The notes under the pieces are model-generated. The model was not told the origin of the DNA and made no database searches. It worked only from the letters and a program-made list of their open reading frames with translations. Positions 1 through 64,000 of a stretch of DNA of 64,000 bases are shown here, in pieces. Origin of the DNA: Burkholderiaceae bacterium (GTDB taxonomy: Bacteria; Pseudomonadota; Gammaproteobacteria; Burkholderiales; Burkholderiaceae_C); assembly GCA_023150375.1 (NCBI GenBank), contig JAKLLA010000005.1, forward strand, positions 62,001 to 126,000. The letters are read 5' to 3'. The position numbers and the translations under genes are program-made. How positions within the stretch are numbered: position 1 is the stretch's first letter; the number at the start of each line of letters is the position of its first letter.

Positions 1-564
1 GCGCTCCTCGTCGACGATGCGCTGCACCTCGGCGTCGCCCGCGGGAGCCGCCGGCGGCTCGAAGGCGCCGCCCTCGGCCAGGGCCTTCAGCCGGGCCCGG
101 CGCACCTGCAGCGCGAAACTCTGTGCCGCGCTCTCGCGCACCCCCGAGGTGGCGCGGGTCTCGTCGATGCGCAGCAGCAGCTGGCCGGCCTCGACCTCCT
201 GGCCTTCGCGCACCAGGATCTCGGACACCACGCCGCCGTCGAGCGACTGCACCACCTGCAGCTGGCGCGAGGGAATCACCTTGCCGTCGCCGCGGGTCAC
301 CTCGTCGATGGTCGCGAAGGCCGACCAGACGATCAGCAGCACGATCACCAGCACGGCCGCGCGCACGATGCGCTGCGCCCGGGCGGTGGCCTCGCGCGAG
401 AGCAGCTCCTCGGCCTCCAGCTCGTAGCTGGCCGCGCCCGGCGGCGGGGGCTCGTCGGCGACGGTCGGGCCGAGCAGGCGGCGGGTGAGCGGTTCGATCC
501 GCTGGCGCAGCCCTTCCAGGCCGGCCAGCAGGCGGCGTCCGGCGGTCAACAGGCGCGGGTTCAT
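1..564 (-). CDS. HlyD-family type I secretion periplasmic adaptor (partial, C-terminus beyond window)
   Basis: The first 188 residues are visible; the gene runs off the left edge. A cytoplasmic N-terminus (about 65 residues) is followed by one hydrophobic segment at roughly residues 66-85 (VRAAVLVIVLLIVWSAFATI). Next comes the usual adaptor entry into the periplasm (ATIDEVTRGDGKVIPS) and the start of a lipoyl/barrel-sandwich half motif (VVQSLDGGVVSEILVREGQ). This architecture is that of HlyD/LapC membrane fusion proteins, which link an inner-membrane ABC exporter to a TolC-like channel. The start codon overlaps the stop of the upstream ABC exporter gene by one base (TGATG), so the two are translationally coupled. 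The substrate is not in the window. Confidence 0.9.
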   Translation of the reverse strand, partial: MNPRLLTAGRRLLAGLEGLRQRIEPLTRRLLGPTVADEPPPPGAASYELEAEELLSREATARAQRIVRAAVLVIVLLIVWSAFATIDEVTRGDGKVIPSRQLQVVQSLDGGVVSEILVREGQEVEAGQLLLRIDETRATSGVRESAAQSFALQVRRARLKALAEGGAFEPPAAPAGDAEVQRIVDEER

Positions 565-2864
565 CAGGCGGCCCTCGCGATGCGGCCGGCCTGCAGGGCC
601 TCGAGGATGCGGTCACGCGGGCCGTCGGCGACGATGCGTCCGCCGTCGACGACGATGACGCGGTTCACCAGCGCCAGCATCGAAGTCCGGTGTGTCACCA
701 GCACCACGGTGCGGTCCTGGGCGAACTCGGCCACCTTGCGGGTGACCTGGGCCTCGGTGGAGAAGTCCATCGCGCTGGTGGGTTCGTCCAGCAGCAGGAT
801 CGGCGCCTGGTGCAGCACCGCGCGGGCGATGCCCACCGCCTGGCGCTGTCCGCCGGAGAGCAGCTCGCCGCGCTCGCCCACCGGCAGGTCGAAGCCGCGC
901 GGGTGGCGGTTCACGAAGTCCAGCAGGCAGGCGGTGTCGGCCGCCTGCACGACGGCTTGATCGTCGGCGTAGGGCAGGCCCAGCGTGATGTTCTCGCGCA
1001 GCGAGCCGTAGAACAGCGTCACGTCCTGCGAGACATAGGCCAGGTTGCGCCGCACGTCGGCCGGATCGAGCTGGCGCAGGTCGATGCCGTCGAGCAGCAC
1101 CGCGCCGTCGCTGGGCTGGTAGAGCCCGAGCATCAGCTTCTGCAGGGTCGTCTTGCCCGAGCCGACGCGGCCGATCAGCGCCACGCGTTCTCCGGCGGCG
1201 ATGCGCAGGCTCACGCCGTCGATCACCGCGTCGTCACGCCCCGGATAGGCGAAGCGCACGTTGCGCAGTTCGATTTCGCCGCGCAGCTCGCGCCGGTGCA
1301 GGAAGGCCTGACCGGGCTCGCGTTCCACCGGCTTCTCCATCACCTTGTCCAGCGACTGCAGCGCGGTGCGCGCGCCCTGGTACTGCATCAGCAGGGCGAC
1401 GATCTGGCCGGCCGGTGCCAGCGCGCGCGAGGCCAGCGCGGTGCAGGCGATCAGGGCCCCCATGGTCAGTTCGCGCTGCGAGATCAGGTGCACCCCGATC
1501 ACCACCACGCTCAGGGTGACGATCTGGCTCAGCCAGGAGGTGCCGTAGTTGGCCTTGGCGGTGAGCTCGCGCATGCGCACCTGGGTCTGCGCCAGGAAGT
1601 GGTTGTTGCGCTCCCAGCGCGCCTGCACCACCGACTCGGCGGCCTGCGTCTTGATCGTCTCGATGCCGGTGAGCGCCTCCACCAGCGTGGCGTTGCGCTG
1701 CGCGCCGGCCTGGTAGGTGGTCTGGGCCAGCTCGTGCAGGCGGTGCTGCAGCACGAAGCCCACCACCAGGATCAGCGTGAAGGCCAGCAGCACCGGCAGC
1801 ACCATCCACGGCGAGATCCAGGCCATCGCGGCCAGGAAGATCAGCGAGAAGGGCAGGTCGACCAGCGCCGTGACGGTCGAGGAGGCGATGAAGTCGCGTA
1901 CCTGCTCGTAGCCGCGCAGGTTGGCCGCGAAGGATCCCACCGACTGCGGCCGGTGCTCGAGGCGCATGCCCAGCACCCGCTCCATCAGGTGGCCGGCCAG
2001 CCGCACGTCGATGCGCGAGCTGGCCTCGTCGACGAAGCGGCTGCGCAGCAGACGCATGTACAGATCGGCGCCCAGGGTCAGCAGCAGGCCCAGGGCCAGC
2101 ACCCAGAGCGTCTCCACCGCGTGGTTGGGCACCACGCGGTCGTAGACGTTCATCGTGAAGATCGGGAAGGCCAGCGCGAACAGGTTGATCAGGAAGGCCG
2201 CCCAGAGCACGTCGCGATAGACGCCGCGCTGGCTGGCCACCGCGCTCCAGAACCAGTGGCCGCTGCGCACCGCGCGCACCTCGGGCGTGCGTTCGTCGAA
2301 GCGGAAGTGCGGTCGCACGAACAGCGTGATGCCCGTGTAGCGCCGCGCCAGCTCGCGCCGGGTCATCAGCACGGTGCCCTGGCCGGTCTCGGGCATCAGC
2401 ACGCGGGCGTCGCCGTCCTTGGTCCAGCCCAGCAGCACGCAGGCGTCGCTGTCCTTGAGCAGCAGGATGGCCGGCAGCGTGGCCACGTCGATGCGGTTGG
2501 CCTTGGCCCGCTGCAGGCGGGTGAACATGCCCACGCGGGCGGCGGCGCGCTCGACCAGGGCCAGCGGCAGGCGCCCGTCGGCCAGCGGCAGACCCGCGGC
2601 CAGCGAGGCGCGCGAGCTGCTCACGCCGTGCAGGCGGCAGACCTCCTGCAGGCAGTCCAGCAGCGGGTCGGGGTGGAGCAGGTCCTCGCGCAGGCGATCG
2701 GCCTCACTCGGCGGGCTGTCGGCCGCGTCGCGGCCGGCGGTGGCCGGCGTGGGGGCCGGCGCAGCGGCTGGTGGGCGGGTCGCGGCGGGCGGGACGGCGG
2801 GGGTCGGTGCAGGGACCGGGCGGCGCGGCAGCGCGCTGCCCGGGCGGGGGGGGAGGGTACTCAT
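564..2864 (-). CDS. Type I secretion ABC transporter, permease/ATPase (LapB/RtxB type)
   Basis: A 766-residue half-size exporter. After a Pro/Ala-rich N-terminus of about 60 residues comes a C39-peptidase-like domain (about 65-200). It lacks a recognisable catalytic Cys-His arrangement, so it probably binds substrate rather than cleaving it, as in RTX exporters. The membrane domain covers about 215-490. The nucleotide-binding domain has Walker A GRVGSGKTT, signature LSGGQRQAVGIARA, Walker B ILLLDEPTSAMD and H-loop VTHRTSM. Family members export large RTX adhesins or toxins through HlyD and TolC partners. The gene is coupled to the HlyD-like gene by a TGATG overlap. The start follows the NUDIX gene by 33 bases on the same strand. 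Confidence 0.93.
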   Translation of the reverse strand: MSTLPPRPGSALPRRPVPAPTPAVPPAATRPPAAAPAPTPATAGRDAADSPPSEADRLREDLLHPDPLLDCLQEVCRLHGVSSSRASLAAGLPLADGRLPLALVERAAARVGMFTRLQRAKANRIDVATLPAILLLKDSDACVLLGWTKDGDARVLMPETGQGTVLMTRRELARRYTGITLFVRPHFRFDERTPEVRAVRSGHWFWSAVASQRGVYRDVLWAAFLINLFALAFPIFTMNVYDRVVPNHAVETLWVLALGLLLTLGADLYMRLLRSRFVDEASSRIDVRLAGHLMERVLGMRLEHRPQSVGSFAANLRGYEQVRDFIASSTVTALVDLPFSLIFLAAMAWISPWMVLPVLLAFTLILVVGFVLQHRLHELAQTTYQAGAQRNATLVEALTGIETIKTQAAESVVQARWERNNHFLAQTQVRMRELTAKANYGTSWLSQIVTLSVVVIGVHLISQRELTMGALIACTALASRALAPAGQIVALLMQYQGARTALQSLDKVMEKPVEREPGQAFLHRRELRGEIELRNVRFAYPGRDDAVIDGVSLRIAAGERVALIGRVGSGKTTLQKLMLGLYQPSDGAVLLDGIDLRQLDPADVRRNLAYVSQDVTLFYGSLRENITLGLPYADDQAVVQAADTACLLDFVNRHPRGFDLPVGERGELLSGGQRQAVGIARAVLHQAPILLLDEPTSAMDFSTEAQVTRKVAEFAQDRTVVLVTHRTSMLALVNRVIVVDGGRIVADGPRDRILEALQAGRIARAA

Positions 2865-2897
2865 CGGCCGATGGGGGCGTGTCGCCGGGTGCCGCGC

Positions 2898-3443
2898 TCA
2901 GGTGATGTCGCCGCAGTGCACGTCGAAGCGGCCGCGCTGCCGGTCCTCGAAGAAGCGTTCCAGCGTGATGCGCACGGTCCGGAACGCGATTTCGTGCCAG
3001 GGGATCTCGGCCTGGCGGAACAGCCCCACCTCGAGGGTCTCCGGGCCGGGATCGAAACGGGTGTCCAGCAGCCGGGCGCGGTAGAACAGGTGCAGCTGGC
3101 CGGCGGGCACGACGTTCAGCACGGTGTACAGCGGCAGCAGTTCGATGCGCGCGCCGGCTTCTTCGTGCGTCTCGCGCAGCGCGCCCTCCGCGCTGGTCTC
3201 GCCCAGTTCCATGAAACCGGCCGGCAACGTCCACAGTCCGCGCCGCGGCTCGATGTTGCGCCGGCACAGCAGCACCTGATCCTCCCAGAAGGGAACGGTC
3301 CCCACCACGTTCAGCGGGTTTTCGTAATGGATCGTCCGGCAGGCCGGGCAGGTGGCGCGTTCCCGGTTGTCGTCCTCCGGAATGCGGTAGTCCACCGGGG
3401 TGCCGCATTCGCGGCAGTGCTTGATGCGACGCGTCAGCTGCAT
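2898..3443 (-). CDS. NUDIX hydrolase with N-terminal zinc ribbon
   Basis: The 181-residue product starts MQLTRRIKHC. An N-terminal zinc ribbon (CREC, then CPAC, about residues 10-35) precedes a perfect NUDIX box, GFMELGETSAEGALRETHEE followed by AGA. This fits GX5EX7REUXEEXGU. Such proteins hydrolyse nucleoside diphosphate-linked compounds with Mg2+. The zinc-ribbon form resembles NudC-like and ADP-ribose pyrophosphatase-like proteins, but the substrate cannot be told. An upstream in-frame extension is possible but has no family support. The gene is divergent from the GST gene, with about 156 bases between them. Confidence 0.9.
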   Translation of the reverse strand: MQLTRRIKHCRECGTPVDYRIPEDDNRERATCPACRTIHYENPLNVVGTVPFWEDQVLLCRRNIEPRRGLWTLPAGFMELGETSAEGALRETHEEAGARIELLPLYTVLNVVPAGQLHLFYRARLLDTRFDPGPETLEVGLFRQAEIPWHEIAFRTVRITLERFFEDRQRGRFDVHCGDIT

Positions 3444-3599
3444 GCGACCAGTGTATCGCGCAGCCCGTGGCATGATCGCCCGCCGTCTTCGCGCGGCCCC
3501 GCCGCCAGCGTGCAGATGTCTTGACCTGACCTGTGCCGACGCCAGGCCGTGGCCGTGCGCTGCGGCGCCCGGGCACACGCACCGCGAGGAACACGATCC

Positions 3600-4241
3600 A
3601 TGGAGCTCTACAGCTACTTCCGCTCGTCGGCCGCTTTCCGGGTGCGCATCGCGCTGGCGCTCAAGGGCCTGCCGCACGACTACCGCGCGGTGCACCTGGT
3701 GCGCAACGAGCAGAGCGATGCGGCCTATGCCGCCGTCGCACCGCACCGTCTCGTGCCCACGCTGGTCGACGGGGGGCAGGCGCTGAGCCAGTCGCTGGCC
3801 ATCCTGGAGTACCTCGACGAGGTCTACCCGCAGCCGCCCCTGCTGCCCGCCGACGCCCTCGGCCGGGCGCGCGTGCGGGCCCTGGCGCTGGACATCGCCT
3901 GCGAGATCCACCCGCTCAACAACCTGCGCGTGCTGCGCTACCTGGTCAAGGAGCTGGGCGCCAGCGAGGACGCCAAGAACGCCTGGTACCGCCACTGGGT
4001 CGAGACCGGCCTGGAGACGGTGGAGCGCCGCCTCGGCGCCGACGCGGCCACCGGCCTGTACTGCCATGGCGACACGCCGGGGCTGGCCGACTGCCTGCTG
4101 GTGCCGCAGATCTTCAACGCGCAGCGCTTCGACTGCCGGCTCGACCATGTCCCGACCGTGATGCGGGTGTTCGAGGCCTGCATGGCGCTGCCGGCCTTCC
4201 AGGCGGCGCAACCCTCGGCCTGCCCGGACGCCGAGGGCTGA
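3600..4241 (+). CDS. maiA: Zeta-class glutathione S-transferase / maleylacetoacetate isomerase
   Basis: A 213-residue protein beginning MELYSYFRSSAAFRVRIAL, the thioredoxin-fold N-terminus of zeta-class GSTs. The classical SSCxxR active-site motif appears as SSAAFR, with Ala for Cys but the Ser pair and Arg kept. VPTLVDGG and QSLAILEYLDE are the glutathione-site signatures. The C-terminal helical domain has the family hallmark CEIHPLNNLRVLRYL. Maleylacetoacetate isomerase converts maleylacetoacetate to fumarylacetoacetate in tyrosine/homogentisate breakdown. No other homogentisate gene is nearby, so the physiological substrate is uncertain. The gene ends 2 bases before the PgeF-like gene. Confidence 0.85.
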   Translation: MELYSYFRSSAAFRVRIALALKGLPHDYRAVHLVRNEQSDAAYAAVAPHRLVPTLVDGGQALSQSLAILEYLDEVYPQPPLLPADALGRARVRALALDIACEIHPLNNLRVLRYLVKELGASEDAKNAWYRHWVETGLETVERRLGADAATGLYCHGDTPGLADCLLVPQIFNAQRFDCRLDHVPTVMRVFEACMALPAFQAAQPSACPDAEG

Positions 4242-4243
4242 GC

Positions 4244-5080
4244 ATGGGCTGCCAGACCGACTCCACGACGACTGCGACGCTGCCGGAGCAGGACGCATTC
4301 GGCTGGCTCTGGCCGCGCTTTGCGGCGCCGGGCGTGCGCGCGGTCATGACGAGTCGCGACGGCGGCCTGGGTCAGGCGCCGTTCGACCGACTCAACCTGC
4401 GCCCGGGCATCGGCGACGACGAAGAGGTGGTGCGGCAGAACCGGCAGCGGCTGCACGCACGCCTGGGTGTGCCGAGCGTGCGGGTCGACCAGGTGCACGG
4501 CGCAGCGGTGCATCGGGTGACGGCCGTCGACGGCGACGGGGCCGGTGCGCTGGCCGTGGCCGATGCCAGCCTCACGGCACTGGCCGGCGTGGCCGTCGAG
4601 ATCCAGGTGGCCGACTGCCTGCCGGTGCTCCTGGCCGACCGCCACGGGCGGGCGGTGGCCGCCGCGCATGCCGGCTGGCGTGGCCTGGCCGGCGGCGTGC
4701 TGGAGGCCAGCGTGGCGGCGCTGTGCGACGCTGCCGGCTGCACGCCGGCGGACCTCGAGGTCTGGCTCGGCCCCTGCATCGGCCCGCGCCGCTTCGAGGT
4801 CGGCGACGACGTCTTGCAGGCCTTCGGCGCCGACCGGGCGGGCCAGCCCGTGGCGCAGGCCTTCCAGCCGGTCCAGACGCCCGCCGGCCCGCGCTGGCTG
4901 GCCGATCTGCCGGCGCTGGCGCGGCTGCGCCTGGGGGCCGTGGGGGTCGGGGCGATCGGCGGCAACGACGGCGGCGACGCCTGGTGCACCTTCACGCAGG
5001 CGACGCGCTGGTTCTCGTACCGGCGCGAGCCCCGCACCGGACGCATGGCTGCGCTGATCTGGCGCGAGCCGGCGGCCTGA
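4244..5080 (+). CDS. pgeF: Peptidoglycan editing factor PgeF-like protein (YfiH/DUF152 family)
   Basis: A 278-residue protein of the multicopper-oxidase-like YfiH family. Family signatures are FDRLNLRPGIGDD, the metal-binding DQVHG, VADCLPVLLAD, AAAHAGWRGLAGGVLEA (His in HAGWRG) and WLGPCIGPRRFEVG. The His/Cys/His set of the known zinc site is visible. E. coli PgeF is proposed to remove misincorporated L-Ser from muropeptides; older annotations call the family polyphenol oxidase/laccase. The start at 4244 follows the GST stop by 2 bases, implying cotranscription. The last residues lie 14 bases from a convergent gene. Confidence 0.88.
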   Translation: MGCQTDSTTTATLPEQDAFGWLWPRFAAPGVRAVMTSRDGGLGQAPFDRLNLRPGIGDDEEVVRQNRQRLHARLGVPSVRVDQVHGAAVHRVTAVDGDGAGALAVADASLTALAGVAVEIQVADCLPVLLADRHGRAVAAAHAGWRGLAGGVLEASVAALCDAAGCTPADLEVWLGPCIGPRRFEVGDDVLQAFGADRAGQPVAQAFQPVQTPAGPRWLADLPALARLRLGAVGVGAIGGNDGGDAWCTFTQATRWFSYRREPRTGRMAALIWREPAA

Positions 5081-5094
5081 TCGGGCCGGGACCG

Positions 5095-5373
5095 TCAGTG
5101 CGGTGGGGTGCCGGCCGGCCCGGCCGCTTCGGGCGGCACGGCTGTGACGGGACGGGTCTCGGTCCTCAACTCGGCCTTCTCCGCCCTCTCGGCCGCGCGT
5201 TGCTGCCGGCGGCGCAGCGGCGTGCCCATCAGGTAGAGCACCAGTCCGACGGGCAGCAGGCCGTAGAGCACGAAGGTGACGGCCGCGCCCAGCCAGCCGC
5301 CCGTCGGCGACATGCCTTCGGCCAGCGCCATCATCAGCGCCACGTAGAGCCAGCCGATCGCAACGAGGTACAT
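5095..5373 (-). CDS. Small two-helix membrane protein of unknown function
   Basis: The 92-residue product begins MYLVAIGWLYVALMMALAE. Two hydrophobic segments (about 3-18 and 27-48: GAAVTFVLYGLLPVGLVLYL) are followed by MGTPLRRRQQRAAERAE and a charged, Pro-rich tail, probably cytoplasmic. I recognise it only as a conserved hypothetical inner-membrane protein often seen in Burkholderiales. An ATG at 5406 would add 11 residues (MNLFLLPGHPT); neither start has a strong ribosome binding site. It is divergent from phaC and convergent with pgeF. Confidence 0.7.
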   Translation of the reverse strand: MYLVAIGWLYVALMMALAEGMSPTGGWLGAAVTFVLYGLLPVGLVLYLMGTPLRRRQQRAAERAEKAELRTETRPVTAVPPEAAGPAGTPPH

Positions 5374-5491
5374 CGTGGGGTGTCCAGGCAGGAGGAAAAG
5401 GTTCATGCAAGCCGCTTTGCCCATAATGTTGCCATCGCCCGCCGATGCCGCACGACCTGTGCGGGCAGGGTTCCGACGCAAAGAGGAGACG

Positions 5492-7237
5492 ATGCAATCG
5501 ACGAACTTCAGCCCCTGGGGCATTCCCGGTCTGCCTGGCATGGGTGGAGCCGATGCGTTCCAGCTGCCTGGCATGCCCGACATCGGCAAGATGGGGCAGC
5601 AGATGGGCGCGCTGGGCAGTTCGATGGGGCCGGCGCTGCAGGCCTTCGCCGACCTGAAGATCGCCCCCGGCGAGCTCGCGCGCATCCAGGCCGAGTACCT
5701 GCGTGAAGCCGCCTCGCTCTGGAACCAGGGCCTGACGGCCGGCGCCACGCCGCTGAAGGACGACCGGCGCTTCTCCTCCGAGGCCTGGGCGGCCAACCCG
5801 CTGGCCGGTTTCGCGGCCGCGAACTACCTGCTCAACGCCCGCACCCTGCTGCAGCTGGCCGAGGCGGTACAGGGCGACGAGAAGACCCGCGCGCGGGTGC
5901 GCTTCGCGGTGCAGCAGTGGATCGATGCGGCGGCGCCCTCGAATTTCCTGGCACTGAACGCCGATGCGCAGAAGAAGGCGCTGGAGACCAAGGGCGAGAG
6001 CCTCTCGCAGGGCATGGCGCTGCTGGTCAAGGACCTGCAGCAGGGCCATGTGTCGCAGACCGACGAGTCCGTGTTCGAGGTGGGCCGCAATGTCGCCACC
6101 ACCGAAGGCGCCGTGGTCTTCGAGAACGAGCTGTTCCAGCTCATCGAGTACAAGCCGTTGACCGACAAGGTGTACGAACGCCCGTTGCTGTTCGTGCCGC
6201 CTTGCATCAACAAGTACTACATCATGGACCTGCAGCCGGAGAACTCGCTGATCCGGTACGCGGTGGAGCAGGGCCATCGCCTCTTCGTGGTGAGCTGGCG
6301 CAATGTCGACCAGAGCCTGGCGGCCAAGACCTGGGACGACTACATCGAGGACGCCGTGATCCGCGCCATCCGCGTGGTGCAGGAGATCAGCGGCTCGAAG
6401 ACGATGAACACCCTGGGCTTCTGCGTCGGCGGGACCCTGCTGGCCACCGGCCTGGCCGTGCTCGCGGCGCGCGGCGAACAGCCGGCCGAGAGCCTGACGA
6501 TGCTGACCTCCTTCCTGGACTTCAGCGCCACCGGCGTGCTCGACCTCTTCGTCGACGAGGCCAGCGTGCGCCTGCGCGAGATGAGCATCGGCGCCGATGC
6601 CCCCGGCGGCCCCGGTCTGCTCAAGGGCAAGGAGCTGGCCACCACCTTCAGCTTCCTGCGCCCGAACGACCTGGTCTGGAACTACGTGGTGGGCAACTAC
6701 CTGAAGGGCGAGGCTCCGCCGCCCTTCGACCTGCTGTACTGGAACTCCGACAGCACCAACCTGCCCGGCCCGATGTACTGCTGGTACCTGCGCCACACCT
6801 ACCTCGAGGACAAGCTCAAGGTGCCCGGTGCGCTGACCGTCTGCGGCGAGAAGGTCGACCTGGGCGCGATCCAGTGCCCGGCCTTCGTCTACGCCTCGCG
6901 CGAGGACCACATCGTGCCCTGGGACTCGGCCTACCTGAACACGCGCATCCTGAAGGGCCCGCTGCGCTTCGTGCTGGGAGCTTCCGGCCACATCGCCGGG
7001 GTGATCAATCCGCCGGCCAAGAAGAAGCGCAACTACTGGAAGAACGACGACCTGTCGGGCAGCGCAGCCGACTGGCTGGCTGGCGCCACCTCGGTGCCGG
7101 GCAGCTGGTGGACCGAATGGACCGACTGGCTCAATCCGCTGGGCGGCAAGCAGAAGGCCGCGCCGAAGACGCTGGGCAACCGCAACCACAAGCCCATCGA
7201 GCCCGCGCCCGGGCGCTATGTGAAACAAAAGGCCTGA
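5492..7237 (+). CDS. phaC: Class I poly(3-hydroxyalkanoate) synthase PhaC
   Basis: A 581-residue PHA synthase that polymerises (R)-3-hydroxyacyl-CoA on the granule surface. The lipase-like box GFCVGG holds the nucleophile Cys311. Asp472 (SREDHIVPW) and His500 (GASGHIAGV) complete the triad. All three sit exactly 8 residues before the Cupriavidus necator positions 319/480/508. The N-terminal [19 protein letters not shown] region and [11 protein letters not shown] are typical of class I. The start at 5492 is preceded by AGGAGAC. It is first gene of phaC-phaA-phaB, with 76 bases to phaA. No phaR or phasin gene lies in the window. Confidence 0.98.
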
Positions 7238-7313
7238 GGCGGCTGCCGATTGGCTGCGGCGCAGGCGATACTTCGCGCCGCTTTTTCAGATTCGTGATCG
7301 CAAGGAAGCACCC

Positions 7314-8492
7314 ATGACCGACATCGTCATCGTCGCCGCCGCCCGCACCGCGGTGGGCAAGTTCGGCGGCTCGCTCGCCGGCATCGCCGCCCCCGAACTG
7401 GGCGCCACCGTCATCCAGGGCCTGCTGGCCCGCACCGGCCTGGCCGGGGAGCAGATCGGGGAAGTCATCCTGGGCCAGGTGCTCACCGCCGGCTCGGGTC
7501 AGAACCCGGCCCGCCAGGCCGTCATCAAGTCCGGCCTGCCGCAGGCCGTGCCCGCGATGACCATCAACAAGGTCTGCGGCTCCGGCCTGAAGGCCGTGAT
7601 GCTGGCCGCCCAGGCCATCCGCGACGGCGACAGCGAGATCGTCATCGCCGGTGGCCAGGAGAACATGAGCGCCTCCCCGCACGTGCTGATGAACAGCCGC
7701 AACGGCGCGCGCATGGGCGACACCAAGCTGGTCGACACCATGATCAACGACGGCCTGTGGGACGTGTACAACAAGTACCACATGGGCATCACCGCCGAGA
7801 ACGTCGCCAGGCAGTACGGCATCAGCCGTGAAGACCAGGACGCGCTGGCCATCGGCTCGCAGCAGAAGGCCGCAGCCGCCCAGGACGCCGGCAAGTTCAA
7901 GGACGAGATCGTCGGCGTGAGCATTCCGCAGCGCAAGGGCGACCCGGTGGTCTTCGACACCGACGAGTTCCTGAACCGCAAGACCAACCTGGAAGCGCTG
8001 GCCGGCCTGAAGCCCGCCTTCGACAAGGCCGGCTCGGTCACCGCCGGCAATGCCTCGGGCATCAACGACGGCGCCGCCGCGGTGATGGTGATGAGCGCCG
8101 CCAAGGCCGCTGCCCTGGGCCTGAAGCCGCTGGCGCGCATCGCCAGCTACGCCAGCGCCGGCCTCGACCCGGCCATCATGGGCATGGGCCCGGTGCCGGC
8201 CGCCCGCAAGGCGCTGCAGCGCGCCGGCTGGTCCGCCGCCGACCTCGACCTGCTCGAGATCAACGAGGCCTTTGCCGCTCAGGCCTGCGCGGTGCACAAG
8301 GAAATGGGCTGGGACACCAGCAAGGTCAACGTCAACGGGGGGGCCATCGCCATCGGTCACCCGATCGGTGCCTCCGGCTGCCGCATCCTGGTCACCCTGC
8401 TGCACGAGATGCAGCGCCGCGATGCGAAGAAGGGCATCGCCTCGCTGTGCATCGGCGGCGGCATGGGCGTGGCCCTGACCGTCGAGCGCTGA
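7314..8492 (+). CDS. phaA: Acetyl-CoA acetyltransferase (beta-ketothiolase) PhaA
   Basis: A 392-residue biosynthetic thiolase that condenses two acetyl-CoA to acetoacetyl-CoA for polyhydroxybutyrate. The acyl-accepting Cys88 sits in [11 protein letters not shown]. The second motif [12 protein letters not shown], the His of [15 protein letters not shown] (about 349) and the base Cys in [11 protein letters not shown] (about 379) are all present. The length is exactly typical. A GGAAG element stands just upstream of ATG 7314. It is the second gene of the pha operon. Confidence 0.97.
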
Positions 8493-8534
8493 TCATCTCG
8501 GCGTCCCTCGCCGCGACGTTGCGAATCTGTCGAG

Positions 8535-8607
8535 CCTCGGGGAAAGTACGAGCCCGAGGGTCGACCCCATCCGTTCCCAAGGCAGTGCCTGCGTATCGTA
8601 TGCAGGC
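8535..8607 (+). promoter_or_regulatory. Two hairpins in the phaA-phaB intergenic spacer
   Basis: The 137-base spacer has two inverted repeats. CCTCGGG (8535-8541) pairs with CCCGAGG (8553-8559), and GCCTGC (8587-8592) pairs with GCAGGC (8602-8607). Neither is followed by a T-tract, so they look like mRNA stability or processing elements rather than terminators. The phaB ribosome binding site AAAGGAGAG follows at about 8617-8625. The assignment rests on base pairing only. Confidence 0.35.
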
Positions 8608-8629
8608 TGCCATATAAAGGAGAGACAGC

Positions 8630-9367
8630 ATGACCCAGAAAGTTGCCTACGTCACCGGAGGCATGGGCGGCATCGGCACCGCCATCTGCCGCCGCCTGCA
8701 CGACGCTGGTTTCAAGGTGATCGCCGGCTGCGGCCCGACCCGTGACTTCGACAAGTGGCTGGCCGAGCAGAAGGCCGACGGCTACACCTTCTACGCGTCG
8801 GTCGGCAACGTGGCCGACTGGGACTCGACCGTCGAGGCCTTCCAGAAGGCGATCGCCGAGCACGGCACGATCGACGTGCTGGTCAACAACGCCGGCATCA
8901 CGCGTGACCGCATGTTCCTGAAGATGTCGCCGGAAGACTGGCGCGCGGTCATCGACACCAACCTGACCTCGATGTTCAACGTGACCAAGCAGGTCGTGCC
9001 GGGCATGGTGGAGAAGGGGTTCGGTCGCATCATCCAGATCTCGTCGGTCAACGGCGAGAAGGGTCAGGCCGGTCAGACCAACTACTCGGCGGCCAAGGCC
9101 GGCATGCACGGCTTCACGATGGCCCTGGCGCAGGAATTGGCCAGCAAGGGCGTGACCGTGAACACCGTCAGCCCGGGCTACATCGGCACCGACATGGTCC
9201 GCGCGATCAAGCCGGAAGTGCTGGAGAAGATCGTCGCCACCATTCCCGTCAAGCGCCTGGGCACGCCCGAGGAAATCGGCTCGATCGTCGCCTGGCTGGC
9301 GGGTCCCGACTCCGGCTTCACCACCGGCGCAGACTTCAGCTGCAACGGCGGCCTGCACATGGGCTGA
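8630..9367 (+). CDS. phaB: Acetoacetyl-CoA reductase PhaB (NADPH)
   Basis: A 245-residue classical SDR that reduces acetoacetyl-CoA to (R)-3-hydroxybutyryl-CoA. It has the Rossmann motif VTGGMGGIGTAI, NNAGITRD, catalytic Ser in QISSVNGEKGQAGQTNYSAA, then YSAAKAG, and the C-terminal GADFSCNGGLHMG typical of PhaB. VIAGCGPTRDF in the cofactor loop matches the PhaB family. AAAGGAGAG lies at good spacing before ATG 8630. It is the last gene of the pha operon; a terminator-like hairpin follows at 9444. Confidence 0.97.
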   Translation: MTQKVAYVTGGMGGIGTAICRRLHDAGFKVIAGCGPTRDFDKWLAEQKADGYTFYASVGNVADWDSTVEAFQKAIAEHGTIDVLVNNAGITRDRMFLKMSPEDWRAVIDTNLTSMFNVTKQVVPGMVEKGFGRIIQISSVNGEKGQAGQTNYSAAKAGMHGFTMALAQELASKGVTVNTVSPGYIGTDMVRAIKPEVLEKIVATIPVKRLGTPEEIGSIVAWLAGPDSGFTTGADFSCNGGLHMG

Positions 9368-9443
9368 GCCTGCCCGGGGCCTGCGGGCCCCGGCAGCGAC
9401 ACGGGACCGTGTGCGGCCGATGGCTGCGCATCCGGTCCGACAC

Positions 9444-9468
9444 AAGGCGGCTGCGGCCGCCTTCTTTC
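9444..9468 (+). terminator. Rho-independent terminator after phaCAB
   Basis: AAGGCGGC-TGCG-GCCGCCTT forms an 8-bp GC-rich stem with a 4-base loop, followed by CTTTC. It lies 77 bases after the phaB stop and before the convergent SDR gene, in the right place to end the pha transcript. Confidence 0.65.
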
Positions 9469-9503
9469 ATGGCGGGGCGCCTTTCGCCCGCCCGCTGGCC
9501 GCT

Positions 9504-10283
9504 TCAGACCAGGCCCGCGTACGCTGCACCGTCGAGCTGCAGGTTCTGGCCGCTGATGTAGCCGGCCAGATCGCTGCAGAGGAAGGCGCAGGCGGCGCCG
9601 AACTCCTCCGGCCGGCCCATGCGGCCGGCGGGGATGGTGGCGGCGATCTGCGCGCGCGCTTCATCCCGGCTGATGCCCGACGCCTTCATCATGCGCTGTG
9701 CCATGAACTCCTGGCGCGGCGTGTCGATGCGCTCGGGCAGCAGGTTGTTGATCGTCACGTTGTCCGGCGCCGCCTCGCGCGCCAGCGCCCGGCTCAGCGC
9801 GGTCAGCCCGGCACGCGCGGCGGTGGACAGGCCCATCGCGGCATGCGGCGTCTTCACCATCGCCGAGGTGATGTTGACGATGCGGCCCCAACGCCGCGCG
9901 CGCATGCCCGGCAGCACCGCGCGCAGCAGCAGGGCTCCGGTCAGCAGGTTGGCCTCCAGCGCGCCCATCCACGCGTCGTGGTCCCAGTCGGCCAGCTGGC
10001 CGGGCGGCGGGCCGGCGTTGTTGTTGATCAGGATGTCCGGCGCCGGGCAGGCCGCCAGCAGCGCCGCGCGACCTGTCTCGGTGACCAGATCGGCCGCGAC
10101 GCCGTGCACCGCCGCACCGGTGTCGGCCCGCAGGCGTTCGACCGCCGCAGCCAGCTTGTCGGTGTTGCGCCCGTTCAGCCAGACCTCGCAGCCCTCCTGC
10201 GCCAGCGCCAGCGCACAGGCGTAGCCCAGCCCCTGGGATGAGGCGCACACCAGGGCCTTGCGCCCGCGAATGCCGAGGTCCAT
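9504..10283 (-). CDS. Atypical SDR-family oxidoreductase lacking the YxxxK motif
   Basis: A 259-residue SDR-fold protein with cofactor motif CASSQGLGYACALAL and NNNAGPPPG. In the active-site region NITSAMVKTPHAAMG is followed by LSTAARAGL where classical enzymes read YSAAKAG. The catalytic Tyr is therefore Leu and the Lys is Arg, while the Ser is retained. An atypical FabG-like subgroup with this loss is known to me in proteobacteria, often annotated as 3-oxoacyl-ACP reductase. Catalysis by the usual proton relay is unlikely. It is the last gene of the leftward arm of the catabolic island, 9 bases after the next SDR. Confidence 0.85.
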   Translation of the reverse strand: MDLGIRGRKALVCASSQGLGYACALALAQEGCEVWLNGRNTDKLAAAVERLRADTGAAVHGVAADLVTETGRAALLAACPAPDILINNNAGPPPGQLADWDHDAWMGALEANLLTGALLLRAVLPGMRARRWGRIVNITSAMVKTPHAAMGLSTAARAGLTALSRALAREAAPDNVTINNLLPERIDTPRQEFMAQRMMKASGISRDEARAQIAATIPAGRMGRPEEFGAACAFLCSDLAGYISGQNLQLDGAAYAGLV

Positions 10284-10292
10284 CGTGCGTCC

Positions 10293-11039
10293 TCAGAGAA
10301 GATAGCCGCCGCCGTCGCAGAGCATGAACTGGCCGGTGATCAGCTCCGCCTCGTCGCTGGCCAGGAAGGCGATCAGCCCGGCCAGGTGGCGCGGCTCGCC
10401 ACGCTTCCTGATGGCCTGGTTCTGCATCACGCGGTCGAAGGCTTCCTCGGCCGAGTGCTCGCGCGTGCCGTCGGTGGCGATCATGCCCGGCGCCACCGCG
10501 TTGACGGTGATGTTCTCCGGCCCCAGCTCCTTGGCCAGCACGCGGGTGAAGCCCATCACCGCGCCCTTGCTGGCCACGTAGGCCATCTGGCCCGGGTTGG
10601 CCAGGTAGTAGGTGCGCGAGGCGACGTTGATGATGCGCCCGGCGCTGCTCTTCTTCAGTAGCGGATAGAAGGCCTGGCTGACCAGGAAGTAGCCCATGAA
10701 GTTGACCTGCAGGAAGCGGTTCACCTCCTCGCGCTCCAGCTCATGCCAGGGCTTGCGGCCCGACAGGATGCCGGCGTTGTTGACCAGGATGTCGATGCGC
10801 CCGCGCCGCGCCTCCACGGCCTGGGCAGCGGCGCGGATCTGGTCTTCGTCGGTGACGTCGCACAGCGACGCCGCCGCCTCGCCACCGGCTTCGCGGATCA
10901 GCGCGATCGTCTGCGCGGCGTCGTTGCGGTCGAGGATTTCGACGATGGCGCCTTCCTGTGCCAGCTTCAGCGCCGCGCCCTGGCCCATGCCGGAGGCCGC
11001 GCCGCTCACCACCGCGATGCGGCCGTCGAGTCGTCCCAT
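10293..11039 (-). CDS. Classical SDR-family dehydrogenase
   Basis: A 248-residue classical SDR with all canonical motifs. VVSGAASGMGQGAAL binds the cofactor and EILDRND, with an acidic residue after beta-2, suggests NAD(H). NNAGIL, then INVASRTYYLANPGQMAYVA and YVASKGAV (Ser/Tyr/Lys), form the active site. Likely role: oxidation of a hydroxyl intermediate (hydroxyacyl-CoA, diol or carbinol) in the catabolic island. The exact substrate is unknown. Confidence 0.88.
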   Translation of the reverse strand: MGRLDGRIAVVSGAASGMGQGAALKLAQEGAIVEILDRNDAAQTIALIREAGGEAAASLCDVTDEDQIRAAAQAVEARRGRIDILVNNAGILSGRKPWHELEREEVNRFLQVNFMGYFLVSQAFYPLLKKSSAGRIINVASRTYYLANPGQMAYVASKGAVMGFTRVLAKELGPENITVNAVAPGMIATDGTREHSAEEAFDRVMQNQAIRKRGEPRHLAGLIAFLASDEAELITGQFMLCDGGGYLL

Positions 11040-11083
11040 GGTTGCTTCCTTTCGTGTCGAGGTTCAGGCCGCGTGCCGGCCCG

Positions 11084-12433
<1,350 letters not shown>

Positions 12434-12434
12434 C

Positions 12435-13247
12435 TCAGCTCCCCTTTGCCTCGTCTTTGGCCTCGTCCTTGGCCACCAGCGGCTTGGCCTTGCCCTCGAC
12501 GAACTCGCGCAGGCGCTGCTCGACCTCGGGCGGGCGGGCCATCGCGGAGTTCAGCTGCTCCACGAACAGGCCGTCGTCGTGCGACATGTCCTGGATGCGC
12601 GGCAGCACGTTGACGATCTTCCAGTTCGTCTCGAGGGTGTTCTGCGCGATGCGATGCGCCAGCTCCCTCGCCTTGGCCAGCGCCTGGCCGGCAGGCACCA
12701 CGTAGCGCACGATGTGCTCCTGCAGGCCCTCGGCGGGGCTGAGCAGGCGTCCGGTGAGCATCATGTCCATCATCACGGTGGTGCCCACGACGCGCTGGAT
12801 GCGCACCGTGCCGCCACCGCCGACGAAGATGCCGCGCTGCCCCTCGGGCAGGCCGAAGAAGGCGGTCTCGTCACAGACCCGCACATGCGCCGCGGTCGCC
12901 AGTTCCAGCCCGCCGCCCACCACCGCGCCGTGCAGCGCGGCGACCACGGGGATCGGCCCGCGCGCGATCTGGTCGAACACCGTGTGCCAGTTGTGGCGGC
13001 GGCGCTTGCGTGACGGCGCGATCTTGCCGGTGGCGCGCGCCAGCGCCTCGGCCAGGTCCAGCCCGGCGCAGAAGTTGGGGCCATGGCCGTGCAGCACGAT
13101 GACGTGGGCGTCCTCGTGCGCGCGCAGCACGGCGCGTTCCAGCTCGGCCACCAGCGCGTCGTGGATGGCGTTGCGCTTGTCCGGTCGGTTCAGGCCGATC
13201 AGGGCGACCGGGCCGTCGAGTTCGTAGGTGATGAAAGTGTCGGTCAT
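12435..13247 (-). CDS. Enoyl-CoA hydratase/isomerase (crotonase), canonical active site
   Basis: A 270-residue crotonase. The oxyanion-hole segment GHGPNFCAGLDL and both catalytic Glu positions are present (GGGLELATAAHVRVCD and FGLPEGQRGIFVGGGG). A hydratase reaction is therefore plausible. The C-terminus carries an acidic/basic Lys-rich tail (GKAKPLVAKDEAKDEAKGS) with a short DEAK repeat. It sits one base from the HCDH gene and 27 bases from the reductase gene. It probably acts on the CoA ester formed in the rightward arm. Confidence 0.92.
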   Translation of the reverse strand: MTDTFITYELDGPVALIGLNRPDKRNAIHDALVAELERAVLRAHEDAHVIVLHGHGPNFCAGLDLAEALARATGKIAPSRKRRRHNWHTVFDQIARGPIPVVAALHGAVVGGGLELATAAHVRVCDETAFFGLPEGQRGIFVGGGGTVRIQRVVGTTVMMDMMLTGRLLSPAEGLQEHIVRYVVPAGQALAKARELAHRIAQNTLETNWKIVNVLPRIQDMSHDDGLFVEQLNSAMARPPEVEQRLREFVEGKAKPLVAKDEAKDEAKGS

Positions 13248-13274
13248 CGTGGGGTCGATCGGTGGGGGTTCGCT

Positions 13275-14255
13275 TCAAAGATCCAGGACGAGCCTGGCGG
13301 ACCTGGCGCCCGAGCAGCAGACCATCATGCGGGTGTTGGCGGCGCGCTCGGCGGCGCCGAGCACCAGGTCGCGGTGGTCGGGCTCACCCTCGAGCACCCT
13401 GACCTCGCAGGTGCCGCAGACACCTTCGCGGCAGGAATAGAGCACGTCGACGCCCTCGGCGAGCAGGCGGTCGAGCAGCGTCTCGCCGGGCCGCACCTGC
13501 AGGCTGCGGGCGCTGCGCTGCAGCTCGACCTGGTAGCCGCCCTCGGTGGCCGCGGCCTCCTGGGCGGCGAAGTACTCCAGGTGCACCTGCTCGCGCGGCC
13601 AGGCGGCGGTGGCGGCCTCGTAGGCGGCCAGCAGGCCCTTCGGGCCGCAGGCGTACAGGTGGCTGGCCGGTGGCAGGGCCGCGACCAGGCCGGGCAGGTC
13701 CAGCACCCGGCCGCGCTCGGCGTCGAAGTGCAGGTCCAGCGTGCCGTCCCGCCCCGCGGCCTGGGCTGCCTCGGACAGGGCCTGCAGCTCGGCCACGTAG
13801 GCCGCGTGGGCGCGGTCGCGGCAGGCGTAGTGCAGCCGCCAGGGCTGACCGAGCGCTTCCAGCCGGCGGATCATGCCGAGGATCGGCGTGATGCCGATGC
13901 CCCCGGCAATGAAGACCGACAGCGGCGCCGCCTCGTTCAGCGGGAAGTGGTTGCGCGGCGCGCCCACCGTCAGCGTCTGGCCGCAGCGCAGCTGCTCGTG
14001 GATCCAGCGCGAGCCGCCGCGGCTGGCCGCATCGCGGTTCACCGCGATGCACCAGCGCTGCCGCTCGCCCGGCGCATTCAGCAGCGAGTAGCTGCGCACC
14101 AGGCCGTCCGGCAGGTGCAGGTCGATGTGCGCGCCGGCCTCGAAGTCGGGCAGCAGGGTGTTGGGCTGCAGCGGCACCAGCTCGATGCCCAGGATGCCTT
14201 CGGCTTCCCAGGTGAGGGCGCGCACGCGCAGGGTGAGGAGGGTGGGGGTGCTCAT
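13275..14255 (-). CDS. PDR/VanB-family reductase (flavin, NADH and C-terminal 2Fe-2S)
   Basis: A 326-residue electron-transfer component. The flavin-binding barrel carries RSYSLLNAP. The NAD-binding domain has FIAGGIGITPILGMI and YACGPKGLL. The C-terminal plant-type ferredoxin has Cys275, Cys280, Cys283 and Cys313 (CREGVCGTC, then CC). This domain order is that of phthalate dioxygenase reductase and VanB. It would pass electrons from NADH to the neighbouring Rieske oxygenases. Only one reductase accompanies two oxygenases, so it may serve both. It ends 27 bases before the oxygenase stop in the same operon. Confidence 0.93.
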   Translation of the reverse strand: MSTPTLLTLRVRALTWEAEGILGIELVPLQPNTLLPDFEAGAHIDLHLPDGLVRSYSLLNAPGERQRWCIAVNRDAASRGGSRWIHEQLRCGQTLTVGAPRNHFPLNEAAPLSVFIAGGIGITPILGMIRRLEALGQPWRLHYACRDRAHAAYVAELQALSEAAQAAGRDGTLDLHFDAERGRVLDLPGLVAALPPASHLYACGPKGLLAAYEAATAAWPREQVHLEYFAAQEAAATEGGYQVELQRSARSLQVRPGETLLDRLLAEGVDVLYSCREGVCGTCEVRVLEGEPDHRDLVLGAAERAANTRMMVCCSGARSARLVLDL

Positions 14256-14282
14256 GGGCGGGGTCGATCGGCACGGTGGCCG

Positions 14283-15578
14283 TCAGAGGTCGATCATCTC
14301 GGCGCGGCTCTGCGCCACGCCGGTGGCCTGTTCGCAGGCGCGCCGCACCGAATCGGGCTGGCCGGCGTGGAAGATGAACTGCGTCAGCAGGCGCCACCAC
14401 TTGGGGTCGCGGCGGTACTCCGCCAGCGGCAGGCCGTGCAGGAAGAAGTCGCGGTGGTCGCTGGGCAGGAACACCCGCTGGTTGCGCTGCGGATCGCGCA
14501 TCACGCCCTTGGGGTCGCGACCGTTGCGCACCGCGTCGATGTCATCGAACAGCTGGCGGCGCAGCATCGCGATGCCGCGGTCGCTGGCGCCCAGCAGCTC
14601 GCGGCTGCGGTCGGTGACGGCGCCCTGGCCGACCCAGCCGACGATGTCCTGGTTGATGACGTGGCTGGTGATCCAGCGCCCGTCGGCCGCGCGGATCGGG
14701 CTGGTCCAGGAAGGGATCTCGGTCTGCACGTAGGGCTCGGCCTCGCGCGGCACGCGGATGAAGCTCCAGGTCACCGACAGCGTGTTCGTGTCGTCCACCG
14801 GCACGCGCCACTCGAAGTGGTCGCCGAGGAAGAAGCCGTTCGGCCACAGGCAGACGCGGCCGATGGTCCACAGCGGGTGCTGCTCGTCGGTGTCCTCGGT
14901 GATGCGCTTGTAGAGGAAGCCGTGCTCGAACGCCTCGAAGGCCAGCTTCAGGTGCCGCGGCGCATAGCCTGCGCCCGAGCCCCTGCCGGCCTCGTCGTTC
15001 AGCCGGCGCGTCCAGTTGGCGTGCATCCACTCGAAGTGCACCGGGTCGATCGAGTTCTCCTGCGTCTGCAGCCAGTTGCAGGGCACCTCGGCGAACACCA
15101 CCTGCACGAAGCCGTTGGCCCAGTGGAAGGGCTCCCAGTCCGGCAGCTCGGGCGCGGGCGCCGGGCCGAGGTAGGCCCACAGCAGGCCGGCTTTGGCGCG
15201 CACCGGGTAGGCCTGCAGCGAGGCCTGCCGGCGCAGCCGGCACTGCGGATCGACGACGTCCTCGTAGGGCTGCTCGGCGCAGCGTCCGTCGGCGGCGTAG
15301 CGCCAGCCGTGGTAGTTGCAGCGGAGGCCCTCGGCCTCGACGAAGCCGTAGGCCAGGTCGGCGTTGCGGTGCCGGCAGCGCCGCTCGACCAGGCCGTACC
15401 GACCGGACAGGTCCTTGAACAGCACCAGGTCCTCGCCCATCAGCCGCACCGGCTTGACGGGGCGGCGTTCCAGCTCGTCGATGCCGGCCACCGGGTGCCA
15501 GTGGCGGCGCAGCACCTCGCCCATCGGCGTGCCGGGGCCGACCTGAGTCAGCGCCTGGTTCTTTTCTGCGCTCAGCAT
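14283..15578 (-). CDS. Rieske non-heme iron oxygenase, alpha subunit (phthalate-oxygenase-like), copy 1
   Basis: A 431-residue oxygenase. The Rieske centre is C68-R-H70 and C87-N-Y-H90 (CxH-x16-CxxH). The mononuclear iron site is D178-x2-H181-x4-H186 (DPVHFEWMH). The N-terminus LTQVGPGTPMGEVLRRHWHPV is typical of the phthalate 4,5-dioxygenase/VanA branch, which needs no beta subunit. Such enzymes hydroxylate aromatic acids or O-demethylate methoxyarenes with the adjacent PDR/VanB reductase. The substrate is unknown. Confidence 0.93.
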   Translation of the reverse strand: MLSAEKNQALTQVGPGTPMGEVLRRHWHPVAGIDELERRPVKPVRLMGEDLVLFKDLSGRYGLVERRCRHRNADLAYGFVEAEGLRCNYHGWRYAADGRCAEQPYEDVVDPQCRLRRQASLQAYPVRAKAGLLWAYLGPAPAPELPDWEPFHWANGFVQVVFAEVPCNWLQTQENSIDPVHFEWMHANWTRRLNDEAGRGSGAGYAPRHLKLAFEAFEHGFLYKRITEDTDEQHPLWTIGRVCLWPNGFFLGDHFEWRVPVDDTNTLSVTWSFIRVPREAEPYVQTEIPSWTSPIRAADGRWITSHVINQDIVGWVGQGAVTDRSRELLGASDRGIAMLRRQLFDDIDAVRNGRDPKGVMRDPQRNQRVFLPSDHRDFFLHGLPLAEYRRDPKWWRLLTQFIFHAGQPDSVRRACEQATGVAQSRAEMIDL

Positions 15579-15606
15579 GGTGAATCGGAGTCCGGGTCCG
15601 CGGCGT

Positions 15607-16590
15607 TCACTCGGGCTTGAAGCCCGAGGCCTTGATGATGGGTTCCCAGTGCGCCAGCTCGGCGCGCTGGCGCTGCGCCATCTCGGCGGCCGGGCGGAAG
15701 TCGGGCGTCACCATCAGCTTGCCGACGAGCAGCTCGCGCAGCGCCGGCTGCGCCAGCACCTTCTGCAGCGCGCGCTGCATGCGCTCCAGCTCGGCGGCCG
15801 GGGTCTTCGCCGGGGCCCACATGCCGGTCCAGCCCTCGCCGCTGGTCACCTTGATGCCCTGTTCGGCGAAGGTGGGGATGTCGGGCATCAGCTCCGAGCG
15901 CTTCTCGGTGAAGACGCCGATGACCTTCACCTGCCCGGCGCGGTGGTGCTTGAGCAGGCCGTCCATCAGGCTGATGGCCGCCGGCACATGCCCGCCCACC
16001 AGGTCGGTGACCATCGGCGGGGTGCCCTTGTAGGGCGTCACCGGCAGGTCGATGCCGGCTTCCCGCGCCAGCTGCACGCCCAGGAAGTGGTTCTGCCCGC
16101 CCAGGCCCGGCGTGCCGAAGCTGGCGGCCCTGGGGTTCTTCTTCGCCCAGTCGATGAACTCGCGGGCGTTGCTGGCGCCGGTGGCCTGGCTCACCGCCAT
16201 GCCCAGCGGGTAGGACACCAGCGAGGCCACGGGGGCGAAGTCGCGGAACAGGTTCCACTTCAGCTGCGGGCCGAACACCAGGGTCTGGAAGGTCGGCGTC
16301 GCATTGGGCGCGATCATCCAGGTCAGCCCGTCGGGGGCGGCGGTCATCAGCGCATCGGCGGCAAAGCGCCCGCCGGCGCCGACCTTGTTGTCGATGATCA
16401 CCGGCTGACCGAGTTCGGCGGGCAGCCGGTCGGCGATCGCGCGGGCGATGGCGTCGGTGCCCCCGCCGGGCGGCAGGCCCAGCAGGATGCGGATCGGCTT
16501 GTCGCCGCCCTGGGCGGCTGCCAGGGTGGGAACGGCCAAGGCCGCGGTGGCCGCGGCGGCGCGGGTCAGGAGGTGGCGGCGATGCAGCAT
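15607..16590 (-). CDS. Bug/TctC-family periplasmic solute-binding protein, copy 1
   Basis: A 327-residue protein with a twin-Arg-like/Sec signal (MLHRRHLLTRAAAATAALAV, cleavage likely after AAA in LAAAQ). Family motifs are IRILLGLPPGGGTDAIAR, IDNKVGAGGRFAADAL, SFGTPGLGGQNHF and PYKGTPPMVTDLVGGHV. Bug proteins bind carboxylates for tripartite TctAB transport, but no tctA/tctB is in the island. It lies between the two Rieske genes, so its ligand is probably the pathway's aromatic acid. Confidence 0.92.
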   Translation of the reverse strand: MLHRRHLLTRAAAATAALAVPTLAAAQGGDKPIRILLGLPPGGGTDAIARAIADRLPAELGQPVIIDNKVGAGGRFAADALMTAAPDGLTWMIAPNATPTFQTLVFGPQLKWNLFRDFAPVASLVSYPLGMAVSQATGASNAREFIDWAKKNPRAASFGTPGLGGQNHFLGVQLAREAGIDLPVTPYKGTPPMVTDLVGGHVPAAISLMDGLLKHHRAGQVKVIGVFTEKRSELMPDIPTFAEQGIKVTSGEGWTGMWAPAKTPAAELERMQRALQKVLAQPALRELLVGKLMVTPDFRPAAEMAQRQRAELAHWEPIIKASGFKPE

Positions 16591-16605
16591 GGTGGCTCCC
16601 CGCCG

Positions 16606-17856
16606 TCAGGCCTGCTCGGCCAGCACGCGCCAGTCGCTGCCGCTGGGCAGCACCCCGCCCACGGAGCGGGCCTGCCGATAGTCCAGCGCCGGGCTCGTCG
16701 CCAGCGTGGGCGGCTTGCCGGCCATGAACTCGCGCACCGACTTCAGGATGGCCGCACGCACGCGCAGCACCGCACCGTCGGCCGAGCAGAGCTGCTCGTC
16801 GGTTCGGTCGGCGATCGGGCCCTGGCCGAGGAACATCGCGAAGTCCTCGGTGGCCAGATGCTGCGGGAAGCCGCTGGCGTGGCCGCGCTTCATCAGGTCG
16901 CGGTTCTGGCCCCAGAGGTTCTCGGCCCCGCCCGTGGGCACCGGCGGGGAGTTCCACACGTCCGGCGCGGTGGAGATGATGGTCGGGCCCAGCGGCGCGT
17001 GCTCGTTGAAGTTGACGAACCAGGCGCGGTGCGTCACGTCGTCCACCGGGGTGGAGAAGAACACCATCGCCGGGCCCTTCTCGTAGGGTGCGCAGATCAG
17101 GCCGTACCAGGGCATCACGAAGTTGTTGATGCGTGCGTAGAAGCGGTGCTCGTCCACGTCGCGGATCGCGGCGTAGCGAAAGCCGTAGGGCCGCTCCTCG
17201 AACTCGAGCCGCGGCGCCAGCGCCTTGGTCATCAGCACCCGCTCGTTGCCGCTGCCGGCGGTGAGCTTGGTGGTCGACTCGTGCAGCACGCCCACGTGCG
17301 AGGAGTCCATCGAGGCTTCGACGGCCTGCAGCCAGTTGGTGGGCACCTCCACGCTGGTGACGGCGCGCTGTTCCTCGGGCAGGTCGACGAAGGGCAGCTC
17401 GGGGAACTTCGGCGGCTCAACGGCCCCGTTCTGGCCCTTGCCCAGCCAGACCCAGACGATGCCGCCGCGCTCCACCACGCTGTACTGGTTGGTGCGCACG
17501 TGCTTGCAGAACTGCTGCTGGTCGCCGGTGTGGTTGGGCGCCTCGTCGAGGAAGCCCTTCACGTTGATCTTCCAGCCGTGGTAGATGCAGCGCAGGCCGT
17601 CCTCCTCGCTGCGCGCCAGCAGCATGGAGGTCTTGCGGTGCGGGCAGGCCTCGTCGATCACGCCGGCCGTGCCGTTGCCGGCGCGGAAGGCGGCGTAGTT
17701 CCTGCCGAGCAGGCGCACGCGGTAGGGGCGCCCGCCCGCCTCCAGCTTCGACGAGGGGATCGCCGGCAGCCAGTAGTGCTGGCGCAGCATTTCGCCCAGT
17801 GGCGCGCCGTTCTCGACACGGGTCACCAGGTCGTTGTCTTCCTTGGTCATGGGCAT
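16606..17856 (-). CDS. Rieske non-heme iron oxygenase, alpha subunit, copy 2
   Basis: A 416-residue oxygenase. The Rieske ligands are C71-P-H73 and C90-I-Y-H93. The iron-site motif is D184-x2-H187-x4-H192 (DSSHVGVLH). It is clearly a paralog of the neighbouring oxygenase but diverged outside the metal sites, implying a different substrate or ring position. An AGGAG precedes ATG 17856; a second ATG two codons later is possible. It belongs to the leftward arm with the shared VanB-like reductase. Confidence 0.93.
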   Translation of the reverse strand: MPMTKEDNDLVTRVENGAPLGEMLRQHYWLPAIPSSKLEAGGRPYRVRLLGRNYAAFRAGNGTAGVIDEACPHRKTSMLLARSEEDGLRCIYHGWKINVKGFLDEAPNHTGDQQQFCKHVRTNQYSVVERGGIVWVWLGKGQNGAVEPPKFPELPFVDLPEEQRAVTSVEVPTNWLQAVEASMDSSHVGVLHESTTKLTAGSGNERVLMTKALAPRLEFEERPYGFRYAAIRDVDEHRFYARINNFVMPWYGLICAPYEKGPAMVFFSTPVDDVTHRAWFVNFNEHAPLGPTIISTAPDVWNSPPVPTGGAENLWGQNRDLMKRGHASGFPQHLATEDFAMFLGQGPIADRTDEQLCSADGAVLRVRAAILKSVREFMAGKPPTLATSPALDYRQARSVGGVLPSGSDWRVLAEQA

Positions 17857-17897
17857 GGCGGTCTCCTCGTTCTGGGGGGCGGTCGCGGCGCGTCGGT

Positions 17898-18905
17898 TCA
17901 GGCCGGATCGCTGTAGTTGGCGAAGGCGCGCGTGTACACGCGGCGGCAGTTGCAGTCGAAGATGTCGGCGCGGTCGTCGGCCGACAGCCAGGAGATGTTC
18001 TCGATCACCGGCTTCATGTCGTCGTAGTCGCGCCCGCTGACCGGGTCGCGGGCGCTGCCGGTGCCGGGCTTCTCGGTGCCGAAGAGCACGTTCTTGACGC
18101 CGGCCACCTTCAGCAGCAGCTCGATGGAGTCCTGGCTGTAGTTGCAGGTGTCGAAGTACAGCTTCTTGAGCTGCTCGTCGAAGTTCACCTTCTCGCCCCG
18201 GCGCACGCTCCAGGCCCGGAAGCGCCCCATCTGGTAGGGGATGGCACCGCCGGCGTGGGCGACGACGATCTTCAGGTTGGGAAACTTCCGGAAGGTGTCG
18301 CTCTCGAGCAGCGAGATCACCGCGATGCTTTCCTCGTTGATGAACTTGAGCGTGTAGCTCTCGCGCGGCGTGCAGCTGCCGGCCGAGTGGATCAGGCCGG
18401 GCACGTCCAGCCTTTCCATCGCCGCGTACAGCGGGTGCCAGAACGCATCGCCCAGGCCGGGCGGCGGCGCCTCGCTGCCCTCGGTGGGGTCGGGGTTGAT
18501 CAGGCAGCCGACGAAGCCCAGCTGCTCGACGCAGCGCTCCAGCTCGGCGACGCAGCGCTCGGCCGGCGACTCGTGCATGAACTGCGGCAGGCCGGCCACG
18601 CCGCGGAAGCGGTCCGGGTAGCAGGCCACCACGCGGGCGATCACGTCGTTGCAGTGGCGCGCCCAGATCTCGCTGACCCTGGCCGGCTTGACCGAGTGCA
18701 TCTGCAGGTAGGGGCGCGGCGAGATGAACTGCACGTCGGTGCCGACGCTGTCCATGATCTTCACCACCTCGGTGGCCACCTTGTGGATCGCCTCGTCGGG
18801 GATCTTCGGGTCGACCGAGGGGTTGCCGCGGCCGCCGACCAGCTCGGACATGAACTTCAGGCTCTGCGGCGGCATCACCACGTGGGCGTGGGAATCGATG
18901 ATCAA
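17898..18905 (-). CDS. Amidohydrolase-fold 4-oxalomesaconate hydratase-like protein (LigJ-like)
   Basis: A 335-residue amidohydrolase-superfamily protein: MIIDSHAHVV gives the HxH metal motif and VVAHAGGAIPYQMGRFRAW the later His. It resembles Sphingobium LigJ as I recall it, with GFVGCLINPDPTEG, KLYFDTCNYSQDSIELL, NVLFGTEKPGTG and a final DYDDMKPVIENISWLS. LigJ hydrates 4-oxalomesaconate to 4-carboxy-4-hydroxy-2-oxoadipate in protocatechuate 4,5-cleavage and gallate breakdown. A LigK-like aldolase gene at 31634 would take the next step. An ACMSD-type decarboxylase is the alternative. Confidence 0.82.
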   Translation of the reverse strand: MIIDSHAHVVMPPQSLKFMSELVGGRGNPSVDPKIPDEAIHKVATEVVKIMDSVGTDVQFISPRPYLQMHSVKPARVSEIWARHCNDVIARVVACYPDRFRGVAGLPQFMHESPAERCVAELERCVEQLGFVGCLINPDPTEGSEAPPPGLGDAFWHPLYAAMERLDVPGLIHSAGSCTPRESYTLKFINEESIAVISLLESDTFRKFPNLKIVVAHAGGAIPYQMGRFRAWSVRRGEKVNFDEQLKKLYFDTCNYSQDSIELLLKVAGVKNVLFGTEKPGTGSARDPVSGRDYDDMKPVIENISWLSADDRADIFDCNCRRVYTRAFANYSDPA

Positions 18906-18966
18906 GGGAGTTCCTTTCGAAGAGAGGGGTGACGGGCGGGCAGAGCGCGGCGGCAGGCGCCGGCGC

Positions 18967-19353
18967 TCACGGGGCGACCGCCAGCACTTCGAGCTGCAGC
19001 CACATGCCGTGCTGCAGGTCGTGCACGCCGATGTGGCGTGCGGGGCGGTCGTCGGGGTCGGGGAAGGCGGCCAGCCACTCGGCGTTGATGGCGTCGCGCA
19101 CCGAGTCGTCCTTCACCGTGACGGTGAGTCGCACGACGTCGTCGAGCGAGGCGCCACCGGCGGCCAGCAGGGCGCGCAGGTTGGCAAAGGCGTGTGCCGC
19201 CTGCGTGGGTGCATCGGCGGGCAGGGCGCCGCTGGCGGGGTCCTTGCCGATGATGCCCGACGAGCAGATCAGGTTGCCCACGCGGGCACCGAGCGGGATC
19301 GGCGCCTTGTGGCCGACGTGGGGAACATGCAGGGAGCGCTTGGGGCGGGTCAT
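18967..19353 (-). CDS. RidA/YjgF-family protein
   Basis: A 128-residue Rid-fold protein with LICSSGIIGKDPASG, AFANLRALLAAGGASLDDVVRL and RPARHIGVHDL. The Arg of PARxxV-type motifs, which holds the substrate carboxylate in RidA, is present as PARHIG. RidA proteins hydrolyse enamine/imine intermediates. Some relatives in aromatic pathways, such as 2-aminomuconate deaminase, work on ring-cleavage products. Its start overlaps the GntR-type regulator stop by 4 bases (ATGA), so the two are coupled. Confidence 0.88.
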   Translation of the reverse strand: MTRPKRSLHVPHVGHKAPIPLGARVGNLICSSGIIGKDPASGALPADAPTQAAHAFANLRALLAAGGASLDDVVRLTVTVKDDSVRDAINAEWLAAFPDPDDRPARHIGVHDLQHGMWLQLEVLAVAP

Positions 19354-20087
19354 GCGGGGTCTCCGGCTTCGGAATCGAAGAAACTCATCGGCACGGTGGC
19401 CAGGAACTCGGAAAAGCCCGAGGAGCCCACCGGCACGTGCAGATGCATGGCTTCCCAGGCGCCGGCCTCGTCGCCCGACTGGATGGCGCGGGCGATCTTC
19501 AGGTGGTCCTGCAGCGAGCGGGCGATCTGCTGCTTGTTCTGGAAGTCCTTGATGCGGTAGCGCTGGATGCGCCGGCGTGCGCCGCGGATCTGCTCGGCCA
19601 GGTACTCGTTGCGGCTGCCGGCATAGATCACCTCGTGGAACAGGGTGTTGGTCACGCTGTACTCGGCCGCGCCGCCGGTGACGGCCGCCTCCTGCCCGCG
19701 GGTGAGCGCCTCGTCGAGCTGGGCGCGCAGCGCGTCGTCGACACGGCGCGCCGCCAGCCTGGCGGCCAGCGCCTCCAGCTCGGCGATGAACTCCAGCATC
19801 GCGCGCACCTTGCCGATCGACAGCCGCGCCACCGTGACGCCCTGGCGCGGCGCGATGCGCACCAGCTCCCGCGCGGCCAGCTGCTGCAGGGCCTCGCGCA
19901 CCGGGGTGCGGCTGACGTCGAAGCGCGCGGCCAGCGCGCGCTCGTCCAGCGTCGCGCCGGGGGGCAGCTTGCCGGTCTCGATCTCGTCCTGCAGCGTGGC
20001 GCGGATGTCGGCGGCGCGGCCGGAGCGGGGCCGGGCCTCGTCGGCACTGCATTCGCCAGAAGTCGGGTCGGTGGAGTCGGTGGGCAT
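19350..20087 (-). CDS. GntR-family regulator, FadR/FCD subfamily
   Basis: A 245-residue regulator starting MPTDSTDPTSG. The N-terminal winged helix includes ATLDERALAARFDVSRTPVR followed by EALQQLAARELV, then an all-helical FCD effector domain (LEFIAELEALAARLAA, NTLFHEVIYAGSRNEYLAEQ). The FCD metal/effector His is visible in LFHEVIY. It sits at the divergence point of the two island arms and is coupled to ridA, so it is the probable local repressor. Candidate TGGTAT-type sites lie upstream. An in-frame ATG at 20186 would run through those sites and is less likely. Confidence 0.88.
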   Translation of the reverse strand: MPTDSTDPTSGECSADEARPRSGRAADIRATLQDEIETGKLPPGATLDERALAARFDVSRTPVREALQQLAARELVRIAPRQGVTVARLSIGKVRAMLEFIAELEALAARLAARRVDDALRAQLDEALTRGQEAAVTGGAAEYSVTNTLFHEVIYAGSRNEYLAEQIRGARRRIQRYRIKDFQNKQQIARSLQDHLKIARAIQSGDEAGAWEAMHLHVPVGSSGFSEFLATVPMSFFDSEAGDPA

Positions 20088-20141
20088 GGTCGGGCTCGGG
20101 GGGTTGCGGCGGCCGCGGCGGGGCGCAGGCTGGATCGAAGA

Positions 20142-20168
20142 ATACCAAACATCATTTGTGGCATACCT
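20142..20168. promoter_or_regulatory. Candidate GntR operator (left), TGGTAT-type half sites
   Basis: ATACCAAACA (20142-20151) and TGGCATACC (20159-20167) lie 55-80 bases upstream of the regulator start. ATACCAAACA recurs inverted as TGTTTGGTAT at 20350-20359 on the other side of the divergent region. FadR/FCD regulators usually bind short palindromes of the T-GGTAT-ACC-A kind. This is pattern-based inference. Confidence 0.5.
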
Positions 20169-20349
20169 AGGGTAAGTCATGAGCATGCGTTCGATGTGCG
20201 CACTGCGCCCAAAAAAGCCGGTTCGGCGCCCGGATCGAGTGGATTCGGCATCGAAAAGATAAGGGTTTGCCCTGTATTCAGCCCCTTCGTTCAGGGTAAA
20301 CGCTGATCATGGTGTTCATATGTGGCAATTCTGGTGTGTTGAAGATGTT

Positions 20350-20363
20350 TGTTTGGTATGCCA
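20350..20363. promoter_or_regulatory. Candidate GntR operator (right), TGGTATGCCA
   Basis: TGGTATGCCA (20354-20363) is a palindrome with one mismatch. It overlaps TGTTTGGTAT (20350-20359), an inverted copy of the left site's ATACCAAACA. It covers the first possible ATG (20358) of the acyl-CoA ligase, so a bound regulator would block that arm's expression. Confidence 0.45.
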
Positions 20364-22598
20364 GACTTCAGCGCCATGACGAACCCGATTTCCTCCCGCC
20401 CGGCAGACGGTCCGGGCCTGCCCCGGCCGCTGGCGCGCGTCCTGCGGCCCCGTTCCATCGCCATCGTGGGCGCCTCGGCCGATCCGCGCTCCTTCGGCGG
20501 CTTCGTGCAGGCGAACCTGCAGCGTTTCGGCTATGCAGGCGTGCTGCACCTGGTCAGCCGCAGCAGCGCCGAGATCGACGGGCGCGCCTGCGTCAAGTCG
20601 GTCGACGCGCTGCCCGAAGGCATCGATCTGGCGGTGCTGGCGATTCCCGAGGCCGGCGTGCTCGACGCCATCCGCGGCCTGGCGGCGCGGCGCTGCCACG
20701 CGGCGGTGCTGTTCGCCTCCGGCTACGCGGAGACGGGCGACGAGGGTCGCGCCAGGCAGGCCGAGCTCGCGGCCGTGGCCGACGCTGCCGGCATGCTGAT
20801 CGTCGGTCCGAACTGCATGGGCTTCACGAACTTCGCCGCCGGCGTGCCGGTGACCTTCGAGCTGCTCGAGCGCGAGGCCTACCGCGCCGCCGAGTCGCAG
20901 CGCGGCGGCATCGGCATCATCGCGCAGAGCGGCTTCATGGCCGCCACGCTGCGCGATGCCTTCACCGGCCGCGGCCTGCCGCTGACCTGCCAGTTCTCGA
21001 CCGGCAACGAGGCCTCGGTCGGCCTCGAGGACGTGCTGGCGGCCTATCTGGAGGACGCCGCCACCCGGGTGATCGCCGTCTATGCCGAGCAGATCCGCCG
21101 ACCGCGGCTGTTCCTGCAGCTGGCGCGCCAGGCGCGCACGCTGGGCAAGCCCATCGTGCTGCTGATGCCCGGGCGCAGCGAGCGCGCCCGGCACGCCGCC
21201 GCCTCGCACACCGGCGCGCTGGCCGGCGACCACGCCAGCGCCAGCGTGCTGCTGCGGCGCGAGGCGGTGGTGGTGGTCGACACGCTCGACGAGCTCTTCG
21301 ACACCGCCGCCGTGCTGCTGCAGCAGCCGCAGCCGACGGCGGGGGGCGCGGCCTTCATCACCGGGTCGGGCGCGATGAAGAACATTGCGCTGGACCTGGC
21401 CGACGGCATCGGCCTGGCGCTGCCGGAGCTGGCGCCCTCGACCACGCAGGCCCTGCGCGACAAGCTGCCGAGCTATGCGGTGGCCGAAAACCCGCTGGAC
21501 TACACCACCATCGGCGTGCGCCAGCCCGGCCTGATCGGCGAACTGGTGCACACGATGGCGGCCGACCCGGCCATCGGCAGCGTGCTGCTGGCCATTCCGG
21601 TGGGCCCGGTGATGGCGCAGCGCGACAAGGCCGAGCACATCGTGCCCGCGCTGGCCCGCTGCCCGAAGCCTGCGGTGCTGGTGCTGACGGGGGACGCCGG
21701 CCCGGTGGAGCCGTTCTTTCTGGAGGCCATCCGCGCCCACGGGGTGACGCTGCTGCGCTCCACCGACCGTGCCCTGCGCGCGCTGCAGCGGGTGGCCGAG
21801 TTCGGCGAGGCGCTGGCGCGCGCCCGGCGGGCCGATGCGCAGGCGCAGCAGCCGCTGCCCGCTGCCGGCCTGCCGCACACCGGCGACGGGCGCCTTCCGG
21901 CCAACGGCATCTTTGCCGAGTACCAGGGCAAGGCCTGGCTGCAGCGCGCCGGCATCGCCGTGCCGCGCGGGGCGCTGGCGCGCAGCGCGGACGAGGCGGT
22001 GTCGATCGCCCAGACGCTGGGCTGGCCGGTGGTGCTCAAGGCACAGGCCAGCAGCCTGCCGCACAAGAGCGACGTCGGTGGCGTGATCGTGGGGCTGGCC
22101 GACGCCGCCGCCCTGCGCGCCGGCTGGGCCAAGATGAAGGACAGCCTGGCGACGCACCGCCCGGATCTCGCCCTGGGTGAGACCCTGGACGGCGTGCTCG
22201 TCGAGGCGATGGGACCACGGGGCCTGGAGCTCGTGGTGGGGGCCAGGAACGATCCGGCGTGGGGGCCGGTCGTCCTGGTCGGTCTGGGTGGGGTGTGGAT
22301 CGAGGCGCTGCGTGATGTGCGCCTGATCCCCCCCGACCTGGCCGTGCCCGACATCGTCGCCGAGCTGCAGCGCCTGAAGGCCGCACCGCTGCTGGCGGGC
22401 ATCCGTGGGGCGGCGGGCGTGGACGTGGCCGCGGTGGCCGAGGTGGTGGCCGCGATCGGCGCGCAGATGCGCGCCAACCCGGCGATCGCCGAGATCGATG
22501 TCAACCCGCTGGTGGCCTATCCCGCCGGCAGTGCGACCCCGGTGCTGGCGCTGGATGCGCTGGTGGTGGTCCGGCGCGACGAGGAGGCCGCGGCATGA
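20358..22598 (+). CDS. Single-chain NDP-forming acyl-CoA synthetase (acetate-CoA ligase family)
   Basis: About 746 residues. Domains in order: CoA-binding (LRPRSIAIVGASADPRSFGG), succinyl-CoA-ligase-like domain (GGIGIIAQSGFMAATLRDAF), a segment with the phospho-His site (SHTGALAGDHAS), then C-terminal ATP-grasp (GWPVVLKAQASSLPHKSDVG, VGLGGVWIEAL, EIDVNPLVAY). The reaction is ATP- or GTP-dependent thioesterification through a phospho-His, giving ADP rather than AMP. It is first gene of the rightward arm and probably activates the pathway acid. The start is uncertain: ATG 20358, ATG 20376 or TTG 20349, none with a clear ribosome binding site. The stop overlaps the next gene by ATGA. Confidence 0.9.
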   Translation: MPDFSAMTNPISSRPADGPGLPRPLARVLRPRSIAIVGASADPRSFGGFVQANLQRFGYAGVLHLVSRSSAEIDGRACVKSVDALPEGIDLAVLAIPEAGVLDAIRGLAARRCHAAVLFASGYAETGDEGRARQAELAAVADAAGMLIVGPNCMGFTNFAAGVPVTFELLEREAYRAAESQRGGIGIIAQSGFMAATLRDAFTGRGLPLTCQFSTGNEASVGLEDVLAAYLEDAATRVIAVYAEQIRRPRLFLQLARQARTLGKPIVLLMPGRSERARHAAASHTGALAGDHASASVLLRREAVVVVDTLDELFDTAAVLLQQPQPTAGGAAFITGSGAMKNIALDLADGIGLALPELAPSTTQALRDKLPSYAVAENPLDYTTIGVRQPGLIGELVHTMAADPAIGSVLLAIPVGPVMAQRDKAEHIVPALARCPKPAVLVLTGDAGPVEPFFLEAIRAHGVTLLRSTDRALRALQRVAEFGEALARARRADAQAQQPLPAAGLPHTGDGRLPANGIFAEYQGKAWLQRAGIAVPRGALARSADEAVSIAQTLGWPVVLKAQASSLPHKSDVGGVIVGLADAAALRAGWAKMKDSLATHRPDLALGETLDGVLVEAMGPRGLELVVGARNDPAWGPVVLVGLGGVWIEALRDVRLIPPDLAVPDIVAELQRLKAAPLLAGIRGAAGVDVAAVAEVVAAIGAQMRANPAIAEIDVNPLVAYPAGSATPVLALDALVVVRRDEEAAA

Positions 22599-23797
22599 AG
22601 CTGCCCTTCAGTGCGGCCGACGAGGCCTTCCGCCAGGAGGTGCGCGCCTTCGTGCGCGAGCAGCTGCCGGCCGACATCCGCCGCAAGGTCGAGCTCGGCC
22701 TGCGCCTGGAACAGGCCGACTACGTCACCTGGTTCGACAAGCTGGAGTCGCGCGGCTGGCTCACGCCGGGCTGGCCGCCGGAGCACGGCGGCCCGGGCTG
22801 GACCCACCTGCAGCGCTTCATCTTCGACGAGGAGTGCCTGCTCGGTGGCGCGCCGCGCATCATCGCCAGCGGCATCCAGATGCTGGGGCCTGTGCTGATC
22901 GCCTTCGGCACGCCCGAGCAGAAGGCGAAATACCTGCCCGACATCCGCGCCAGCCGCACCTGGTGGGCGCAGGGCTTCACGGAGCCGGGCTCGGGCTCGG
23001 ACCTGGCCTCGCTGCGCACGACGGCCGTGCTCGAGCCGGACGGCAAGCACTTCGTCGTCGACGGCCACAAGATCTGGACTTCCTACGCCCAGTGGTGCTC
23101 GATGATGTTCGCCCTGGTCAGGACGGACCCGAACGCCGCCAAGCCGCAGGAGGGCATCAGCTTCCTGCTGATCGACATGAAGTCGCCCGGCCTGACGGTG
23201 CGGCCGATCCGCATGCTCGAAGGCGGCACCGACCTGAACGAGTGCTTCCTCGACAACGTGCGCGTGCCGGTGGAGAACCTGGTCGGCGAGCTCAACCAGG
23301 GCTGGACCTACGGCAAGTACCTGCTCGGCCACGAGCGCACCGGCATCGCCGGCATTGGCTCGTGCAAGCAGCAGCTGGCCCGCGCGCGCCAGCTGGCCGA
23401 GCGCCAGGGGCTGGGCGAGGACGCACTGCTGCGCGCTCGCCTGGCGCAGTTCGAGGTCGAGCTGATCGCGCTGGAGGCCACTGCGCTGCGCCTGCTCAGC
23501 GCCGGCCAGCGCAGCCGCGTGCCGCAGGTGGAGGCCTCGATGCTCAAGGTGCGCGGCACCGAGCTGCGCCAGGCGATCTACGAGACGCTGGTGGACATCG
23601 CCGGGCCCGACGCCCTGCCGTTCTCGGCCGAGGCGCAGTTCCTCGAGGCCCTGCAGGCGCAGGACGACGCGCCGGTCCCGCCCGAGCTCGCCAGCGTGGC
23701 CGCCAACTGCCTGGACGCCCGCAAGCTGTCGATCTACGGCGGCAGCAACGAGGTGCAGCGCAACCTGATCGCCCAGGCCGTCCTGGCCGCTTACTGA
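22595..23797 (+). CDS. Acyl-CoA dehydrogenase, large-subunit type
   Basis: A 400-residue flavoprotein dehydrogenase with WWAQGFTEPGSGSDLASLRT (FAD/substrate), DGHKIWTSYAQWCSMMF and the C-terminal YGGSNEVQRNLIAQ. In short/medium-chain enzymes the catalytic Glu lies in a YEGT motif; here it reads YGGS. That form is common in heteromeric partners such as pimeloyl-CoA dehydrogenase PimC. It starts by ATGA overlap with the ligase gene and is followed after 14 bases by a second, smaller dehydrogenase gene. The pair probably forms one enzyme that desaturates an acyl- or aryl-alkanoyl-CoA. Confidence 0.92.
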   Translation: MKLPFSAADEAFRQEVRAFVREQLPADIRRKVELGLRLEQADYVTWFDKLESRGWLTPGWPPEHGGPGWTHLQRFIFDEECLLGGAPRIIASGIQMLGPVLIAFGTPEQKAKYLPDIRASRTWWAQGFTEPGSGSDLASLRTTAVLEPDGKHFVVDGHKIWTSYAQWCSMMFALVRTDPNAAKPQEGISFLLIDMKSPGLTVRPIRMLEGGTDLNECFLDNVRVPVENLVGELNQGWTYGKYLLGHERTGIAGIGSCKQQLARARQLAERQGLGEDALLRARLAQFEVELIALEATALRLLSAGQRSRVPQVEASMLKVRGTELRQAIYETLVDIAGPDALPFSAEAQFLEALQAQDDAPVPPELASVAANCLDARKLSIYGGSNEVQRNLIAQAVLAAY

Positions 23798-23811
23798 AGG
23801 CTCGCCGCAGC

Positions 23812-24957
23812 ATGGACTTCTCCCTGAACGACGATGACCTGGCGCTGCGCGATGCCGTGCAGCGCTTCTGCGACGGTGAATACCCCGCGCCCGAGCGCGG
23901 CAACGCCGAAACGCCGGCCCAGGCCGCCCAGCGCTACGCTGCGATGGCCGAGCTGGGCCTGCTGGGCCTGCAGGTGCCCACCGAATACGGTGGCAGCGCG
24001 CTGGGACCGGTGGCCGCGATGCTGGCGGCCGCACCGCTGGGCCGTGCGCTGGCCCAGGGCCCCTGGCTGTGCAATGCCGTGATCGCCGCCCCGCTGCTGG
24101 CCGAGGCCGCCAGCCCGGCGCAGTGCCAGGACTGGCTGCCGGCGCTGGCCGAGGGGCGTCTGCGCTTTGCCCTGGCCTGCCACGAGCCCGACGCCCGCTA
24201 CGACCTGGCCGACGTGCGCACGCGGGCGCGTCCCGCGCCGGGCGGCGGCTGGACCCTGAGCGGGCGCAAGGTGGGGGTGCTGGGCGGCGACGTGGCCGAC
24301 CGGCTGCTGGTGGTGGCCCGCACCGCGGGGGATCGTCGCGACCGCAGCGGGCTGAGCCTGTTCGTCGTCGAGGCGCAGGCCCCAGGCCTGAAGCGCCTGC
24401 CGATCGGCCTGCTGGACGGACGACGCGCCGCCCGGATCGACCTGCAGGGCGTGACCGTCGGCGCGGACGCACTCGTCGGCCCGCTGGGCGAGGCCCTGCC
24501 GGTGGTGGAGCGTGCGCTCGAGCGCGCCCACGCCGCACTCTGCGCCGAATCCGCCGGCGCGTTGGACGCACTGCTGGCGCTGACCTGCGATCACCTGAAG
24601 ACGCGCCGCCAGTTCGGTGCGCCGCTGGCCAGGTTCCAGGCTCTGCAGCACCGGGTGGCCGACATGGCCATCGCACGCGAGCAGCTCGAGTCGATGGCCT
24701 GCGTGGCGGCGATGGCGCTGCAGGCCGGTGACCCGGTCGAGCGCACCCGGCTGGTGTCGGCCGCCAGGACACTCGCCGCCCAGCTGGGCCGGCAGTACGG
24801 CCTGGCGGCCATCCAGCTGCACGGCGCGATGGGCATGACCGACGAATGCCGCGTCGGCCACTACGCCAAGCGGCTCATCGCCAACGGCCTGCTGTTCGGC
24901 GATGCGGCCTTCCATCTGGCGGCCTTCGATGCTGCGCGGCCGTCCCCCACCCACTGA
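23812..24957 (+). CDS. Acyl-CoA dehydrogenase, small-subunit type
   Basis: A 381-residue acyl-CoA dehydrogenase-fold protein starting MDFSLNDDDLALRDAVQRF. The middle domain (FALACHEPDARYDLADVRTR) lacks the usual GSD FAD motif. The C-terminal domain has TRRQFGAPLARFQALQHRVA and QLHGAMGMTDECRVGHYAKR but no YEGT catalytic Glu. This resembles PimD-type small subunits that pair with a large subunit encoded next to them. By itself it may be inactive. The start is ATG 23812, 14 bases after the partner gene. Confidence 0.9.
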   Translation: MDFSLNDDDLALRDAVQRFCDGEYPAPERGNAETPAQAAQRYAAMAELGLLGLQVPTEYGGSALGPVAAMLAAAPLGRALAQGPWLCNAVIAAPLLAEAASPAQCQDWLPALAEGRLRFALACHEPDARYDLADVRTRARPAPGGGWTLSGRKVGVLGGDVADRLLVVARTAGDRRDRSGLSLFVVEAQAPGLKRLPIGLLDGRRAARIDLQGVTVGADALVGPLGEALPVVERALERAHAALCAESAGALDALLALTCDHLKTRRQFGAPLARFQALQHRVADMAIAREQLESMACVAAMALQAGDPVERTRLVSAARTLAAQLGRQYGLAAIQLHGAMGMTDECRVGHYAKRLIANGLLFGDAAFHLAAFDAARPSPTH

Positions 24958-24998
24958 TTCTTTCCCCGACCCATCCCGACGAACGAAGGAGACAAGCC

Positions 24999-25982
24999 AT
25001 GACCTCTCAACCGATCCTGCGCCGCAGCCTGCTCGGCCTGGCTCTGGCCGCTGCCGCCCTCGGTGCGCAGGCCCAGGACGACCGCCCGATCCGCCTGCTG
25101 GTGGGCTTCCCGCCGGGCGGCGCCTCGGACAACGTGGCCCGCCTGCTGGCCGACAAGCTGCGCGACGAGCTCAAGCAGACCGTGATCGTCGAGAACCGTC
25201 CCGGCGTGGGCGGCCGGCTGGCCGCCGAGGCGGTGAAGAGCGCCGCACCCGACGGTCGCACCTACATGGTGGGCCCCAATGCCACGCTGGTGTTCCAGCA
25301 CCTGACCTACCCGGTGAGCGTGCTGAAGTACGACATGACCAAGGACTTCACCAGCATCGCCCAGGTGGTGTCCTACCCGATGGCGATGGTGGTCAATGCC
25401 TCGATCGGCGTGCGCAATGCCAAGGACTATGTCGCCTGGCTGAAGGCCAACCCGGACAAGGGTACCTTCGGCACGGCCGGGCAGGGTGGAGACACCCACT
25501 TCAACGGCCTGCAGTTCGCCAAGGCCGCCGGGGTGAAGATGACGGTGGTGCCCTACCGCGGCAACGGCCCGCTGGTCACCGACCTGGTGGGCGGGCAGAT
25601 CCTCACCGGCAACCTGGTGGCCGGTGACGCCCTGCAGCATGTGCGCAGCGGGCGGCTGAACTACGTGGGCATCTTCGCGTCGAAGCGCTCGCCGCTGATG
25701 CCCGATGTGCCGACGATGGCCGAGCAGGGCTTCGACACCGGCGGCAACAACGGCTGGATCGGCGTGTGGGGCCCGGCCGGCCTGCCCAAGGCCGAAGTGC
25801 AGCGCATGCAGACGGCGCTGGCCAAGGTGATGTCCAACGCCGAGGTCAAGTCCACCCTGCTGACGCGCTTCCTGCAGTTCCCCGATTTCCTGCCCGGGCC
25901 GGATGTGGATGCCAAGCTGCGCGCCGAGCTGGCCCACTGGGGGCCGGTGATCAAGGCCAGCGGCTTCACGCCGGCGCAATGA
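24999..25982 (+). CDS. Bug/TctC-family periplasmic solute-binding protein, copy 2
   Basis: A 327-residue protein with signal peptide MTSQPILRRSLLGLALAAAA and cleavage near AQAQ. Family motifs IRLLVGFPPGGASDNVARLL, VENRPGVGGRLAAEAVK, GTFGTAGQGGDTHF and PYRGNGPLVTDLVGGQ are all present. GAAGGAG precedes ATG 24999. It is paralogous to the copy at 15607 in the other arm, and again no TctA/TctB membrane component is present. It may capture the substrate for a transporter encoded elsewhere, or act as an extracytoplasmic sensor. Confidence 0.92.
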   Translation: MTSQPILRRSLLGLALAAAALGAQAQDDRPIRLLVGFPPGGASDNVARLLADKLRDELKQTVIVENRPGVGGRLAAEAVKSAAPDGRTYMVGPNATLVFQHLTYPVSVLKYDMTKDFTSIAQVVSYPMAMVVNASIGVRNAKDYVAWLKANPDKGTFGTAGQGGDTHFNGLQFAKAAGVKMTVVPYRGNGPLVTDLVGGQILTGNLVAGDALQHVRSGRLNYVGIFASKRSPLMPDVPTMAEQGFDTGGNNGWIGVWGPAGLPKAEVQRMQTALAKVMSNAEVKSTLLTRFLQFPDFLPGPDVDAKLRAELAHWGPVIKASGFTPAQ

Positions 25983-25995
25983 CCGGAGCGCGGAC

Positions 25996-27219
25996 ATGAC
26001 CTTGAACGGCAAGGCCGCCATCGTCGGTGCCTACGAGCACCCCACGCGCAACGCCGAGAAGCTCTCGGTGCTGCGCCTGCACGCCGACGTGGCCAAGGGC
26101 GCGCTGGCCGACGCGGGGCTGACCAAGGACGACATCGACGGCTACTTCTGTGCCGGCGATGCGCCCGGCCTGGGCACCGCCACGGTGGCCGAGTACCTGG
26201 GGCTGAAGCTGCGTCACGTCGACAGCACCGAGTGCGGCGGCTCGGCGCCGATCCTGCATGTGGCGCACGCGGCCGCGGCGATCGCGGCCGGGCGCTGCAA
26301 CGTGGCGCTGATCACCCTGGCCGGCCGGCCGCGGGCGGCGATGGCCGAGGCGCAGGCGAAGGCTGCGGCCGCCGGCCCGGGCAAGGACGGCCGGCCCGCC
26401 AAGCCCGCGTTGGCGCTGCGCCCGCCCGACCCGGACTGCCCGGAGCTGGCCTTCGAGCTGCCCTACGGGCCGGCCACGCAGAACCTGTACGCGATGGTGG
26501 CGCGGCGCCACATGCACGAGTTCGGCACCACCTCCGAGCAGCTGGCCTGGATCAAGGTGGCCGCCTCGCACCACGCCCAGCACAACCCGAACGCGATGCT
26601 GCGCAAGGTGGTGACGGTCGACGAGGTGGTGAACTCGCCGATGGTCAGCGACCCGCTGCACCGCCTGGACTGCTGCGTGATGAGCGACGGCGGCGGCGCG
26701 CTGATCGTCGCCCGGCCCGAAATCGCCCGCCAACTGAAGCGGCCGGTGGTGATGGTGCGCGGCACCGGCGAGGCGCCCAAGCACGGCATGGGCGGGCGCA
26801 TCGACCTGACGGGGTCGGCCGCAGCCTTGTCGGGCCCGCGCGCCTTCGAGGAGGCCGGCATCACGCCCGCGCAGATCCAGTACGCCTCGCTGTACGACAG
26901 CTTCACGATCACCGTGCTGATGCAGCTGGAGGACCTGGGCTTCTGCAAGAAGGGGGAGGGCGGACGCTTCGTGATGGACGGCGGCCTGATCTCCGGTGTG
27001 GGCCGGCTGCCCTTCAACACCGACGGCGGCGGCCTGTGCAACAACCACCCGGCCAACCGCGGCGGCGTCACCAAGGTGATCGAGGCGGTGCGCCAACTGC
27101 GCGGCGAGGCCCACCCCGCCGTGCAGGTCAAGGACTGCACCTGGGCGCTGGCCAACGGCATCGGCGGTGCGCTGGCCTCGCGCCACACCGCCGGAACCCT
27201 GATCCTGGAGCGCGTGTGA
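25996..27219 (+). CDS. SCP2-thiolase-like protein (non-canonical thiolase)
   Basis: A 407-residue thiolase-fold protein. The nucleophile position is probably the Cys in DSTECGGSAPILHVAHAA. YDSFTITVLMQLEDLGF replaces the NEAF block. The His motif is NNHPANRGGVTKVIEAVRQL rather than GHPIGASG. This is the lipid-transfer/SCP2 thiolase subgroup, which usually works with a DUF35 OB-fold partner; such a gene follows. Members such as Ltp2 catalyse retro-aldol cleavage of side chains rather than thiolysis, so either reaction is possible. The stop overlaps a micro-ORF by one base (TGATG). Confidence 0.9.
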   Translation: MTLNGKAAIVGAYEHPTRNAEKLSVLRLHADVAKGALADAGLTKDDIDGYFCAGDAPGLGTATVAEYLGLKLRHVDSTECGGSAPILHVAHAAAAIAAGRCNVALITLAGRPRAAMAEAQAKAAAAGPGKDGRPAKPALALRPPDPDCPELAFELPYGPATQNLYAMVARRHMHEFGTTSEQLAWIKVAASHHAQHNPNAMLRKVVTVDEVVNSPMVSDPLHRLDCCVMSDGGGALIVARPEIARQLKRPVVMVRGTGEAPKHGMGGRIDLTGSAAALSGPRAFEEAGITPAQIQYASLYDSFTITVLMQLEDLGFCKKGEGGRFVMDGGLISGVGRLPFNTDGGGLCNNHPANRGGVTKVIEAVRQLRGEAHPAVQVKDCTWALANGIGGALASRHTAGTLILERV

Positions 27220-27332
27220 TGAAACTCAGTGTCACGAACTGCCGCCGGGCCGAGCGCCGGGCCGCTCCCAAGCCGGCCCGGATCCCCTCGGGGAATCGGC
27301 GGCGGTACTCCGCAGACGAGGGGCTGGCATGA
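27219..27332 (+). CDS. Repeat-encoded 37-codon micro-ORF
   Basis: This ORF starts at an ATG overlapping the thiolase stop (TGATG). It ends with a TGA overlapping the start of the OB-fold gene (ATGA), so it bridges the two genes without a gap. Residues 12-37 are encoded by the GC-rich repeat at 27250-27325 and include ERRAAPKPARIPSG. The same reading frame of that repeat appears at the N-terminus of the gene at 30088. There is no known domain. It may be a coupling leader rather than a functional peptide. Confidence 0.35.
   Translation: MKLSVTNCRRAERRAAPKPARIPSGNRRRYSADEGLA
27250..27325 (+). repeat. Island repeat copy R1 (76 bases)
   Basis: CCGAGCGCCGGGCCGCTCCC opens the repeat and GAGGGGCT closes it. 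It aligns without gaps to R2 at 30113-30188; by hand count 66 of 76 bases match. The terminal GAGGGG (27318-27323) lies five bases before ATG 27329 and can serve as its Shine-Dalgarno sequence. It contains TCCCCTCGGGGA, a short palindrome typical of Burkholderiales intergenic repeats. Confidence 0.8.
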
Positions 27333-27724
27333 CCCGCAAGATTCCCAAACCCATGGTCCAGGCCGAGACCGCCGCCTACTGGCAGGCCGCCGACGAGGGG
27401 CGCCTGCTGGTCAAGCGCTGCACGGCCTGCGGCGAGTTCCACCACTACCCGCGCGACATCTGCCCGCACTGCCTGAGCGACGCCACCGAGTGGGTCGAGG
27501 CGGCCGGCACCGGCACGGTCTACTCCTTCAGCACGATGGGCCAGGGCGAGGCCGCCTACACGCTGGCCTACGTGACGCTGGACGAAGGGCCGACGATGCT
27601 GACCAACCTGGTCGGTGCCGAGGCGGCCGTGCCTGCGCCCGCCTATGCGATCGGCCAGAAGGTGCGCGTGGTCTTCGCGCCCAGCGAGGGCGGTCCGGCG
27701 GTGCCGATGTTCACCCCCGCCTGA
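27329..27724 (+). CDS. Zn-ribbon OB-fold (DUF35) partner of the thiolase
   Basis: A 131-residue protein. The N-terminal helix KPMVQAETAAYWQAADEGRL is followed by a zinc ribbon CTACGEFHHYPRDICPHC (CxxC-x10-CxxC) and an OB-fold (AGTGTVYSFSTM). DUF35 proteins bind acyl-CoA and form complexes with SCP2-type thiolases; in steroid side-chain breakdown such a complex carries out retro-aldol cleavage. The placement next to the thiolase supports such a complex. The start is ATG 27329, with GAGGGG supplied by repeat R1. Confidence 0.92.
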   Translation: MTRKIPKPMVQAETAAYWQAADEGRLLVKRCTACGEFHHYPRDICPHCLSDATEWVEAAGTGTVYSFSTMGQGEAAYTLAYVTLDEGPTMLTNLVGAEAAVPAPAYAIGQKVRVVFAPSEGGPAVPMFTPA

Positions 27725-27767
27725 GCGCCGACTGATTCCCGTCCGACGACCTTTCCGGGAGAAACCG

Positions 27768-28958
27768 ATGCGAACCGGTGCGCTTGCGCGCTTCACCATC
27801 CTCGATGCCACCCGCGTGCGTGCCGGCCCGACCGCGGTGCGGGTCTTCGCCGACCAGGGCGCGCGGGTCATCAAGCTCGAGATCCCGCCCGGTGCGCCCG
27901 GCGGCGACGACATGATCGGCGGGCGCGAGCACAACCGCGCCGACTACGAGAACCTGCACCGCAACAAGGAGAGCCTGACGCTCAACATGAAGGCGCCGGA
28001 AGGCCGCGCCATCCTGCACGAGCTGGTGCGGCGCGCCGACGTCTTCATCGAGAACTACCGGCCCGACGTCAAGTACCGCCTGGGCATCGGCCCGGACGAG
28101 CTGCGCGCCATCAACCCGCGGCTGGTCTACGCCAGCATCTCCGGTTTCGGCCAGGATGGGCCCTACGCGAACTGGCCGGGCTTCGACTCGATCGCCCAGG
28201 GCATGGGCGGGCTGATGAGCGTCACCGGCCGCCCCGGCGAAGGGCCGATGCGCGTGGGCATCCCGCTGGCGGACCTGTGCGCCGGCCACTTCTGCGCCCA
28301 GGGCATCCTCAGTGCGCTGCTGGAGCGTGAGGTGTCCGGCGAGGGCCAGTGGGTGCAGACCTCGCTGCTGGAGTCGCAGATCGCGATGCTGGACTTCCAG
28401 GCTGCGCAGTGGCTGATCGACCGCAAGGTGCCCCAGCAGCACGGCAACGAGCACCCGCTGACGGTGCCCACCGGCGTGTTCAAGACGGCCGACGGCTATC
28501 TGAACCTGGCGGCCATCGGCAACACGATGTGGCGGCGCCTGTGCGAGGCGCTGGAGCTGCCCGAGCTGGCCGCCGACCCCACGCTGGGCAGCGACCCGCA
28601 GCGCTGCGCCCAGCGCGAGCGGGTCAACGGCGCGATCGGCGCGGCCTTCCTGAAGCGTACGACGGCCGAGTGGACCGAGCGCCTGCTGAAGGCTGGTGTG
28701 CCCTGCGGGCCGATCCACCGCATCGACGAGGTCTTTGCCGACCCGCAGGTGCAGCACCTGGGCATCACCTGGCCGATGCAGCACCCGCAGATGGGCGAGG
28801 TGTCGCTGGTGGGCCAGCCCTTCCGCCTCTCGCGCAGCGTGCGGGCGGCGCAGCCGACACCGGCGCCTCATCAGGGCGACCAGACCGACGCGATCCTGCG
28901 CGAGCTGGGCTACGACGATGCGCGCATCGCCGAGCTGCGCGGCAAGCTGGTGGTCTGA
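27768..28958 (+). CDS. CaiB/BaiF-family (class III) CoA-transferase
   Basis: A 396-residue family III CoA-transferase. FADQGARVIKLEIPP, HRNKESLTLNMKAPEGRAIL and VFIENYRPDVKYRLGIG are family signatures. The catalytic Asp is in the GFDSIAQGMGGLMSVTG block. Such enzymes move CoA between carboxylic acids, for example from succinyl-CoA or an end-product CoA to the incoming substrate. It could activate the pathway acid in addition to the NDP-forming ligase. GGGAGA precedes ATG 27768, 43 bases after the OB-fold gene. Confidence 0.93.
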   Translation: MRTGALARFTILDATRVRAGPTAVRVFADQGARVIKLEIPPGAPGGDDMIGGREHNRADYENLHRNKESLTLNMKAPEGRAILHELVRRADVFIENYRPDVKYRLGIGPDELRAINPRLVYASISGFGQDGPYANWPGFDSIAQGMGGLMSVTGRPGEGPMRVGIPLADLCAGHFCAQGILSALLEREVSGEGQWVQTSLLESQIAMLDFQAAQWLIDRKVPQQHGNEHPLTVPTGVFKTADGYLNLAAIGNTMWRRLCEALELPELAADPTLGSDPQRCAQRERVNGAIGAAFLKRTTAEWTERLLKAGVPCGPIHRIDEVFADPQVQHLGITWPMQHPQMGEVSLVGQPFRLSRSVRAAQPTPAPHQGDQTDAILRELGYDDARIAELRGKLVV

Positions 28959-28974
28959 CAGGAAAGGACATCCC

Positions 28975-30081
28975 ATGGCCCGACTCGTTGCCGCCTTCGG
29001 CGCCTCGCACAGCATCATGCTGGTCTCGCAGCGCGAGGACTGGATGCACGGCTTCCGTGCCATCGACCCGAAAAACCCCTTTCTCTTCGACAAGCGCGGT
29101 GAGAAGACGGACTATGCGGCGCTGCTGGCCGCCACGCCGCCCGGCGCCGCCGAGGCGCTGGCCTCACCCGAGGTGATGAGTGCGCGCTACGACCAGGCCG
29201 AGGCCGCGATGGACACACTGCGCGAGCGCATCCACGCCGCGCGGCTGGACGTGCTGCTGATCGTCGGCGACGACCAGACGGAGCTGTTTCGCACCACCCA
29301 CAACCCCTCGATCGCGATCTACTGGGGCGAGACGATCCGCAACACGAAGCGCGAGCCGGCCTCGCCATCGGACGCCTGGGTCAAGAGCGCGCGCATGTGG
29401 CGCCACGAGCCCGAGGCGGACCGCGACTACCCCGTCAAGAGCGATCTGGCGCAGTGGCTGATCCGCCAGCTCTGCGACCGCGACTTCGACATCGCCGCGC
29501 TCGACGGGCTGGAGCCCGGCCAGTTCGAGGGCCACGCCTTCCAGTTCATCCACCGCCGCCTGCTTCAAGGGGGCCCCTGGGCGTCGGGTACGACGCCCGC
29601 CCCCCGAGGGGGCAGCGGGCCGATCTTGGGGCGGCCCGGCGATCGACCCGAAGGGGGCAACGTCCCGGCCGACCCCATGACGCCGGTGATCCCGGTGATC
29701 CTGAACACCTTCGACCCACCCAACCAGCCCACGCCGCGACGCTGCGTTCAACTCGGTGCGGCGCTGCGCGATCTGATCGCCGCCTGGCCCGAGGACCTGC
29801 GCGTGGGCGTGATCGCCTCGGGTGGCCTGAGCCACTTCGTGGTGGACGAGGCGCTCGACCAGCAGGTGCTCGACGCGATCCGCCGCAAGGACGGCGCGGC
29901 GCTGGCCGCGCTGGACCCCAAGCGCCTGCAGGCCGGCAGCAGCGAGATCCGCAACTGGATCGTCGTCGGCGAGCTGGCCCGCGACCTTGACCTGGACCAG
30001 GTCGAGTACATCCCCGCCTACCGCAGCCCGGCCCTGACCGGCACCGGGCTGGCGTTTGCCAGTTGGAAAACCCTGGAGTAG
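28975..30081 (+). CDS. LigB-family class III extradiol dioxygenase with an in-frame repeat insertion
   Basis: A 368-residue protein related to LigB/3-O-methylgallate dioxygenases. The first iron His is in AFGASHSIMLV; the catalytic His in IASGGLSHFVVD; the iron Glu in AGSSEIRNW. The position of LigB His61 reads Gln (IVGDDQTELF), which I believe is a feature of the DesZ-like branch. Between FIHRRLLQ and MTPVIPVILNTF lies about 35 residues of Gly/Pro-rich sequence (GGPWASGTTPAPRGGSG and following) encoded by repeat R3. This is probably a surface-loop insertion. Expected reaction: meta-type cleavage of a catechol/gallate-like acid. GGAAAGGA precedes ATG 28975. Confidence 0.85.
   Translation: MARLVAAFGASHSIMLVSQREDWMHGFRAIDPKNPFLFDKRGEKTDYAALLAATPPGAAEALASPEVMSARYDQAEAAMDTLRERIHAARLDVLLIVGDDQTELFRTTHNPSIAIYWGETIRNTKREPASPSDAWVKSARMWRHEPEADRDYPVKSDLAQWLIRQLCDRDFDIAALDGLEPGQFEGHAFQFIHRRLLQGGPWASGTTPAPRGGSGPILGRPGDRPEGGNVPADPMTPVIPVILNTFDPPNQPTPRRCVQLGAALRDLIAAWPEDLRVGVIASGGLSHFVVDEALDQQVLDAIRRKDGAALAALDPKRLQAGSSEIRNWIVVGELARDLDLDQVEYIPAYRSPALTGTGLAFASWKTLE
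29572..29646 (-). repeat. Island repeat copy R3, inverted and inside the dioxygenase ORF
   Basis: Read on the minus strand, this segment begins CGATCGCCGGGCCGCCCCAA and continues through GGCCCG to CCCCCTCGGGGGG. This is clearly related to R1/R2, with some indels. It keeps the reading frame of the plus-strand dioxygenase gene and encodes most of a non-conserved 35-residue loop. No stop codon is introduced. Confidence 0.7.
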
Positions 30082-30087
30082 CACGAC

Positions 30088-30858
30088 ATGTCGATCCAGA
30101 ACGAAGAGCGGTCCGAGCGCCGGGCCGCTCCCAAGCCGGACCGCATCCCCTCGGGGGATCGGCCGACGTACCCGGCGGTCGAGGGGCTCGTGAAGCGCCT
30201 GCGCCGGCTCGACGCCTGCGCGGTCTCCGATGCCCTCGACAAACTCGGCTTGGCCGGCGCCGTCACCGGCCTGCCGCTGCGCAGCGCCGGCCCGGGCGGC
30301 GCCAGCCGCATCGCCGGCCGGGCCGTGACGATGAAGGTCGGCCCCGGTACGCCGCCGCCCGGCCCGCCGAAGCACCTGGGCTGCACCGCGATCGAGCTGG
30401 CCGGTGCGGACGACCTGATCGTCGTCGAGCAACGCAGCGGTGTCGAAGCCGGCTGCTGGGGCGGCCTGCTGACGCTGGGCGCCAAGGTGCGCGGCATCGC
30501 CGGCGTGGTGGCCGACGGGCCGCTGCGCGACGTGGACGAGGCCATCGCCTACGAGTTCCCGATCTACGCCCGCTGCCTGACCTCGCGCACCGCGCGCGGC
30601 CGGGTGGTGGAGCTGGGCACGCAGGTGCCGGTGGTGATCGGCGACGCGCAGGCCGGCGGCCAGGCCACCGTACACCCCGGCGACTACCTGCTGGCCGACC
30701 GCAGCGCGGTGATCGTGATCGCCGCCGCGGACATCGAGCGCGTGCTGGACGCCGCCGAGCAGATCGTCGCCAAGGAGGCGGCGATGGCCAAGGCGATTCT
30801 TTCCGGCACCCCCATCGGTCAGGTGATGGGTGGCAACTACGAACACATGTTGAAGTAG
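30088..30858 (+). CDS. RraA/CHA-aldolase-family protein 1, with repeat-encoded N-terminus
   Basis: A 256-residue protein from ATG 30088. The family core starts near residue 35 (KRLRRLDACAVSDALDKLG). The conserved Arg-Asp of the aldolase site is in GAKVRGIAGVVADGPLRDVD. The C-terminal GDYLLADRSAVIVIAAADIE is also typical. Residues 10-34 come from repeat R2. GTG 30190 would give a 222-residue protein of normal family length, preceded by the repeat's GAGGGG; ATG 30088 has TGGAG nine bases upstream. Likely a class II pyruvate-type aldolase or oxaloacetate decarboxylase acting on ring-cleavage products. Confidence 0.87.
   Translation: MSIQNEERSERRAAPKPDRIPSGDRPTYPAVEGLVKRLRRLDACAVSDALDKLGLAGAVTGLPLRSAGPGGASRIAGRAVTMKVGPGTPPPGPPKHLGCTAIELAGADDLIVVEQRSGVEAGCWGGLLTLGAKVRGIAGVVADGPLRDVDEAIAYEFPIYARCLTSRTARGRVVELGTQVPVVIGDAQAGGQATVHPGDYLLADRSAVIVIAAADIERVLDAAEQIVAKEAAMAKAILSGTPIGQVMGGNYEHMLK
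30113..30188 (+). repeat. Island repeat copy R2 (76 bases)
   Basis: It aligns gap-free with R1 (offset 2863 bases), about 87 percent identical by hand count. Mismatches cluster in the last third, before the shared closing CGAGGGGCT. In both copies the plus-strand frame reads ERRAAPKP-x-RIPSG. The closing GAGGGG is three bases before GTG 30190. Confidence 0.8.
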
Positions 30859-30945
30859 GCCCACCCCCGTAGCGGCTCACGCCGCTCCCCCTCGAGGGGG
30901 AGACACCAGCAGCCCGGCCGAGCCGGATCTGCGGTGTCCGCTGGA
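30859..30945 (+). repeat. Second-type GC-rich palindromic repeat between the aldolase-family genes
   Basis: The spacer between two aldolase-family genes contains GCTCCCCCTCGAGGGGGAG, a near-perfect palindrome, then ACACCAGCAGCCCGGCCGAG and a TCCGCTGG end. The layout resembles Burkholderiales REP-like elements. No gene or T-tract lies in it. It may act as an mRNA stabiliser within the operon. Confidence 0.55.
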
Positions 30946-30971
30946 TGAAAACCGACGAAAAGGAACTGGAG

Positions 30972-31631
30972 ATGACTGAACAGGACCCCAACGTGGCGCG
31001 CGCCGCGAAACTCGACACCGCCACGCTCTCCGACGCGCTGGACAAGCACGGCATCGCCGGTCAGTGCTACCGCATCCAGGGCCGCGACCCGGCCTTCCGC
31101 ATGACCGGGCGTGCCTGGACGCTGCTCTACGGCCCCGGCGGCAAGCCCTGCGGCACGGTGGGCGACTACATCGACGACGTGCCACCCGGCAGCATCGTGG
31201 TGCTGGACAACGGCGGTCGCGACAACGCCACCGTCTGGGGCGACATCCTCACCGAGATCGCGCACCGCCGCGGCATCGCCGGCACGCTGATCGACGGTGT
31301 CTGCCGCGACACCGCGCTGTGCCGCCAGCTCGGTTACCCCATCTTCAGCAAGGCGCACTGGATGCGCACCGGCAAGGACCGCGTGCAGGTGGAGGCCACC
31401 TGCGTGCCGGTGAACATCGGCGACGCCCGCGTGGCGCCGGGCGACATCGTGCGCGGCGACGCCGACGGCGTGGTCGTGATCCCCAAGGAGCACGAGGCCG
31501 CGGTGCTCGATACCGCCGAGGCCATCGAGGTGGCAGAAGAGGCCATCCGCAAGGCGGTGCGCGGCGGCATGCGGCTGGACGAGGCGCGCAAGCAGTTCAA
31601 GTACCACCAGCTGCAGACCCGCCAGGAGTGA
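30972..31631 (+). CDS. RraA/CHA-aldolase-family protein 2
   Basis: A 219-residue protein starting MTEQDPNVARAAKLDTATLS. The aldolase-family metal/substrate motif is HRRGIAGTLIDGVCRDTALC (conserved Arg-Asp), and GDIVRGDADGVVVIPKEHEA is the family C-terminal strand. AAAAGGAACT precedes ATG 30972; an ATG at 30945 adds nine residues but lies at the repeat boundary. It diverges from both neighbours of the same family, so the three probably have different roles, for example aldolase, decarboxylase or tautomerase-like. Confidence 0.88.
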   Translation: MTEQDPNVARAAKLDTATLSDALDKHGIAGQCYRIQGRDPAFRMTGRAWTLLYGPGGKPCGTVGDYIDDVPPGSIVVLDNGGRDNATVWGDILTEIAHRRGIAGTLIDGVCRDTALCRQLGYPIFSKAHWMRTGKDRVQVEATCVPVNIGDARVAPGDIVRGDADGVVVIPKEHEAAVLDTAEAIEVAEEAIRKAVRGGMRLDEARKQFKYHQLQTRQE

Positions 31632-31633
31632 GC

Positions 31634-32299
31634 ATGAGCGCCCGATTCGACTGGTCCACCACCACCCGGGCCGATGCGCCGCGGGTGAGCGGCGACCTCG
31701 TGGCCGCCGCACGTGGCCTGCCCACCGCCACCCTGCACGAGGCTGGCGGCAAGATCGGCGCGCTGCCTTCGGCGCTGAGGCCCATCGCGCCGGGCATGCG
31801 GGTCTGCGGCCCGGCGCTGACGGTGCATTCGCCCGGCGGCGACAACCTCTGGCTGCACCGCGCGCTGGACGTGGCGCGGCCCGGCGACGTGATGGTGGTC
31901 TACGCCAGCGGCGTGTACGAACACGGCTACTGGGGCGAGATCATGGCCACGATGGCGCAGGCCCGTGGCGTGGCCGGCCTGGTGATCGACGGCGGCGTGC
32001 GCGACTCGACGCTGCTGGCCGAGATGGGCTTCCCGGTGTTCGCCCGCGGCCTGTGCATCCGCGGCACCGGCAAGGACTTCGGCGCCACCGGCTGGATCAA
32101 CCACCCGATCCGCCTGGGCGAGGTCACGGTGGACGGCGGCGACCTGATCGTCGGCGATGCGGATGGCGTCGTCGCCATCCCCCGTGCGCGGGCGGCCGAA
32201 GTGATCGAGAAGTCGATTCAGCGCGAGGCCGACGAGGCGGCGATCCTGGCCCGGCTGCGCGCGGGCGAATCGACCTTGGACGTGTATGGCTGGCGCTGA
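31634..32299 (+). CDS. 4-carboxy-4-hydroxy-2-oxoadipate aldolase-like protein (LigK/GalC-like)
   Basis: The 221-residue third member of the tandem. It matches LigK best as I recall that sequence: LPTATLHEAGGKIGALPSAL, the GGDNLWLHRAL segment, ARGVAGLVIDGGVRDS (Arg-Asp site) and the C-terminal ESTLDVYGWR. LigK splits 4-carboxy-4-hydroxy-2-oxoadipate into pyruvate and oxaloacetate, the step after LigJ. It lies 2 bases after family member 2 and overlaps the crotonase start by 14 bases. Confidence 0.88.
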   Translation: MSARFDWSTTTRADAPRVSGDLVAAARGLPTATLHEAGGKIGALPSALRPIAPGMRVCGPALTVHSPGGDNLWLHRALDVARPGDVMVVYASGVYEHGYWGEIMATMAQARGVAGLVIDGGVRDSTLLAEMGFPVFARGLCIRGTGKDFGATGWINHPIRLGEVTVDGGDLIVGDADGVVAIPRARAAEVIEKSIQREADEAAILARLRAGESTLDVYGWR

Positions 32300-33092
32300 C
32301 TCCGACCTCACCGCCGACTCCTCGGCCGGCCTGCCGTCGCTCGCCATCGACGGCCGCATCGCCACGATCACGCTGCGTCGCCCGCAGGTGGCCAACCTGC
32401 TGGAGCTGGAGGACCTGGCGGCACTGGATGAGCACCTCGCCACGGTCAACGCCCGCCAGGAGGTGCGGGTGCTGCGCCTGCAGGCCGAGGGCCGGCACTT
32501 CTGCAGCGGCTTCAACATCGGCCGGGTGCGGGGCGCGGATGCGGCCGCCGCCGGCACGCGCTTCGAGGCGCTGTCCGAGGCCATCGAGGCCGCCCGCCCG
32601 GTCACGGTGGCCGTGCTGCAGGGCGGCGTCTACGGCGGCGCCACCGACCTGGCGCTGGCCTGTGACTTCCGCCTCGGTACCCCGGCCAGCGAGTGGCGGG
32701 TGCCCGCGGCTCGCCTGGGGCTGCACTACTACCGCGGCGGGCTGGCGCGCTACGTCAGCCGCCTCGGGCTGCAGACCACGCGGCGGGTGATGCTGGCGGC
32801 CGAGACCTTCGACGCCGCGGCGATGCGGGGCGCCGGCATGCTCGACCGGATCGTGCCGTCCGCCGAGCTGGCCCATGAAGTGGAGGCCTTCTGCGCCCAG
32901 CTGGCCGGCATGGCGCCCTTGGCCCTGCTGGGCATGAAGCGCAGCCTGAACCGCCTCGCCGACGGCCCCCTGGATGCGGCCGCCGAGGCCGACATCGCCG
33001 CCTCCATCGCCCGGGCCGCCGCCTCCGAGGACCTCCAGGAGGGTGCGGCCGCCTGGGCCGCCAAACGCGCGCCGGTGTTCCAGGGGCGTTGA
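32286..33092 (+). CDS. Divergent crotonase-family protein without the canonical Glu pair
   Basis: A 268-residue crotonase fold with the oxyanion-hole segment AEGRHFCSGFNIGRV and GGVYGGATDLALACDFRLG. At the two positions that hold catalytic Glu in enoyl-CoA hydratase the sequence has Asp (GGATDLA) and Ala (VPAARLGLHYYRGG). Simple hydration is therefore doubtful; crotonase relatives also act as hydrolases, decarboxylases, isomerases and C-C lyases. It overlaps the LigK-like gene by 14 bases, so it is in the same operon. Confidence 0.87.
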   Translation: MAGADSDLTADSSAGLPSLAIDGRIATITLRRPQVANLLELEDLAALDEHLATVNARQEVRVLRLQAEGRHFCSGFNIGRVRGADAAAAGTRFEALSEAIEAARPVTVAVLQGGVYGGATDLALACDFRLGTPASEWRVPAARLGLHYYRGGLARYVSRLGLQTTRRVMLAAETFDAAAMRGAGMLDRIVPSAELAHEVEAFCAQLAGMAPLALLGMKRSLNRLADGPLDAAAEADIAASIARAAASEDLQEGAAAWAAKRAPVFQGR

Positions 33093-33106
33093 CGAGACCT
33101 GCTCCC

Positions 33107-34783
33107 ATGACCGCATCGACCTCCAGTGCCGCCGCTTGCAGCTGGGATGCCGAAGCCGACTTCGTCATCGTCGGCGCCGGCACCGCCGGTTGCGTGCTGG
33201 CCAACCGGCTGAGCGCCGACCCGGCGAACCGTGTCGCCCTGATCGAGGCGGGCGGCCCCGACCGCCACCCCTACGTGCGCATGCCGATGGGCTTCCTGAA
33301 GGCCCTGCAGAACCCGGCGCTGACCTGGCAGTTCCAGAGCGAGCCCGAGCCGGCGATGAAGGGCCGGCGCATCCCCATCCCGCGCGGGCGCATCTGGGGC
33401 GGCTCCTCGTCGATCAACGGCATGTTCCACATCCGCGGCCACCGGCGGGACTTCGACGACTGGGCCGCCGCCGGCTGCACCGGCTGGAGCTATGCCGAGG
33501 TGCTGCCCTACTTCCGCCGCAGCGAGACCAGCTGGCGCGGCGACGGCCCCTACCACGGCGGCAGCGGTCCGCTGCAGGTCCACCGCATCGACACCCGCCG
33601 CCTGCTGGCCGAGCCGCTGCGCGAGGCGGCCGCGCGCGCCGGCCACCGTGTCAATGACGACTACGACGGCGAGCACCACGACGGCATCGCCCCTGGCGAG
33701 GTGGCCATCGACCGGCGCGGGCGCCGCCACAGCAGCGCGCGCGCCTACCTGCACCCGGCGCTGCAGCGGCCGAACCTGCAGCCCTTCAGCCACGCCCAGG
33801 TGCAGCGCGTGGTCGTCGAAGGCGGCCGGGCCGTGGGTGTGGAGTTTCTGCAGGGCGGAAAGCGCCGCCGGCTGCGCGCGGCGCGCGAGGTGATCCTCTG
33901 CGGCGGCGCCTATGGCTCGCCCCAGCTGCTGATGCTCTCGGGCATCGGGCCGGGGGCCGACCTGCAGGCGCTGGGCATCGAGGTGGTGAAGCACCTGCCC
34001 GGCGTGGGCGCCAACCTGATCGAGCACCCGCGCATGCCGCTGCAGTTCCGCGCGCGGGGGCCGGTGACCTTCCTGAGCCAGCTGCGCTTCGACCGGGCGG
34101 TGATGAACGTGCTGCGCTGGGCCTTCGCGGGCTCCGGGCCGTTCGCGACGCAGATCTGCTCGGGCACCGTGCTGCTGAAGAGCCAGGCCCAGCTGGACCG
34201 CCCGGACATCCAGCTGCTGTGCAACCCGGTGCGCATCGATGCGCGGATGTGGTTCCCGGGCGTGGTGAACGAGCAGGAGCACTGCTTCTACATCACCGTG
34301 TGCCAGCTCTACGCCAAGAGCCGCGGGCGCGTCAGCCTGCGCTCGGCCGACCCCGCGGTCGCACCTCGCATCGCGCTGAACCTCTTCACCCACCCGGACG
34401 ACCTCGTCAGCATGCGCGAGGGCCTGCGGGCCGCGCGGGCCATCTACCGGCAGATGCCGCAGGCCGCGCTGATCGACCGCGAGACGATCCCCGGCGCGGA
34501 GCTGGAGAGCGACGCCCAGCTGGACGCCGCCATCGCCCAGCTCGGCGGCATCACCCACCACCCGGTGGGCACCTGCGCGATGGGCACCGGGTCGCAGGCG
34601 GTGGTCGACCCCCAGCTGCGCGTGCACGGCGTGGCGGGACTGCGGGTGGTGGACGCCTCGGTGATGCCCTCCATCGTCGGCGGCAACACCAATGCCGCCA
34701 CCCTGATGATCGGCGAGAAGGCCGCGGACCTCATCCTCGGCCGCAGCCTCCCGCCGGCCGCCCTGCCTTCCACTCCCCTTTGA
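33107..34783 (+). CDS. GMC-family FAD oxidoreductase (choline/alcohol dehydrogenase type)
   Basis: A 558-residue flavoenzyme. FVIVGAGTAGCVLANRLS is the FAD Rossmann motif. GRIWGGSSSINGMFHIRGH and GAYGSPQLLMLSGIGPG are the two GMC signatures. Catalytic His is in THHPVGTCAMG, with the partner Asn in VGGNTNAATLMIG. The family oxidises primary alcohols, including aryl alcohols, to aldehydes; the next gene is an aldehyde dehydrogenase, so the two may turn an alcohol into an acid. ATG 33107 is used; an in-frame TTG at 33089 is less likely. Confidence 0.93.
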   Translation: MTASTSSAAACSWDAEADFVIVGAGTAGCVLANRLSADPANRVALIEAGGPDRHPYVRMPMGFLKALQNPALTWQFQSEPEPAMKGRRIPIPRGRIWGGSSSINGMFHIRGHRRDFDDWAAAGCTGWSYAEVLPYFRRSETSWRGDGPYHGGSGPLQVHRIDTRRLLAEPLREAAARAGHRVNDDYDGEHHDGIAPGEVAIDRRGRRHSSARAYLHPALQRPNLQPFSHAQVQRVVVEGGRAVGVEFLQGGKRRRLRAAREVILCGGAYGSPQLLMLSGIGPGADLQALGIEVVKHLPGVGANLIEHPRMPLQFRARGPVTFLSQLRFDRAVMNVLRWAFAGSGPFATQICSGTVLLKSQAQLDRPDIQLLCNPVRIDARMWFPGVVNEQEHCFYITVCQLYAKSRGRVSLRSADPAVAPRIALNLFTHPDDLVSMREGLRAARAIYRQMPQAALIDRETIPGAELESDAQLDAAIAQLGGITHHPVGTCAMGTGSQAVVDPQLRVHGVAGLRVVDASVMPSIVGGNTNAATLMIGEKAADLILGRSLPPAALPSTPL

Positions 34784-34858
34784 AAAGGGGGCGGGGCGAT
34801 CTTTCCCTCGCTGCCGAACACCCGATTCCCTCACCCCCCTTTTGCCAGAGGGGGCGAA
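34770..34858. repeat. Paired C-tract/G-tract palindromes between GMC and ALDH genes
   Basis: Two imperfect palindromes, ACTCCCCTTTGAAAAGGGGG and CACCCCCCTTTTGCCAGAGG with GGG after it, lie 30-40 bases apart in the 90-base spacer. They resemble widespread CCCCTTT/AAAGGGG intergenic elements of Burkholderiales. The ALDH ribosome binding site CCAGGAG follows. Confidence 0.5.
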
Positions 34859-34873
34859 TGCCAGGAGCTGCCG

Positions 34874-36349
34874 ATGACGATGCCTGATCTGCTCAACCGC
34901 CCGCTGCGCTGCCTGATCGACGGCCAGTGGCGCGACGCTGCCCGTGGCGCCACGCTGCCGGTCACCAACCCGAGCACTGGCGAGGTGTTCGCCCAGGCGG
35001 CCGCGGGCGAGGCGGCCGACATCGATGCGGCGGTGGCCGCCGCGCGCCGCGCCTTCGAGTCCGGGCCCTGGTCGAGGATGCCGCCCGCCGGCCGCCAGCG
35101 CCTGCTGTGGCGGCTGGCCGAGCTGATCGACGCCCATGCCGACGAACTGGCGCTGCTGGAGGTGCTCAACACCGGCAAGCCATTGAAGATCGCGCGCATG
35201 TTCGACATCGGCCTGGCCGCGGAATGCCTGCGCTACCACGCCGGCTGGGCGACCAAGCTGGAGGGTGCGACGCGCGACGTCTCGCTGCCCGGGAACTGGC
35301 ATGCCTATACGCTGCGCGAGCCGGTGGGCGTGGCCGGCCTGATCGTGCCCTGGAACGTGCCGCTGCCCATGGCGGTGGGCAAGATCGCCCCGGCCCTGGC
35401 AGCAGGCTGCACCGTGGTGCTCAAGCCCGCAGAGCTGACGCCACTGACCGCCGTGCGGCTGGGCGAGCTGATCGTCGAGGCCGGCTTCCCGCCCGGCGTG
35501 GTCAACATCGTCAGCGGCCTGGGCAGCACTGCCGGGCAGGCGCTGGTCGACCACCCGGGGGTGGACAAGATCTCCTTCACCGGCTCCACCGCGGTGGGCC
35601 AGCGCATCCTGGCCTCGGCGGCGGGCAACCTCAAGCGCCTGTCGCTGGAGCTGGGTGGCAAGAGCCCGGTCTTCATCTTTGCCGACGCCGACCTGGAGCG
35701 CGCCACCGACGCTGCCGCGCGCGGCATCTTCGCCAACAGCGGCCAGGTCTGCGCCGCGGGTTCGCGCCTGTTCGTGCAGCGATCGGTGGCCGACCGGGTG
35801 TTCGAGGGGATCGCCGAGCGCGCCCGCCGCCTGCGCGTGGCGCCCGGGCTGGAACCCGACGCCGAGATGGGCCCGCTGATCTCGGCGCGCCAGCGCGAGC
35901 GCGTGCTGGGCTACATCGACAGCGGCCGCGCGCAGGGCGCCGAGGTGCTGGCCGGCGGTGAGGCGCTGGACGGCCCGGGCTACTTCGTCCAGCCCACCGT
36001 GATGGTGAACACCCGGCCGGACATGACGATGGTGCGCGAGGAGATCTTCGGCCCGGTGCTGTCCACCTTCGTCTTCGACGACGAGGAGTCGGTCGAGCAG
36101 CTCGCCGCGCGCGGCAACGACAGCGCCTACGGCCTGTCGGCCTCGATCTGGACCCGCGACCTGGGCCGAGCCCACCGCCTGGTGCGCAGGATCCGCAGCG
36201 GCGTGGTGCGCGTCAACGCCGCGGTGGCACCGGACTTCGCGATGCCCTTCGGCGGCGTCAAGCTCTCCGGCTGGGGCCGCGAGAACGGGCGCGAGGGCGT
36301 GGAGAGCTACACCGAGCTGAAATCGGTGGCGATGTATCTGGGCGGCTGA
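34874..36349 (+). CDS. NAD(P)-dependent aldehyde dehydrogenase
   Basis: A 491-residue ALDH. Cofactor binding is by PWNVPLPMAVGKIAPALAAG and FTGSTAVGQRIL. The general base Glu is in LSLELGGKSPVF. The nucleophile Cys is in NSGQVCAAGSRLFVQ. The C-terminal PFGGVKLSGWGRENGREGVE is typical. It probably oxidises the aldehyde made by the GMC enzyme or released by side-chain cleavage. AGGAG precedes ATG 34874. It is the last gene of the rightward arm; the 46 bases to the next, convergent gene contain two GGCGCC palindromes but no T-tract. Confidence 0.95.
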   Translation: MTMPDLLNRPLRCLIDGQWRDAARGATLPVTNPSTGEVFAQAAAGEAADIDAAVAAARRAFESGPWSRMPPAGRQRLLWRLAELIDAHADELALLEVLNTGKPLKIARMFDIGLAAECLRYHAGWATKLEGATRDVSLPGNWHAYTLREPVGVAGLIVPWNVPLPMAVGKIAPALAAGCTVVLKPAELTPLTAVRLGELIVEAGFPPGVVNIVSGLGSTAGQALVDHPGVDKISFTGSTAVGQRILASAAGNLKRLSLELGGKSPVFIFADADLERATDAAARGIFANSGQVCAAGSRLFVQRSVADRVFEGIAERARRLRVAPGLEPDAEMGPLISARQRERVLGYIDSGRAQGAEVLAGGEALDGPGYFVQPTVMVNTRPDMTMVREEIFGPVLSTFVFDDEESVEQLAARGNDSAYGLSASIWTRDLGRAHRLVRRIRSGVVRVNAAVAPDFAMPFGGVKLSGWGRENGREGVESYTELKSVAMYLGG

Positions 36350-36395
36350 GGCGCCGTGCGTCGAGGCGCCCGGCGTCCAGAGCCACGTGGCGAAG

Positions 36396-36839
36396 TCAGC
36401 GGGCGCCGAGCACGGACTGCAGCTTCGCCGTGTCGACGTACTGCTCGAGCAGACCCATTCTCGCCGCCACCTCCCGGTCGGACATCAGCTCCTGCATGGC
36501 GAGCTGGCCCAGCACATTGAAACCGGCCTGGATTGCCGCGCCGCCCCGGGCCTGGACGGCCGCACGAGCTTGCTCGGGGCACGATTCCACCATCAGCCGG
36601 GTGAACAGCTCGCCGGCGGTCTTCGACGATTCCTGTGGCGCCGTCGGCGCCAGTTCGGCGATGGCGCGCATCTCGGGATGGGCGCCCATGGCCACGAAGA
36701 TCCAGCGCGCCAGGTCCTTGCGGTCCTTGCCCGTGGTGTGGTCGGCCAGGCACTTGGAGAATGCGTCGACCGCAGGTTGTGCGGCTGCGCCCACGGTGAA
36801 CGATGCAAGGGCCAGTGCGAGAAGGGAGTGCTTGATCAT
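36396..36839 (-). CDS. Exported small protein of unknown function
   Basis: The 147-residue product has a clear Sec signal peptide, MIKHSLLALALASFTVGAAA, with cleavage after AAA-Q. The mature part is mainly helical, with two Cys (SKCLADHTTG, VESCPEQARA) that could form a disulfide. I do not recognise a family. It is convergent with the ALDH gene and lies 81 bases downstream of the Roadblock-like gene on the same strand. An upstream in-frame ATG at 36887 would precede the signal peptide and is unlikely. Confidence 0.75.
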   Translation of the reverse strand: MIKHSLLALALASFTVGAAAQPAVDAFSKCLADHTTGKDRKDLARWIFVAMGAHPEMRAIAELAPTAPQESSKTAGELFTRLMVESCPEQARAAVQARGGAAIQAGFNVLGQLAMQELMSDREVAARMGLLEQYVDTAKLQSVLGAR

Positions 36840-36920
36840 CGGCGGTCGTGAGGAATCGGGAATGGGGAGGTCGGCCCTGGCGCGCATCCGGTGCGACCGG
36901 GCAATACCGGGGCGTGGAGT

Positions 36921-38471
36921 TCAGTCCACCGGCGCACGCGGCAGCGCCGCGTCCATCGCCATGATGCGCGGGCGCAGCTGGGCCCAGTTGGCCTGCGCCG
37001 GACGATAGACCACGTGCAGCACCAGGCCGGGCAGGGCGTGCAGGCGGCGCAGGCCCAGGGAGAACTCGCCGCCCTTGACGAGCAGCTCCTCGGCGGGCTC
37101 GGGCAGGCCCAGATGCTTGCGGCTGGTGTTGGCGGCGGTGAGCAGCAGGGTGCCGCGGCGGGCCAGGTCGGTGGCGCTCTGGACCTGGCCGGCGAAGGCC
37201 CGCACCTTGCTGCTGGCCAGGTCGAAGAGGCAGCAGGCCTGCACGCCGGGCTGCTGGGCCACTTCCTCGACCAGGCGCTGCAGCGCGTCCTGCGCGCGCG
37301 GCGGGGTCTGCCGGGCCGGGGTGGGCGGCATCGGGCGCAGGGCGTCGTGGCCGGGGGCGGCCTGCGGCAGGCGGGTGACCATGCCGGGCTGGCCCAGCTC
37401 GGCCTGCTGCTGGTTCCAGGCCGCGCTGAGCAGCGACCAGGCGTCGGCCGGGCGGGTGGCCACCGAGCCGACCTGGGTGTGGATGCCCGTGCCCGCGCCC
37501 AGCGCGCGCGCCAGGGTGGTGAGGGCGGCGACCGGGCCGGCGACCAGCGGCATGAAGACCAGGTGGCGGCATTCCCAGTCGCTCGAGAACACCGCCTGGC
37601 GCAGCGGCTGCAGCTGTTCGGACAGGGCATGCACGGGGATGTCGCCCACCATCACCACGGCCAGCGCCGCGCGGCAGAGCAGCACGCGCGACAGGGAGTG
37701 GCGCACCGCCGTGTCGGCCTCGTCGGCGTCGGTGGCGTACAGGCGCACATGGCCCTGGTCCTCGCTGGGGCAGTCGACGTAGTCGAGCACGGCCAGCGTG
37801 GTGCCGAAGCCCTGGCGGCGGATGACCAGGCGCTGCACCGGCTGGCCGGCGGCAGCGGCCACGGCATGCAGCAGGTGGCGCGAGGCCAGGCAGGCCAGGT
37901 CGTGCACCGCGATGTAGCTGGGGCGCAGGTGCTCGAACTGCTGCTGCAGCGCCTCGCCGGGCTCGCAGGCCACGAAGAGCTCGCGGGTGTGGTTGCCCAC
38001 GGCCCGGCCGATGTCGCTGCGGCCGTCGAGGTAGTCGTCCTCGTTGCGCTGCCACTGTGTGGGCGGCTGGGTGTCGGACTCGGGTTCGCCGGTCGCGGCC
38101 GGGCTGCTCGGCAGCCCCGCTGCGGGGCGCTGCGGCAGGGGCGGCACCACCGGTGCAGGCGCGACCGCCGGGCGTGCCGCGGCAGCGCGGGCGACTTCCA
38201 GCAGGTTCGGCGCGGGGGGCAGGCCGGGCGGGGCCGGGCCGCGCGCGGTCGTGGGTCCGGCGGGACGGGCTGGCGGGCGGGAGGCCGCGGGGGGCAGGCT
38301 GCCGGCGGCACGTGCGGCCTGTTCCAGCGTGCCGCCCACGGGCAGCGGGCGCAGCCGCGTCACCGGGCCGCCGTCGGCCGGGCCGGTACGCGGGACGCCG
38401 GGCAGGGGGGCGGTGCTGCTGCCAGAAGGGCGGTCCGGCGGGGCAAGCCGGGGGTCCGGGGGGGAAGCCAT
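36921..38471 (-). CDS. Roadblock/LC7-like domain protein, paralog A
   Basis: A 516-residue protein starting MASPPDPR. Residues 1-150 are Pro/Ala-rich and probably disordered. A conserved domain follows (RELFVACEPGEALQQQFEHL, GQPVQRLVIRRQGFGTTLAV, HLVFMPLVAGPVAALTTLAR). After a second linker, the last 120 residues (LVEEVAQQPGVQACCLFDLA to the end) have the alternating helix/strand pattern of Roadblock/LC7 domains. The genes at 42112 and 43248 share this plan. Function unknown; Roadblock proteins often regulate small Ras-like GTPases such as MglA, but none is nearby. Divergent from nadB. Confidence 0.75.
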   Translation of the reverse strand: MASPPDPRLAPPDRPSGSSTAPLPGVPRTGPADGGPVTRLRPLPVGGTLEQAARAAGSLPPAASRPPARPAGPTTARGPAPPGLPPAPNLLEVARAAAARPAVAPAPVVPPLPQRPAAGLPSSPAATGEPESDTQPPTQWQRNEDDYLDGRSDIGRAVGNHTRELFVACEPGEALQQQFEHLRPSYIAVHDLACLASRHLLHAVAAAAGQPVQRLVIRRQGFGTTLAVLDYVDCPSEDQGHVRLYATDADEADTAVRHSLSRVLLCRAALAVVMVGDIPVHALSEQLQPLRQAVFSSDWECRHLVFMPLVAGPVAALTTLARALGAGTGIHTQVGSVATRPADAWSLLSAAWNQQQAELGQPGMVTRLPQAAPGHDALRPMPPTPARQTPPRAQDALQRLVEEVAQQPGVQACCLFDLASSKVRAFAGQVQSATDLARRGTLLLTAANTSRKHLGLPEPAEELLVKGGEFSLGLRRLHALPGLVLHVVYRPAQANWAQLRPRIMAMDAALPRAPVD

Positions 38472-38652
38472 GCCAAGGGCACCTGCGAAGACCGTGAATC
38501 GGTGCACTGTCGGGGGCGGCGCGCGACCCCGTCCCAGCGATACGGATGTGGTGCATCCTATCATTCGTGTCCTGTGTCACGATCCAGCCTGCAGCCGCGG
38601 GCGCCGTGGCAGAACGGGACGCCGCCGGGCGTCGTGTCGTAGGCAACGCCGC

Positions 38653-40383
38653 ATGTCATCCTCGTCCGCTTTGACTTCCTCCTCCTCCCCCTCCGATTCC
38701 TCCGCCGTCCCGTCGTCCGCCGCGCTGCCGGTGGTGATCGTGGGAGCGGGTCTGGCCGGCCTCACCGTGGCGTTGCACCTGGCGCGCGAGCGCCGCGTGA
38801 TCGTGCTGGCCAAGCGCAACCTGGACGAGGCCGCCACCGCCTGGGCGCAGGGTGGCATCGTCGGCGTGCTGGGCGACGACGACAGCGTGGAGAGCCATGT
38901 GCGCGACACCCAGGAGGCCGGCGCCGGCCTGGTCGACGAGCACACCGCACGCTTCATCGCCGAGCGCAGCGCTGGCGCGATCGAGTGGCTGGTGGAGCGG
39001 GGCGTGCCCTTCTCGCCCGATCCAGGCGGCCCGCTGGGCCTGCACCTGACGCGCGAGGGCGGCCATGCCGTGCGCCGCATCGCCCACGCGGCCGACGCCA
39101 CCGGCAAGGCGATCCACGAGGCGCTGCTCGACGAGGTGCGCCAGAACCCGAACATCGACTTGCGCGTGGGCTGGATGGCCATCGACGTGATCACGCCGCA
39201 CCACCTGCGCAGCGAGGCCGCGCCGCAGTGCTACGGGGTGTATGCGCTGGACATCGCGCGCCAGCGGGTCGAGACCCTGGCGGCCAGCGCGGTGGTGCTG
39301 GCCAGCGGCGGGGTGGGCAAGGTGTACCGCTACACCAGCAACCCGGACACTGCCACCGGCGACGGCATCGCGATGGCCTGGCGGGCCGGCTGCCGGGTGG
39401 GCAACATGGAGTTCGTGCAGTTCCACCCGACCTGCCTGTACCACCCCACCGACCGCAGCTTCCTGATCACCGAGGCGCTGCGCGGCGAGGGCGGCCTGCT
39501 CAAGCTGCCGCATGTGGAGGGCGAGGCGGCGCGCTTCATGCCCGCGCACGATCCCCGCGCCGAGCTGGCGCCGCGCGACGTGGTGGCCCGGGCGATCGAT
39601 TTCGAGATGAAGCGCCATGGCCTGGACTACGTGCACCTGGACGCGACGCATCTGGGGGCGGAGTTCCTGAAGTCGCACTTCCCGACCATCCACGCGCGCT
39701 GCCTGGCGCTGGGCATCGACATCACGAAGGAGCCGATCCCGGTGGTGCCGGCGGCGCACTACACCTGCGGCGGGGTGGTCACCGACCTGCACGGGCGCAC
39801 CGACCTGCCGGGGCTGTATGCCGTGGGCGAGACCACCTACACCGGCCTGCACGGCGCCAACCGGCTGGCCAGCAATTCGCTGCTCGAGTGCGTGGTGCTG
39901 GGCCGTACCTGCGCCGAGACCATCCTGGGCGCGCCGGTGCCGGCGCAGCCCGCGCTGCCGGCCTGGGACGAGAGCCAGGTGGAGAACGCCGACGAGCAGG
40001 TCGTCATCTCGCACAACTGGGACGAGCTGCGCCTGCTGATGTGGAACTACGTGGGCATCGTGCGCACCACGCGGCGGCTGGAGCGGGCCATGCACCGCAT
40101 CCGCCTGCTGCGCGACGAGATCGAGGACTACTACGCCAACTTCCGCGTCAACCGCGACCTGCTGGAGCTGCGCAACCTGGTCGAGTGCGCCGAGCTGATC
40201 GTGCGCTCGGCGCTGCTGCGCCACGAGAGCCGCGGGCTGCACTACAGCCGCGACTTCCCGAACGCGCTGCCGGTGAGCTTCCCGACCGTGCTGGGCCGCG
40301 AGGCCAGGAGCCGCCGGGCGCGCGATTCGCTGGCCGGGGCCGGCAGCGGCGGATCGGTGTTCGGCAACAGCCGCTGGATCTGA
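38653..40383 (+). CDS. nadB: L-aspartate oxidase NadB
   Basis: A 576-residue flavoprotein of de novo NAD synthesis that oxidises L-aspartate to iminoaspartate, which is passed to NadA. VVIVGAGLAGLTVALHLA binds FAD. ATAWAQGGIVGVLGDDDS, HTYC-type HYTCGGVVTDLHGRTDLPG and GLYAVGETTYTGLHGANRLA are NadB/succinate dehydrogenase family signatures. SNSLLECVVLGR closes the FAD domain. The first 25 residues are Ser-rich and atypical. Its partner nadA is on the opposite strand 460 bases away, and no nadC is in the window. Confidence 0.96.
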   Translation: MSSSSALTSSSSPSDSSAVPSSAALPVVIVGAGLAGLTVALHLARERRVIVLAKRNLDEAATAWAQGGIVGVLGDDDSVESHVRDTQEAGAGLVDEHTARFIAERSAGAIEWLVERGVPFSPDPGGPLGLHLTREGGHAVRRIAHAADATGKAIHEALLDEVRQNPNIDLRVGWMAIDVITPHHLRSEAAPQCYGVYALDIARQRVETLAASAVVLASGGVGKVYRYTSNPDTATGDGIAMAWRAGCRVGNMEFVQFHPTCLYHPTDRSFLITEALRGEGGLLKLPHVEGEAARFMPAHDPRAELAPRDVVARAIDFEMKRHGLDYVHLDATHLGAEFLKSHFPTIHARCLALGIDITKEPIPVVPAAHYTCGGVVTDLHGRTDLPGLYAVGETTYTGLHGANRLASNSLLECVVLGRTCAETILGAPVPAQPALPAWDESQVENADEQVVISHNWDELRLLMWNYVGIVRTTRRLERAMHRIRLLRDEIEDYYANFRVNRDLLELRNLVECAELIVRSALLRHESRGLHYSRDFPNALPVSFPTVLGREARSRRARDSLAGAGSGGSVFGNSRWI

Positions 40384-40385
40384 AC

Positions 40386-40475
40386 GCTTCCAGCGGCCGC
40401 CGTGGACCCGGCTCTGCCGGGCCACCGGCGGTGCCCCCTGGGGGGAGCGCCGTCAGGCGCAACGGCGGGGAGTCA
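40386..40475. repeat. GC-rich palindromic element between convergent nadB and ComFB-like genes
   Basis: The 89-base convergent spacer contains CCCGGCTCTGCCGGGCC and GTGCCCCCTGGGGGGAGCGC, two near-perfect hairpins. No T-tract follows, but the position suggests a bidirectional 3'-end or mRNA-protecting element. Confidence 0.5.
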
Positions 40476-40757
40476 TCTCCGGGCTCGCATGGCGATGCGC
40501 GCCTGCACGAACTCGAAGGCGAAGGCCACGGCCTCGCTGATGGTCTGCTCCATGCCCAGGCGTTCCTTCTCGGTGAGGTAGAACGACAGGTCCACCGAGT
40601 GGCGGATGTAGCGCGCGCCCAGGCGGTTCAACGCCACGCAGGCCACATCGGGCAGGGCGGCTTCGTCCAGGTAGGGGTAGCTGGGGGCGAGCCGGGCCAC
40701 CGCGTCGAACACCGGGCGTTCGTAGTGGTTGTGGACGGAGCTGAAGTCGACGGACAT
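40473..40757 (-). CDS. ComFB-like (late competence development family) protein
   Basis: A 94-residue protein. The phrases VHNHYERPVFDAVARLAP and PDVACVALNRLGARYIRH match the ComFB fold as I know it, but the Cys pair of the Bacillus family is not present. ComFB relatives have been reported as cyclic dinucleotide binders, so a signalling role is possible. It is downstream of nadA on the same strand, 88 bases apart. The family call is moderate and rests on motif memory. Confidence 0.65.
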   Translation of the reverse strand: MSVDFSSVHNHYERPVFDAVARLAPSYPYLDEAALPDVACVALNRLGARYIRHSVDLSFYLTEKERLGMEQTISEAVAFAFEFVQARIAMRARR

Positions 40758-40845
40758 GGCGCGTTCCGGGTGATCACGGGATGGCGCCTATATCGGCAGC
40801 GGCGCTGCCGGACTTGAACAATCCGTGCCGGCCCGGCCCGGCGCC

Positions 40846-41949
40846 TCAGGCCGCGCCGATGTTCGGGACCAGCCCGGCCGGTGCGGGGGCGGCCTGGTGG
40901 GCCGTGAAGTCGAGCATGCGCTCGATGCAGCCCAGCGCGCGCAGGCGCACCGGCTCGTCGATGTGCACCTCGCCGACGCCGCGCTCGAGGCAGTCGACCA
41001 CGCCCTGCAGGCCGTTCATGGCCATCCAGGGGCAGTGCGCGCAGCTTTTGCAGGTGGCGCTGTTGCCGGCGGTGGGGGCCTCGAGCAGCACCTTGCCGGG
41101 GGCGGCCTGGCGCATGCGGTGGAACATGCCGCGGTCGGTGGCGACGATGAACTCGGGCGCGTCCAGCTCGATCACCGCCTTCAGCAGCCGGGCGGTGGAG
41201 CCCACCACGTCGGCCTGGGCCACCACGCTTTCGGGCGATTCGGGGTGCACCAGCACCTTGGCCTTCGGGTGCTCGCGGCGCAGCAGCTCGAGCTCGAGGC
41301 CCTTGAACTCGTCGTGCACGATGCAGGCGCCGTTCCACATCAGCATGTCCGCACCGGTCTCGCGCTGGATGTAGCCGCCCAGGTGGCGGTCGGGCGCCCA
41401 GAGGATCTTGCGGCCCTGCGCCTTCAGGTGCGCGACGATGGGCAGTGCGCAGGAACTGGTGACCATCCAGTCGGCGCGGGCCTTCACCGCGGCGCTGGTG
41501 TTGGCGTAGACCACCACGGTGCGGTCCGGGTGGGCATCGCAGAAGCGGGCGAAGTCCTCGGCCGGGCAGCCCAGGTCGAGCGAGCAGGTGGCCTCCAGAT
41601 CGGGCATCAGCACCTGCTTGTGCGGCGAGAGGATCTTGGCCGTCTCGCCCATGAAGCGCACGCCGGCCACCACCAGGGTGCGCGCGGCATGGTCGCGGCC
41701 GAAGCGGGCCATTTCGAGCGAGTCGGAGACGCAGCCGCCGGTCTCCTGTGCGAGGTCCTGCAGGTCGCCGTCGACGTAGTAGTGCGCCACCAGCACCGCG
41801 CCGCGTTCGGCCAGCAACTGGCGGGCGCGGGCCTTCAGCGCATCGCGCTGCGCGGGCTGCAGGGGGGCGGGCACCTTGGCCCAGGCGTGGGCGGTGCAAC
41901 TGGCGCCGCTGGCGTCGGGGCGGTCGTAGTCGAAGAGGACGTCGGTCAT
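40846..41949 (-). CDS. nadA: Quinolinate synthase NadA
   Basis: A 367-residue 4Fe-4S enzyme that condenses iminoaspartate and dihydroxyacetone phosphate to quinolinate. [63 protein letters not shown] and [19 protein letters not shown] (cluster Cys) are the NadA hallmarks. The gene lies downstream of the two Roadblock-like genes on the same strand after a 162-base gap, which may hold its own promoter. Confidence 0.97.
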
Positions 41950-42111
41950 GGTCGGCAGCGGTGGGGTCGGTCGGGGCGGGCGGTCCGGTCAGCAGGACAG
42001 ACGGGCCGCGCGCAGGGGCCGGACAGCGGGGCGGCATCGTAGCCGACCCGGGGGCCGTGCGCCGCGGCGGGCGTATCGTGGTCGGCAGGTCCGGCGTCGT
42101 CGTCGTGCGCC

Positions 42112-43227
42112 TCAGATGAGGTGGTTGCGCGCCAATGCAAGGTGCCAGCGCAGGCCGGCGGGGTCGGACCAGCGCCGCTCGGCCACGCAGAGCAGCAGCT
42201 GGCCGGGCGAACCCGGCAGGCCCAGCGCGACCTGGTGGCGAGTCGCGCTGCTCCAGGCCAGTTCGGCATCGTCGTCCGCCGCCATGCCGTCCTGCAGGGC
42301 CTGCCAGAGCCGGGCGGCGCGGGTGGCCTCGGCCTCGGCGGGCTCGCCGACCTGGGCGAGCACCCGGCCCTGCACGGCGTCGATCATCAGGCAGGCCCGC
42401 ACGCCCGGGGCACGTGCGGCCAGAGCCAGGGCGGCCTGGCGGGCGTCGGAGGGGTCGCTGGCGGCCACCGGGGCGGTGGGCAGCGCGCCGGCTGCGCCGG
42501 CCTGGCCGGCAGGTCCGATGGCAGCGGCGTGTGCCGAGGCGCTGTTCTCGCTCCGATCGGACGGGTCCGCCAGGAGGGTGTCCAGCAGCTGGCGGCTCCA
42601 GCCGGCATCGGCACCGGCCAGCGTCTCGATCACCTGCACGCGCAGGCCGCGCGGCCAGGCGGCACGGCGCAGCCGGTCGGCCCGGCTGGGCTTGTCGGCC
42701 GGGGTGACAAGCTGCAGCGCCGGGCCGTCCCACTGGTCGGCGCGCACCAGGTCGCCGATGCGGCGCACCAGGTCCTTGTCGCCCGGCCCGCCGGCCAGCA
42801 GCACGGCGCGATCGGCCTGCTCGAGCAGGGTCAGCGCCACGCGGGCGCCGAGCGGGTCGCCGACGGTCGTCAGCACCTCCACGACGCCCCAGTGCTGCGG
42901 GTTGCGGCCCTCGGGCAGCCAGGTGAAGAGAAACTCGGCCAGAGGCTCGCGTGCGCCTTCCTGGCGCAGGCGCACGCGGTGCAGGCGGGTCTGCGCGCCC
43001 ACGGCGAGCTGGGTCAGGCCGAAGCCGCTCCAGCAGCGCCCCGGGTCCCAGACGACCAGGCTGCGCCGAGGTGCCGGGCCATCGCGGGTGAACAGGCCGG
43101 CCAGCGGCGGCGCCACCGGGCTGGCGGAACGGGTGCGCAGTTCGCGGCTGCTGGCGATCGCGGCGGGCATCCCCTCGTCGGTCTGGAGGCGGTCCGGGGC
43201 GGACCAGTGGGCGTGCGTGTCGGGCAA
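42112..43227 (-). CDS. Roadblock/LC7-like domain protein, paralog B
   Basis: About 371 residues from TTG 43227, which has GGAG eight bases upstream; ATG 43170 would give 352. The first domain (RRSLVVWDPGRCWSGFGLTQ, LTLLEQADRAVLLAGG) parallels the N-terminal domain of paralogs A and C but is more diverged. A Gly/Ala/Ser linker leads to a C-terminal Roadblock-like segment (LALAARAPGVRACLMIDAVQ, then GRVLAQVGEP). It starts 20 bases after paralog C, so the two are cotranscribed. No catalytic motif is visible. Confidence 0.7.
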   Translation of the reverse strand: MPDTHAHWSAPDRLQTDEGMPAAIASSRELRTRSASPVAPPLAGLFTRDGPAPRRSLVVWDPGRCWSGFGLTQLAVGAQTRLHRVRLRQEGAREPLAEFLFTWLPEGRNPQHWGVVEVLTTVGDPLGARVALTLLEQADRAVLLAGGPGDKDLVRRIGDLVRADQWDGPALQLVTPADKPSRADRLRRAAWPRGLRVQVIETLAGADAGWSRQLLDTLLADPSDRSENSASAHAAAIGPAGQAGAAGALPTAPVAASDPSDARQAALALAARAPGVRACLMIDAVQGRVLAQVGEPAEAEATRAARLWQALQDGMAADDDAELAWSSATRHQVALGLPGSPGQLLLCVAERRWSDPAGLRWHLALARNHLI

Positions 43228-43247
43228 GGAAGGGTCTCCGGAGCGGT

Positions 43248-44609
43248 TCAGCCGAGCACCTGCTGGGCTTCCATGATCCGGAAGCGCGTCATCGCCAGGT
43301 TGGAGCGCAGCTTGTCGAGCACGGCCAGGATGAAGCAGTCCGGACGGGCCTGCAGGGTGCGCAGGATGTGGTAGCGATTGCCGGCGGTGACCAGGATCTC
43401 GTCGACCGGGTCGTTGGGGCGGGTGTGGCCCATCTGGCGCAGCGTGCGGCGGTGCAGCCGCAGCAGCTCGGTGGCGGCCACCGCGGCGCGATCGATGTCG
43501 GGGCCGCGCTCCTCGCTGGCGATCACCAGGCCGGTCTCGGCATCGACCAGGCTGGCGAAGATCAGCCCGTCGAGCAGCATCAGCTCGCGCAGGATGACCA
43601 GGGCGCGCTGCGGATCGGGCGCCGGCGGCATGCCGCCGGCCTCGGCGGTGGCGGGGCGCGCCTGGCTCCAGGCGGCTGCCGGCGGCGGCGGCGGCTGCAC
43701 CAGCACAGTCTCGTCGATCGAGGCCGGTGTGGGCGAAGCGGCCAGACCGCCCGGCGCCAGGCCGGAGGGCACGAAGCCGCTGGGCAGTGCGCCGACCGGC
43801 CGGGCCGAGGCCGGCGCCGAGGAGGGGGCCGGCGCGGGCGTGCTGTCCGCGCCGGCGGGCTTGACGCGGTTCCAGTGCGCCAGGACCTTGTTCCACACCG
43901 CGCTGGCGCTGGTCAGCGGCTCGGCGAGCATCACCACGTGCACGCGGGCGGGCCAGTGCAGCGCGTCGATCTTGTGCGCGATCCACAGCGCGCCCACCGG
44001 CAGCAGGAAGAGCAGTTGCGGGCAGCGCCAGTGCTCGCTCTGCGTGGCGGCGCAGAGGGTGGCGAGCAGCTCGTCCAGTGCCGAGGGCGCCATCGGGCCG
44101 ATCACCACCGCGCCCAGGTCGGCCTGCTCGAGCAGTACCAGCGGGATGGCGTCGACCTCGCGGGCCTCGGCGCCGACCTCGGCGTGGTAGACCTTGAGCG
44201 TGTCGTCCATGCGCCGGGGCAGGGTGGTGCGCTCGATGATCGCCAGGCTGTCGAGCGAGCCCTGGTCGCGCAGATGCAGGCGTTCGATGGGCTGGCCGCT
44301 GGCGTCGGACAGGGCCTTGAGGACGGCACCGGCCCACATGCCGGAGGGGTCGTGCAGCGTGATCCAGCGCTGGCCGCTGCCGGCCTCGTCGCGGCTGCCG
44401 GCGAAGTGCGCGCGCATGGCCTGCACCGGCGAGCCGGTGACGAAGAGGTCGCGCTGGTGGCGGTCGGCCGGCGCGGCGGCCTCGCCTTCGTCGTCGGCCT
44501 CGGGCATCACCTCGGTGGAGGCGAAGTCCTTGTCGTCGTCGTGGGCGATCTGGGGGTCGTCACGCCGCCCGCGCGGGGTGACGAGCTCGCCGAACAGGCT
44601 CTTGAACAT
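43248..44609 (-). CDS. Roadblock/LC7-like domain protein, paralog C
   Basis: A 453-residue protein starting MFKSLFGELVTPRG. The acidic N-terminus leads to the conserved domain (RDLFVTGSPVQAMRAHF, GQPIERLHLRDQGSLDSLAI, QLLFLLPVGALWIAHKIDAL), aligning with paralog A. Next is a Pro/Ala-rich linker. The C-terminal Roadblock/LC7-like domain is the clearest of the three (ILRELMLLDGLIFASLVDAE, then TGLVIASEERG; GNRYHILRTLQARPDCFILA). It is first of a leftward set C-B-(nadA)-(ComFB-like). Partner and role unknown. Confidence 0.75.
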   Translation of the reverse strand: MFKSLFGELVTPRGRRDDPQIAHDDDKDFASTEVMPEADDEGEAAAPADRHQRDLFVTGSPVQAMRAHFAGSRDEAGSGQRWITLHDPSGMWAGAVLKALSDASGQPIERLHLRDQGSLDSLAIIERTTLPRRMDDTLKVYHAEVGAEAREVDAIPLVLLEQADLGAVVIGPMAPSALDELLATLCAATQSEHWRCPQLLFLLPVGALWIAHKIDALHWPARVHVVMLAEPLTSASAVWNKVLAHWNRVKPAGADSTPAPAPSSAPASARPVGALPSGFVPSGLAPGGLAASPTPASIDETVLVQPPPPPAAAWSQARPATAEAGGMPPAPDPQRALVILRELMLLDGLIFASLVDAETGLVIASEERGPDIDRAAVAATELLRLHRRTLRQMGHTRPNDPVDEILVTAGNRYHILRTLQARPDCFILAVLDKLRSNLAMTRFRIMEAQQVLG

Positions 44610-44898
44610 GGGCGCGATTTCCGTGGATCGAAGCGCTGCCGTCCTGCCACGCCGCCGTCCCTCGGGCGGCATCGCGCGGGCATCTGCGGCGGCGTCTGCG
44701 GTGCATGGCGGTACTGTAGTGCGTGGCAGCCCGCTCGCGGTTGCCGGCGTGAGGTTTTTCGCGACGCCCGAGCCACCGCCCCGCCGGCCGGGGGGCCTGC
44801 GGCCCGCTGCCCGGGGGCGTCGGCCGGCCTGCCTGCCGCCGGGGCGCCTGCCGCACAGGACGGCGTGGCGGTCGCGGGGCTGCACCTATCATCGTCCG

Positions 44899-46206
44899 AT
44901 GGCCCGCATCGATTCCTCCGTCGCGCTGCACGACGATGCCCGCACCATCGCCCTGGTCGGGCTGGTGCACGGCACCTCGCACTTCTTCCACCTGCTGCTG
45001 CCGCCGCTGTTCCCCTGGTTCATCCGCGAGTTCGGTCTGAGCTACGCGGAGCTGGGCGTGGTGGTGTCGGTGTTCTTCGTGGTCTCGGGCGTGGGGCAGG
45101 CGCTGTCGGGCTTCCTGGTCGACCGTGTCGGCGCGCGGCCGGTGCTGTATGCCGGGCTGGGCTGCTTCGTGCTCTCGGCGCTGCTGGCGTCGACGGCCGA
45201 CGGCCATGCCGGGCTGCTGGCGGCCTCCGCGCTGGCCGGGCTGGGCAACGCGCCTTTCCACCCGGTGGACTTCTCGATCCTGAACCGGCGCGTCTCGGCT
45301 GCCCGGCTGGGCCATGCCTACTCGGTGCACGGCATCTGCGGCAACCTGGGCTGGGCCCTGTCGCCGCTGGTGAGCGCCGGGCTGCTGGCGCTGACCGGCT
45401 CGCTGCGCCTGACCTACCTGTCGATCGCGCTGCTGGCGGCGCTGGTGCTGGGGCTGGTGCTGCTGTGGCGGCACTGGCTGGACGATCGCGCGCCGGCGCC
45501 GCAGGCGTCTTCGTCTGCGCAGACGGGACAGACGAAGCAGACGGGGCAGGGCCATCCGCCGGCGGGGCGCACCCCCGTGGTGCCGCCGGCCAGCCCCAGC
45601 CTGGGTGCGCTGCTGGGGCTGCCGGCGGTCTGGCTGTGCTTCTCGTTTCTGTTCTGGTCCACCGCGGCGCTGAGCGCGGTGCAGAGTTTTGCCGCGCCGG
45701 CGCTGCACCAGATCCACGGCCTGGCGTTGCCGCTGGCCGCGCTGGTGGTGTCGGGCTACATGTTCTGCGGCGCGGCGGGCATGGTGGCCGGCGGCTTCCT
45801 GCTTGCGCGGCTGGCCGACCAGCGGCTGGAATCCCTGATCGCGCTGGCGCTGGCGCTGGCCGGCGGACTGCTGCTGCTGGCGGGCAGCGGCTGGATCAGC
45901 GGGCCGGCGGCGCTGGTGGTCGCGTCGCTGGCCGGGCTGGGCACCGGGCTGGCCGGGCCCTCGCGCGACATGCTGATCCGCCGCGCCACCCCGCCGGGGG
46001 CCACCGGACGGGTCTACGGCCTGGTCTACTGCGGCCTGGATCTGGGCTTCGCGCTGGCCTCGCCGGTGTTCGGCCGGCTGCTGGATGCGGGCCGGCCGCG
46101 CTGGGTCTTCGTCGGCGCGGCGCTCTGCCTGGTGGTGGCGGTGGCCAGTGCGCTGCGGGTGGGACGCGGGCTGGCGGCGCCGGCGCAGGCGCAGGTGGCC
46201 GCCTGA
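44899..46206 (+). CDS. MFS transporter of the fosmidomycin-resistance (FSR) type
   Basis: A 435-residue, about 12-helix transporter starting MARIDSSVALHDD. The first helix block LVGLVHGTSHFFHLLLPPLF, the motif VGARPVLYAGLG and PFHPVDFSILNRRVS resemble FSR-family efflux proteins. A charged, Gln/Thr-rich loop (SSAQTGQTKQTGQGH) separates the two halves. Likely drug or metabolite export across the inner membrane; substrate unknown. An in-frame open region continues upstream to 44194 but overlaps the opposite-strand Roadblock gene and is not coding. It is divergent from that gene with a 289-base spacer in which I see no further gene. Confidence 0.88.
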   Translation: MARIDSSVALHDDARTIALVGLVHGTSHFFHLLLPPLFPWFIREFGLSYAELGVVVSVFFVVSGVGQALSGFLVDRVGARPVLYAGLGCFVLSALLASTADGHAGLLAASALAGLGNAPFHPVDFSILNRRVSAARLGHAYSVHGICGNLGWALSPLVSAGLLALTGSLRLTYLSIALLAALVLGLVLLWRHWLDDRAPAPQASSSAQTGQTKQTGQGHPPAGRTPVVPPASPSLGALLGLPAVWLCFSFLFWSTAALSAVQSFAAPALHQIHGLALPLAALVVSGYMFCGAAGMVAGGFLLARLADQRLESLIALALALAGGLLLLAGSGWISGPAALVVASLAGLGTGLAGPSRDMLIRRATPPGATGRVYGLVYCGLDLGFALASPVFGRLLDAGRPRWVFVGAALCLVVAVASALRVGRGLAAPAQAQVAA

Positions 46207-46242
46207 ATCCTGGGGCGGCACGGCCTGTCGCACAATCGCGGC

Positions 46243-48228
46243 ATGCTGTTCTTCCTGTCGATGGCGCGGTCGACCCGGTCGCGCACCCTGGGACCGTGGT
46301 GGCGACGCTGGCGCTCGAGGCTCCCGCGCCTGCAGATGGTGCTGCCGATCCTGTTGCCGATCCTGTTGCTGGGGGGTGCGGCCCGGGCCGCAGACGATTT
46401 TCTCGAGCCCGATCAGGCCTTCCAGCTCTCCGCCCGGGTGGCCGACGGCGCGACCCTCGAGCTGCAGTACCGGATCGCGCCGGGCTACTACATGTACCGC
46501 GAGCGCTTCGCCGTCGAGGCCGCGCCGGCAGGCGTGCAGCTCGGTACGCCAGGCTATCCGGCGGGTCAGGTGAAGTTCGACGAGACCTTCGGCAAGGAGG
46601 TCGAGACCTACCGCGACGACCTGCGCATCCCGCTGCCGGTGCAGGCTGCGCCGGCCGAGTTCAAGCTCACCGTGACCAGCCAGGGCTGCGCCGACAAGGG
46701 ACTGTGCTATCCGCCGCGCGCCCAGGTCCTGAAGGTGGAGGTGGCCGACGGCGGCCTGCGCCGGGTGCGCCTGCTCGGCGAGGACGACGGCGCGGCCTGG
46801 CAGCCGGCCGGCGCGGCGGCAGCGACGCTGTCCGCCGCTGCGGGCGCGGCCACGCAGGCGGAGCGTCCCGCGCCGGGCGGTGGCGGCCTGGCAACGGTCG
46901 AGTCCGCGCTGCGCTCGGGCAGCCTGTGGAGCGTCGCCGGGGTGTTCCTGCTGGCCGGGGTGCTGCTGTCGTTCACGCCCTGCGTGCTGCCGATGCTGCC
47001 CATCCTGTCGTCGATCATCGTCGGGCAGGGTCAGGCGGTGTCGCGCGGGCGCGGCTTTGCGCTCTCGCTGGCCTACTCGCTGGGCATGGCGCTGGTCTAC
47101 ACCGCGATGGGCGTGGCCGCCGGTCTGGCCGGCGAGGGCCTGGCCGCGGCGCTGCAGAACCCCTGGGTGCTCGGCGCCTTCGCGGCGCTGCTGGTGGCCT
47201 TTGCGCTGTCGATGTTCGGCCTGTACGAGCTGCAGCTGCCGGCCGGCTGGCAGAACCGGCTTGCGCAGGCTTCCGGGCGCCTGCGCGGCGGCAGCTTCGC
47301 CGGGGTGTTCCTGATGGGGGGGCTGTCGGCGCTGATCGTCGGGCCCTGCGTGGCCGCGCCGCTGGCCGGCGCGCTGGTCTACATCAGCCAGACGCGCGAC
47401 GTGCTGCTCGGCGGCGTGGCCCTGTTCGCGATGGCCGCCGGCATGAGCCTGCCGCTGCTGCTGCTGGGGCTGTCGGCTGGGTCGCTGCTGCCGCGCGCCG
47501 GGGCCTGGATGGAGGGCGTCAAGCGCTTCTTCGGCGTGCTGCTGCTGGCCGTGGCGCTGTGGATGCTGCAGCCGGTGCTGCCGGCCTGGGTGGCCATGGC
47601 GTTGTGGGGTCTGCTGGCCCTGGGCAGCGCGGCGCAGCTGCGTGCCTTCGATCGCCTGCCCGAGGACGCCGGGGGCCTGCGCCGCCTCGGCAAGGCCCTG
47701 GGCGTGGCGCTGGCGCTGGCCGGCGCGGCGCAGCTGGTGGGGCTGCTGTCGGGTGGACGCGACCTGCTGCAGCCGCTGGCCCATCTGCGCGCGTCCGTGG
47801 GCGGCGCTGCGGCACCGATGACGCCGGCCGCAGGCAGCGTGGCGGCCACGCCCGGGCATGCGTTGGCGTTCCGGCGCGTGCGCAATGTGGCCGAGCTGGA
47901 CGCCGCGCTGCGCGAGGCGGGCCGGCCGGTGATGTTCGACTTCTATGCCGACTGGTGCGTGTCCTGCAAGGAATTCGAGCGCTTCACCTTCAGCGACCCG
48001 CAGGTGCAGGCCCGCCTGGCCGACGTGCTGCTGCTGCAGGCCGACGTGACGGCCAACAACGCCGACGACAAGGCGCTGATGAAGCGCTTCGGGCTGTTCG
48101 GCCCGCCCGCCATCCTGTTCTTCGACGCAGCCGGGCAGGAACAGTCCGATCGGCGCGTGATCGGTTTCCAGAACAGCCGCGAGTTCCTCGCCAGCCTGGA
48201 CGCCGTGGGGATCCGGGCGCGTCCTTGA
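46243..48228 (+). CDS. dsbD: Thiol:disulfide interchange protein DsbD
   Basis: A 661-residue inner-membrane reductant conductor. An N-terminal hydrophobic signal/anchor (about 25-47) precedes the periplasmic alpha domain (YYMYRERFAV, CADKGLCYPP Cys pair). The eight-helix beta domain has the Cys in FTPCVLPMLPILSSIIVGQG and VGPCVAAPLAGALVYI. The C-terminal thioredoxin-like gamma domain has DWCVSCKEFE. It carries electrons from thioredoxin to DsbC/DsbE and cytochrome c maturation. It starts 36 bases after the MFS gene. The first 45 residues are longer and more Arg-rich than usual, so a later start is possible. Confidence 0.95.
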   Translation: MLFFLSMARSTRSRTLGPWWRRWRSRLPRLQMVLPILLPILLLGGAARAADDFLEPDQAFQLSARVADGATLELQYRIAPGYYMYRERFAVEAAPAGVQLGTPGYPAGQVKFDETFGKEVETYRDDLRIPLPVQAAPAEFKLTVTSQGCADKGLCYPPRAQVLKVEVADGGLRRVRLLGEDDGAAWQPAGAAAATLSAAAGAATQAERPAPGGGGLATVESALRSGSLWSVAGVFLLAGVLLSFTPCVLPMLPILSSIIVGQGQAVSRGRGFALSLAYSLGMALVYTAMGVAAGLAGEGLAAALQNPWVLGAFAALLVAFALSMFGLYELQLPAGWQNRLAQASGRLRGGSFAGVFLMGGLSALIVGPCVAAPLAGALVYISQTRDVLLGGVALFAMAAGMSLPLLLLGLSAGSLLPRAGAWMEGVKRFFGVLLLAVALWMLQPVLPAWVAMALWGLLALGSAAQLRAFDRLPEDAGGLRRLGKALGVALALAGAAQLVGLLSGGRDLLQPLAHLRASVGGAAAPMTPAAGSVAATPGHALAFRRVRNVAELDAALREAGRPVMFDFYADWCVSCKEFERFTFSDPQVQARLADVLLLQADVTANNADDKALMKRFGLFGPPAILFFDAAGQEQSDRRVIGFQNSREFLASLDAVGIRARP

Positions 48229-48341
48229 TCTGACGCAAAGGATAGCCCTCAAGTCGGCAGGGTGAAGCGCCGATCAGCCGGGCGACGGGGGAACGCCCCC
48301 TGCGCCCGACCGCTGGCCGGGTGCCCTGCTGCGAGGACTTC

Positions 48342-48641
48342 ATGGGCCAATGCTTCCAAGCCGCGAACGACGTGTCGCTGGTGATCTTCGGTTTCCGCGG
48401 CAATGCCACCCGCGCGGACGTGGAGTGCGCACTGCGCAGCAGCGGTGTCGCGCTGCAGGGGGCCCTGGCCCAGTGGCCGGTGGCGCTGCTGCGCGTGCCG
48501 GGTCCCGGCGATCAGGCCTATGCGCTGCTGCAGCACCTGCCGGACCGGCTGCTGGCCTGGCGGCTGGCCGATGGCCTGAACACGCGCCGCTACCAGGGCC
48601 GTGCGCTGCAGTCCTTCGTGCCGGCCATGGCCTGGTCCTGA
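48342..48641 (+). CDS. Small protein of unknown function
   Basis: The 99-residue product starts MGQCFQAANDVSLVIFGFRG. GAGGA lies 5-6 bases upstream of ATG 48342. It has alternating hydrophobic strands and helices, like a small alpha/beta fold (VSLVIFGFRGNATRADVECA, VALLRVPGPGDQAYALLQHL). No family recognised. It lies alone between dsbD and rraA, each separated by about 110-130 bases of GC-rich spacer. The 113-base dsbD spacer has no visible T-tract terminator. Confidence 0.6.
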   Translation: MGQCFQAANDVSLVIFGFRGNATRADVECALRSSGVALQGALAQWPVALLRVPGPGDQAYALLQHLPDRLLAWRLADGLNTRRYQGRALQSFVPAMAWS

Positions 48642-48769
48642 AGGCCCGGGCGGCGGCCCGCTGGGCGGGGACAGCCGAGCGTCAGGCTCGGGTCGCATCG
48701 TCTCGACCCTTGCGCGCGCTGCGCCATGCCGGGCGCGCGCTGTCCGACCCGACCCTGGAGACCCCACCG

Positions 48770-49288
48770 ATGTCCATCGACTCCGCGACCGCCCTTCCCC
48801 CGCCCGCCACCTGTGACCTCTGCGATCGCTTCAAGGCGAGCGCGGACGGCGATTTCCGCGTGCTGCCGCCGGTGTTCCGCGACTTCGGCGGCCGCGGCGC
48901 CTTTGCCGGGCGGGTGGTGACCGTCAAGTGCTTCGAGGACAACACCTCGGTCAAGGCCCTGCTGGAGGGGCCGGGCGAGGGCCGTGTGCTGGTGGTCGAC
49001 GGTGCGGCCTCGCTGCGGCGCGCCCTGGTGGGCGGCAACATCGGCGCCGCGGCGGCTCGCAACGGCTGGGCCGGCGTGGTGGTGGACGGCTGCGTGCGCG
49101 ATGTGGCCGAACTGGCCGCCTGCGACGTGGGCATCCGGGCGCTGGCGCCGATGCCGCTGCCCACCGAGCGCCGCCAGGCTGGCCTGGTGGATGTGCCGGT
49201 GCAGATCCAGGGGGTCTGGGTGCGCCCGGGCGACTGGCTCTGCGCGGACGCGGACGGCATCGTCGTGATGGGGCAGCCGCCGCAGTGA
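48770..49288 (+). CDS. rraA: RraA, putative regulator of ribonuclease E activity
   Basis: A 172-residue protein of RraA length. ATCDLCDRFKASADGDFRVL, FAGRVVTVKCFEDNTSVKAL, GGNIGAAAARNGWAGVVVDG and CVRDVAELAACDVGIRAL match the RraA/MenG family (Arg-Asp retained). Family members inhibit RNase E in E. coli or act as weak HMG/CHA aldolases. It is a shorter, distinct relative of the three island proteins at 30-32 kb. ATG 48770 gives the family start. Confidence 0.9.
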   Translation: MSIDSATALPPPATCDLCDRFKASADGDFRVLPPVFRDFGGRGAFAGRVVTVKCFEDNTSVKALLEGPGEGRVLVVDGAASLRRALVGGNIGAAAARNGWAGVVVDGCVRDVAELAACDVGIRALAPMPLPTERRQAGLVDVPVQIQGVWVRPGDWLCADADGIVVMGQPPQ

Positions 49289-49343
49289 CCCCCAGTCGAG
49301 GGGGCGCCGCGAAGCCGCCCCTTCAGCGCGCGGCGCACGCGCC
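49289..49343. repeat. Short palindromic GC element between rraA and the HDOD gene
   Basis: ACCCCCAGTCGAGGGGGCG forms a C-tract/G-tract hairpin, followed by GCGCGCGGCGCACGCGCC. It is similar in style to the other Burkholderiales REP-like elements in the window. Confidence 0.4.
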
Positions 49344-49356
49344 GAAAGAGCAGGTT

Positions 49357-50247
49357 ATGCCTGCGTCTGCTGCCGCCCCCTCCACCGCGCCTGTCGGCGC
49401 CGCCTCGCTCGATCCCGCCCGCGTGGCGGCGCTGGTGCAGGACCTGGGCATTCCGCCCCGGCCGGCCGTGCTCGAGCGGTTGCACGACGAACTGCGCAGC
49501 GAGCGTCCGCGCCTGGACGTGCTGGTCCAGGCCGCGATCGCCGACGTGGCGCTGGGCGCGGCGCTGGTGAAGATCGCCAACGCACCCTGGCTCGGCCTGC
49601 CGCAGCCGATCGGCACGGTGCAGCTGGCCTTCGAGCGCCTGGGCACCTGGCGCTGCATGGCCATCCTCAGTGCGCTGGTGCTGCGCCGGGTGCTGCCCTG
49701 CACCGGACCATCGCTGGAGCGCTTCTGGGACGTCGCGCAGCGCCGCAGTGTCGCGATGGGCTGGCTGGCGCGCCGGCACGGCGGCGTGGAGCCCGATCTG
49801 GCGCACAGCTTCGGGCTGTTCTGCGACATCGGCATCCCGGTGCTGATCCAGCGCTTCGAGCAGCCCAGCTACCGGGTCACGCTGGCCGAGGCGAACCTGG
49901 GCCGTGCGGCCTTCACGGAGGTGGAGCGGCGCCGTCACGGCACCGACCATGCGGTGGTCGGGGCCTCGATGGCGCGCAGCTGGGGCCTGCACGAGGAGAT
50001 CGTGCAGGCGCTCGCGCTGCATCACGACTACCGGACGCTGGGAAGCGCCAGCGTAGCGCCGCGGGTGCAGTGCCTGGTCGCACTGGCACTGGTGGCCGAG
50101 CGCATCATCCAGCGCCACCAGGGCCTGAATCGCCATGGCGAGTGGCAGCGCGGCGGCGCGGCCGCGCTGATGGCCCTCGAGCTGACGCCGCACCAGTTCG
50201 AGGCCTGGGCCGACGAAGTGCAGGCCCAGCTGGAGCTGTGCTTCTGA
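49357..50247 (+). CDS. HDOD-domain protein
   Basis: A 296-residue protein. An HDOD domain covers about 20-220, with LGIPPRPAVLERLHDEL, ALVKIANAPWLGLPQPIGTV and QLAFERLGTWRCMAILSALV, and later HAVVGASMARSWGLHEEIVQ with ALALHH. HDOD proteins are HD-related signalling scaffolds, usually without hydrolase activity, tied to motility and c-di-GMP output. AAAGAGCAGG precedes ATG 49357. It is convergent with serB with a 49-base gap. Confidence 0.9.
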   Translation: MPASAAAPSTAPVGAASLDPARVAALVQDLGIPPRPAVLERLHDELRSERPRLDVLVQAAIADVALGAALVKIANAPWLGLPQPIGTVQLAFERLGTWRCMAILSALVLRRVLPCTGPSLERFWDVAQRRSVAMGWLARRHGGVEPDLAHSFGLFCDIGIPVLIQRFEQPSYRVTLAEANLGRAAFTEVERRRHGTDHAVVGASMARSWGLHEEIVQALALHHDYRTLGSASVAPRVQCLVALALVAERIIQRHQGLNRHGEWQRGGAAALMALELTPHQFEAWADEVQAQLELCF

Positions 50248-50296
50248 CAGCCGCCGGGGCGGACCCCCATCCGGCCCGCCCTCGCGCACGGGAAGG

Positions 50297-51007
50297 TCAG
50301 CGCAGCACTTCCAGCAGGCGATCCAGCCCGCCGGCGTCGATGGCCACCATCGCCTGATCGCGCACCTTCGGCTTGGCATGGTGCGCCACCGACAGGCCGG
50401 CCACCGCCATCATCGGCAGGTCGTTGGCGCCGTCGCCCATCGCGATGGCCTCGCGCGGCTCGATGCCCAGCTCGGCACAGGTGGACAGCAGCATGCGGCG
50501 CTTTTCCTCACCGTCGCAGATGTCGCCCCAGCCCTGGTCGAGCATGCGTCCGGTGAGCTGGCCGTCGACGATCTCGAGCTGGTTGCTGCGGCTGAAGTCG
50601 ATGTCCAGCCGCTCGCAGAGCCGGTCGGTGAAGAAGGTGAAGCCGCCCGAGACCAGCAGGGTCTTCAGCCCGGCGTCCTGGCAGGCGCGCACCAGCGCCT
50701 CGGCGCCCGGGTTGAGCTGCAGGCGGCGCTCGTAGACCTCCTCCAGCGCCGTGGCCGGCACGCCGGCCAGCAGGGCGACGCGGCGGCGCAGGCTCTCCTT
50801 GTAGTCGGCGATCTCGCCACGCATGGCCGCAGCGGTGATCGCGGCCACCTCGGCCTTGCGGCCGGCGGCATCGGCGATCTCGTCGACGCACTCGATGTTG
50901 ATCAGCGTCGAGTCCATGTCGAAGGCGATCAGGCGGAAGTCGGCCAGCCGCAGCGGCGGGGTGAAGCCGCGGACGACGAGGCCGGGCGCAAATTCGAACG
51001 GGGTCAT
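50297..51007 (-). CDS. serB: Phosphoserine phosphatase SerB
   Basis: A 236-residue HAD phosphatase for the last step of L-serine synthesis. The nucleophile motif is AFDMDSTLINIECVDEIADA. LLVSGGFTFFTDRL (motif II), the Lys in AKPKVRDQA and GDGANDLPMMAVAGLSVA (motif IV) are present. It lacks the N-terminal ACT-like domain of E. coli SerB, as in many betaproteobacteria. Convergent with the HDOD gene. Confidence 0.94.
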   Translation of the reverse strand: MTPFEFAPGLVVRGFTPPLRLADFRLIAFDMDSTLINIECVDEIADAAGRKAEVAAITAAAMRGEIADYKESLRRRVALLAGVPATALEEVYERRLQLNPGAEALVRACQDAGLKTLLVSGGFTFFTDRLCERLDIDFSRSNQLEIVDGQLTGRMLDQGWGDICDGEEKRRMLLSTCAELGIEPREAIAMGDGANDLPMMAVAGLSVAHHAKPKVRDQAMVAIDAGGLDRLLEVLR

Positions 51008-51026
51008 GGGAGCCGCAGAAGGACGA

Positions 51027-51049
51027 AGGGCCGGCACCGTGCCGGCCCT
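51027..51049. other. Perfect 11-bp hairpin upstream of serB
   Basis: AGGGCCGGCAC-C-GTGCCGGCCCT is a perfect inverted repeat with a one-base centre. It lies between the DUF4405-like gene stop and the serB start on the same strand. There is no T-tract after it on either strand. It could be a 5'-UTR stem, an operator or an intrinsic pause site. Confidence 0.4.
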
Positions 51050-51107
51050 GACGGGCGTGATTGTCCCAGAGCGGCCGGTCCGGCGGGTTCCGGCCGGACC
51101 GGGATGC

Positions 51108-51635
51108 TCAGGGCTTCGCGGCCTGGGCGTCCTGCGGTGCCAGCACCTTGCGCAGCAGGTTCTTCTGCTGCTCGTAGTCGCTGCCCACCAGCGAGGCCAC
51201 CGTGCTGTCTTCGGCCAGCGGCTGGGCAATGCCGGCGGCGGCGATGCGCTCGCGCATCTGCTCGGGGCTCACGCCGCCCACCTGCGCCAGCACGGGCAGC
51301 GGGGCCTGTGCCAGCGCCCGCACCGGCGTGGCCCAGCCGGGCTCCTGAGCCGGCTTGCGCGGCAGGAAGCGCGAAGCCACCGCGGCCAGGACCAGCACGG
51401 CCAGGAAGGTGGCCACGATGGTCAGCGCCCGGCGCGAGCGCAGGTGGCGCAGGAAGGCCATCGAGTTGGCCAGCACATGCCCGGCCACGCCGGCCAGGAA
51501 GAGCCAGCTCAGCCACTCGTGCGCGGCGCCGATCAGGCCGGGGCGCAGGCCGAAGAACATCAGCACGCCGGTGGTTGCCATCAGCGCGAAGGCGCCCATG
51601 GTGATCGGTGTCACCCAGTCTCGGTTCACATTCAT
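51108..51635 (-). CDS. DUF4405-like membrane protein
   Basis: A 175-residue protein starting MNVNRDWVTPITMGAFALMA. Three hydrophobic segments (about 9-28, 37-57, 70-90) include His residues (AAHEWLSWLFLAGVAGHVLA) typical of DUF4405/cytochrome b561-like helical bundles. A periplasmic tail of about 85 residues ends AQAAKP. The family is associated with respiratory or heme-binding membrane components, but heme binding is not proven here. About 200 bases upstream is an Fnr-like sequence (TCGACCTGGATCAA, about 51836-51850). Confidence 0.75.
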   Translation of the reverse strand: MNVNRDWVTPITMGAFALMATTGVLMFFGLRPGLIGAAHEWLSWLFLAGVAGHVLANSMAFLRHLRSRRALTIVATFLAVLVLAAVASRFLPRKPAQEPGWATPVRALAQAPLPVLAQVGGVSPEQMRERIAAAGIAQPLAEDSTVASLVGSDYEQQKNLLRKVLAPQDAQAAKP

Positions 51636-51735
51636 CGTGTCGATCGTTTCTGCGGGTCGTTCGGGTCGTGGCGGCCGAGTCGGGCGTGTGTGCCCGCCGA
51701 CGCACACTGCCGCGGATTGTTGGCCGCCATCCTTA

Positions 51736-53532
51736 ATGCCCGATGAACGGATTTCATCCTCGCACGCTGTCGAGGCCGCGGCCGTGACCTGGGTCACGGT
51801 GGCGCCGGGCGCATGCCGTGAGCCTGCAACGGCTTCGACCTGGATCAAGGCGGCACCGGCTCGGCGCGCCAAGCGTGAAGGAATCGACACCTGCGACGGG
51901 ACGCTGACCTACCAGTGGCAGCGCAACGGTGCGCCCATCGCGGGCGCCACCTCGGCCAGTTACACCACGCCGGCCACCGGCGCCGCCGACGAAGGCGCCA
52001 CCTTCTCGGTGGTGGTGAGCAATGCGGCCGGCAACGTCACCAGCAACGCGGCGACGCTGCATGTCACGCTGGTGCCGCGCGGCAGCCTGTCCGGCGAGGT
52101 CAAGGCCACCGACGGCACGGCCCTGGTCGGCGCGACCGTCGTCGCCGGCGGAGTGAGCGGCACGACCGATGCCAACGGGCGCTACACGCTGTCGGTGCCG
52201 GCTTCCGAGCGGGTGCTGGTGAACTTCAGCGCCGCCGGACACGCGGGCACGCAGCGGCCTGCCACGGTGGCCGCGTCGGGCAGCACGACCCTGAACGTGC
52301 AGCTGATCCCGGTGGGGACGGCCCAGGCGCTGGACCTGGCCACGGGCGGTACGGTGTCCGTGCCCGGCTCGACCGCGCAGGTCACGCTGCCGGCCGGCGG
52401 CCTGGTGCGCCAGGACGGCGGCACGCCCGCGGCCTCGGTGACCGTCGAGGTCACGCCGATCGACCCGGCGCTGGACATCGGCCGCATGCCCGGTGACTAC
52501 ACCACGGTGGTCTCCGGCGCGGTCACGCCCATCGAGAGCTTCGGTGCGATCGCCGTCGAGATCCGCGACGCCGGCGGGGCGCTCTACAACCTCGCCAGCG
52601 GCCGCAGCGCGACGATCCGAATCCCGCTGAGCACCCGCGTACCGGGGGTCTCGGTGCCGAGGACGGTGCCGCTGTTTTACTACAACGAGGCCCTGGGCCG
52701 CTGGATGGAAGAGGGCAGCGCGACGCTGCAGGGCACCGCGCCGAACCAGTACTACGAAGGCACGGTGACGCACTTCAGCTACTGGAACGCCGACCGCGTG
52801 ATCGAGACGGTGTACCTGAACGGCTGCGTGCGCGACGCCGCCGACCAGCCGGTGGCCGATGCCCTGGTGGCCACCGACGGGATCAACTACAGCGGCTCGT
52901 CCACCGCGCGCACCGGCACCGACGGCAGCTTCCGCATCGCGGTCAAGCGCGAGTCGCAGCTGACCCTCTCGGCGCTGGCGGGCAACCGGCTGACGAACAC
53001 GCTGTCGGTGACCTCGGGCAGCAGCGATTCGACCCTGCCGAACTGCCTGGTGCTGTCTGAAACCGCCGCCAGCCTGAACATCCGGCTGACCTGGGGCGAG
53101 CTGCCCGAGGATGTGGACTCGCACGTCTTCCTGCCCAACGGGACACACATCTTCTACAGCAACAAGGGCAGTCTGCTGTCGCCGACCTTCGCCAACCTGG
53201 ATGTGGACGACACCGACGGCTACGGGCCCGAGGTGGTGACGGTGTCGAAGCTGATGGTGGGCACCTACCGCTACTTCCTGCGCAACTACAGCGGCACCTT
53301 CGATCCCGGCATGACGACTTCGCCGGTGCGCGTGGAGCTGAACCTGGCAGGCAGCCAGCGCGTGTTCGTGCCAGGCAGTGGCGAAGGAACCGGCAACTAC
53401 TACTGGCATGCCTTCGACCTGGTGGTGGCCTCCGACTGCAGCGTGACCGTCCAGCCTGCGGGCACCTGGTCGGCCTCCCAGCCGGCCCAGCCGACCAACC
53501 CGGCGACGGTGACCTACTGCAGCGTGCCTTGA
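51736..53532 (+). CDS. Ig-like/carboxypeptidase-regulatory-like surface protein, apparently 5'-truncated
   Basis: About 598 residues if ATG 51736 is used. There is no signal peptide: the first 55 residues are Arg/Ala-rich and unlike the rest. Homology-type sequence starts abruptly inside an Ig-like domain at LTYQWQRNGAPIAGATSASY (about residue 57). It continues with a carboxypeptidase regulatory repeat (GSLSGEVKATDGTALVGATV), a ZU5-like segment and a final beta-rich domain (LTWGELPEDVDSHVFLPNGT). The missing part would hold the signal peptide and earlier Ig repeats. I judge it a truncated or relic surface protein. A strong terminator follows at 53563. Confidence 0.7.
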   Translation: MPDERISSSHAVEAAAVTWVTVAPGACREPATASTWIKAAPARRAKREGIDTCDGTLTYQWQRNGAPIAGATSASYTTPATGAADEGATFSVVVSNAAGNVTSNAATLHVTLVPRGSLSGEVKATDGTALVGATVVAGGVSGTTDANGRYTLSVPASERVLVNFSAAGHAGTQRPATVAASGSTTLNVQLIPVGTAQALDLATGGTVSVPGSTAQVTLPAGGLVRQDGGTPAASVTVEVTPIDPALDIGRMPGDYTTVVSGAVTPIESFGAIAVEIRDAGGALYNLASGRSATIRIPLSTRVPGVSVPRTVPLFYYNEALGRWMEEGSATLQGTAPNQYYEGTVTHFSYWNADRVIETVYLNGCVRDAADQPVADALVATDGINYSGSSTARTGTDGSFRIAVKRESQLTLSALAGNRLTNTLSVTSGSSDSTLPNCLVLSETAASLNIRLTWGELPEDVDSHVFLPNGTHIFYSNKGSLLSPTFANLDVDDTDGYGPEVVTVSKLMVGTYRYFLRNYSGTFDPGMTTSPVRVELNLAGSQRVFVPGSGEGTGNYYWHAFDLVVASDCSVTVQPAGTWSASQPAQPTNPATVTYCSVP

Positions 53533-53562
53533 CGCCCGCCGTCCTGACGGCATGACGACACA

Positions 53563-53586
53563 AAGGGGCCCGCGGGCCCCTTTTTT
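53563..53586 (+). terminator. Strong rho-independent terminator
   Basis: AAGGGGCCCGCGGGCCCCTT is an almost perfect 16-base GC palindrome flanked by A's and followed by TTTTTT. It ends the plus-strand surface-protein transcript. On the minus strand the T-run is only CTTTG, so it also partly serves the converging mfd gene. Confidence 0.9.
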
Positions 53587-53628
53587 GCGGACGACGGCGC
53601 GAGGCCCGAGGGGGCGACTGGCGGGCGG

Positions 53629-56600
53629 TCAACCCGCCGCCACGGGCTGGCCGAGCGCCCGGAGCACGTCGCGCAGGTATTGCACCCGGTCCTTGACCTC
53701 CGGGAAGGCCCGCTCGATGCGCAGCTTGTCGTTGCCGGCCAGCTTGACGTTGCGGTTCTTCTGCACCAGTTCGATGATGCGCATCGGGTCGATCGGCGGG
53801 TTGGGGCGGAAGTGGATGTTCATCACCCCCGGCGCGGCATCGACCTTGACGATGCCGTAGGGCCTGGCCTGCAGGCGCAGGCGGTGCAGGTCGAACAGCG
53901 ACTGGCCCTGCGCGGGCAGCTTGCCGAAGCGGTCGGTGACTTCCTCCAGCAGCGCGTCCACCTTGTCGAGCCGGTCGGCGGTGGCCAGGCGCTTGTAGAG
54001 GTTCAGGCGCACGTGCACGTCCGGGCAGTAGCTGTCGGGCAGCAGGGCGGGGGTGTGCAGGTTGATCTCGGTGTTGGCGCCGAAGAAGCCGGTGGGCGAC
54101 AGCAGGTCCGGCTCCTTGCCGGCTTTCAGGGAGCGCACCGCCTCGGCCAGCATCTCGTTGTAGAGCTGGAAACCCACCTCCATCATGTTGCCGCTCTGGT
54201 TGTCGCCCAGCACCTCGCCGGCGCCGCGGATCTCCAGGTCGTGCATCGCGAGGTAGAAGCCGCTGCCCAGCTCCTCCATCGCCTGGATGGCCTCCAGCCG
54301 CTGCTGGGCCTGCTTGGTCAGGCCGTCCACGTCCGGCACCAGCAGGTAGGCGTAGGCCTGGTGGTGGCTGCGGCCGACGCGCCCGCGCAGCTGGTGCAGC
54401 TGGGCCAGGCCGAACTTGTCGGCCCGGCTGATGACGATGGTGTTGGCCGTGGGCACGTCGATGCCGGTCTCGATGATGGTCGAGCACAGCAGCAGGTTGT
54501 GGCGCTGGGCGACGAAGTCGCGCATCACCCGCTCCAGCTCGCGCTCGGGCATCTGGCCGTGGGCCACCGCGATGCGCGCCTCGGGCAGAAGCTCCTCCAG
54601 TGCCTGGCGGCGGTTCTCGATGGTCTCCACCTCGTTGTGCAGGAAGTAGACCTGCCCGCCGCGCTTCAATTCGCGCAGCACCGCCTCGCGGATGGCGCCC
54701 TTGTTCTCGTTGCGCACGAAGGTCTTGATCGCCAGGCGGCGCTGCGGCGCGGTGGCGATCACGCTCAGGTCGCGCAGCCCTTCCAGCGCCATGCCCAGCG
54801 TGCGCGGGATCGGCGTGGCCGTCAGCGTCAGCACGTCCACCTCGGCGCGCAGGGCCTTCATCTGCTCCTTGTGGCGCACGCCGAAGCGGTGCTCCTCGTC
54901 GATGATCAAGAGGCCCAGGTTCTTGAACTTCGTCTCGGCGCTGAGCAGCTTGTGCGTGCCCACGACGATGTCCACCGTGCCGTCGGCCAGGCCCTGCATC
55001 GCCGCCTTGATCTCCTTGGGCGAGCGGAAGCGGCTCATCTCGGCCACCTTCACCGGCCACTGCGCGAAGCGGTCGGCGAAGGTCTGGCAGTGCTGCTCGG
55101 CCAGCAGCGTGGTGGGCGCCAGCACCGCGACCTGCTTGCCGCCGGTGACGGCGACGAAGGCCGCGCGCAGCGCCACCTCGGTCTTGCCGAAGCCCACGTC
55201 ACCGCAGACCAGCCGGTCCATCGGCCGCGGGCTGATCATGTCCTGGATCACGGCGTGGATCGCGGCGGCCTGGTCGGGCGTCTCCTCGAAGCCGAAACTG
55301 GCGGCAAAGGCCTCGTAGTCCTGCGGCGAGTAGCGGAAGGCAAAGCCCTCGCGCGCCGCGCGGCGGGCGTAGAGGTTGAGCAGCTCGGCGGCGGCGTCGC
55401 GCACCTGCTCGGCCGCCTTGCGCTTGGCCTTTTCCCACTGGCCGGAGCCCAGCTTGTGCAGCGGCGCCTCTTCGGCCGACACGCCGGTGTAGCGGCTGAT
55501 CAGCTGCAGCTGGCTGACCGGCACATAGAGCGTGGCCTTGTCGGCGTACTCGAGGTGCAGGAACTCCGAGCTGCCGTCGCCACCGAGATCGAGGTTCACC
55601 AGCCCCAGGTAGCGGCCGATGCCGTGGTTGGCGTGCACCACCGGGTCGCCGATCTTCAGCTCGGAGAGGTCCTTGATCAGCGCATCGACGTCGCTGGTGG
55701 CCTCCTGCCGGCGCCGGCGCCGTGCGGTGGGGGTGGCGTCGAAGAGCTCGGTTTCGGTGACCAGCTGCAGGCCGAAGTCTGCCTGGACCTCGGCGCCCGC
55801 GTCGGTCCAGAAGAAGCCCGCCGCCAGCGGCGCGGTGGCGATCGCGTAGGGGTGGTCGCTGGCCAGGAAGGCGGCCAGGTTGTCCACCGCCGGCGGTTCC
55901 AGCCGGTGCTCGCGCAGCAGTTCCAGCAGGCTCTCGCGGCGGCCGGCGCTTTCGGCCAGCAGCAGCACGCGGGTGGGCTTCTGCGCTTCGGCCGGCCCGC
56001 CGGAGATGCCGCGCTGGCCGAGGCGGACGAGGTGGTCCTCCAACCGCTTGAGCGGGTCGGTGCCGCCGCGCTGTACGCTCAGGTCGGGCAGGGGGCGGGC
56101 CCACTCGACCGGATCGGCGCCGCGCACCGACAGCTGCGCATAGGCGTTGCAGCGCGCGAAGAACTCCTCGGGCCGCAGGTAGATCGCCTCGGGCGGCAGC
56201 ACTGGGCGCTCCGGGTCGTGCTGCAGGAACTTGTGGCGCTCGCGGGTTTCGGCCCAGAAGCGGTCCAGCGCCTCGGTGACCTCGCCGTGCAGCGTCAGCG
56301 CGGCCGACTCGCCCAGGTAGTCGAAGAAGGTGGCCGTCTCGTCGAAGAACAGCGGCAGGTAGTACTCGATGCCGGCGGTGGCCACGCCGGCGGCCATGTC
56401 CTTGTAGATGCGCGAGCGGGTCGGGTCGCCCTCCATGCGCTCGCGCCAGCGGGCGCGGAAGTCCTGGCGGGCGCGCTCGTCCATCGGGAACTCGCGGCCC
56501 GGCAGCAGCCGCACCTCCGGCACCGGGTAGAGGCTGCGCTGGCTGTCGGGGTCGAAGACGCGGATCGAGTCCACCTCGTCGTCGAAGAGGTCGACGCGGT

Positions 56601-57156
56601 AGGGCACCGGCGAGCCCATCGGGTAGAGGTCGATCAGCCCGCCACGAACTGCGTACTCGCCGGGTGACACCACCTGGCTGACATGCTGGTAGCCCGCCAG
56701 GGTCAGCTGGCGCTTCAGCGCGGCCTCGTCGAGCTTCTGCTTCTGCTTGAAGTGGAAGGTGTAGCCGGCCATGAAGCCGGGGGGCGCGAGCCGCGTCAGC
56801 GCGGTGGTGGCCGGCAGCAGCACCACGTCCACTTCGCCACCGTTCCTTTGTTTGGGGCCCTGCAGCACCCGCCACAGCGTGGCCAGGCGCTCGGAGATCA
56901 GGTCCTGGTGCGGGCTGAAGTTGTCGTAGGGCAGCGTTTCCCAGTCCGGGAAGACGGCCACCTTCAGCTCCGGGGCGAAGAAGGCCAGCTCGTCGGGCAG
57001 CCGCTGAGCATCGGCCGGTTCGGCGCAGATCACCGCCAGCAGCTGGCCCTGGGACTTGCGCGCCTGGGCGAAGCGTGCCAGCAGCAGCGCATCGGCCGAG
57101 CCGATCGGGCGGGGAACGGTGTAGCGCTTGCCGGTGGCAATGGAGGGCAGTTGCAT
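53629..57156 (-). CDS. mfd: Transcription-repair coupling factor Mfd
   Basis: A 1175-residue protein from ATG 57156 (MQLPSIATGKRYTVPRP). UvrB-like N-terminal domains (VAVFPDWETLPYDNFSPHQD), an RNA-polymerase interaction domain (VHANHGIGRYLGL), the RecG-like translocase with Walker A GDVGFGKTEVALRAAFVAV, DEEH in LLIIDEEHRFG, motif VI QLRGRVGRSHHQAYAYLL, and a C-terminal TRCF domain are all seen. Mfd releases RNA polymerase stalled at lesions and recruits UvrA. The reading frame stays open 43 codons further upstream, but that part is low-complexity and unlike Mfd. Confidence 0.97.
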   Translation of the reverse strand: MQLPSIATGKRYTVPRPIGSADALLLARFAQARKSQGQLLAVICAEPADAQRLPDELAFFAPELKVAVFPDWETLPYDNFSPHQDLISERLATLWRVLQGPKQRNGGEVDVVLLPATTALTRLAPPGFMAGYTFHFKQKQKLDEAALKRQLTLAGYQHVSQVVSPGEYAVRGGLIDLYPMGSPVPYRVDLFDDEVDSIRVFDPDSQRSLYPVPEVRLLPGREFPMDERARQDFRARWRERMEGDPTRSRIYKDMAAGVATAGIEYYLPLFFDETATFFDYLGESAALTLHGEVTEALDRFWAETRERHKFLQHDPERPVLPPEAIYLRPEEFFARCNAYAQLSVRGADPVEWARPLPDLSVQRGGTDPLKRLEDHLVRLGQRGISGGPAEAQKPTRVLLLAESAGRRESLLELLREHRLEPPAVDNLAAFLASDHPYAIATAPLAAGFFWTDAGAEVQADFGLQLVTETELFDATPTARRRRRQEATSDVDALIKDLSELKIGDPVVHANHGIGRYLGLVNLDLGGDGSSEFLHLEYADKATLYVPVSQLQLISRYTGVSAEEAPLHKLGSGQWEKAKRKAAEQVRDAAAELLNLYARRAAREGFAFRYSPQDYEAFAASFGFEETPDQAAAIHAVIQDMISPRPMDRLVCGDVGFGKTEVALRAAFVAVTGGKQVAVLAPTTLLAEQHCQTFADRFAQWPVKVAEMSRFRSPKEIKAAMQGLADGTVDIVVGTHKLLSAETKFKNLGLLIIDEEHRFGVRHKEQMKALRAEVDVLTLTATPIPRTLGMALEGLRDLSVIATAPQRRLAIKTFVRNENKGAIREAVLRELKRGGQVYFLHNEVETIENRRQALEELLPEARIAVAHGQMPERELERVMRDFVAQRHNLLLCSTIIETGIDVPTANTIVISRADKFGLAQLHQLRGRVGRSHHQAYAYLLVPDVDGLTKQAQQRLEAIQAMEELGSGFYLAMHDLEIRGAGEVLGDNQSGNMMEVGFQLYNEMLAEAVRSLKAGKEPDLLSPTGFFGANTEINLHTPALLPDSYCPDVHVRLNLYKRLATADRLDKVDALLEEVTDRFGKLPAQGQSLFDLHRLRLQARPYGIVKVDAAPGVMNIHFRPNPPIDPMRIIELVQKNRNVKLAGNDKLRIERAFPEVKDRVQYLRDVLRALGQPVAAG

Positions 57157-57433
57157 GGCGGGGCCGTCACAGGTCTGCGCACCGGGCGCCGCACTCGCGC
57201 CGGACCGGGTCGACGAGGCGGGGCGACGCAAGACGCGCACAGGGGCGCCGATTCTAGGAGGCCATGCGTCGGCCTGCCCGGGCACGGCCCGGGGTCGACC
57301 CGACGCCCATCCGGATCAACCCATGGCCGGCGGGATTCTTCGCCCGTGGACAATCCGTGCCGTCCGGCGGAGCGCTTCCGCGCGGGGGCGCGCCGAAGAA
57401 GGCGCGGTATCGACATTCGAATCGCCGCAGAAC

Positions 57434-59149
57434 ATGCTCCGTTCCCTGGCCGGCCGGCTTTCGCCCGGCAGCGTCTCGCTGGTCGCCAGCACCGTGTACA
57501 TTGGTCTGCTGCTCAATGCGGCCGTGATCTGGCGCCGCGCGGGTGCCTTTCCCGCTGCCACGCCGGGCTGGCTGCAACTGGGCATGACGCTGGCCGAACT
57601 GCTGCTGCTGCTCTCCCTGACCGGTCTGCTGCTCAGCCTGGCCGCCCTGGCGGGGCGCTGGGCCTGGCGGCTGCTGGCCGGAAAGATGCTGCTGGCCAGC
57701 GCGGTCTGCGCCTACTACATGACGCGCTTCGACGTCGTGATCGGCTTCGGCGTGCTGGGCGCGGTGTTCACGACCGACCACGACATGTCCGGCGAGGTGG
57801 TGGGTCTGTGGCTGGTCGGCTGGTGCCTGTTGTTCGGCCTGCTGCCGCTGGCCTGGCTGTGGCGACGCGAGACGCCCTGCTCCCTGCGGCGGGCGCTGCG
57901 CCACCCGTCACGGCTGTTCGCCTGGGCGCTGGTGCTGTTGCTGCTCGGAGTGGGTTTCGCCGCGGGACAGCGCCTGCACTTATGGACCGCCCGGGCGATT
58001 GCCGGGGAAGGGGATGCGGCTGCGCTTCGACCGGCGGGCTCGATCGCCCATGCCTATGTGCCGATCAACTGGATCGCCGGTGCCGGGCTTCTGGCCGGCA
58101 ATGCCTGGCAGGAGCGCCGGGCACAGACCCGTCTGGTCGATCCGGGCCACAGGTTCCGCTACGTCGCGGGCACCGACCTGTCCGATCTGGTGGTGGTCTT
58201 CGTGATCGGCGAGACTGCCCGCTCCGACCGCTTCGGCCTGCTCGGCCACGATCGGCAGACCTCGCCGCGCCTGGCGGCCCTGCCCGGCGTGGCGGCGTTC
58301 GCCGGGCGGTCCTGCGACACCTCGACCAAGCTGTCGCTGGCCTGCATGTTCGTGCGGCCCGAGGGTCTTCGGTCGCCTCCGGATCTCGGCCCGGACCTCA
58401 TCCTGGAGGACAAGGTGTTCGCGGTGCACAAGCGGCTGGGCTTCCACATCGAGCTGTTCGCGATGCAGGGCGAGGCCGGCTTCTACAGCCAGGTGCACGC
58501 CGCCTCGTACAAGCTCAGAGAGATGATCGCTGCCCAGCCGGAGAACGCGGGGCGGCCGGCGGACGACCGCATGCTGCTGCCGGAGATCAGCGCCGCGCTG
58601 CAGCGCCACGCGCAGCGCGCCCCGGCGGGGCAGCCGACCCAACCGTTGCTTCTGCTGCTGCACACCAAGGGCTCGCACTACATCTATTCACGCCGCTACC
58701 CGCGCGAATTCGCCCGCTGGCAGCCCGAGTGCATGAGCACCGATGCGTTCTGCAGTCGCGAGATGCTGCTGAACGCCTTCGACAACAGCATCCTGTTCAC
58801 CGACCATGTGCTGGCCGAGGCCATCGCCCGACTGCGCGACCGCAAGGCGCTGCTGGTCTACAGCAGCGACCACGGCGAGTCGATCGACGACAACACCCAT
58901 TTCCACGCCACGCCGCGTCGCGTGGCGCCCCCGGAACAGCGCCAGGTGCCGCTGATTTTCTGGGCCTCCGAGCGCTTTCTGGCCGATCCGGTGCTGGCCG
59001 AAGGCTATCGCCGTCTGCAGGCCCGCGCCGCGGGTCCTCTTGGCCGTGCGGGGACGGGGCACCACAACCTGTTTGCCAGTCTGCTGGGCTGTCTGGGCGT
59101 GACATCGCCCGACGGTGGCATCACCCCAGCGCACAACCTCTGCCACTGA
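57434..59149 (+). CDS. EptA-like phosphoethanolamine transferase
   Basis: A 571-residue inner-membrane enzyme. About five N-terminal helices (TVYIGLLLNAAVIW, LAELLLLLSLTGLLLSLAAL and others) are followed by a periplasmic sulfatase-fold domain. FVIGETARSDRFGLLGHDRQ binds metal. The Thr nucleophile lies in CDTSTKLSLACMF. KGSHYIYSRRYP and YSSDHGESIDDN complete the site. It transfers phosphoethanolamine from phosphatidylethanolamine to lipid A or core LPS, a change that lowers polycation binding. It is divergent from mfd with 277 bases between, in which I see only a TAGAAT-like -10 for mfd near 57253. Confidence 0.92.
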   Translation: MLRSLAGRLSPGSVSLVASTVYIGLLLNAAVIWRRAGAFPAATPGWLQLGMTLAELLLLLSLTGLLLSLAALAGRWAWRLLAGKMLLASAVCAYYMTRFDVVIGFGVLGAVFTTDHDMSGEVVGLWLVGWCLLFGLLPLAWLWRRETPCSLRRALRHPSRLFAWALVLLLLGVGFAAGQRLHLWTARAIAGEGDAAALRPAGSIAHAYVPINWIAGAGLLAGNAWQERRAQTRLVDPGHRFRYVAGTDLSDLVVVFVIGETARSDRFGLLGHDRQTSPRLAALPGVAAFAGRSCDTSTKLSLACMFVRPEGLRSPPDLGPDLILEDKVFAVHKRLGFHIELFAMQGEAGFYSQVHAASYKLREMIAAQPENAGRPADDRMLLPEISAALQRHAQRAPAGQPTQPLLLLLHTKGSHYIYSRRYPREFARWQPECMSTDAFCSREMLLNAFDNSILFTDHVLAEAIARLRDRKALLVYSSDHGESIDDNTHFHATPRRVAPPEQRQVPLIFWASERFLADPVLAEGYRRLQARAAGPLGRAGTGHHNLFASLLGCLGVTSPDGGITPAHNLCH

Positions 59150-59239
59150 GCGTCGGCGCTGCGCCGGCTATACCGCCGGCCAAGGCGACCGGCGGGGCGC
59201 CGAAGCCGCCGGACGCGGACACGGCGGCACAATGCGGCC

Positions 59240-59938
59240 ATGCTGATCGGAACCCCGCCCCGCTGTTTCGCCCTCGTCCCCTGTGCCGGCATCGGCGAGC
59301 GTGCCGGCGTCGGCGGGCCCAAGCAGTACCACCCGGTGGCCGGACAGCCGATGGTGGCGCACACCCTGGCCGCCCTGGCCCAGGTGGCGCGGCTGGAGGC
59401 CACGCTGGTGGTGCTGGCGCCGCAGGACGAGGTCTTCGAGGGCCTCGTGCCCGAGCACCGCGGCGAGCGCGCCTGGGTGGCGCGCTGCGGCGGCGCCAGC
59501 CGGGCCGAGACAGTGGCCAACGGCCTGCAGGCCCTGGCCGGGCGTGGCGTGCAGCCGCACGACTGGGTGCTGGTGCACGATGCGGCGCGCTGCCTGCTCC
59601 AGCCGGCCTGGGTGGACCGGCTGATCGACGCCTGCTGGGACGACGAGGTGGGCGGCCTGCTGGCCTTGCCGCTGGCCGACACGCTCAAGCAGGAGGTCGA
59701 CGGCCGGGTGGCGCGGACCCTCCCGCGGTCGGGCAAGTGGGCGGCGCAGACGCCGCAGATGTTCCGGCTCGGCCTGCTGCGGCCGGCCCTGGCCGCCGCC
59801 GGTGCCGAGGTGACCGACGAGTCCAGCGCGGTGGAGGCGCTGGGCCACGCGCCGAGGCTGGTGCGTGGCGATGCGCGCAACCTGAAGGTCACCTGGCCGG
59901 AGGATTTCGACCTCGCCGAGCGTCTGATGTCGCGCTGA
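59240..59938 (+). CDS. ispD: 2-C-methyl-D-erythritol 4-phosphate cytidylyltransferase IspD
   Basis: A 232-residue enzyme of the non-mevalonate isoprenoid pathway. The nucleotide-binding loop is FALVPCAGIGERAGVGGPKQ, followed by YHPVAGQPM. GGASRAETVANGLQAL, VHDAARCLL and PLADTLKQEV are canonical. The C-terminal VTDESSAVEALGHAPRLVRG and LKVTWPEDFDLAERL complete it. It is followed after 132 bases by the NYN gene and then ispF. Confidence 0.97.
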   Translation: MLIGTPPRCFALVPCAGIGERAGVGGPKQYHPVAGQPMVAHTLAALAQVARLEATLVVLAPQDEVFEGLVPEHRGERAWVARCGGASRAETVANGLQALAGRGVQPHDWVLVHDAARCLLQPAWVDRLIDACWDDEVGGLLALPLADTLKQEVDGRVARTLPRSGKWAAQTPQMFRLGLLRPALAAAGAEVTDESSAVEALGHAPRLVRGDARNLKVTWPEDFDLAERLMSR

Positions 59939-60070
59939 TCCCCCGCCGTCGACGGACCGGGCCGTGCCGGTGGGTGGCAAGGGCGTATGCTGCGCGCGTT
60001 CCGGCCGGCTGCGCCGTGCCGGAGCGATTCGAGAGAAGCACTTTTTCTGCAAACCCGAGATACACCACCC

Positions 60071-60646
60071 ATGTCCGAGAAGAAGACCGTCTGGATCGTC
60101 GACGGCGCCTATCTGTTCAACCACGGGCGCAACCGCCCCTTCGACTACCTGAAGCTCAAGGCCGAGCTCGAGCGCGCCAACGGCGGGCGCATCCACGAAG
60201 CCTATTACCTCAATACCGCGCCGGATCTGGCCACCGACAGCCAGAACGCCTTCCACAGCTGGCTGAAGTCCGCCGCGCCGCGCGGGCCCAAGATGCGGGT
60301 GCAGCTCTACGCCCTGAAGGAGCTGAACTGCACCTGCCCGAGCTGCGGCCACGGCTTCACCCGGTCGGTGCAGAAGGGCGTGGATGTCGGCATCGCCACG
60401 CTGATCGTCAAGCTGGGCGCGCAGAACGCCTACGACCGGCTCATCCTGTCGGCCGGTGACGGCGACTTCGAGGACGCCATCACCTTCATCAAGTCCGACC
60501 TGCACAAGGAGTTCTGGCTGCACGGTGCGATGTCCAACCTGTCCACCGACCTGCAGTGCTACGCCGACGAGGTGCTGTGGATCGACGACATGCACCCTGC
60601 GATCGACAAGGACAAGCCCGGGGGCAGCGATGTCGCCCGCAGCTGA
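60071..60646 (+). CDS. NYN-domain (PIN-like) putative RNA-processing protein
   Basis: A 191-residue protein with the NYN/LabA-type fold. The first acidic site is [26 protein letters not shown] and [16 protein letters not shown] carry the other conserved Asp residues of a PIN-like nuclease. A Zn-ribbon-like insert [12 protein letters not shown] sits in the middle. Such proteins are suspected RNases. It separates ispD from ispF, and its 3' end overlaps ispF by 17 bases, so it is part of that operon. Confidence 0.85.
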
Positions 60647-61157
60647 GGCCCTGCCGCTGCCCTTTCGCATCGGCGAGGGCTGGGACGTGCACGCCCTGGT
60701 GCCCGGCCGGGCGCTGGTGCTCGGCGGCGTGACGATTCCCCATGCGCGCGGCCTGCTGGGCCATTCGGACGCCGACGCGCTGCTGCACGCGATCACCGAC
60801 GCGCTGCTGGGCGGCGCCGGCCTGGGCGACATCGGCCGGCACTTCCCGGACACGGCGGCGCAGTTCGCCGGAGCCGACTCGGCCGAGCTGCTGGCCGAGG
60901 CCTGCCGGCGCGTCGCCGCTGCCGGCTGGCGGGTGGGCAATGTGGACGCCACCATCGTGGCCCAGGCGCCGAAGATGGCGCCGCACATCCCGGCGATGGT
61001 GGCACGCATCGCGGCACTGCTCGGGCTGCCGCCCGACCGGGTGAACGTCAAGGCCAAGACGGCCGAGCGGCTCGGTCCGGTGGGTCGGGGCGAATCGATC
61101 GAGGCCCGGGCGGTGGCGCTGCTGCTGCCGCTGGCGCCGGCTCAGCCGCCGATGTAG
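60630..61157 (+). CDS. ispF: 2-C-methyl-D-erythritol 2,4-cyclodiphosphate synthase IspF
   Basis: A 175-residue trimeric enzyme. [20 protein letters not shown] has the metal-binding Asp-x-His; [29 protein letters not shown] and [20 protein letters not shown] are canonical. The N-terminus is about 12 residues longer than common because the start at 60630 overlaps the NYN gene. Its 3' end overlaps the convergent moaA gene by 16 bases. Confidence 0.96.
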
Positions 61158-62287
61158 CTCATCTCGACGCGACGCGTGCCGCGGCCGGCCGTGCTGGCCA
61201 GCTGCGCGCGCAGCTCGGAGTAGCGGTCCGATCGGCCGGCCCAGAGCCGGCCGATGGCTGCGGCCAGCTGCCCGTCGCTGCAGCGCTGCCCGTCGGGCTG
61301 CGCCTCGCGCAGCAGGCTGCGCAGGTCGTGGCCGCGCTCGGCGAACAGGCAGGTGAACAGCTGACCTTCGGTGGACAGCCGGATGCGGTTGCAGTCGCCG
61401 CAGAAGGCCTGTGTGACGCTGGAGATGAAGCCCACCTCGCCCCGCCCGTCGGCAAAGGCCCAGCGCTGCGCGGTTTCGCCCGGCTGCGCCGCCTCCAGCG
61501 GCACCAGCGGGTACTCGGCATCGATGCGCCGGCGTACTTCGTCGGAGGGCAGTACCTCGTCCATGCGCCAGCCGTTGGTCGCGCCCACGTCCATGTACTC
61601 GATGAAGCGCAGCACCACGGCGCCGCTGTAGCGCTCCCGGAAGTGCCGCACCATCGGCAGGATCTCGTGGTCGTTGCTGCCGCGCTTGACCACCATGTTG
61701 ACCTTGATCGGGCCCAGGCCGGCCTCGCGGGCGGCCTCGATGCCGTCGAGCACCGCGGCGACCGGAAAGTCGACATCGTTCATGCGGCGGAAGATCGCGT
61801 CGTCCATCGCGTCCAGGCTCACCGTGACGCGCCGCAGACCCGCCTGGCGCAGTGCAAGCGCCTTGCGCGCCAGCAGCGAGCCGTTGGTGGTCAGGGTCAG
61901 GTCGAGTCCTTCCCCCTCGGGCGTGCGCAGCGCGGCCAGCTGCGCCACCAGGTCCTCGATATGGCGGCGCAGCAGCGGCTCGCCCCCGGTCAGGCGGATC
62001 TTGCGCACCCCCAGTTCGACGAAGAGACGCGCGACGCGGGTGATCTCCTCGAAGGTCAGCAACTGCTGCTGCGGCAGGAAGCGGTGGTTCTTGTCGAACA
62101 CCTCCTTGGGCATGCAGTAGCTGCAGCGGAAGTTGCAGCGGTCGGTGACCGAGATGCGCAGGTCGTGCAGCACCCGCCCGAGCCGGTCGTGCTGGACAGC
62201 GCCGACGCGTTCGGCCGGCGCCGGCACAGGCATCGCCAGGCCGCGCGAACCGACGTCGTGAATCGCGATGATGTTGCGTTCGGACAT
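61142..62287 (-). CDS. moaA: GTP 3',8-cyclase MoaA
   Basis: A 381-residue radical SAM enzyme for the first step of molybdenum cofactor synthesis. The SAM cluster Cys are in [54 protein letters not shown] and the second cluster [20 protein letters not shown] are canonical. The C-terminal end is MSYIGG, the conserved Gly-Gly. The first 35 residues ([13 protein letters not shown]...) are an ordinary variable leader. The end overlaps ispF by 16 bases. Confidence 0.97.
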
Positions 62288-62384
62288 GACGGGATTCTGC
62301 CCGTGGGGACCGCGCCGCGGCGCGAAGGCCTGCGTGGCGTGAGGTCGATCGCCGGATGTGCGAGCGGCAGGACCGAGCCGGGAC

Positions 62385-63050
62385 TCAGCGCGGCGACGCC
62401 GATTCGGCTTCGGCCGACCGCGGCGCGGCCACGGCCGACGGCAGCAGCGGGGGCAGCCGCCAGGTGCTGCCCTCGAGCTCCGGCAGGCGGCGCGCACCGT
62501 TGAAACGCTGCGTCCAGTAGGCCTGCCGCATGTCGTCGACGCGCACCTCGCTGCCGGTGCGGGGGGCGTGGATGAACTTGCCGTCGCCCACGTAAATGCC
62601 CACGTGCGAGAACGCGCGCCGCATGGTGTTGAAGAACACCAGGTCGCCGGGCTTGAGTTCCTCGCGGCGGATCGTCAGCAGGTCGGCCGCCAGGGCCTGG
62701 TCACGCGACTGCCGTGGCAGCAGCCGCCCGATGCTCTGCTCGAAGACGTGGCGGGTGAAGCCGCTGCAGTCGAAGCCGGCGGCCACCGAGGTGCCGCCGC
62801 GCCGGTACGGCACACCCAGGAAGGTCATGGCCGACATGACCAGGTCCGAGGCGGTGTCGCGCACCCGATCGAACATCGAATCCTGACCCGTCGCGGCCGC
62901 CACGATGCCGGGGCCCGGGGCAGCCATCGTCGGTGCCGAGGCCGGGGACTGGGCCGGCGCCGGGGCCGCCCGCAGCGAAGCGCACAAGCTCACCGCCACC
63001 AGGCCCAGAAGGGTGGCACGACGCAACTTGGAACGGCTTCGGCGTGACAT
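62385..63050 (-). CDS. NlpC/P60-family (C40) cell-wall hydrolase
   Basis: A 221-residue exported peptidase. The signal peptide is at 1-34 ([20 protein letters not shown]). The C40 domain has the Cys nucleophile in [14 protein letters not shown], His in [11 protein letters not shown] and the third polar residue near FIHAPRTG. Such enzymes cut D-Glu-to-diamino-acid links in peptidoglycan stems. A good sigma-70-like promoter (TTGACA-N18-TATTCT) lies at 63077-63106, so the start at 63050 gives a short leader. Confidence 0.92.
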
Positions 63051-63076
63051 TTGTAACGGATAGCAAGAAGGCCCCC

Positions 63077-63106
63077 AGAATAGGGGGAGGTCGTGACGGT
63101 TGTCAA
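63077..63106 (-). promoter_or_regulatory. Sigma-70-type promoter of the NlpC/P60 gene
   Basis: On the minus strand, TTGACA (63106-63101) is a perfect -35 and TATTCT (63082-63077) a good -10, with an 18-base spacer. Transcription would begin about 20 bases before ATG 63050. Confidence 0.65.
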
Positions 63107-63224
63107 CCCGGCTGGCACAAGGTTCGCGTGTCTCGACGGGCATCACCTGACCTGTCGCAAGCCGACCTTGCCTCCGAGGCGGCCGGGTGAAACGGGGCGA
63201 AGGGCTTGCAGGCGTGGTCCGACC

Positions 63225-63253
63225 AAAGCAAAAGGCCACCGGTGGGTGGCCTT
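63225..63253 (-). terminator. Terminator of the H-NS-like gene
   Basis: On the minus strand AAGGCCACC and GGTGGCCTT pair as a 9-bp stem with a 4-base loop. The stem is followed by TTGCTTT. It lies about 55 bases after the stop at 63308. Confidence 0.65.
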
Positions 63254-63307
63254 CGAGGGCTGCGCCGTCTGCGCAGCCTTGCCGGTCGGCAGGGCGGGGG
63301 AAACGCC

Positions 63308-63649
63308 TCAGACCGCGAACTCTTCCAGCTTGCGACCGCCCTCGAGCGCCGCAGCCAGCCACTTGGGCTTCAGGCCGCGACCGGACCAGGTATCTCCGGT
63401 GGCCGGATCGCGATACTTCGGCGCCACCTTGCGCGGCGCAGCGGCGCCCGTTTCGGCCGATTTCGGCGGACGACCGACCTTGGTGGTCAGATCTGCAGCC
63501 GTGATGCCATGGTCGGCCATCATCTGCTTGATCTGGTTGATCACGCCGGCCCGTTCGGCCTTGCGGGTCTCGGCGATCAGCCGCTCCAGCTCCGCCTGTT
63601 GCCGGGCAAGCGCTTCCTTCTGCGCGATCAGTTCCTGATAGGTAGCCAT
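63308..63649 (-). CDS. H-NS-family nucleoid protein
   Basis: A 113-residue histone-like protein. An N-terminal coiled-coil oligomerisation segment (ELIAQKEALARQQAELERLI) is followed by a basic linker (TTKVGRPPKSA, AT-hook-like). The C-terminal DNA-binding motif is YRDPATGDTWSGRGLKPKWL, typical of betaproteobacterial H-NS/BpH3-like proteins. It probably silences AT-rich or acquired DNA. A sigma-70-like promoter lies just upstream and a terminator downstream, so it is monocistronic. Confidence 0.93.
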   Translation of the reverse strand: MATYQELIAQKEALARQQAELERLIAETRKAERAGVINQIKQMMADHGITAADLTTKVGRPPKSAETGAAAPRKVAPKYRDPATGDTWSGRGLKPKWLAAALEGGRKLEEFAV

Positions 63650-63682
63650 CGAAGTATTCCAGCGAGGTTGGTGCGGTGCCGG

Positions 63683-63712
63683 ATTCTAGGGATTCCTGTG
63701 CCGCCCTGTCCA
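63683..63712 (-). promoter_or_regulatory. Candidate promoter of the H-NS-like gene
   Basis: On the minus strand TGGACA (63712-63707) and TAGAAT (63688-63683) are separated by 18 bases and lie about 35 bases before ATG 63649. Confidence 0.5.
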
Positions 63713-63767
63713 GCCCGGATTTTCGCGCCCCGAAAGCTGTGCGAATCTCCGCAGTGCGACGGTTCCG

Positions 63768-64000
63768 TCAGGCCGAGGGCGGTACATAGCCCGCAGGCTG
63801 GTCCGCACCCTCGCCGAAGAAATATCGCTCCATCTGCCGGGCCAGGTATTGACGCGCCCGGGCGTCGGCCAGGTTGAGGCGGTTTTCGTTGACCAGCATC
63901 GTCTGGTGCTTCAGCCACTGCTGCCAAGCCTCCTTGCTGACCTGTTCGTAAAGACGCTTGCCGAGTTCGCCGGGGTATGGGGGGAAGTCGAGGCCGTCGG
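63768..64000 (-). CDS. Oxidative damage protection/Fe(2+)-trafficking protein YggX (partial, N-terminus beyond window)
   Basis: The C-terminal 76 residues are visible and read off the right edge. [40 protein letters not shown], the [18 protein letters not shown] segment and the PPSA end are diagnostic of YggX. It protects iron-sulfur clusters during oxidative stress. The complete family is about 90 residues, so only the first dozen or so are missing. Confidence 0.93.

What the first reader, a model, noticed from the sequence alone, without database searches (positions are those of the whole stretch)
9504..36349. A 27-kb divergent catabolic island joining CoA-dependent side-chain chemistry to gallate-type ring cleavage
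Seen: a GntR regulator divides two arms of about 24 genes encoding CoA activation, two acyl-CoA dehydrogenases, hydratase, HCDH, thiolase/OB-fold, CoA-transferase, two Rieske oxygenases, one VanB-like reductase, a LigB-type dioxygenase, LigJ- and LigK-like proteins, RidA, GMC oxidoreductase and ALDH. Known: LigJ and LigK are consecutive steps in the 4-oxalomesaconate route; VanB-type reductases serve Rieske O-demethylases. Inference: the island degrades an aromatic compound with an acyl side chain and probably methoxyl or carboxyl groups. I know of no described pathway with exactly this set.
Basis: partly seen in the sequence, partly recalled or inferred. Interest (0 to 1): 0.75.

Follow-up and report, generated by a model that had tools for sequence, protein, structure and literature searches.

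The report
Two-arm aromatic-acid catabolic island
A conserved 25-gene bacterial island appears to trim a side chain from a plant-type aromatic acid through CoA chemistry and then open its ring with relatives of the enzymes that a lignin-degrading Sphingobium uses on a two-ring lignin fragment, rather than with gallate enzymes as first proposed.

Summary
The island is real: 25 genes at 9504-36349, two arms split by a GntR/FCD regulator. Of 25 named genomes tested that carry the right arm, 25 encode the left-arm pair AH2 and Rieske 1 beside it (by coordinates). An operator-like palindrome lies before both arms in 15 of 17 intervals scanned, so the unit looks co-regulated.

The ring half is not gallate-type on this evidence. 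Rieske 2, the dioxygenase, the amidohydrolase and two of three RraA-like proteins match, in one Sphingobium SYK-6 locus, LigXa (57%), LigZ (35%), LigY (43%) and the two genes between ligZ and ligY (56%, 75%). The 'LigJ-like' protein shares 17 LigY-only and 5 LigJ-only columns. No gallate-route tautomerase is among the 25 genes.

Best reading: CoA-dependent side-chain shortening, Rieske oxidation, LigZ-type cleavage, LigY-type C-C hydrolysis, then RraA proteins to pyruvate. The substrate is unproven. Against DDVA itself, a LigW homologue was not found in the window's genome or in 17 of 25 island genomes. RidA is unexplained. New variant of a known kind. Structure jobs did not finish.

The parts
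19350..20087 (-). GntR/FCD regulator between the arms (start inferred; ORF open to 20186)
   Evidence: Pfam FCD 1.9e-23, GntR 3e-18; start chosen
20159..20168 (.). operator-like palindrome copy near the regulator, 1 mismatch to TGGYATRCCA
20354..20363 (.). operator-like palindrome TGGTATGCCA before the right arm; it overlaps the first ATG candidate, so the synthetase probably starts at 20376
18967..19353 (-). RidA-family protein
   Evidence: PF01042 3.7e-14 on the longer ORF; TIGR00004 45 bits, below its cut-off of 106
17898..18905 (-). amidohydrolase_2 (AH2), LigY-like (43% to LigY, 38% to LigJ), own clade
16606..17856 (-). Rieske oxygenase 1 (core), LigXa_C domain
   Evidence: PF19301 3.3e-31, PF00355 5.4e-12; orthologue near the right arm in 25 of 25 genomes
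15607..16590 (-). TctC-type solute-binding protein
   Evidence: PF03401 1.7e-52
14283..15578 (-). Rieske oxygenase 2, 57% to the SYK-6 protein taken as LigXa; not in every island
   Evidence: tree
13275..14255 (-). VanB-like reductase (Fer2, NAD_binding_1)
12435..13247 (-). enoyl-CoA hydratase family, 57% to the one in the SYK-6 DDVA locus
11084..12433 (-). 3-hydroxyacyl-CoA dehydrogenase
10293..11039 (-). SDR 2; no separate place seen in the eight related stretches
9504..10283 (-). SDR 1, end of the left arm; seen in five of the eight related stretches (two of the others do not reach it)
20376..22598 (+). NDP-forming acyl-CoA synthetase, 42% to the one in the SYK-6 DDVA locus
22595..23797 (+). 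acyl-CoA dehydrogenase, large (PimC-like, below cut-off); nearest solved chains Tcur3483 and 4x28
23812..24957 (+). acyl-CoA dehydrogenase, small (PimD-like, below cut-off)
24999..25982 (+). TctC-type solute-binding protein
25996..27219 (+). thiolase / lipid-transfer-type protein; Cys of ECGGSAP kept in the 9 island sequences aligned
27329..27724 (+). OB-fold partner (zf-ChsH2, OB_ChsH2_C)
27768..28958 (+). class III CoA-transferase; nearest solved chain succinate-HMG CoA-transferase
28975..30081 (+). LigZ-family class III extradiol dioxygenase, 35% to the SYK-6 protein taken as LigZ
29566..29676 (+). in-frame repeat-derived insert (37 codons) inside the dioxygenase gene
30088..30858 (+). RraA-like 1, 56% to the gene after ligZ; most orthologues align only from about 30190
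30945..31631 (+). RraA-like 2, 75% to the gene before ligY; other genome matches are 39% or less
31634..32299 (+). RraA-like 3, passes one CHA/HMG aldolase cut-off
   Evidence: NF006731 197 bits against 179; TIGR02798 178 against 304.5
32286..33092 (+). enoyl-CoA hydratase/isomerase family
33107..34783 (+). GMC oxidoreductase, in 7 of 40 related right-arm loci
34874..36349 (+). aldehyde dehydrogenase, in 8 of 40 related right-arm loci

Best explanation
A co-regulated island for a carboxylated, probably methoxylated, plant-type aromatic with a C3-type side chain. Inferred order: TctC proteins and an unlinked transporter bring in the acid; in this genome GMC and ALDH can first oxidise a side-chain alcohol. 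The NDP-forming synthetase or the CoA-transferase activates the side-chain acid; the paired acyl-CoA dehydrogenases, hydratase, HCDH/SDR and the thiolase/OB pair remove a two- or three-carbon unit, leaving a ring carboxylate. A Rieske oxygenase with the VanB-like reductase demethylates or hydroxylates to a 3,4-dihydroxy-5-R-benzoate. The LigZ-type enzyme cleaves next to R; the LigY-type amidohydrolase hydrolyses the C-C bond, releasing R-COOH and 4-carboxy-2-hydroxypenta-2,4-dienoate (CHPD). RraA-like 1 and 2 are proposed to take CHPD to HMG and RraA-like 3 to split HMG to two pyruvates. Shown: gene content, homology, conservation of the unit. Inferred: every reaction, their order, R, and the substrate.
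For: One SYK-6 locus, the known DDVA cluster, holds homologues of Rieske 2, LigB, AH2, RraA 1 and RraA 2, and also of the synthetase, a hydratase, the thiolase and the OB protein. The solved LigY chain 5vn5 is 100% identical to its AH2; LigZ and LigXa are named there from gene order and the table ligZ SLG_07720, ligY SLG_07750, ligXa SLG_07770. AH2 shares 17 columns with all 12 LigY-type rows and none of the 3 LigJ-type rows, against 5 the other way. In the LigB family H12, E103, H287 and E324 are invariant over 34 rows, LigZ included, and the window's DDQ.E is NDQ.E in LigZ. RraA 2 is the most conserved part (75% to SYK-6; 70-88% in 40 loci, a set chosen by RraA 2), as expected of a step that does not depend on R. 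No RraA gene was found at the genome's second LigZ/LigY module on C14 and RraA 2 has no other close copy in the genome. Two Paraburkholderia LigY-type modules lie beside thiolase, OB and HCDH (L114, L127).
Against: With the SYK-6 gene taken as LigW (from its place, SLG_07850) the window's genome shows only its three AH2 proteins, and 17 of 25 island genomes show nothing at E 1e-25, so R-COOH is probably not 5-carboxyvanillate handled as in SYK-6. AH2 forms its own clade, sister to neither LigY nor LigJ with certainty. RidA goes with this AH2 clade (17 of 19 distinct loci; 0 of 18 LigY-type loci) and the scheme gives it no role. Rieske 2, the LigXa-like part, was seen in 3 of the 8 family islands (G070, G246; G245) and not in the left arms of G167, G210, G197 and G110 as covered. 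LigZ identity is only 35%. The thiolase cysteine is not kept in the SYK-6 relatives. Both predicted-structure jobs were unfinished.
Confidence: 0.55

Rival explanations
1. Gallate/3-O-methylgallate route: the side chain of a sinapate- or caffeate-type acid is removed, Rieske enzymes demethylate, LigB makes 4-oxalomesaconate, the amidohydrolase hydrates it and an RraA protein splits CHA to pyruvate and oxaloacetate.
For: RraA 3 passes one CHA-aldolase cut-off; two Rieske oxygenases would suit two methoxyl groups (inference); AH2 shares 5 columns with LigJ-type rows only; syringate O-demethylation by a VanAB pair in an operon under a GntR repressor is published (PMC12314914, passages).
Against: AH2 nearer to LigY than LigJ (43% against 38%, 17 against 5 columns); dioxygenase of the LigZ family, 37 bits against 412 for gallate dioxygenase; no OMA tautomerase (LigU/GalD) among the 25 genes (rest of the genome not searched for it); RraA 1 and 2 shared with the DDVA locus; a separate LigJ-type gene at C20.
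Confidence: 0.15
2. The CoA arm works after, not before, ring cleavage: R is an aliphatic or alicyclic group, and the LigY-type hydrolase releases an acid that the CoA arm activates and breaks down.
For: The acyl-CoA dehydrogenases are nearest to PimC and PimD (below cut-off) and to Tcur3483 and 4x28; the CoA-transferase is nearest to succinate-HMG CoA-transferase; LigW was not found in most island genomes (17 of 25).
Against: The ring half occurs without the CoA arm within the fetched locus in 11 of 80 loci; the SYK-6 DDVA locus carries CoA genes although its LigY product is aromatic; an aliphatic R does not explain the LigXa-like oxygenase (inference).
Confidence: 0.2
3. Two unrelated pathways share one regulator and location, the CoA arm for a fatty or terpenoid acid and the ring genes for an aromatic.
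For: Ring-only modules exist; thiolases of 57-81% identity occur in genomes without the close LigB.
Against: Genes of the two functions are mixed within both arms, and the unit is kept in 25 of 25 genomes tested, of Comamonadaceae, Sphaerotilaceae, Burkholderiaceae, Halomonadaceae and Acidocella.
Confidence: 0.1

Closest known systems
DDVA (5,5'-dehydrodivanillate) catabolic locus of Sphingobium sp. SYK-6 (ligXa, ligZ, ligY, ddvT, ddvK)
   Same: Homologues of LigXa (57%), LigZ (35%), LigY (43%), the two RraA genes between ligZ and ligY (56%, 75%), and of the synthetase (42%), hydratase (57%), thiolase (35%) and OB protein (28%) of the same locus
   Different: Adds a core second Rieske enzyme, RidA, RraA 3, paired acyl-CoA dehydrogenases, HCDH, CoA-transferase and TctC proteins; own AH2 clade; LigW not found in 17 of 25 island genomes; SYK-6 uses TonB and MFS transport
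Gallate / protocatechuate 4,5-cleavage lower route (LigJ or GalB, LigK or GalC)
   Same: RraA 3 passes one CHA/HMG aldolase cut-off; AH2 and LigJ are in one superfamily
   Different: AH2 outside the LigJ clade; no tautomerase among the 25 genes; dioxygenase of another branch
Steroid side-chain and benzylsuccinate-type CoA modules (paired acyl-CoA dehydrogenases; Ltp2/ChsH2 or BbsAB)
   Same: Nearest solved chains for the large dehydrogenase are Tcur3483 and 4x28, and for the thiolase 4u4e and a nonspecific lipid-transfer protein, with BbsB further down; OB partner of ChsH2 type. That Tcur3483 and 4x28 are steroid side-chain enzymes is recalled
   Different: Scores below the equivalog cut-offs for PimC, PimD, BbsA and BbsB; linked to ring cleavage of another kind

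Membership tests
DDVA-type (LigXa/LigZ/LigY) ring module | LigXa-type Rieske oxygenase | tested here: met
   Rieske 2 57% to the SYK-6 protein over 430 residues, same clade of 19 rows at SH-aLRT 99
DDVA-type (LigXa/LigZ/LigY) ring module | LigZ-type dioxygenase with its conserved residues | tested here: met
   35% over 382 aligned positions; H12, E103, H287, E324 invariant in 34 rows
DDVA-type (LigXa/LigZ/LigY) ring module | amidohydrolase inside the LigY clade | tested here: not met
   own clade of 18 rows at 100/100, beside a LigY clade at 90/99
DDVA-type (LigXa/LigZ/LigY) ring module | LigW to decarboxylate 5-carboxyvanillate | tested here: not met
   not found in the window's genome; 8 of 25 island genomes have a match at 30-45% identity, 17 none at E 1e-25
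DDVA-type (LigXa/LigZ/LigY) ring module | activity on DDVA | not testable with these tools
   needs an assay
Gallate-type route | amidohydrolase in the LigJ clade | tested here: not met
Gallate-type route | OMA tautomerase (LigU or GalD) in the unit | tested here: not met
   none named among the Pfam and NCBIfam hits of the 25 genes; rest of the genome not searched
Gallate-type route | LigK/GalC-type aldolase | tested here: met
   RraA 3, 197 bits against cut-off 179 for NF006731, but below TIGR02798
Gallate-type route | gallate dioxygenase (PRK13367) score over its cut-off | tested here: not met
   37 bits against 412
Thiolase versus aldolase in the CoA arm | catalytic cysteine | tested here: inconclusive
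   Cys kept in the 9 island sequences aligned, Ser in three relatives, Ile in three SYK-6-type ones; not checked against a solved active site

The most novel reading that the evidence does not exclude
The island and the SYK-6 DDVA locus are two forms of one unrecognised system for side-chain-bearing dimers of the 5-5 or a related type (for example diferulates or dihydro forms): CoA genes trim the side chains that DDVA lacks, and the conserved RraA 1/RraA 2 pair is the unassigned step from CHPD to HMG in all such pathways.
Probability: 0.25. Interest if true: 0.75.

Novelty: new variant of a known kind. Interest (0 to 1): 0.5.

Why it matters
If right, a widespread pathway, not found described in the searches made, links phenylpropanoid-type side-chain metabolism to LigZ/LigY-type ring cleavage in Burkholderiales, Halomonas and Acidocella, and it suggests why CoA genes sit in the classic DDVA locus. 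It also makes an enzyme question testable: whether the RraA 1/RraA 2 pair turns CHPD into HMG.

Tried and rejected
Riboflavin (lumichrome) catabolism was looked at as a possible parallel (PMC12746152, passages including the abstract): its ring and lower-pathway enzymes differ. N-heterocycle or aminophenol cleavage, suggested by RidA, was considered; I saw no other gene for it, and RidA stays unexplained. A search for LigW as support for a DDVA product went against that reading. Searches on diferulate breakdown, on SYK-6 gene tags and on CHPD hydratase gave nothing usable (listings; PMC10825196, passages, repeats the known DDVA products). Rfam reached no threshold in the window. Structure prediction for AH2 and LigB was started and had not finished at the last polls, so no fold search was made. 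In the operator scan G070 was dropped because the pairing took a wrong copy and gave a 15-kb interval. The scanned motif, TGGYATNCMA with one mismatch, was chosen by eye from the same sequences, so the comparison with resampled sequences (74 matches with both strands counted, mean 6.1 and largest 13 of 200, 17 intervals) is partly circular; both copies were seen in 15 of 17 intervals, one in G110, and the window's second copy only. In the window alone TGGYATRCCA with one mismatch is no commoner than chance (6 against 5.3). Some G-numbered genomes and L-numbered loci are the same records by equal contig lengths (for example G070 and L142, G246 and L075), so counts must not be added. In the class counts thiolase, CoA-transferase and LigB define the island class, so their 40 of 40 is by construction.
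Full report
What is there. Twenty-five genes fill 9504-36349. The left arm, minus strand from the regulator outwards, is RidA, amidohydrolase_2 (AH2), Rieske 1, TctC, Rieske 2, VanB-like reductase, enoyl-CoA hydratase, HCDH and two SDRs. The right arm, plus strand, is NDP-forming acyl-CoA synthetase, large and small acyl-CoA dehydrogenase, TctC, thiolase, OB-fold protein, CoA-transferase III, LigB-type dioxygenase, three RraA-like proteins, a second hydratase-family protein, GMC oxidoreductase and aldehyde dehydrogenase.

It is a conserved unit. A search of 250 genomes of the family, the window's own included, found the close dioxygenase (72% identity or more over its first part) in 8 other genomes, and the close thiolase (87% or more) in the same 8. 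The three other genomes of the window's own genus in that sample had no match to either at the thresholds used. Of those 8, six show both arms (one of them cut in the left arm by the stretch taken), G110 is reduced, without AH2, the RraA genes, the two acyl-CoA dehydrogenases, the CoA-transferase and the reductase on its 18.6-kb contig, and G138 shows only part of the right arm at a contig start. A scan of named genomes with RraA 2 kept the best 80 of 574 relatives. Of the 80, 40 are island right arms, 11 ring-only modules with this AH2 type (within the fetched locus), 12 LigY-type modules (5 of them with CoA genes) and 17 other or truncated. Of the 40, 34 hold all ten right-arm genes tested; OB and the three RraA genes are in 40 of 40 (thiolase, CoA-transferase and LigB too, by construction), GMC in 7, ALDH in 8, and Rieske 2 in 3 within the flanks of at most 10 kb, which mostly do not reach the left arm. 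I gave 25 of the 40 to two further searches: in 25 of 25, Rieske 1 and AH2 lie near the right arm by coordinates. They include Cupriavidus, Paraburkholderia, Variovorax, Caldimonas, Azohydromonas, Polaromonas, Limnohabitans, Halomonas and Acidocella, and a strain named Burkholderia sp. lig30.

Regulation. Of seventeen regulator-to-synthetase intervals, 15 hold an imperfect palindrome near the regulator and again before the synthetase (limits stated under tried and rejected). In the window the two copies are at 20159-20168, one mismatch, and 20354-20363, exact.

What the ring half is. The scan returned the DDVA locus of Sphingobium SYK-6 (L122). The solved LigY chain is 100% identical to its AH2, and a review table gives ligZ, ligY and ligXa as SLG_07720, 07750 and 07770 (PMC12997858: outline, passages and sections 5 and 7 seen), which fits the order found; LigZ, LigXa, LigW and LigJ of SYK-6 are named here from that table and their places. 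Identities from the window to that locus: RraA 2 75%, Rieske 2 57%, hydratase 57%, RraA 1 56%, AH2 43%, synthetase 42%, LigB 35%, thiolase 35%, OB 28%. PMC6874591 (passages) gives the DDVA pathway as LigXa, LigZ and LigY to 5-carboxyvanillate and CHPD; its legend, as seen, names no enzyme for CHPD. In the AH2 tree the island type forms a clade of 18 rows (100/100), apart from the LigJ clade (100/100, stem 1.02) and the LigY clade (90/99). Among 130 columns invariant in the 16 island and ring-only rows, 17 are shared with all 12 LigY-type rows and none of the 3 LigJ-type rows, including R181, Y184, F188 and E192; 5 go the other way. So AH2 is on the LigY side in sequence but is not a LigY orthologue.

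The RraA genes. All three keep the Arg-Asp pair in the rows aligned; RraA 1 has Gly where RraA 2 has Asp and the window's RraA 3 has Glu in the WG(G/D/E) position. Arg-123 of the Pseudomonas aldolase matters for its activity (PMC5065237, passages); that the window's Arg corresponds to it is my reading of the motif, not a structural alignment. RraA 1 and RraA 2, but no close RraA 3 (36% at best, on the RraA 2 gene), are in the SYK-6 DDVA locus; a second SYK-6 module (L155) has all three at 68, 73 and 62%. Because RraA 2 is the best conserved part while LigB and AH2 diverge, I infer that it acts after the variable group R has left, on CHPD or a tautomer. This is inference.

The CoA half. The large dehydrogenase is nearest, among solved chains, to Tcur3483 and 4x28, the thiolase to 4u4e and a nonspecific lipid-transfer protein, the transferase to succinate-HMG CoA-transferase. 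That the former are heteromeric steroid side-chain enzymes is recalled. The Cys of ECGGSAP is kept in the 9 island sequences aligned but is Ser or Ile in six others, so thiolase or retro-aldolase action stays open. The SYK-6 DDVA locus has a synthetase, hydratase, thiolase, OB protein and a BD-FAE-family esterase (PF20434, 2.4e-30) ahead of ligZ; BD-FAE is a broad family label and no proof of a feruloyl ester.

Against a plain DDVA pathway. The window's genome shows three proteins of this amidohydrolase kind: this one, one 67% identical to LigY at C14, and one 64% identical to the SYK-6 LigJ at C20; the SYK-6 LigW as query finds only these. In 31 named genomes LigW is found in 3 of 3 sphingomonads (best 59-100%), in 8 of 25 island carriers at 30-45%, and in 1 of 3 other LigY-type carriers at 31%. 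RidA occurs with the island AH2 type in 17 of 19 distinct loci (the two misses lie at contig ends), with two further plasmid modules, and in 0 of 18 LigY-type loci (short loci limit what a miss means). I cannot explain RidA.

Verdict. The unit works like a LigXa/LigZ/LigY module joined to a side-chain module, but two defining features of the DDVA pathway were tested and not met, so it is filed as a new variant.

Noticed in passing
29566-29676; 30114-30187; 27246-27293: A G+C-rich dispersed repeat sits in frame inside the LigB gene, at the start of the RraA 1 ORF and between the thiolase and OB genes; the LigB copy matches 8 other places in the genome at 77-85% identity.
   Followed up: partly
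G000:C14:107772-121966 and 141486-150236: The same genome carries a second LigZ/LigY-type module (AH2 67% to LigY) with no RraA gene found there, and a further Rieske-HCDH-OB-thiolase group about 24 kb from that AH2.
   Followed up: partly
L156 (SYK-6), 2886-8305: Synthetase, hydratase, thiolase, OB and BD-FAE-family esterase genes lie ahead of ligZ in the classic DDVA locus; a search for six SYK-6 locus tags listed one paper, through ligZ only.
   Followed up: partly
L155 (SYK-6), 6523-17470: A second SYK-6 module: GntR/FCD, acyl-CoA dehydrogenase, LigY-type AH2 (61%), LigB, three RraA genes and a Rieske oxygenase.
   Followed up: partly
18967-19353 and related loci: RidA tracks the island AH2 type (17 of 19 distinct loci) and not the LigY type (0 of 18); its role is unexplained.
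   Followed up: partly
5375-9367: phaC-type, thiolase and SDR genes flank the left end.
   Followed up: no
44001-48000: Strong AT skew (-0.31), with A about half as common as T over 4 kb.
   Followed up: no
36921-38564: ORF of 547 codons with coding-type composition but no Pfam match.
   Followed up: no
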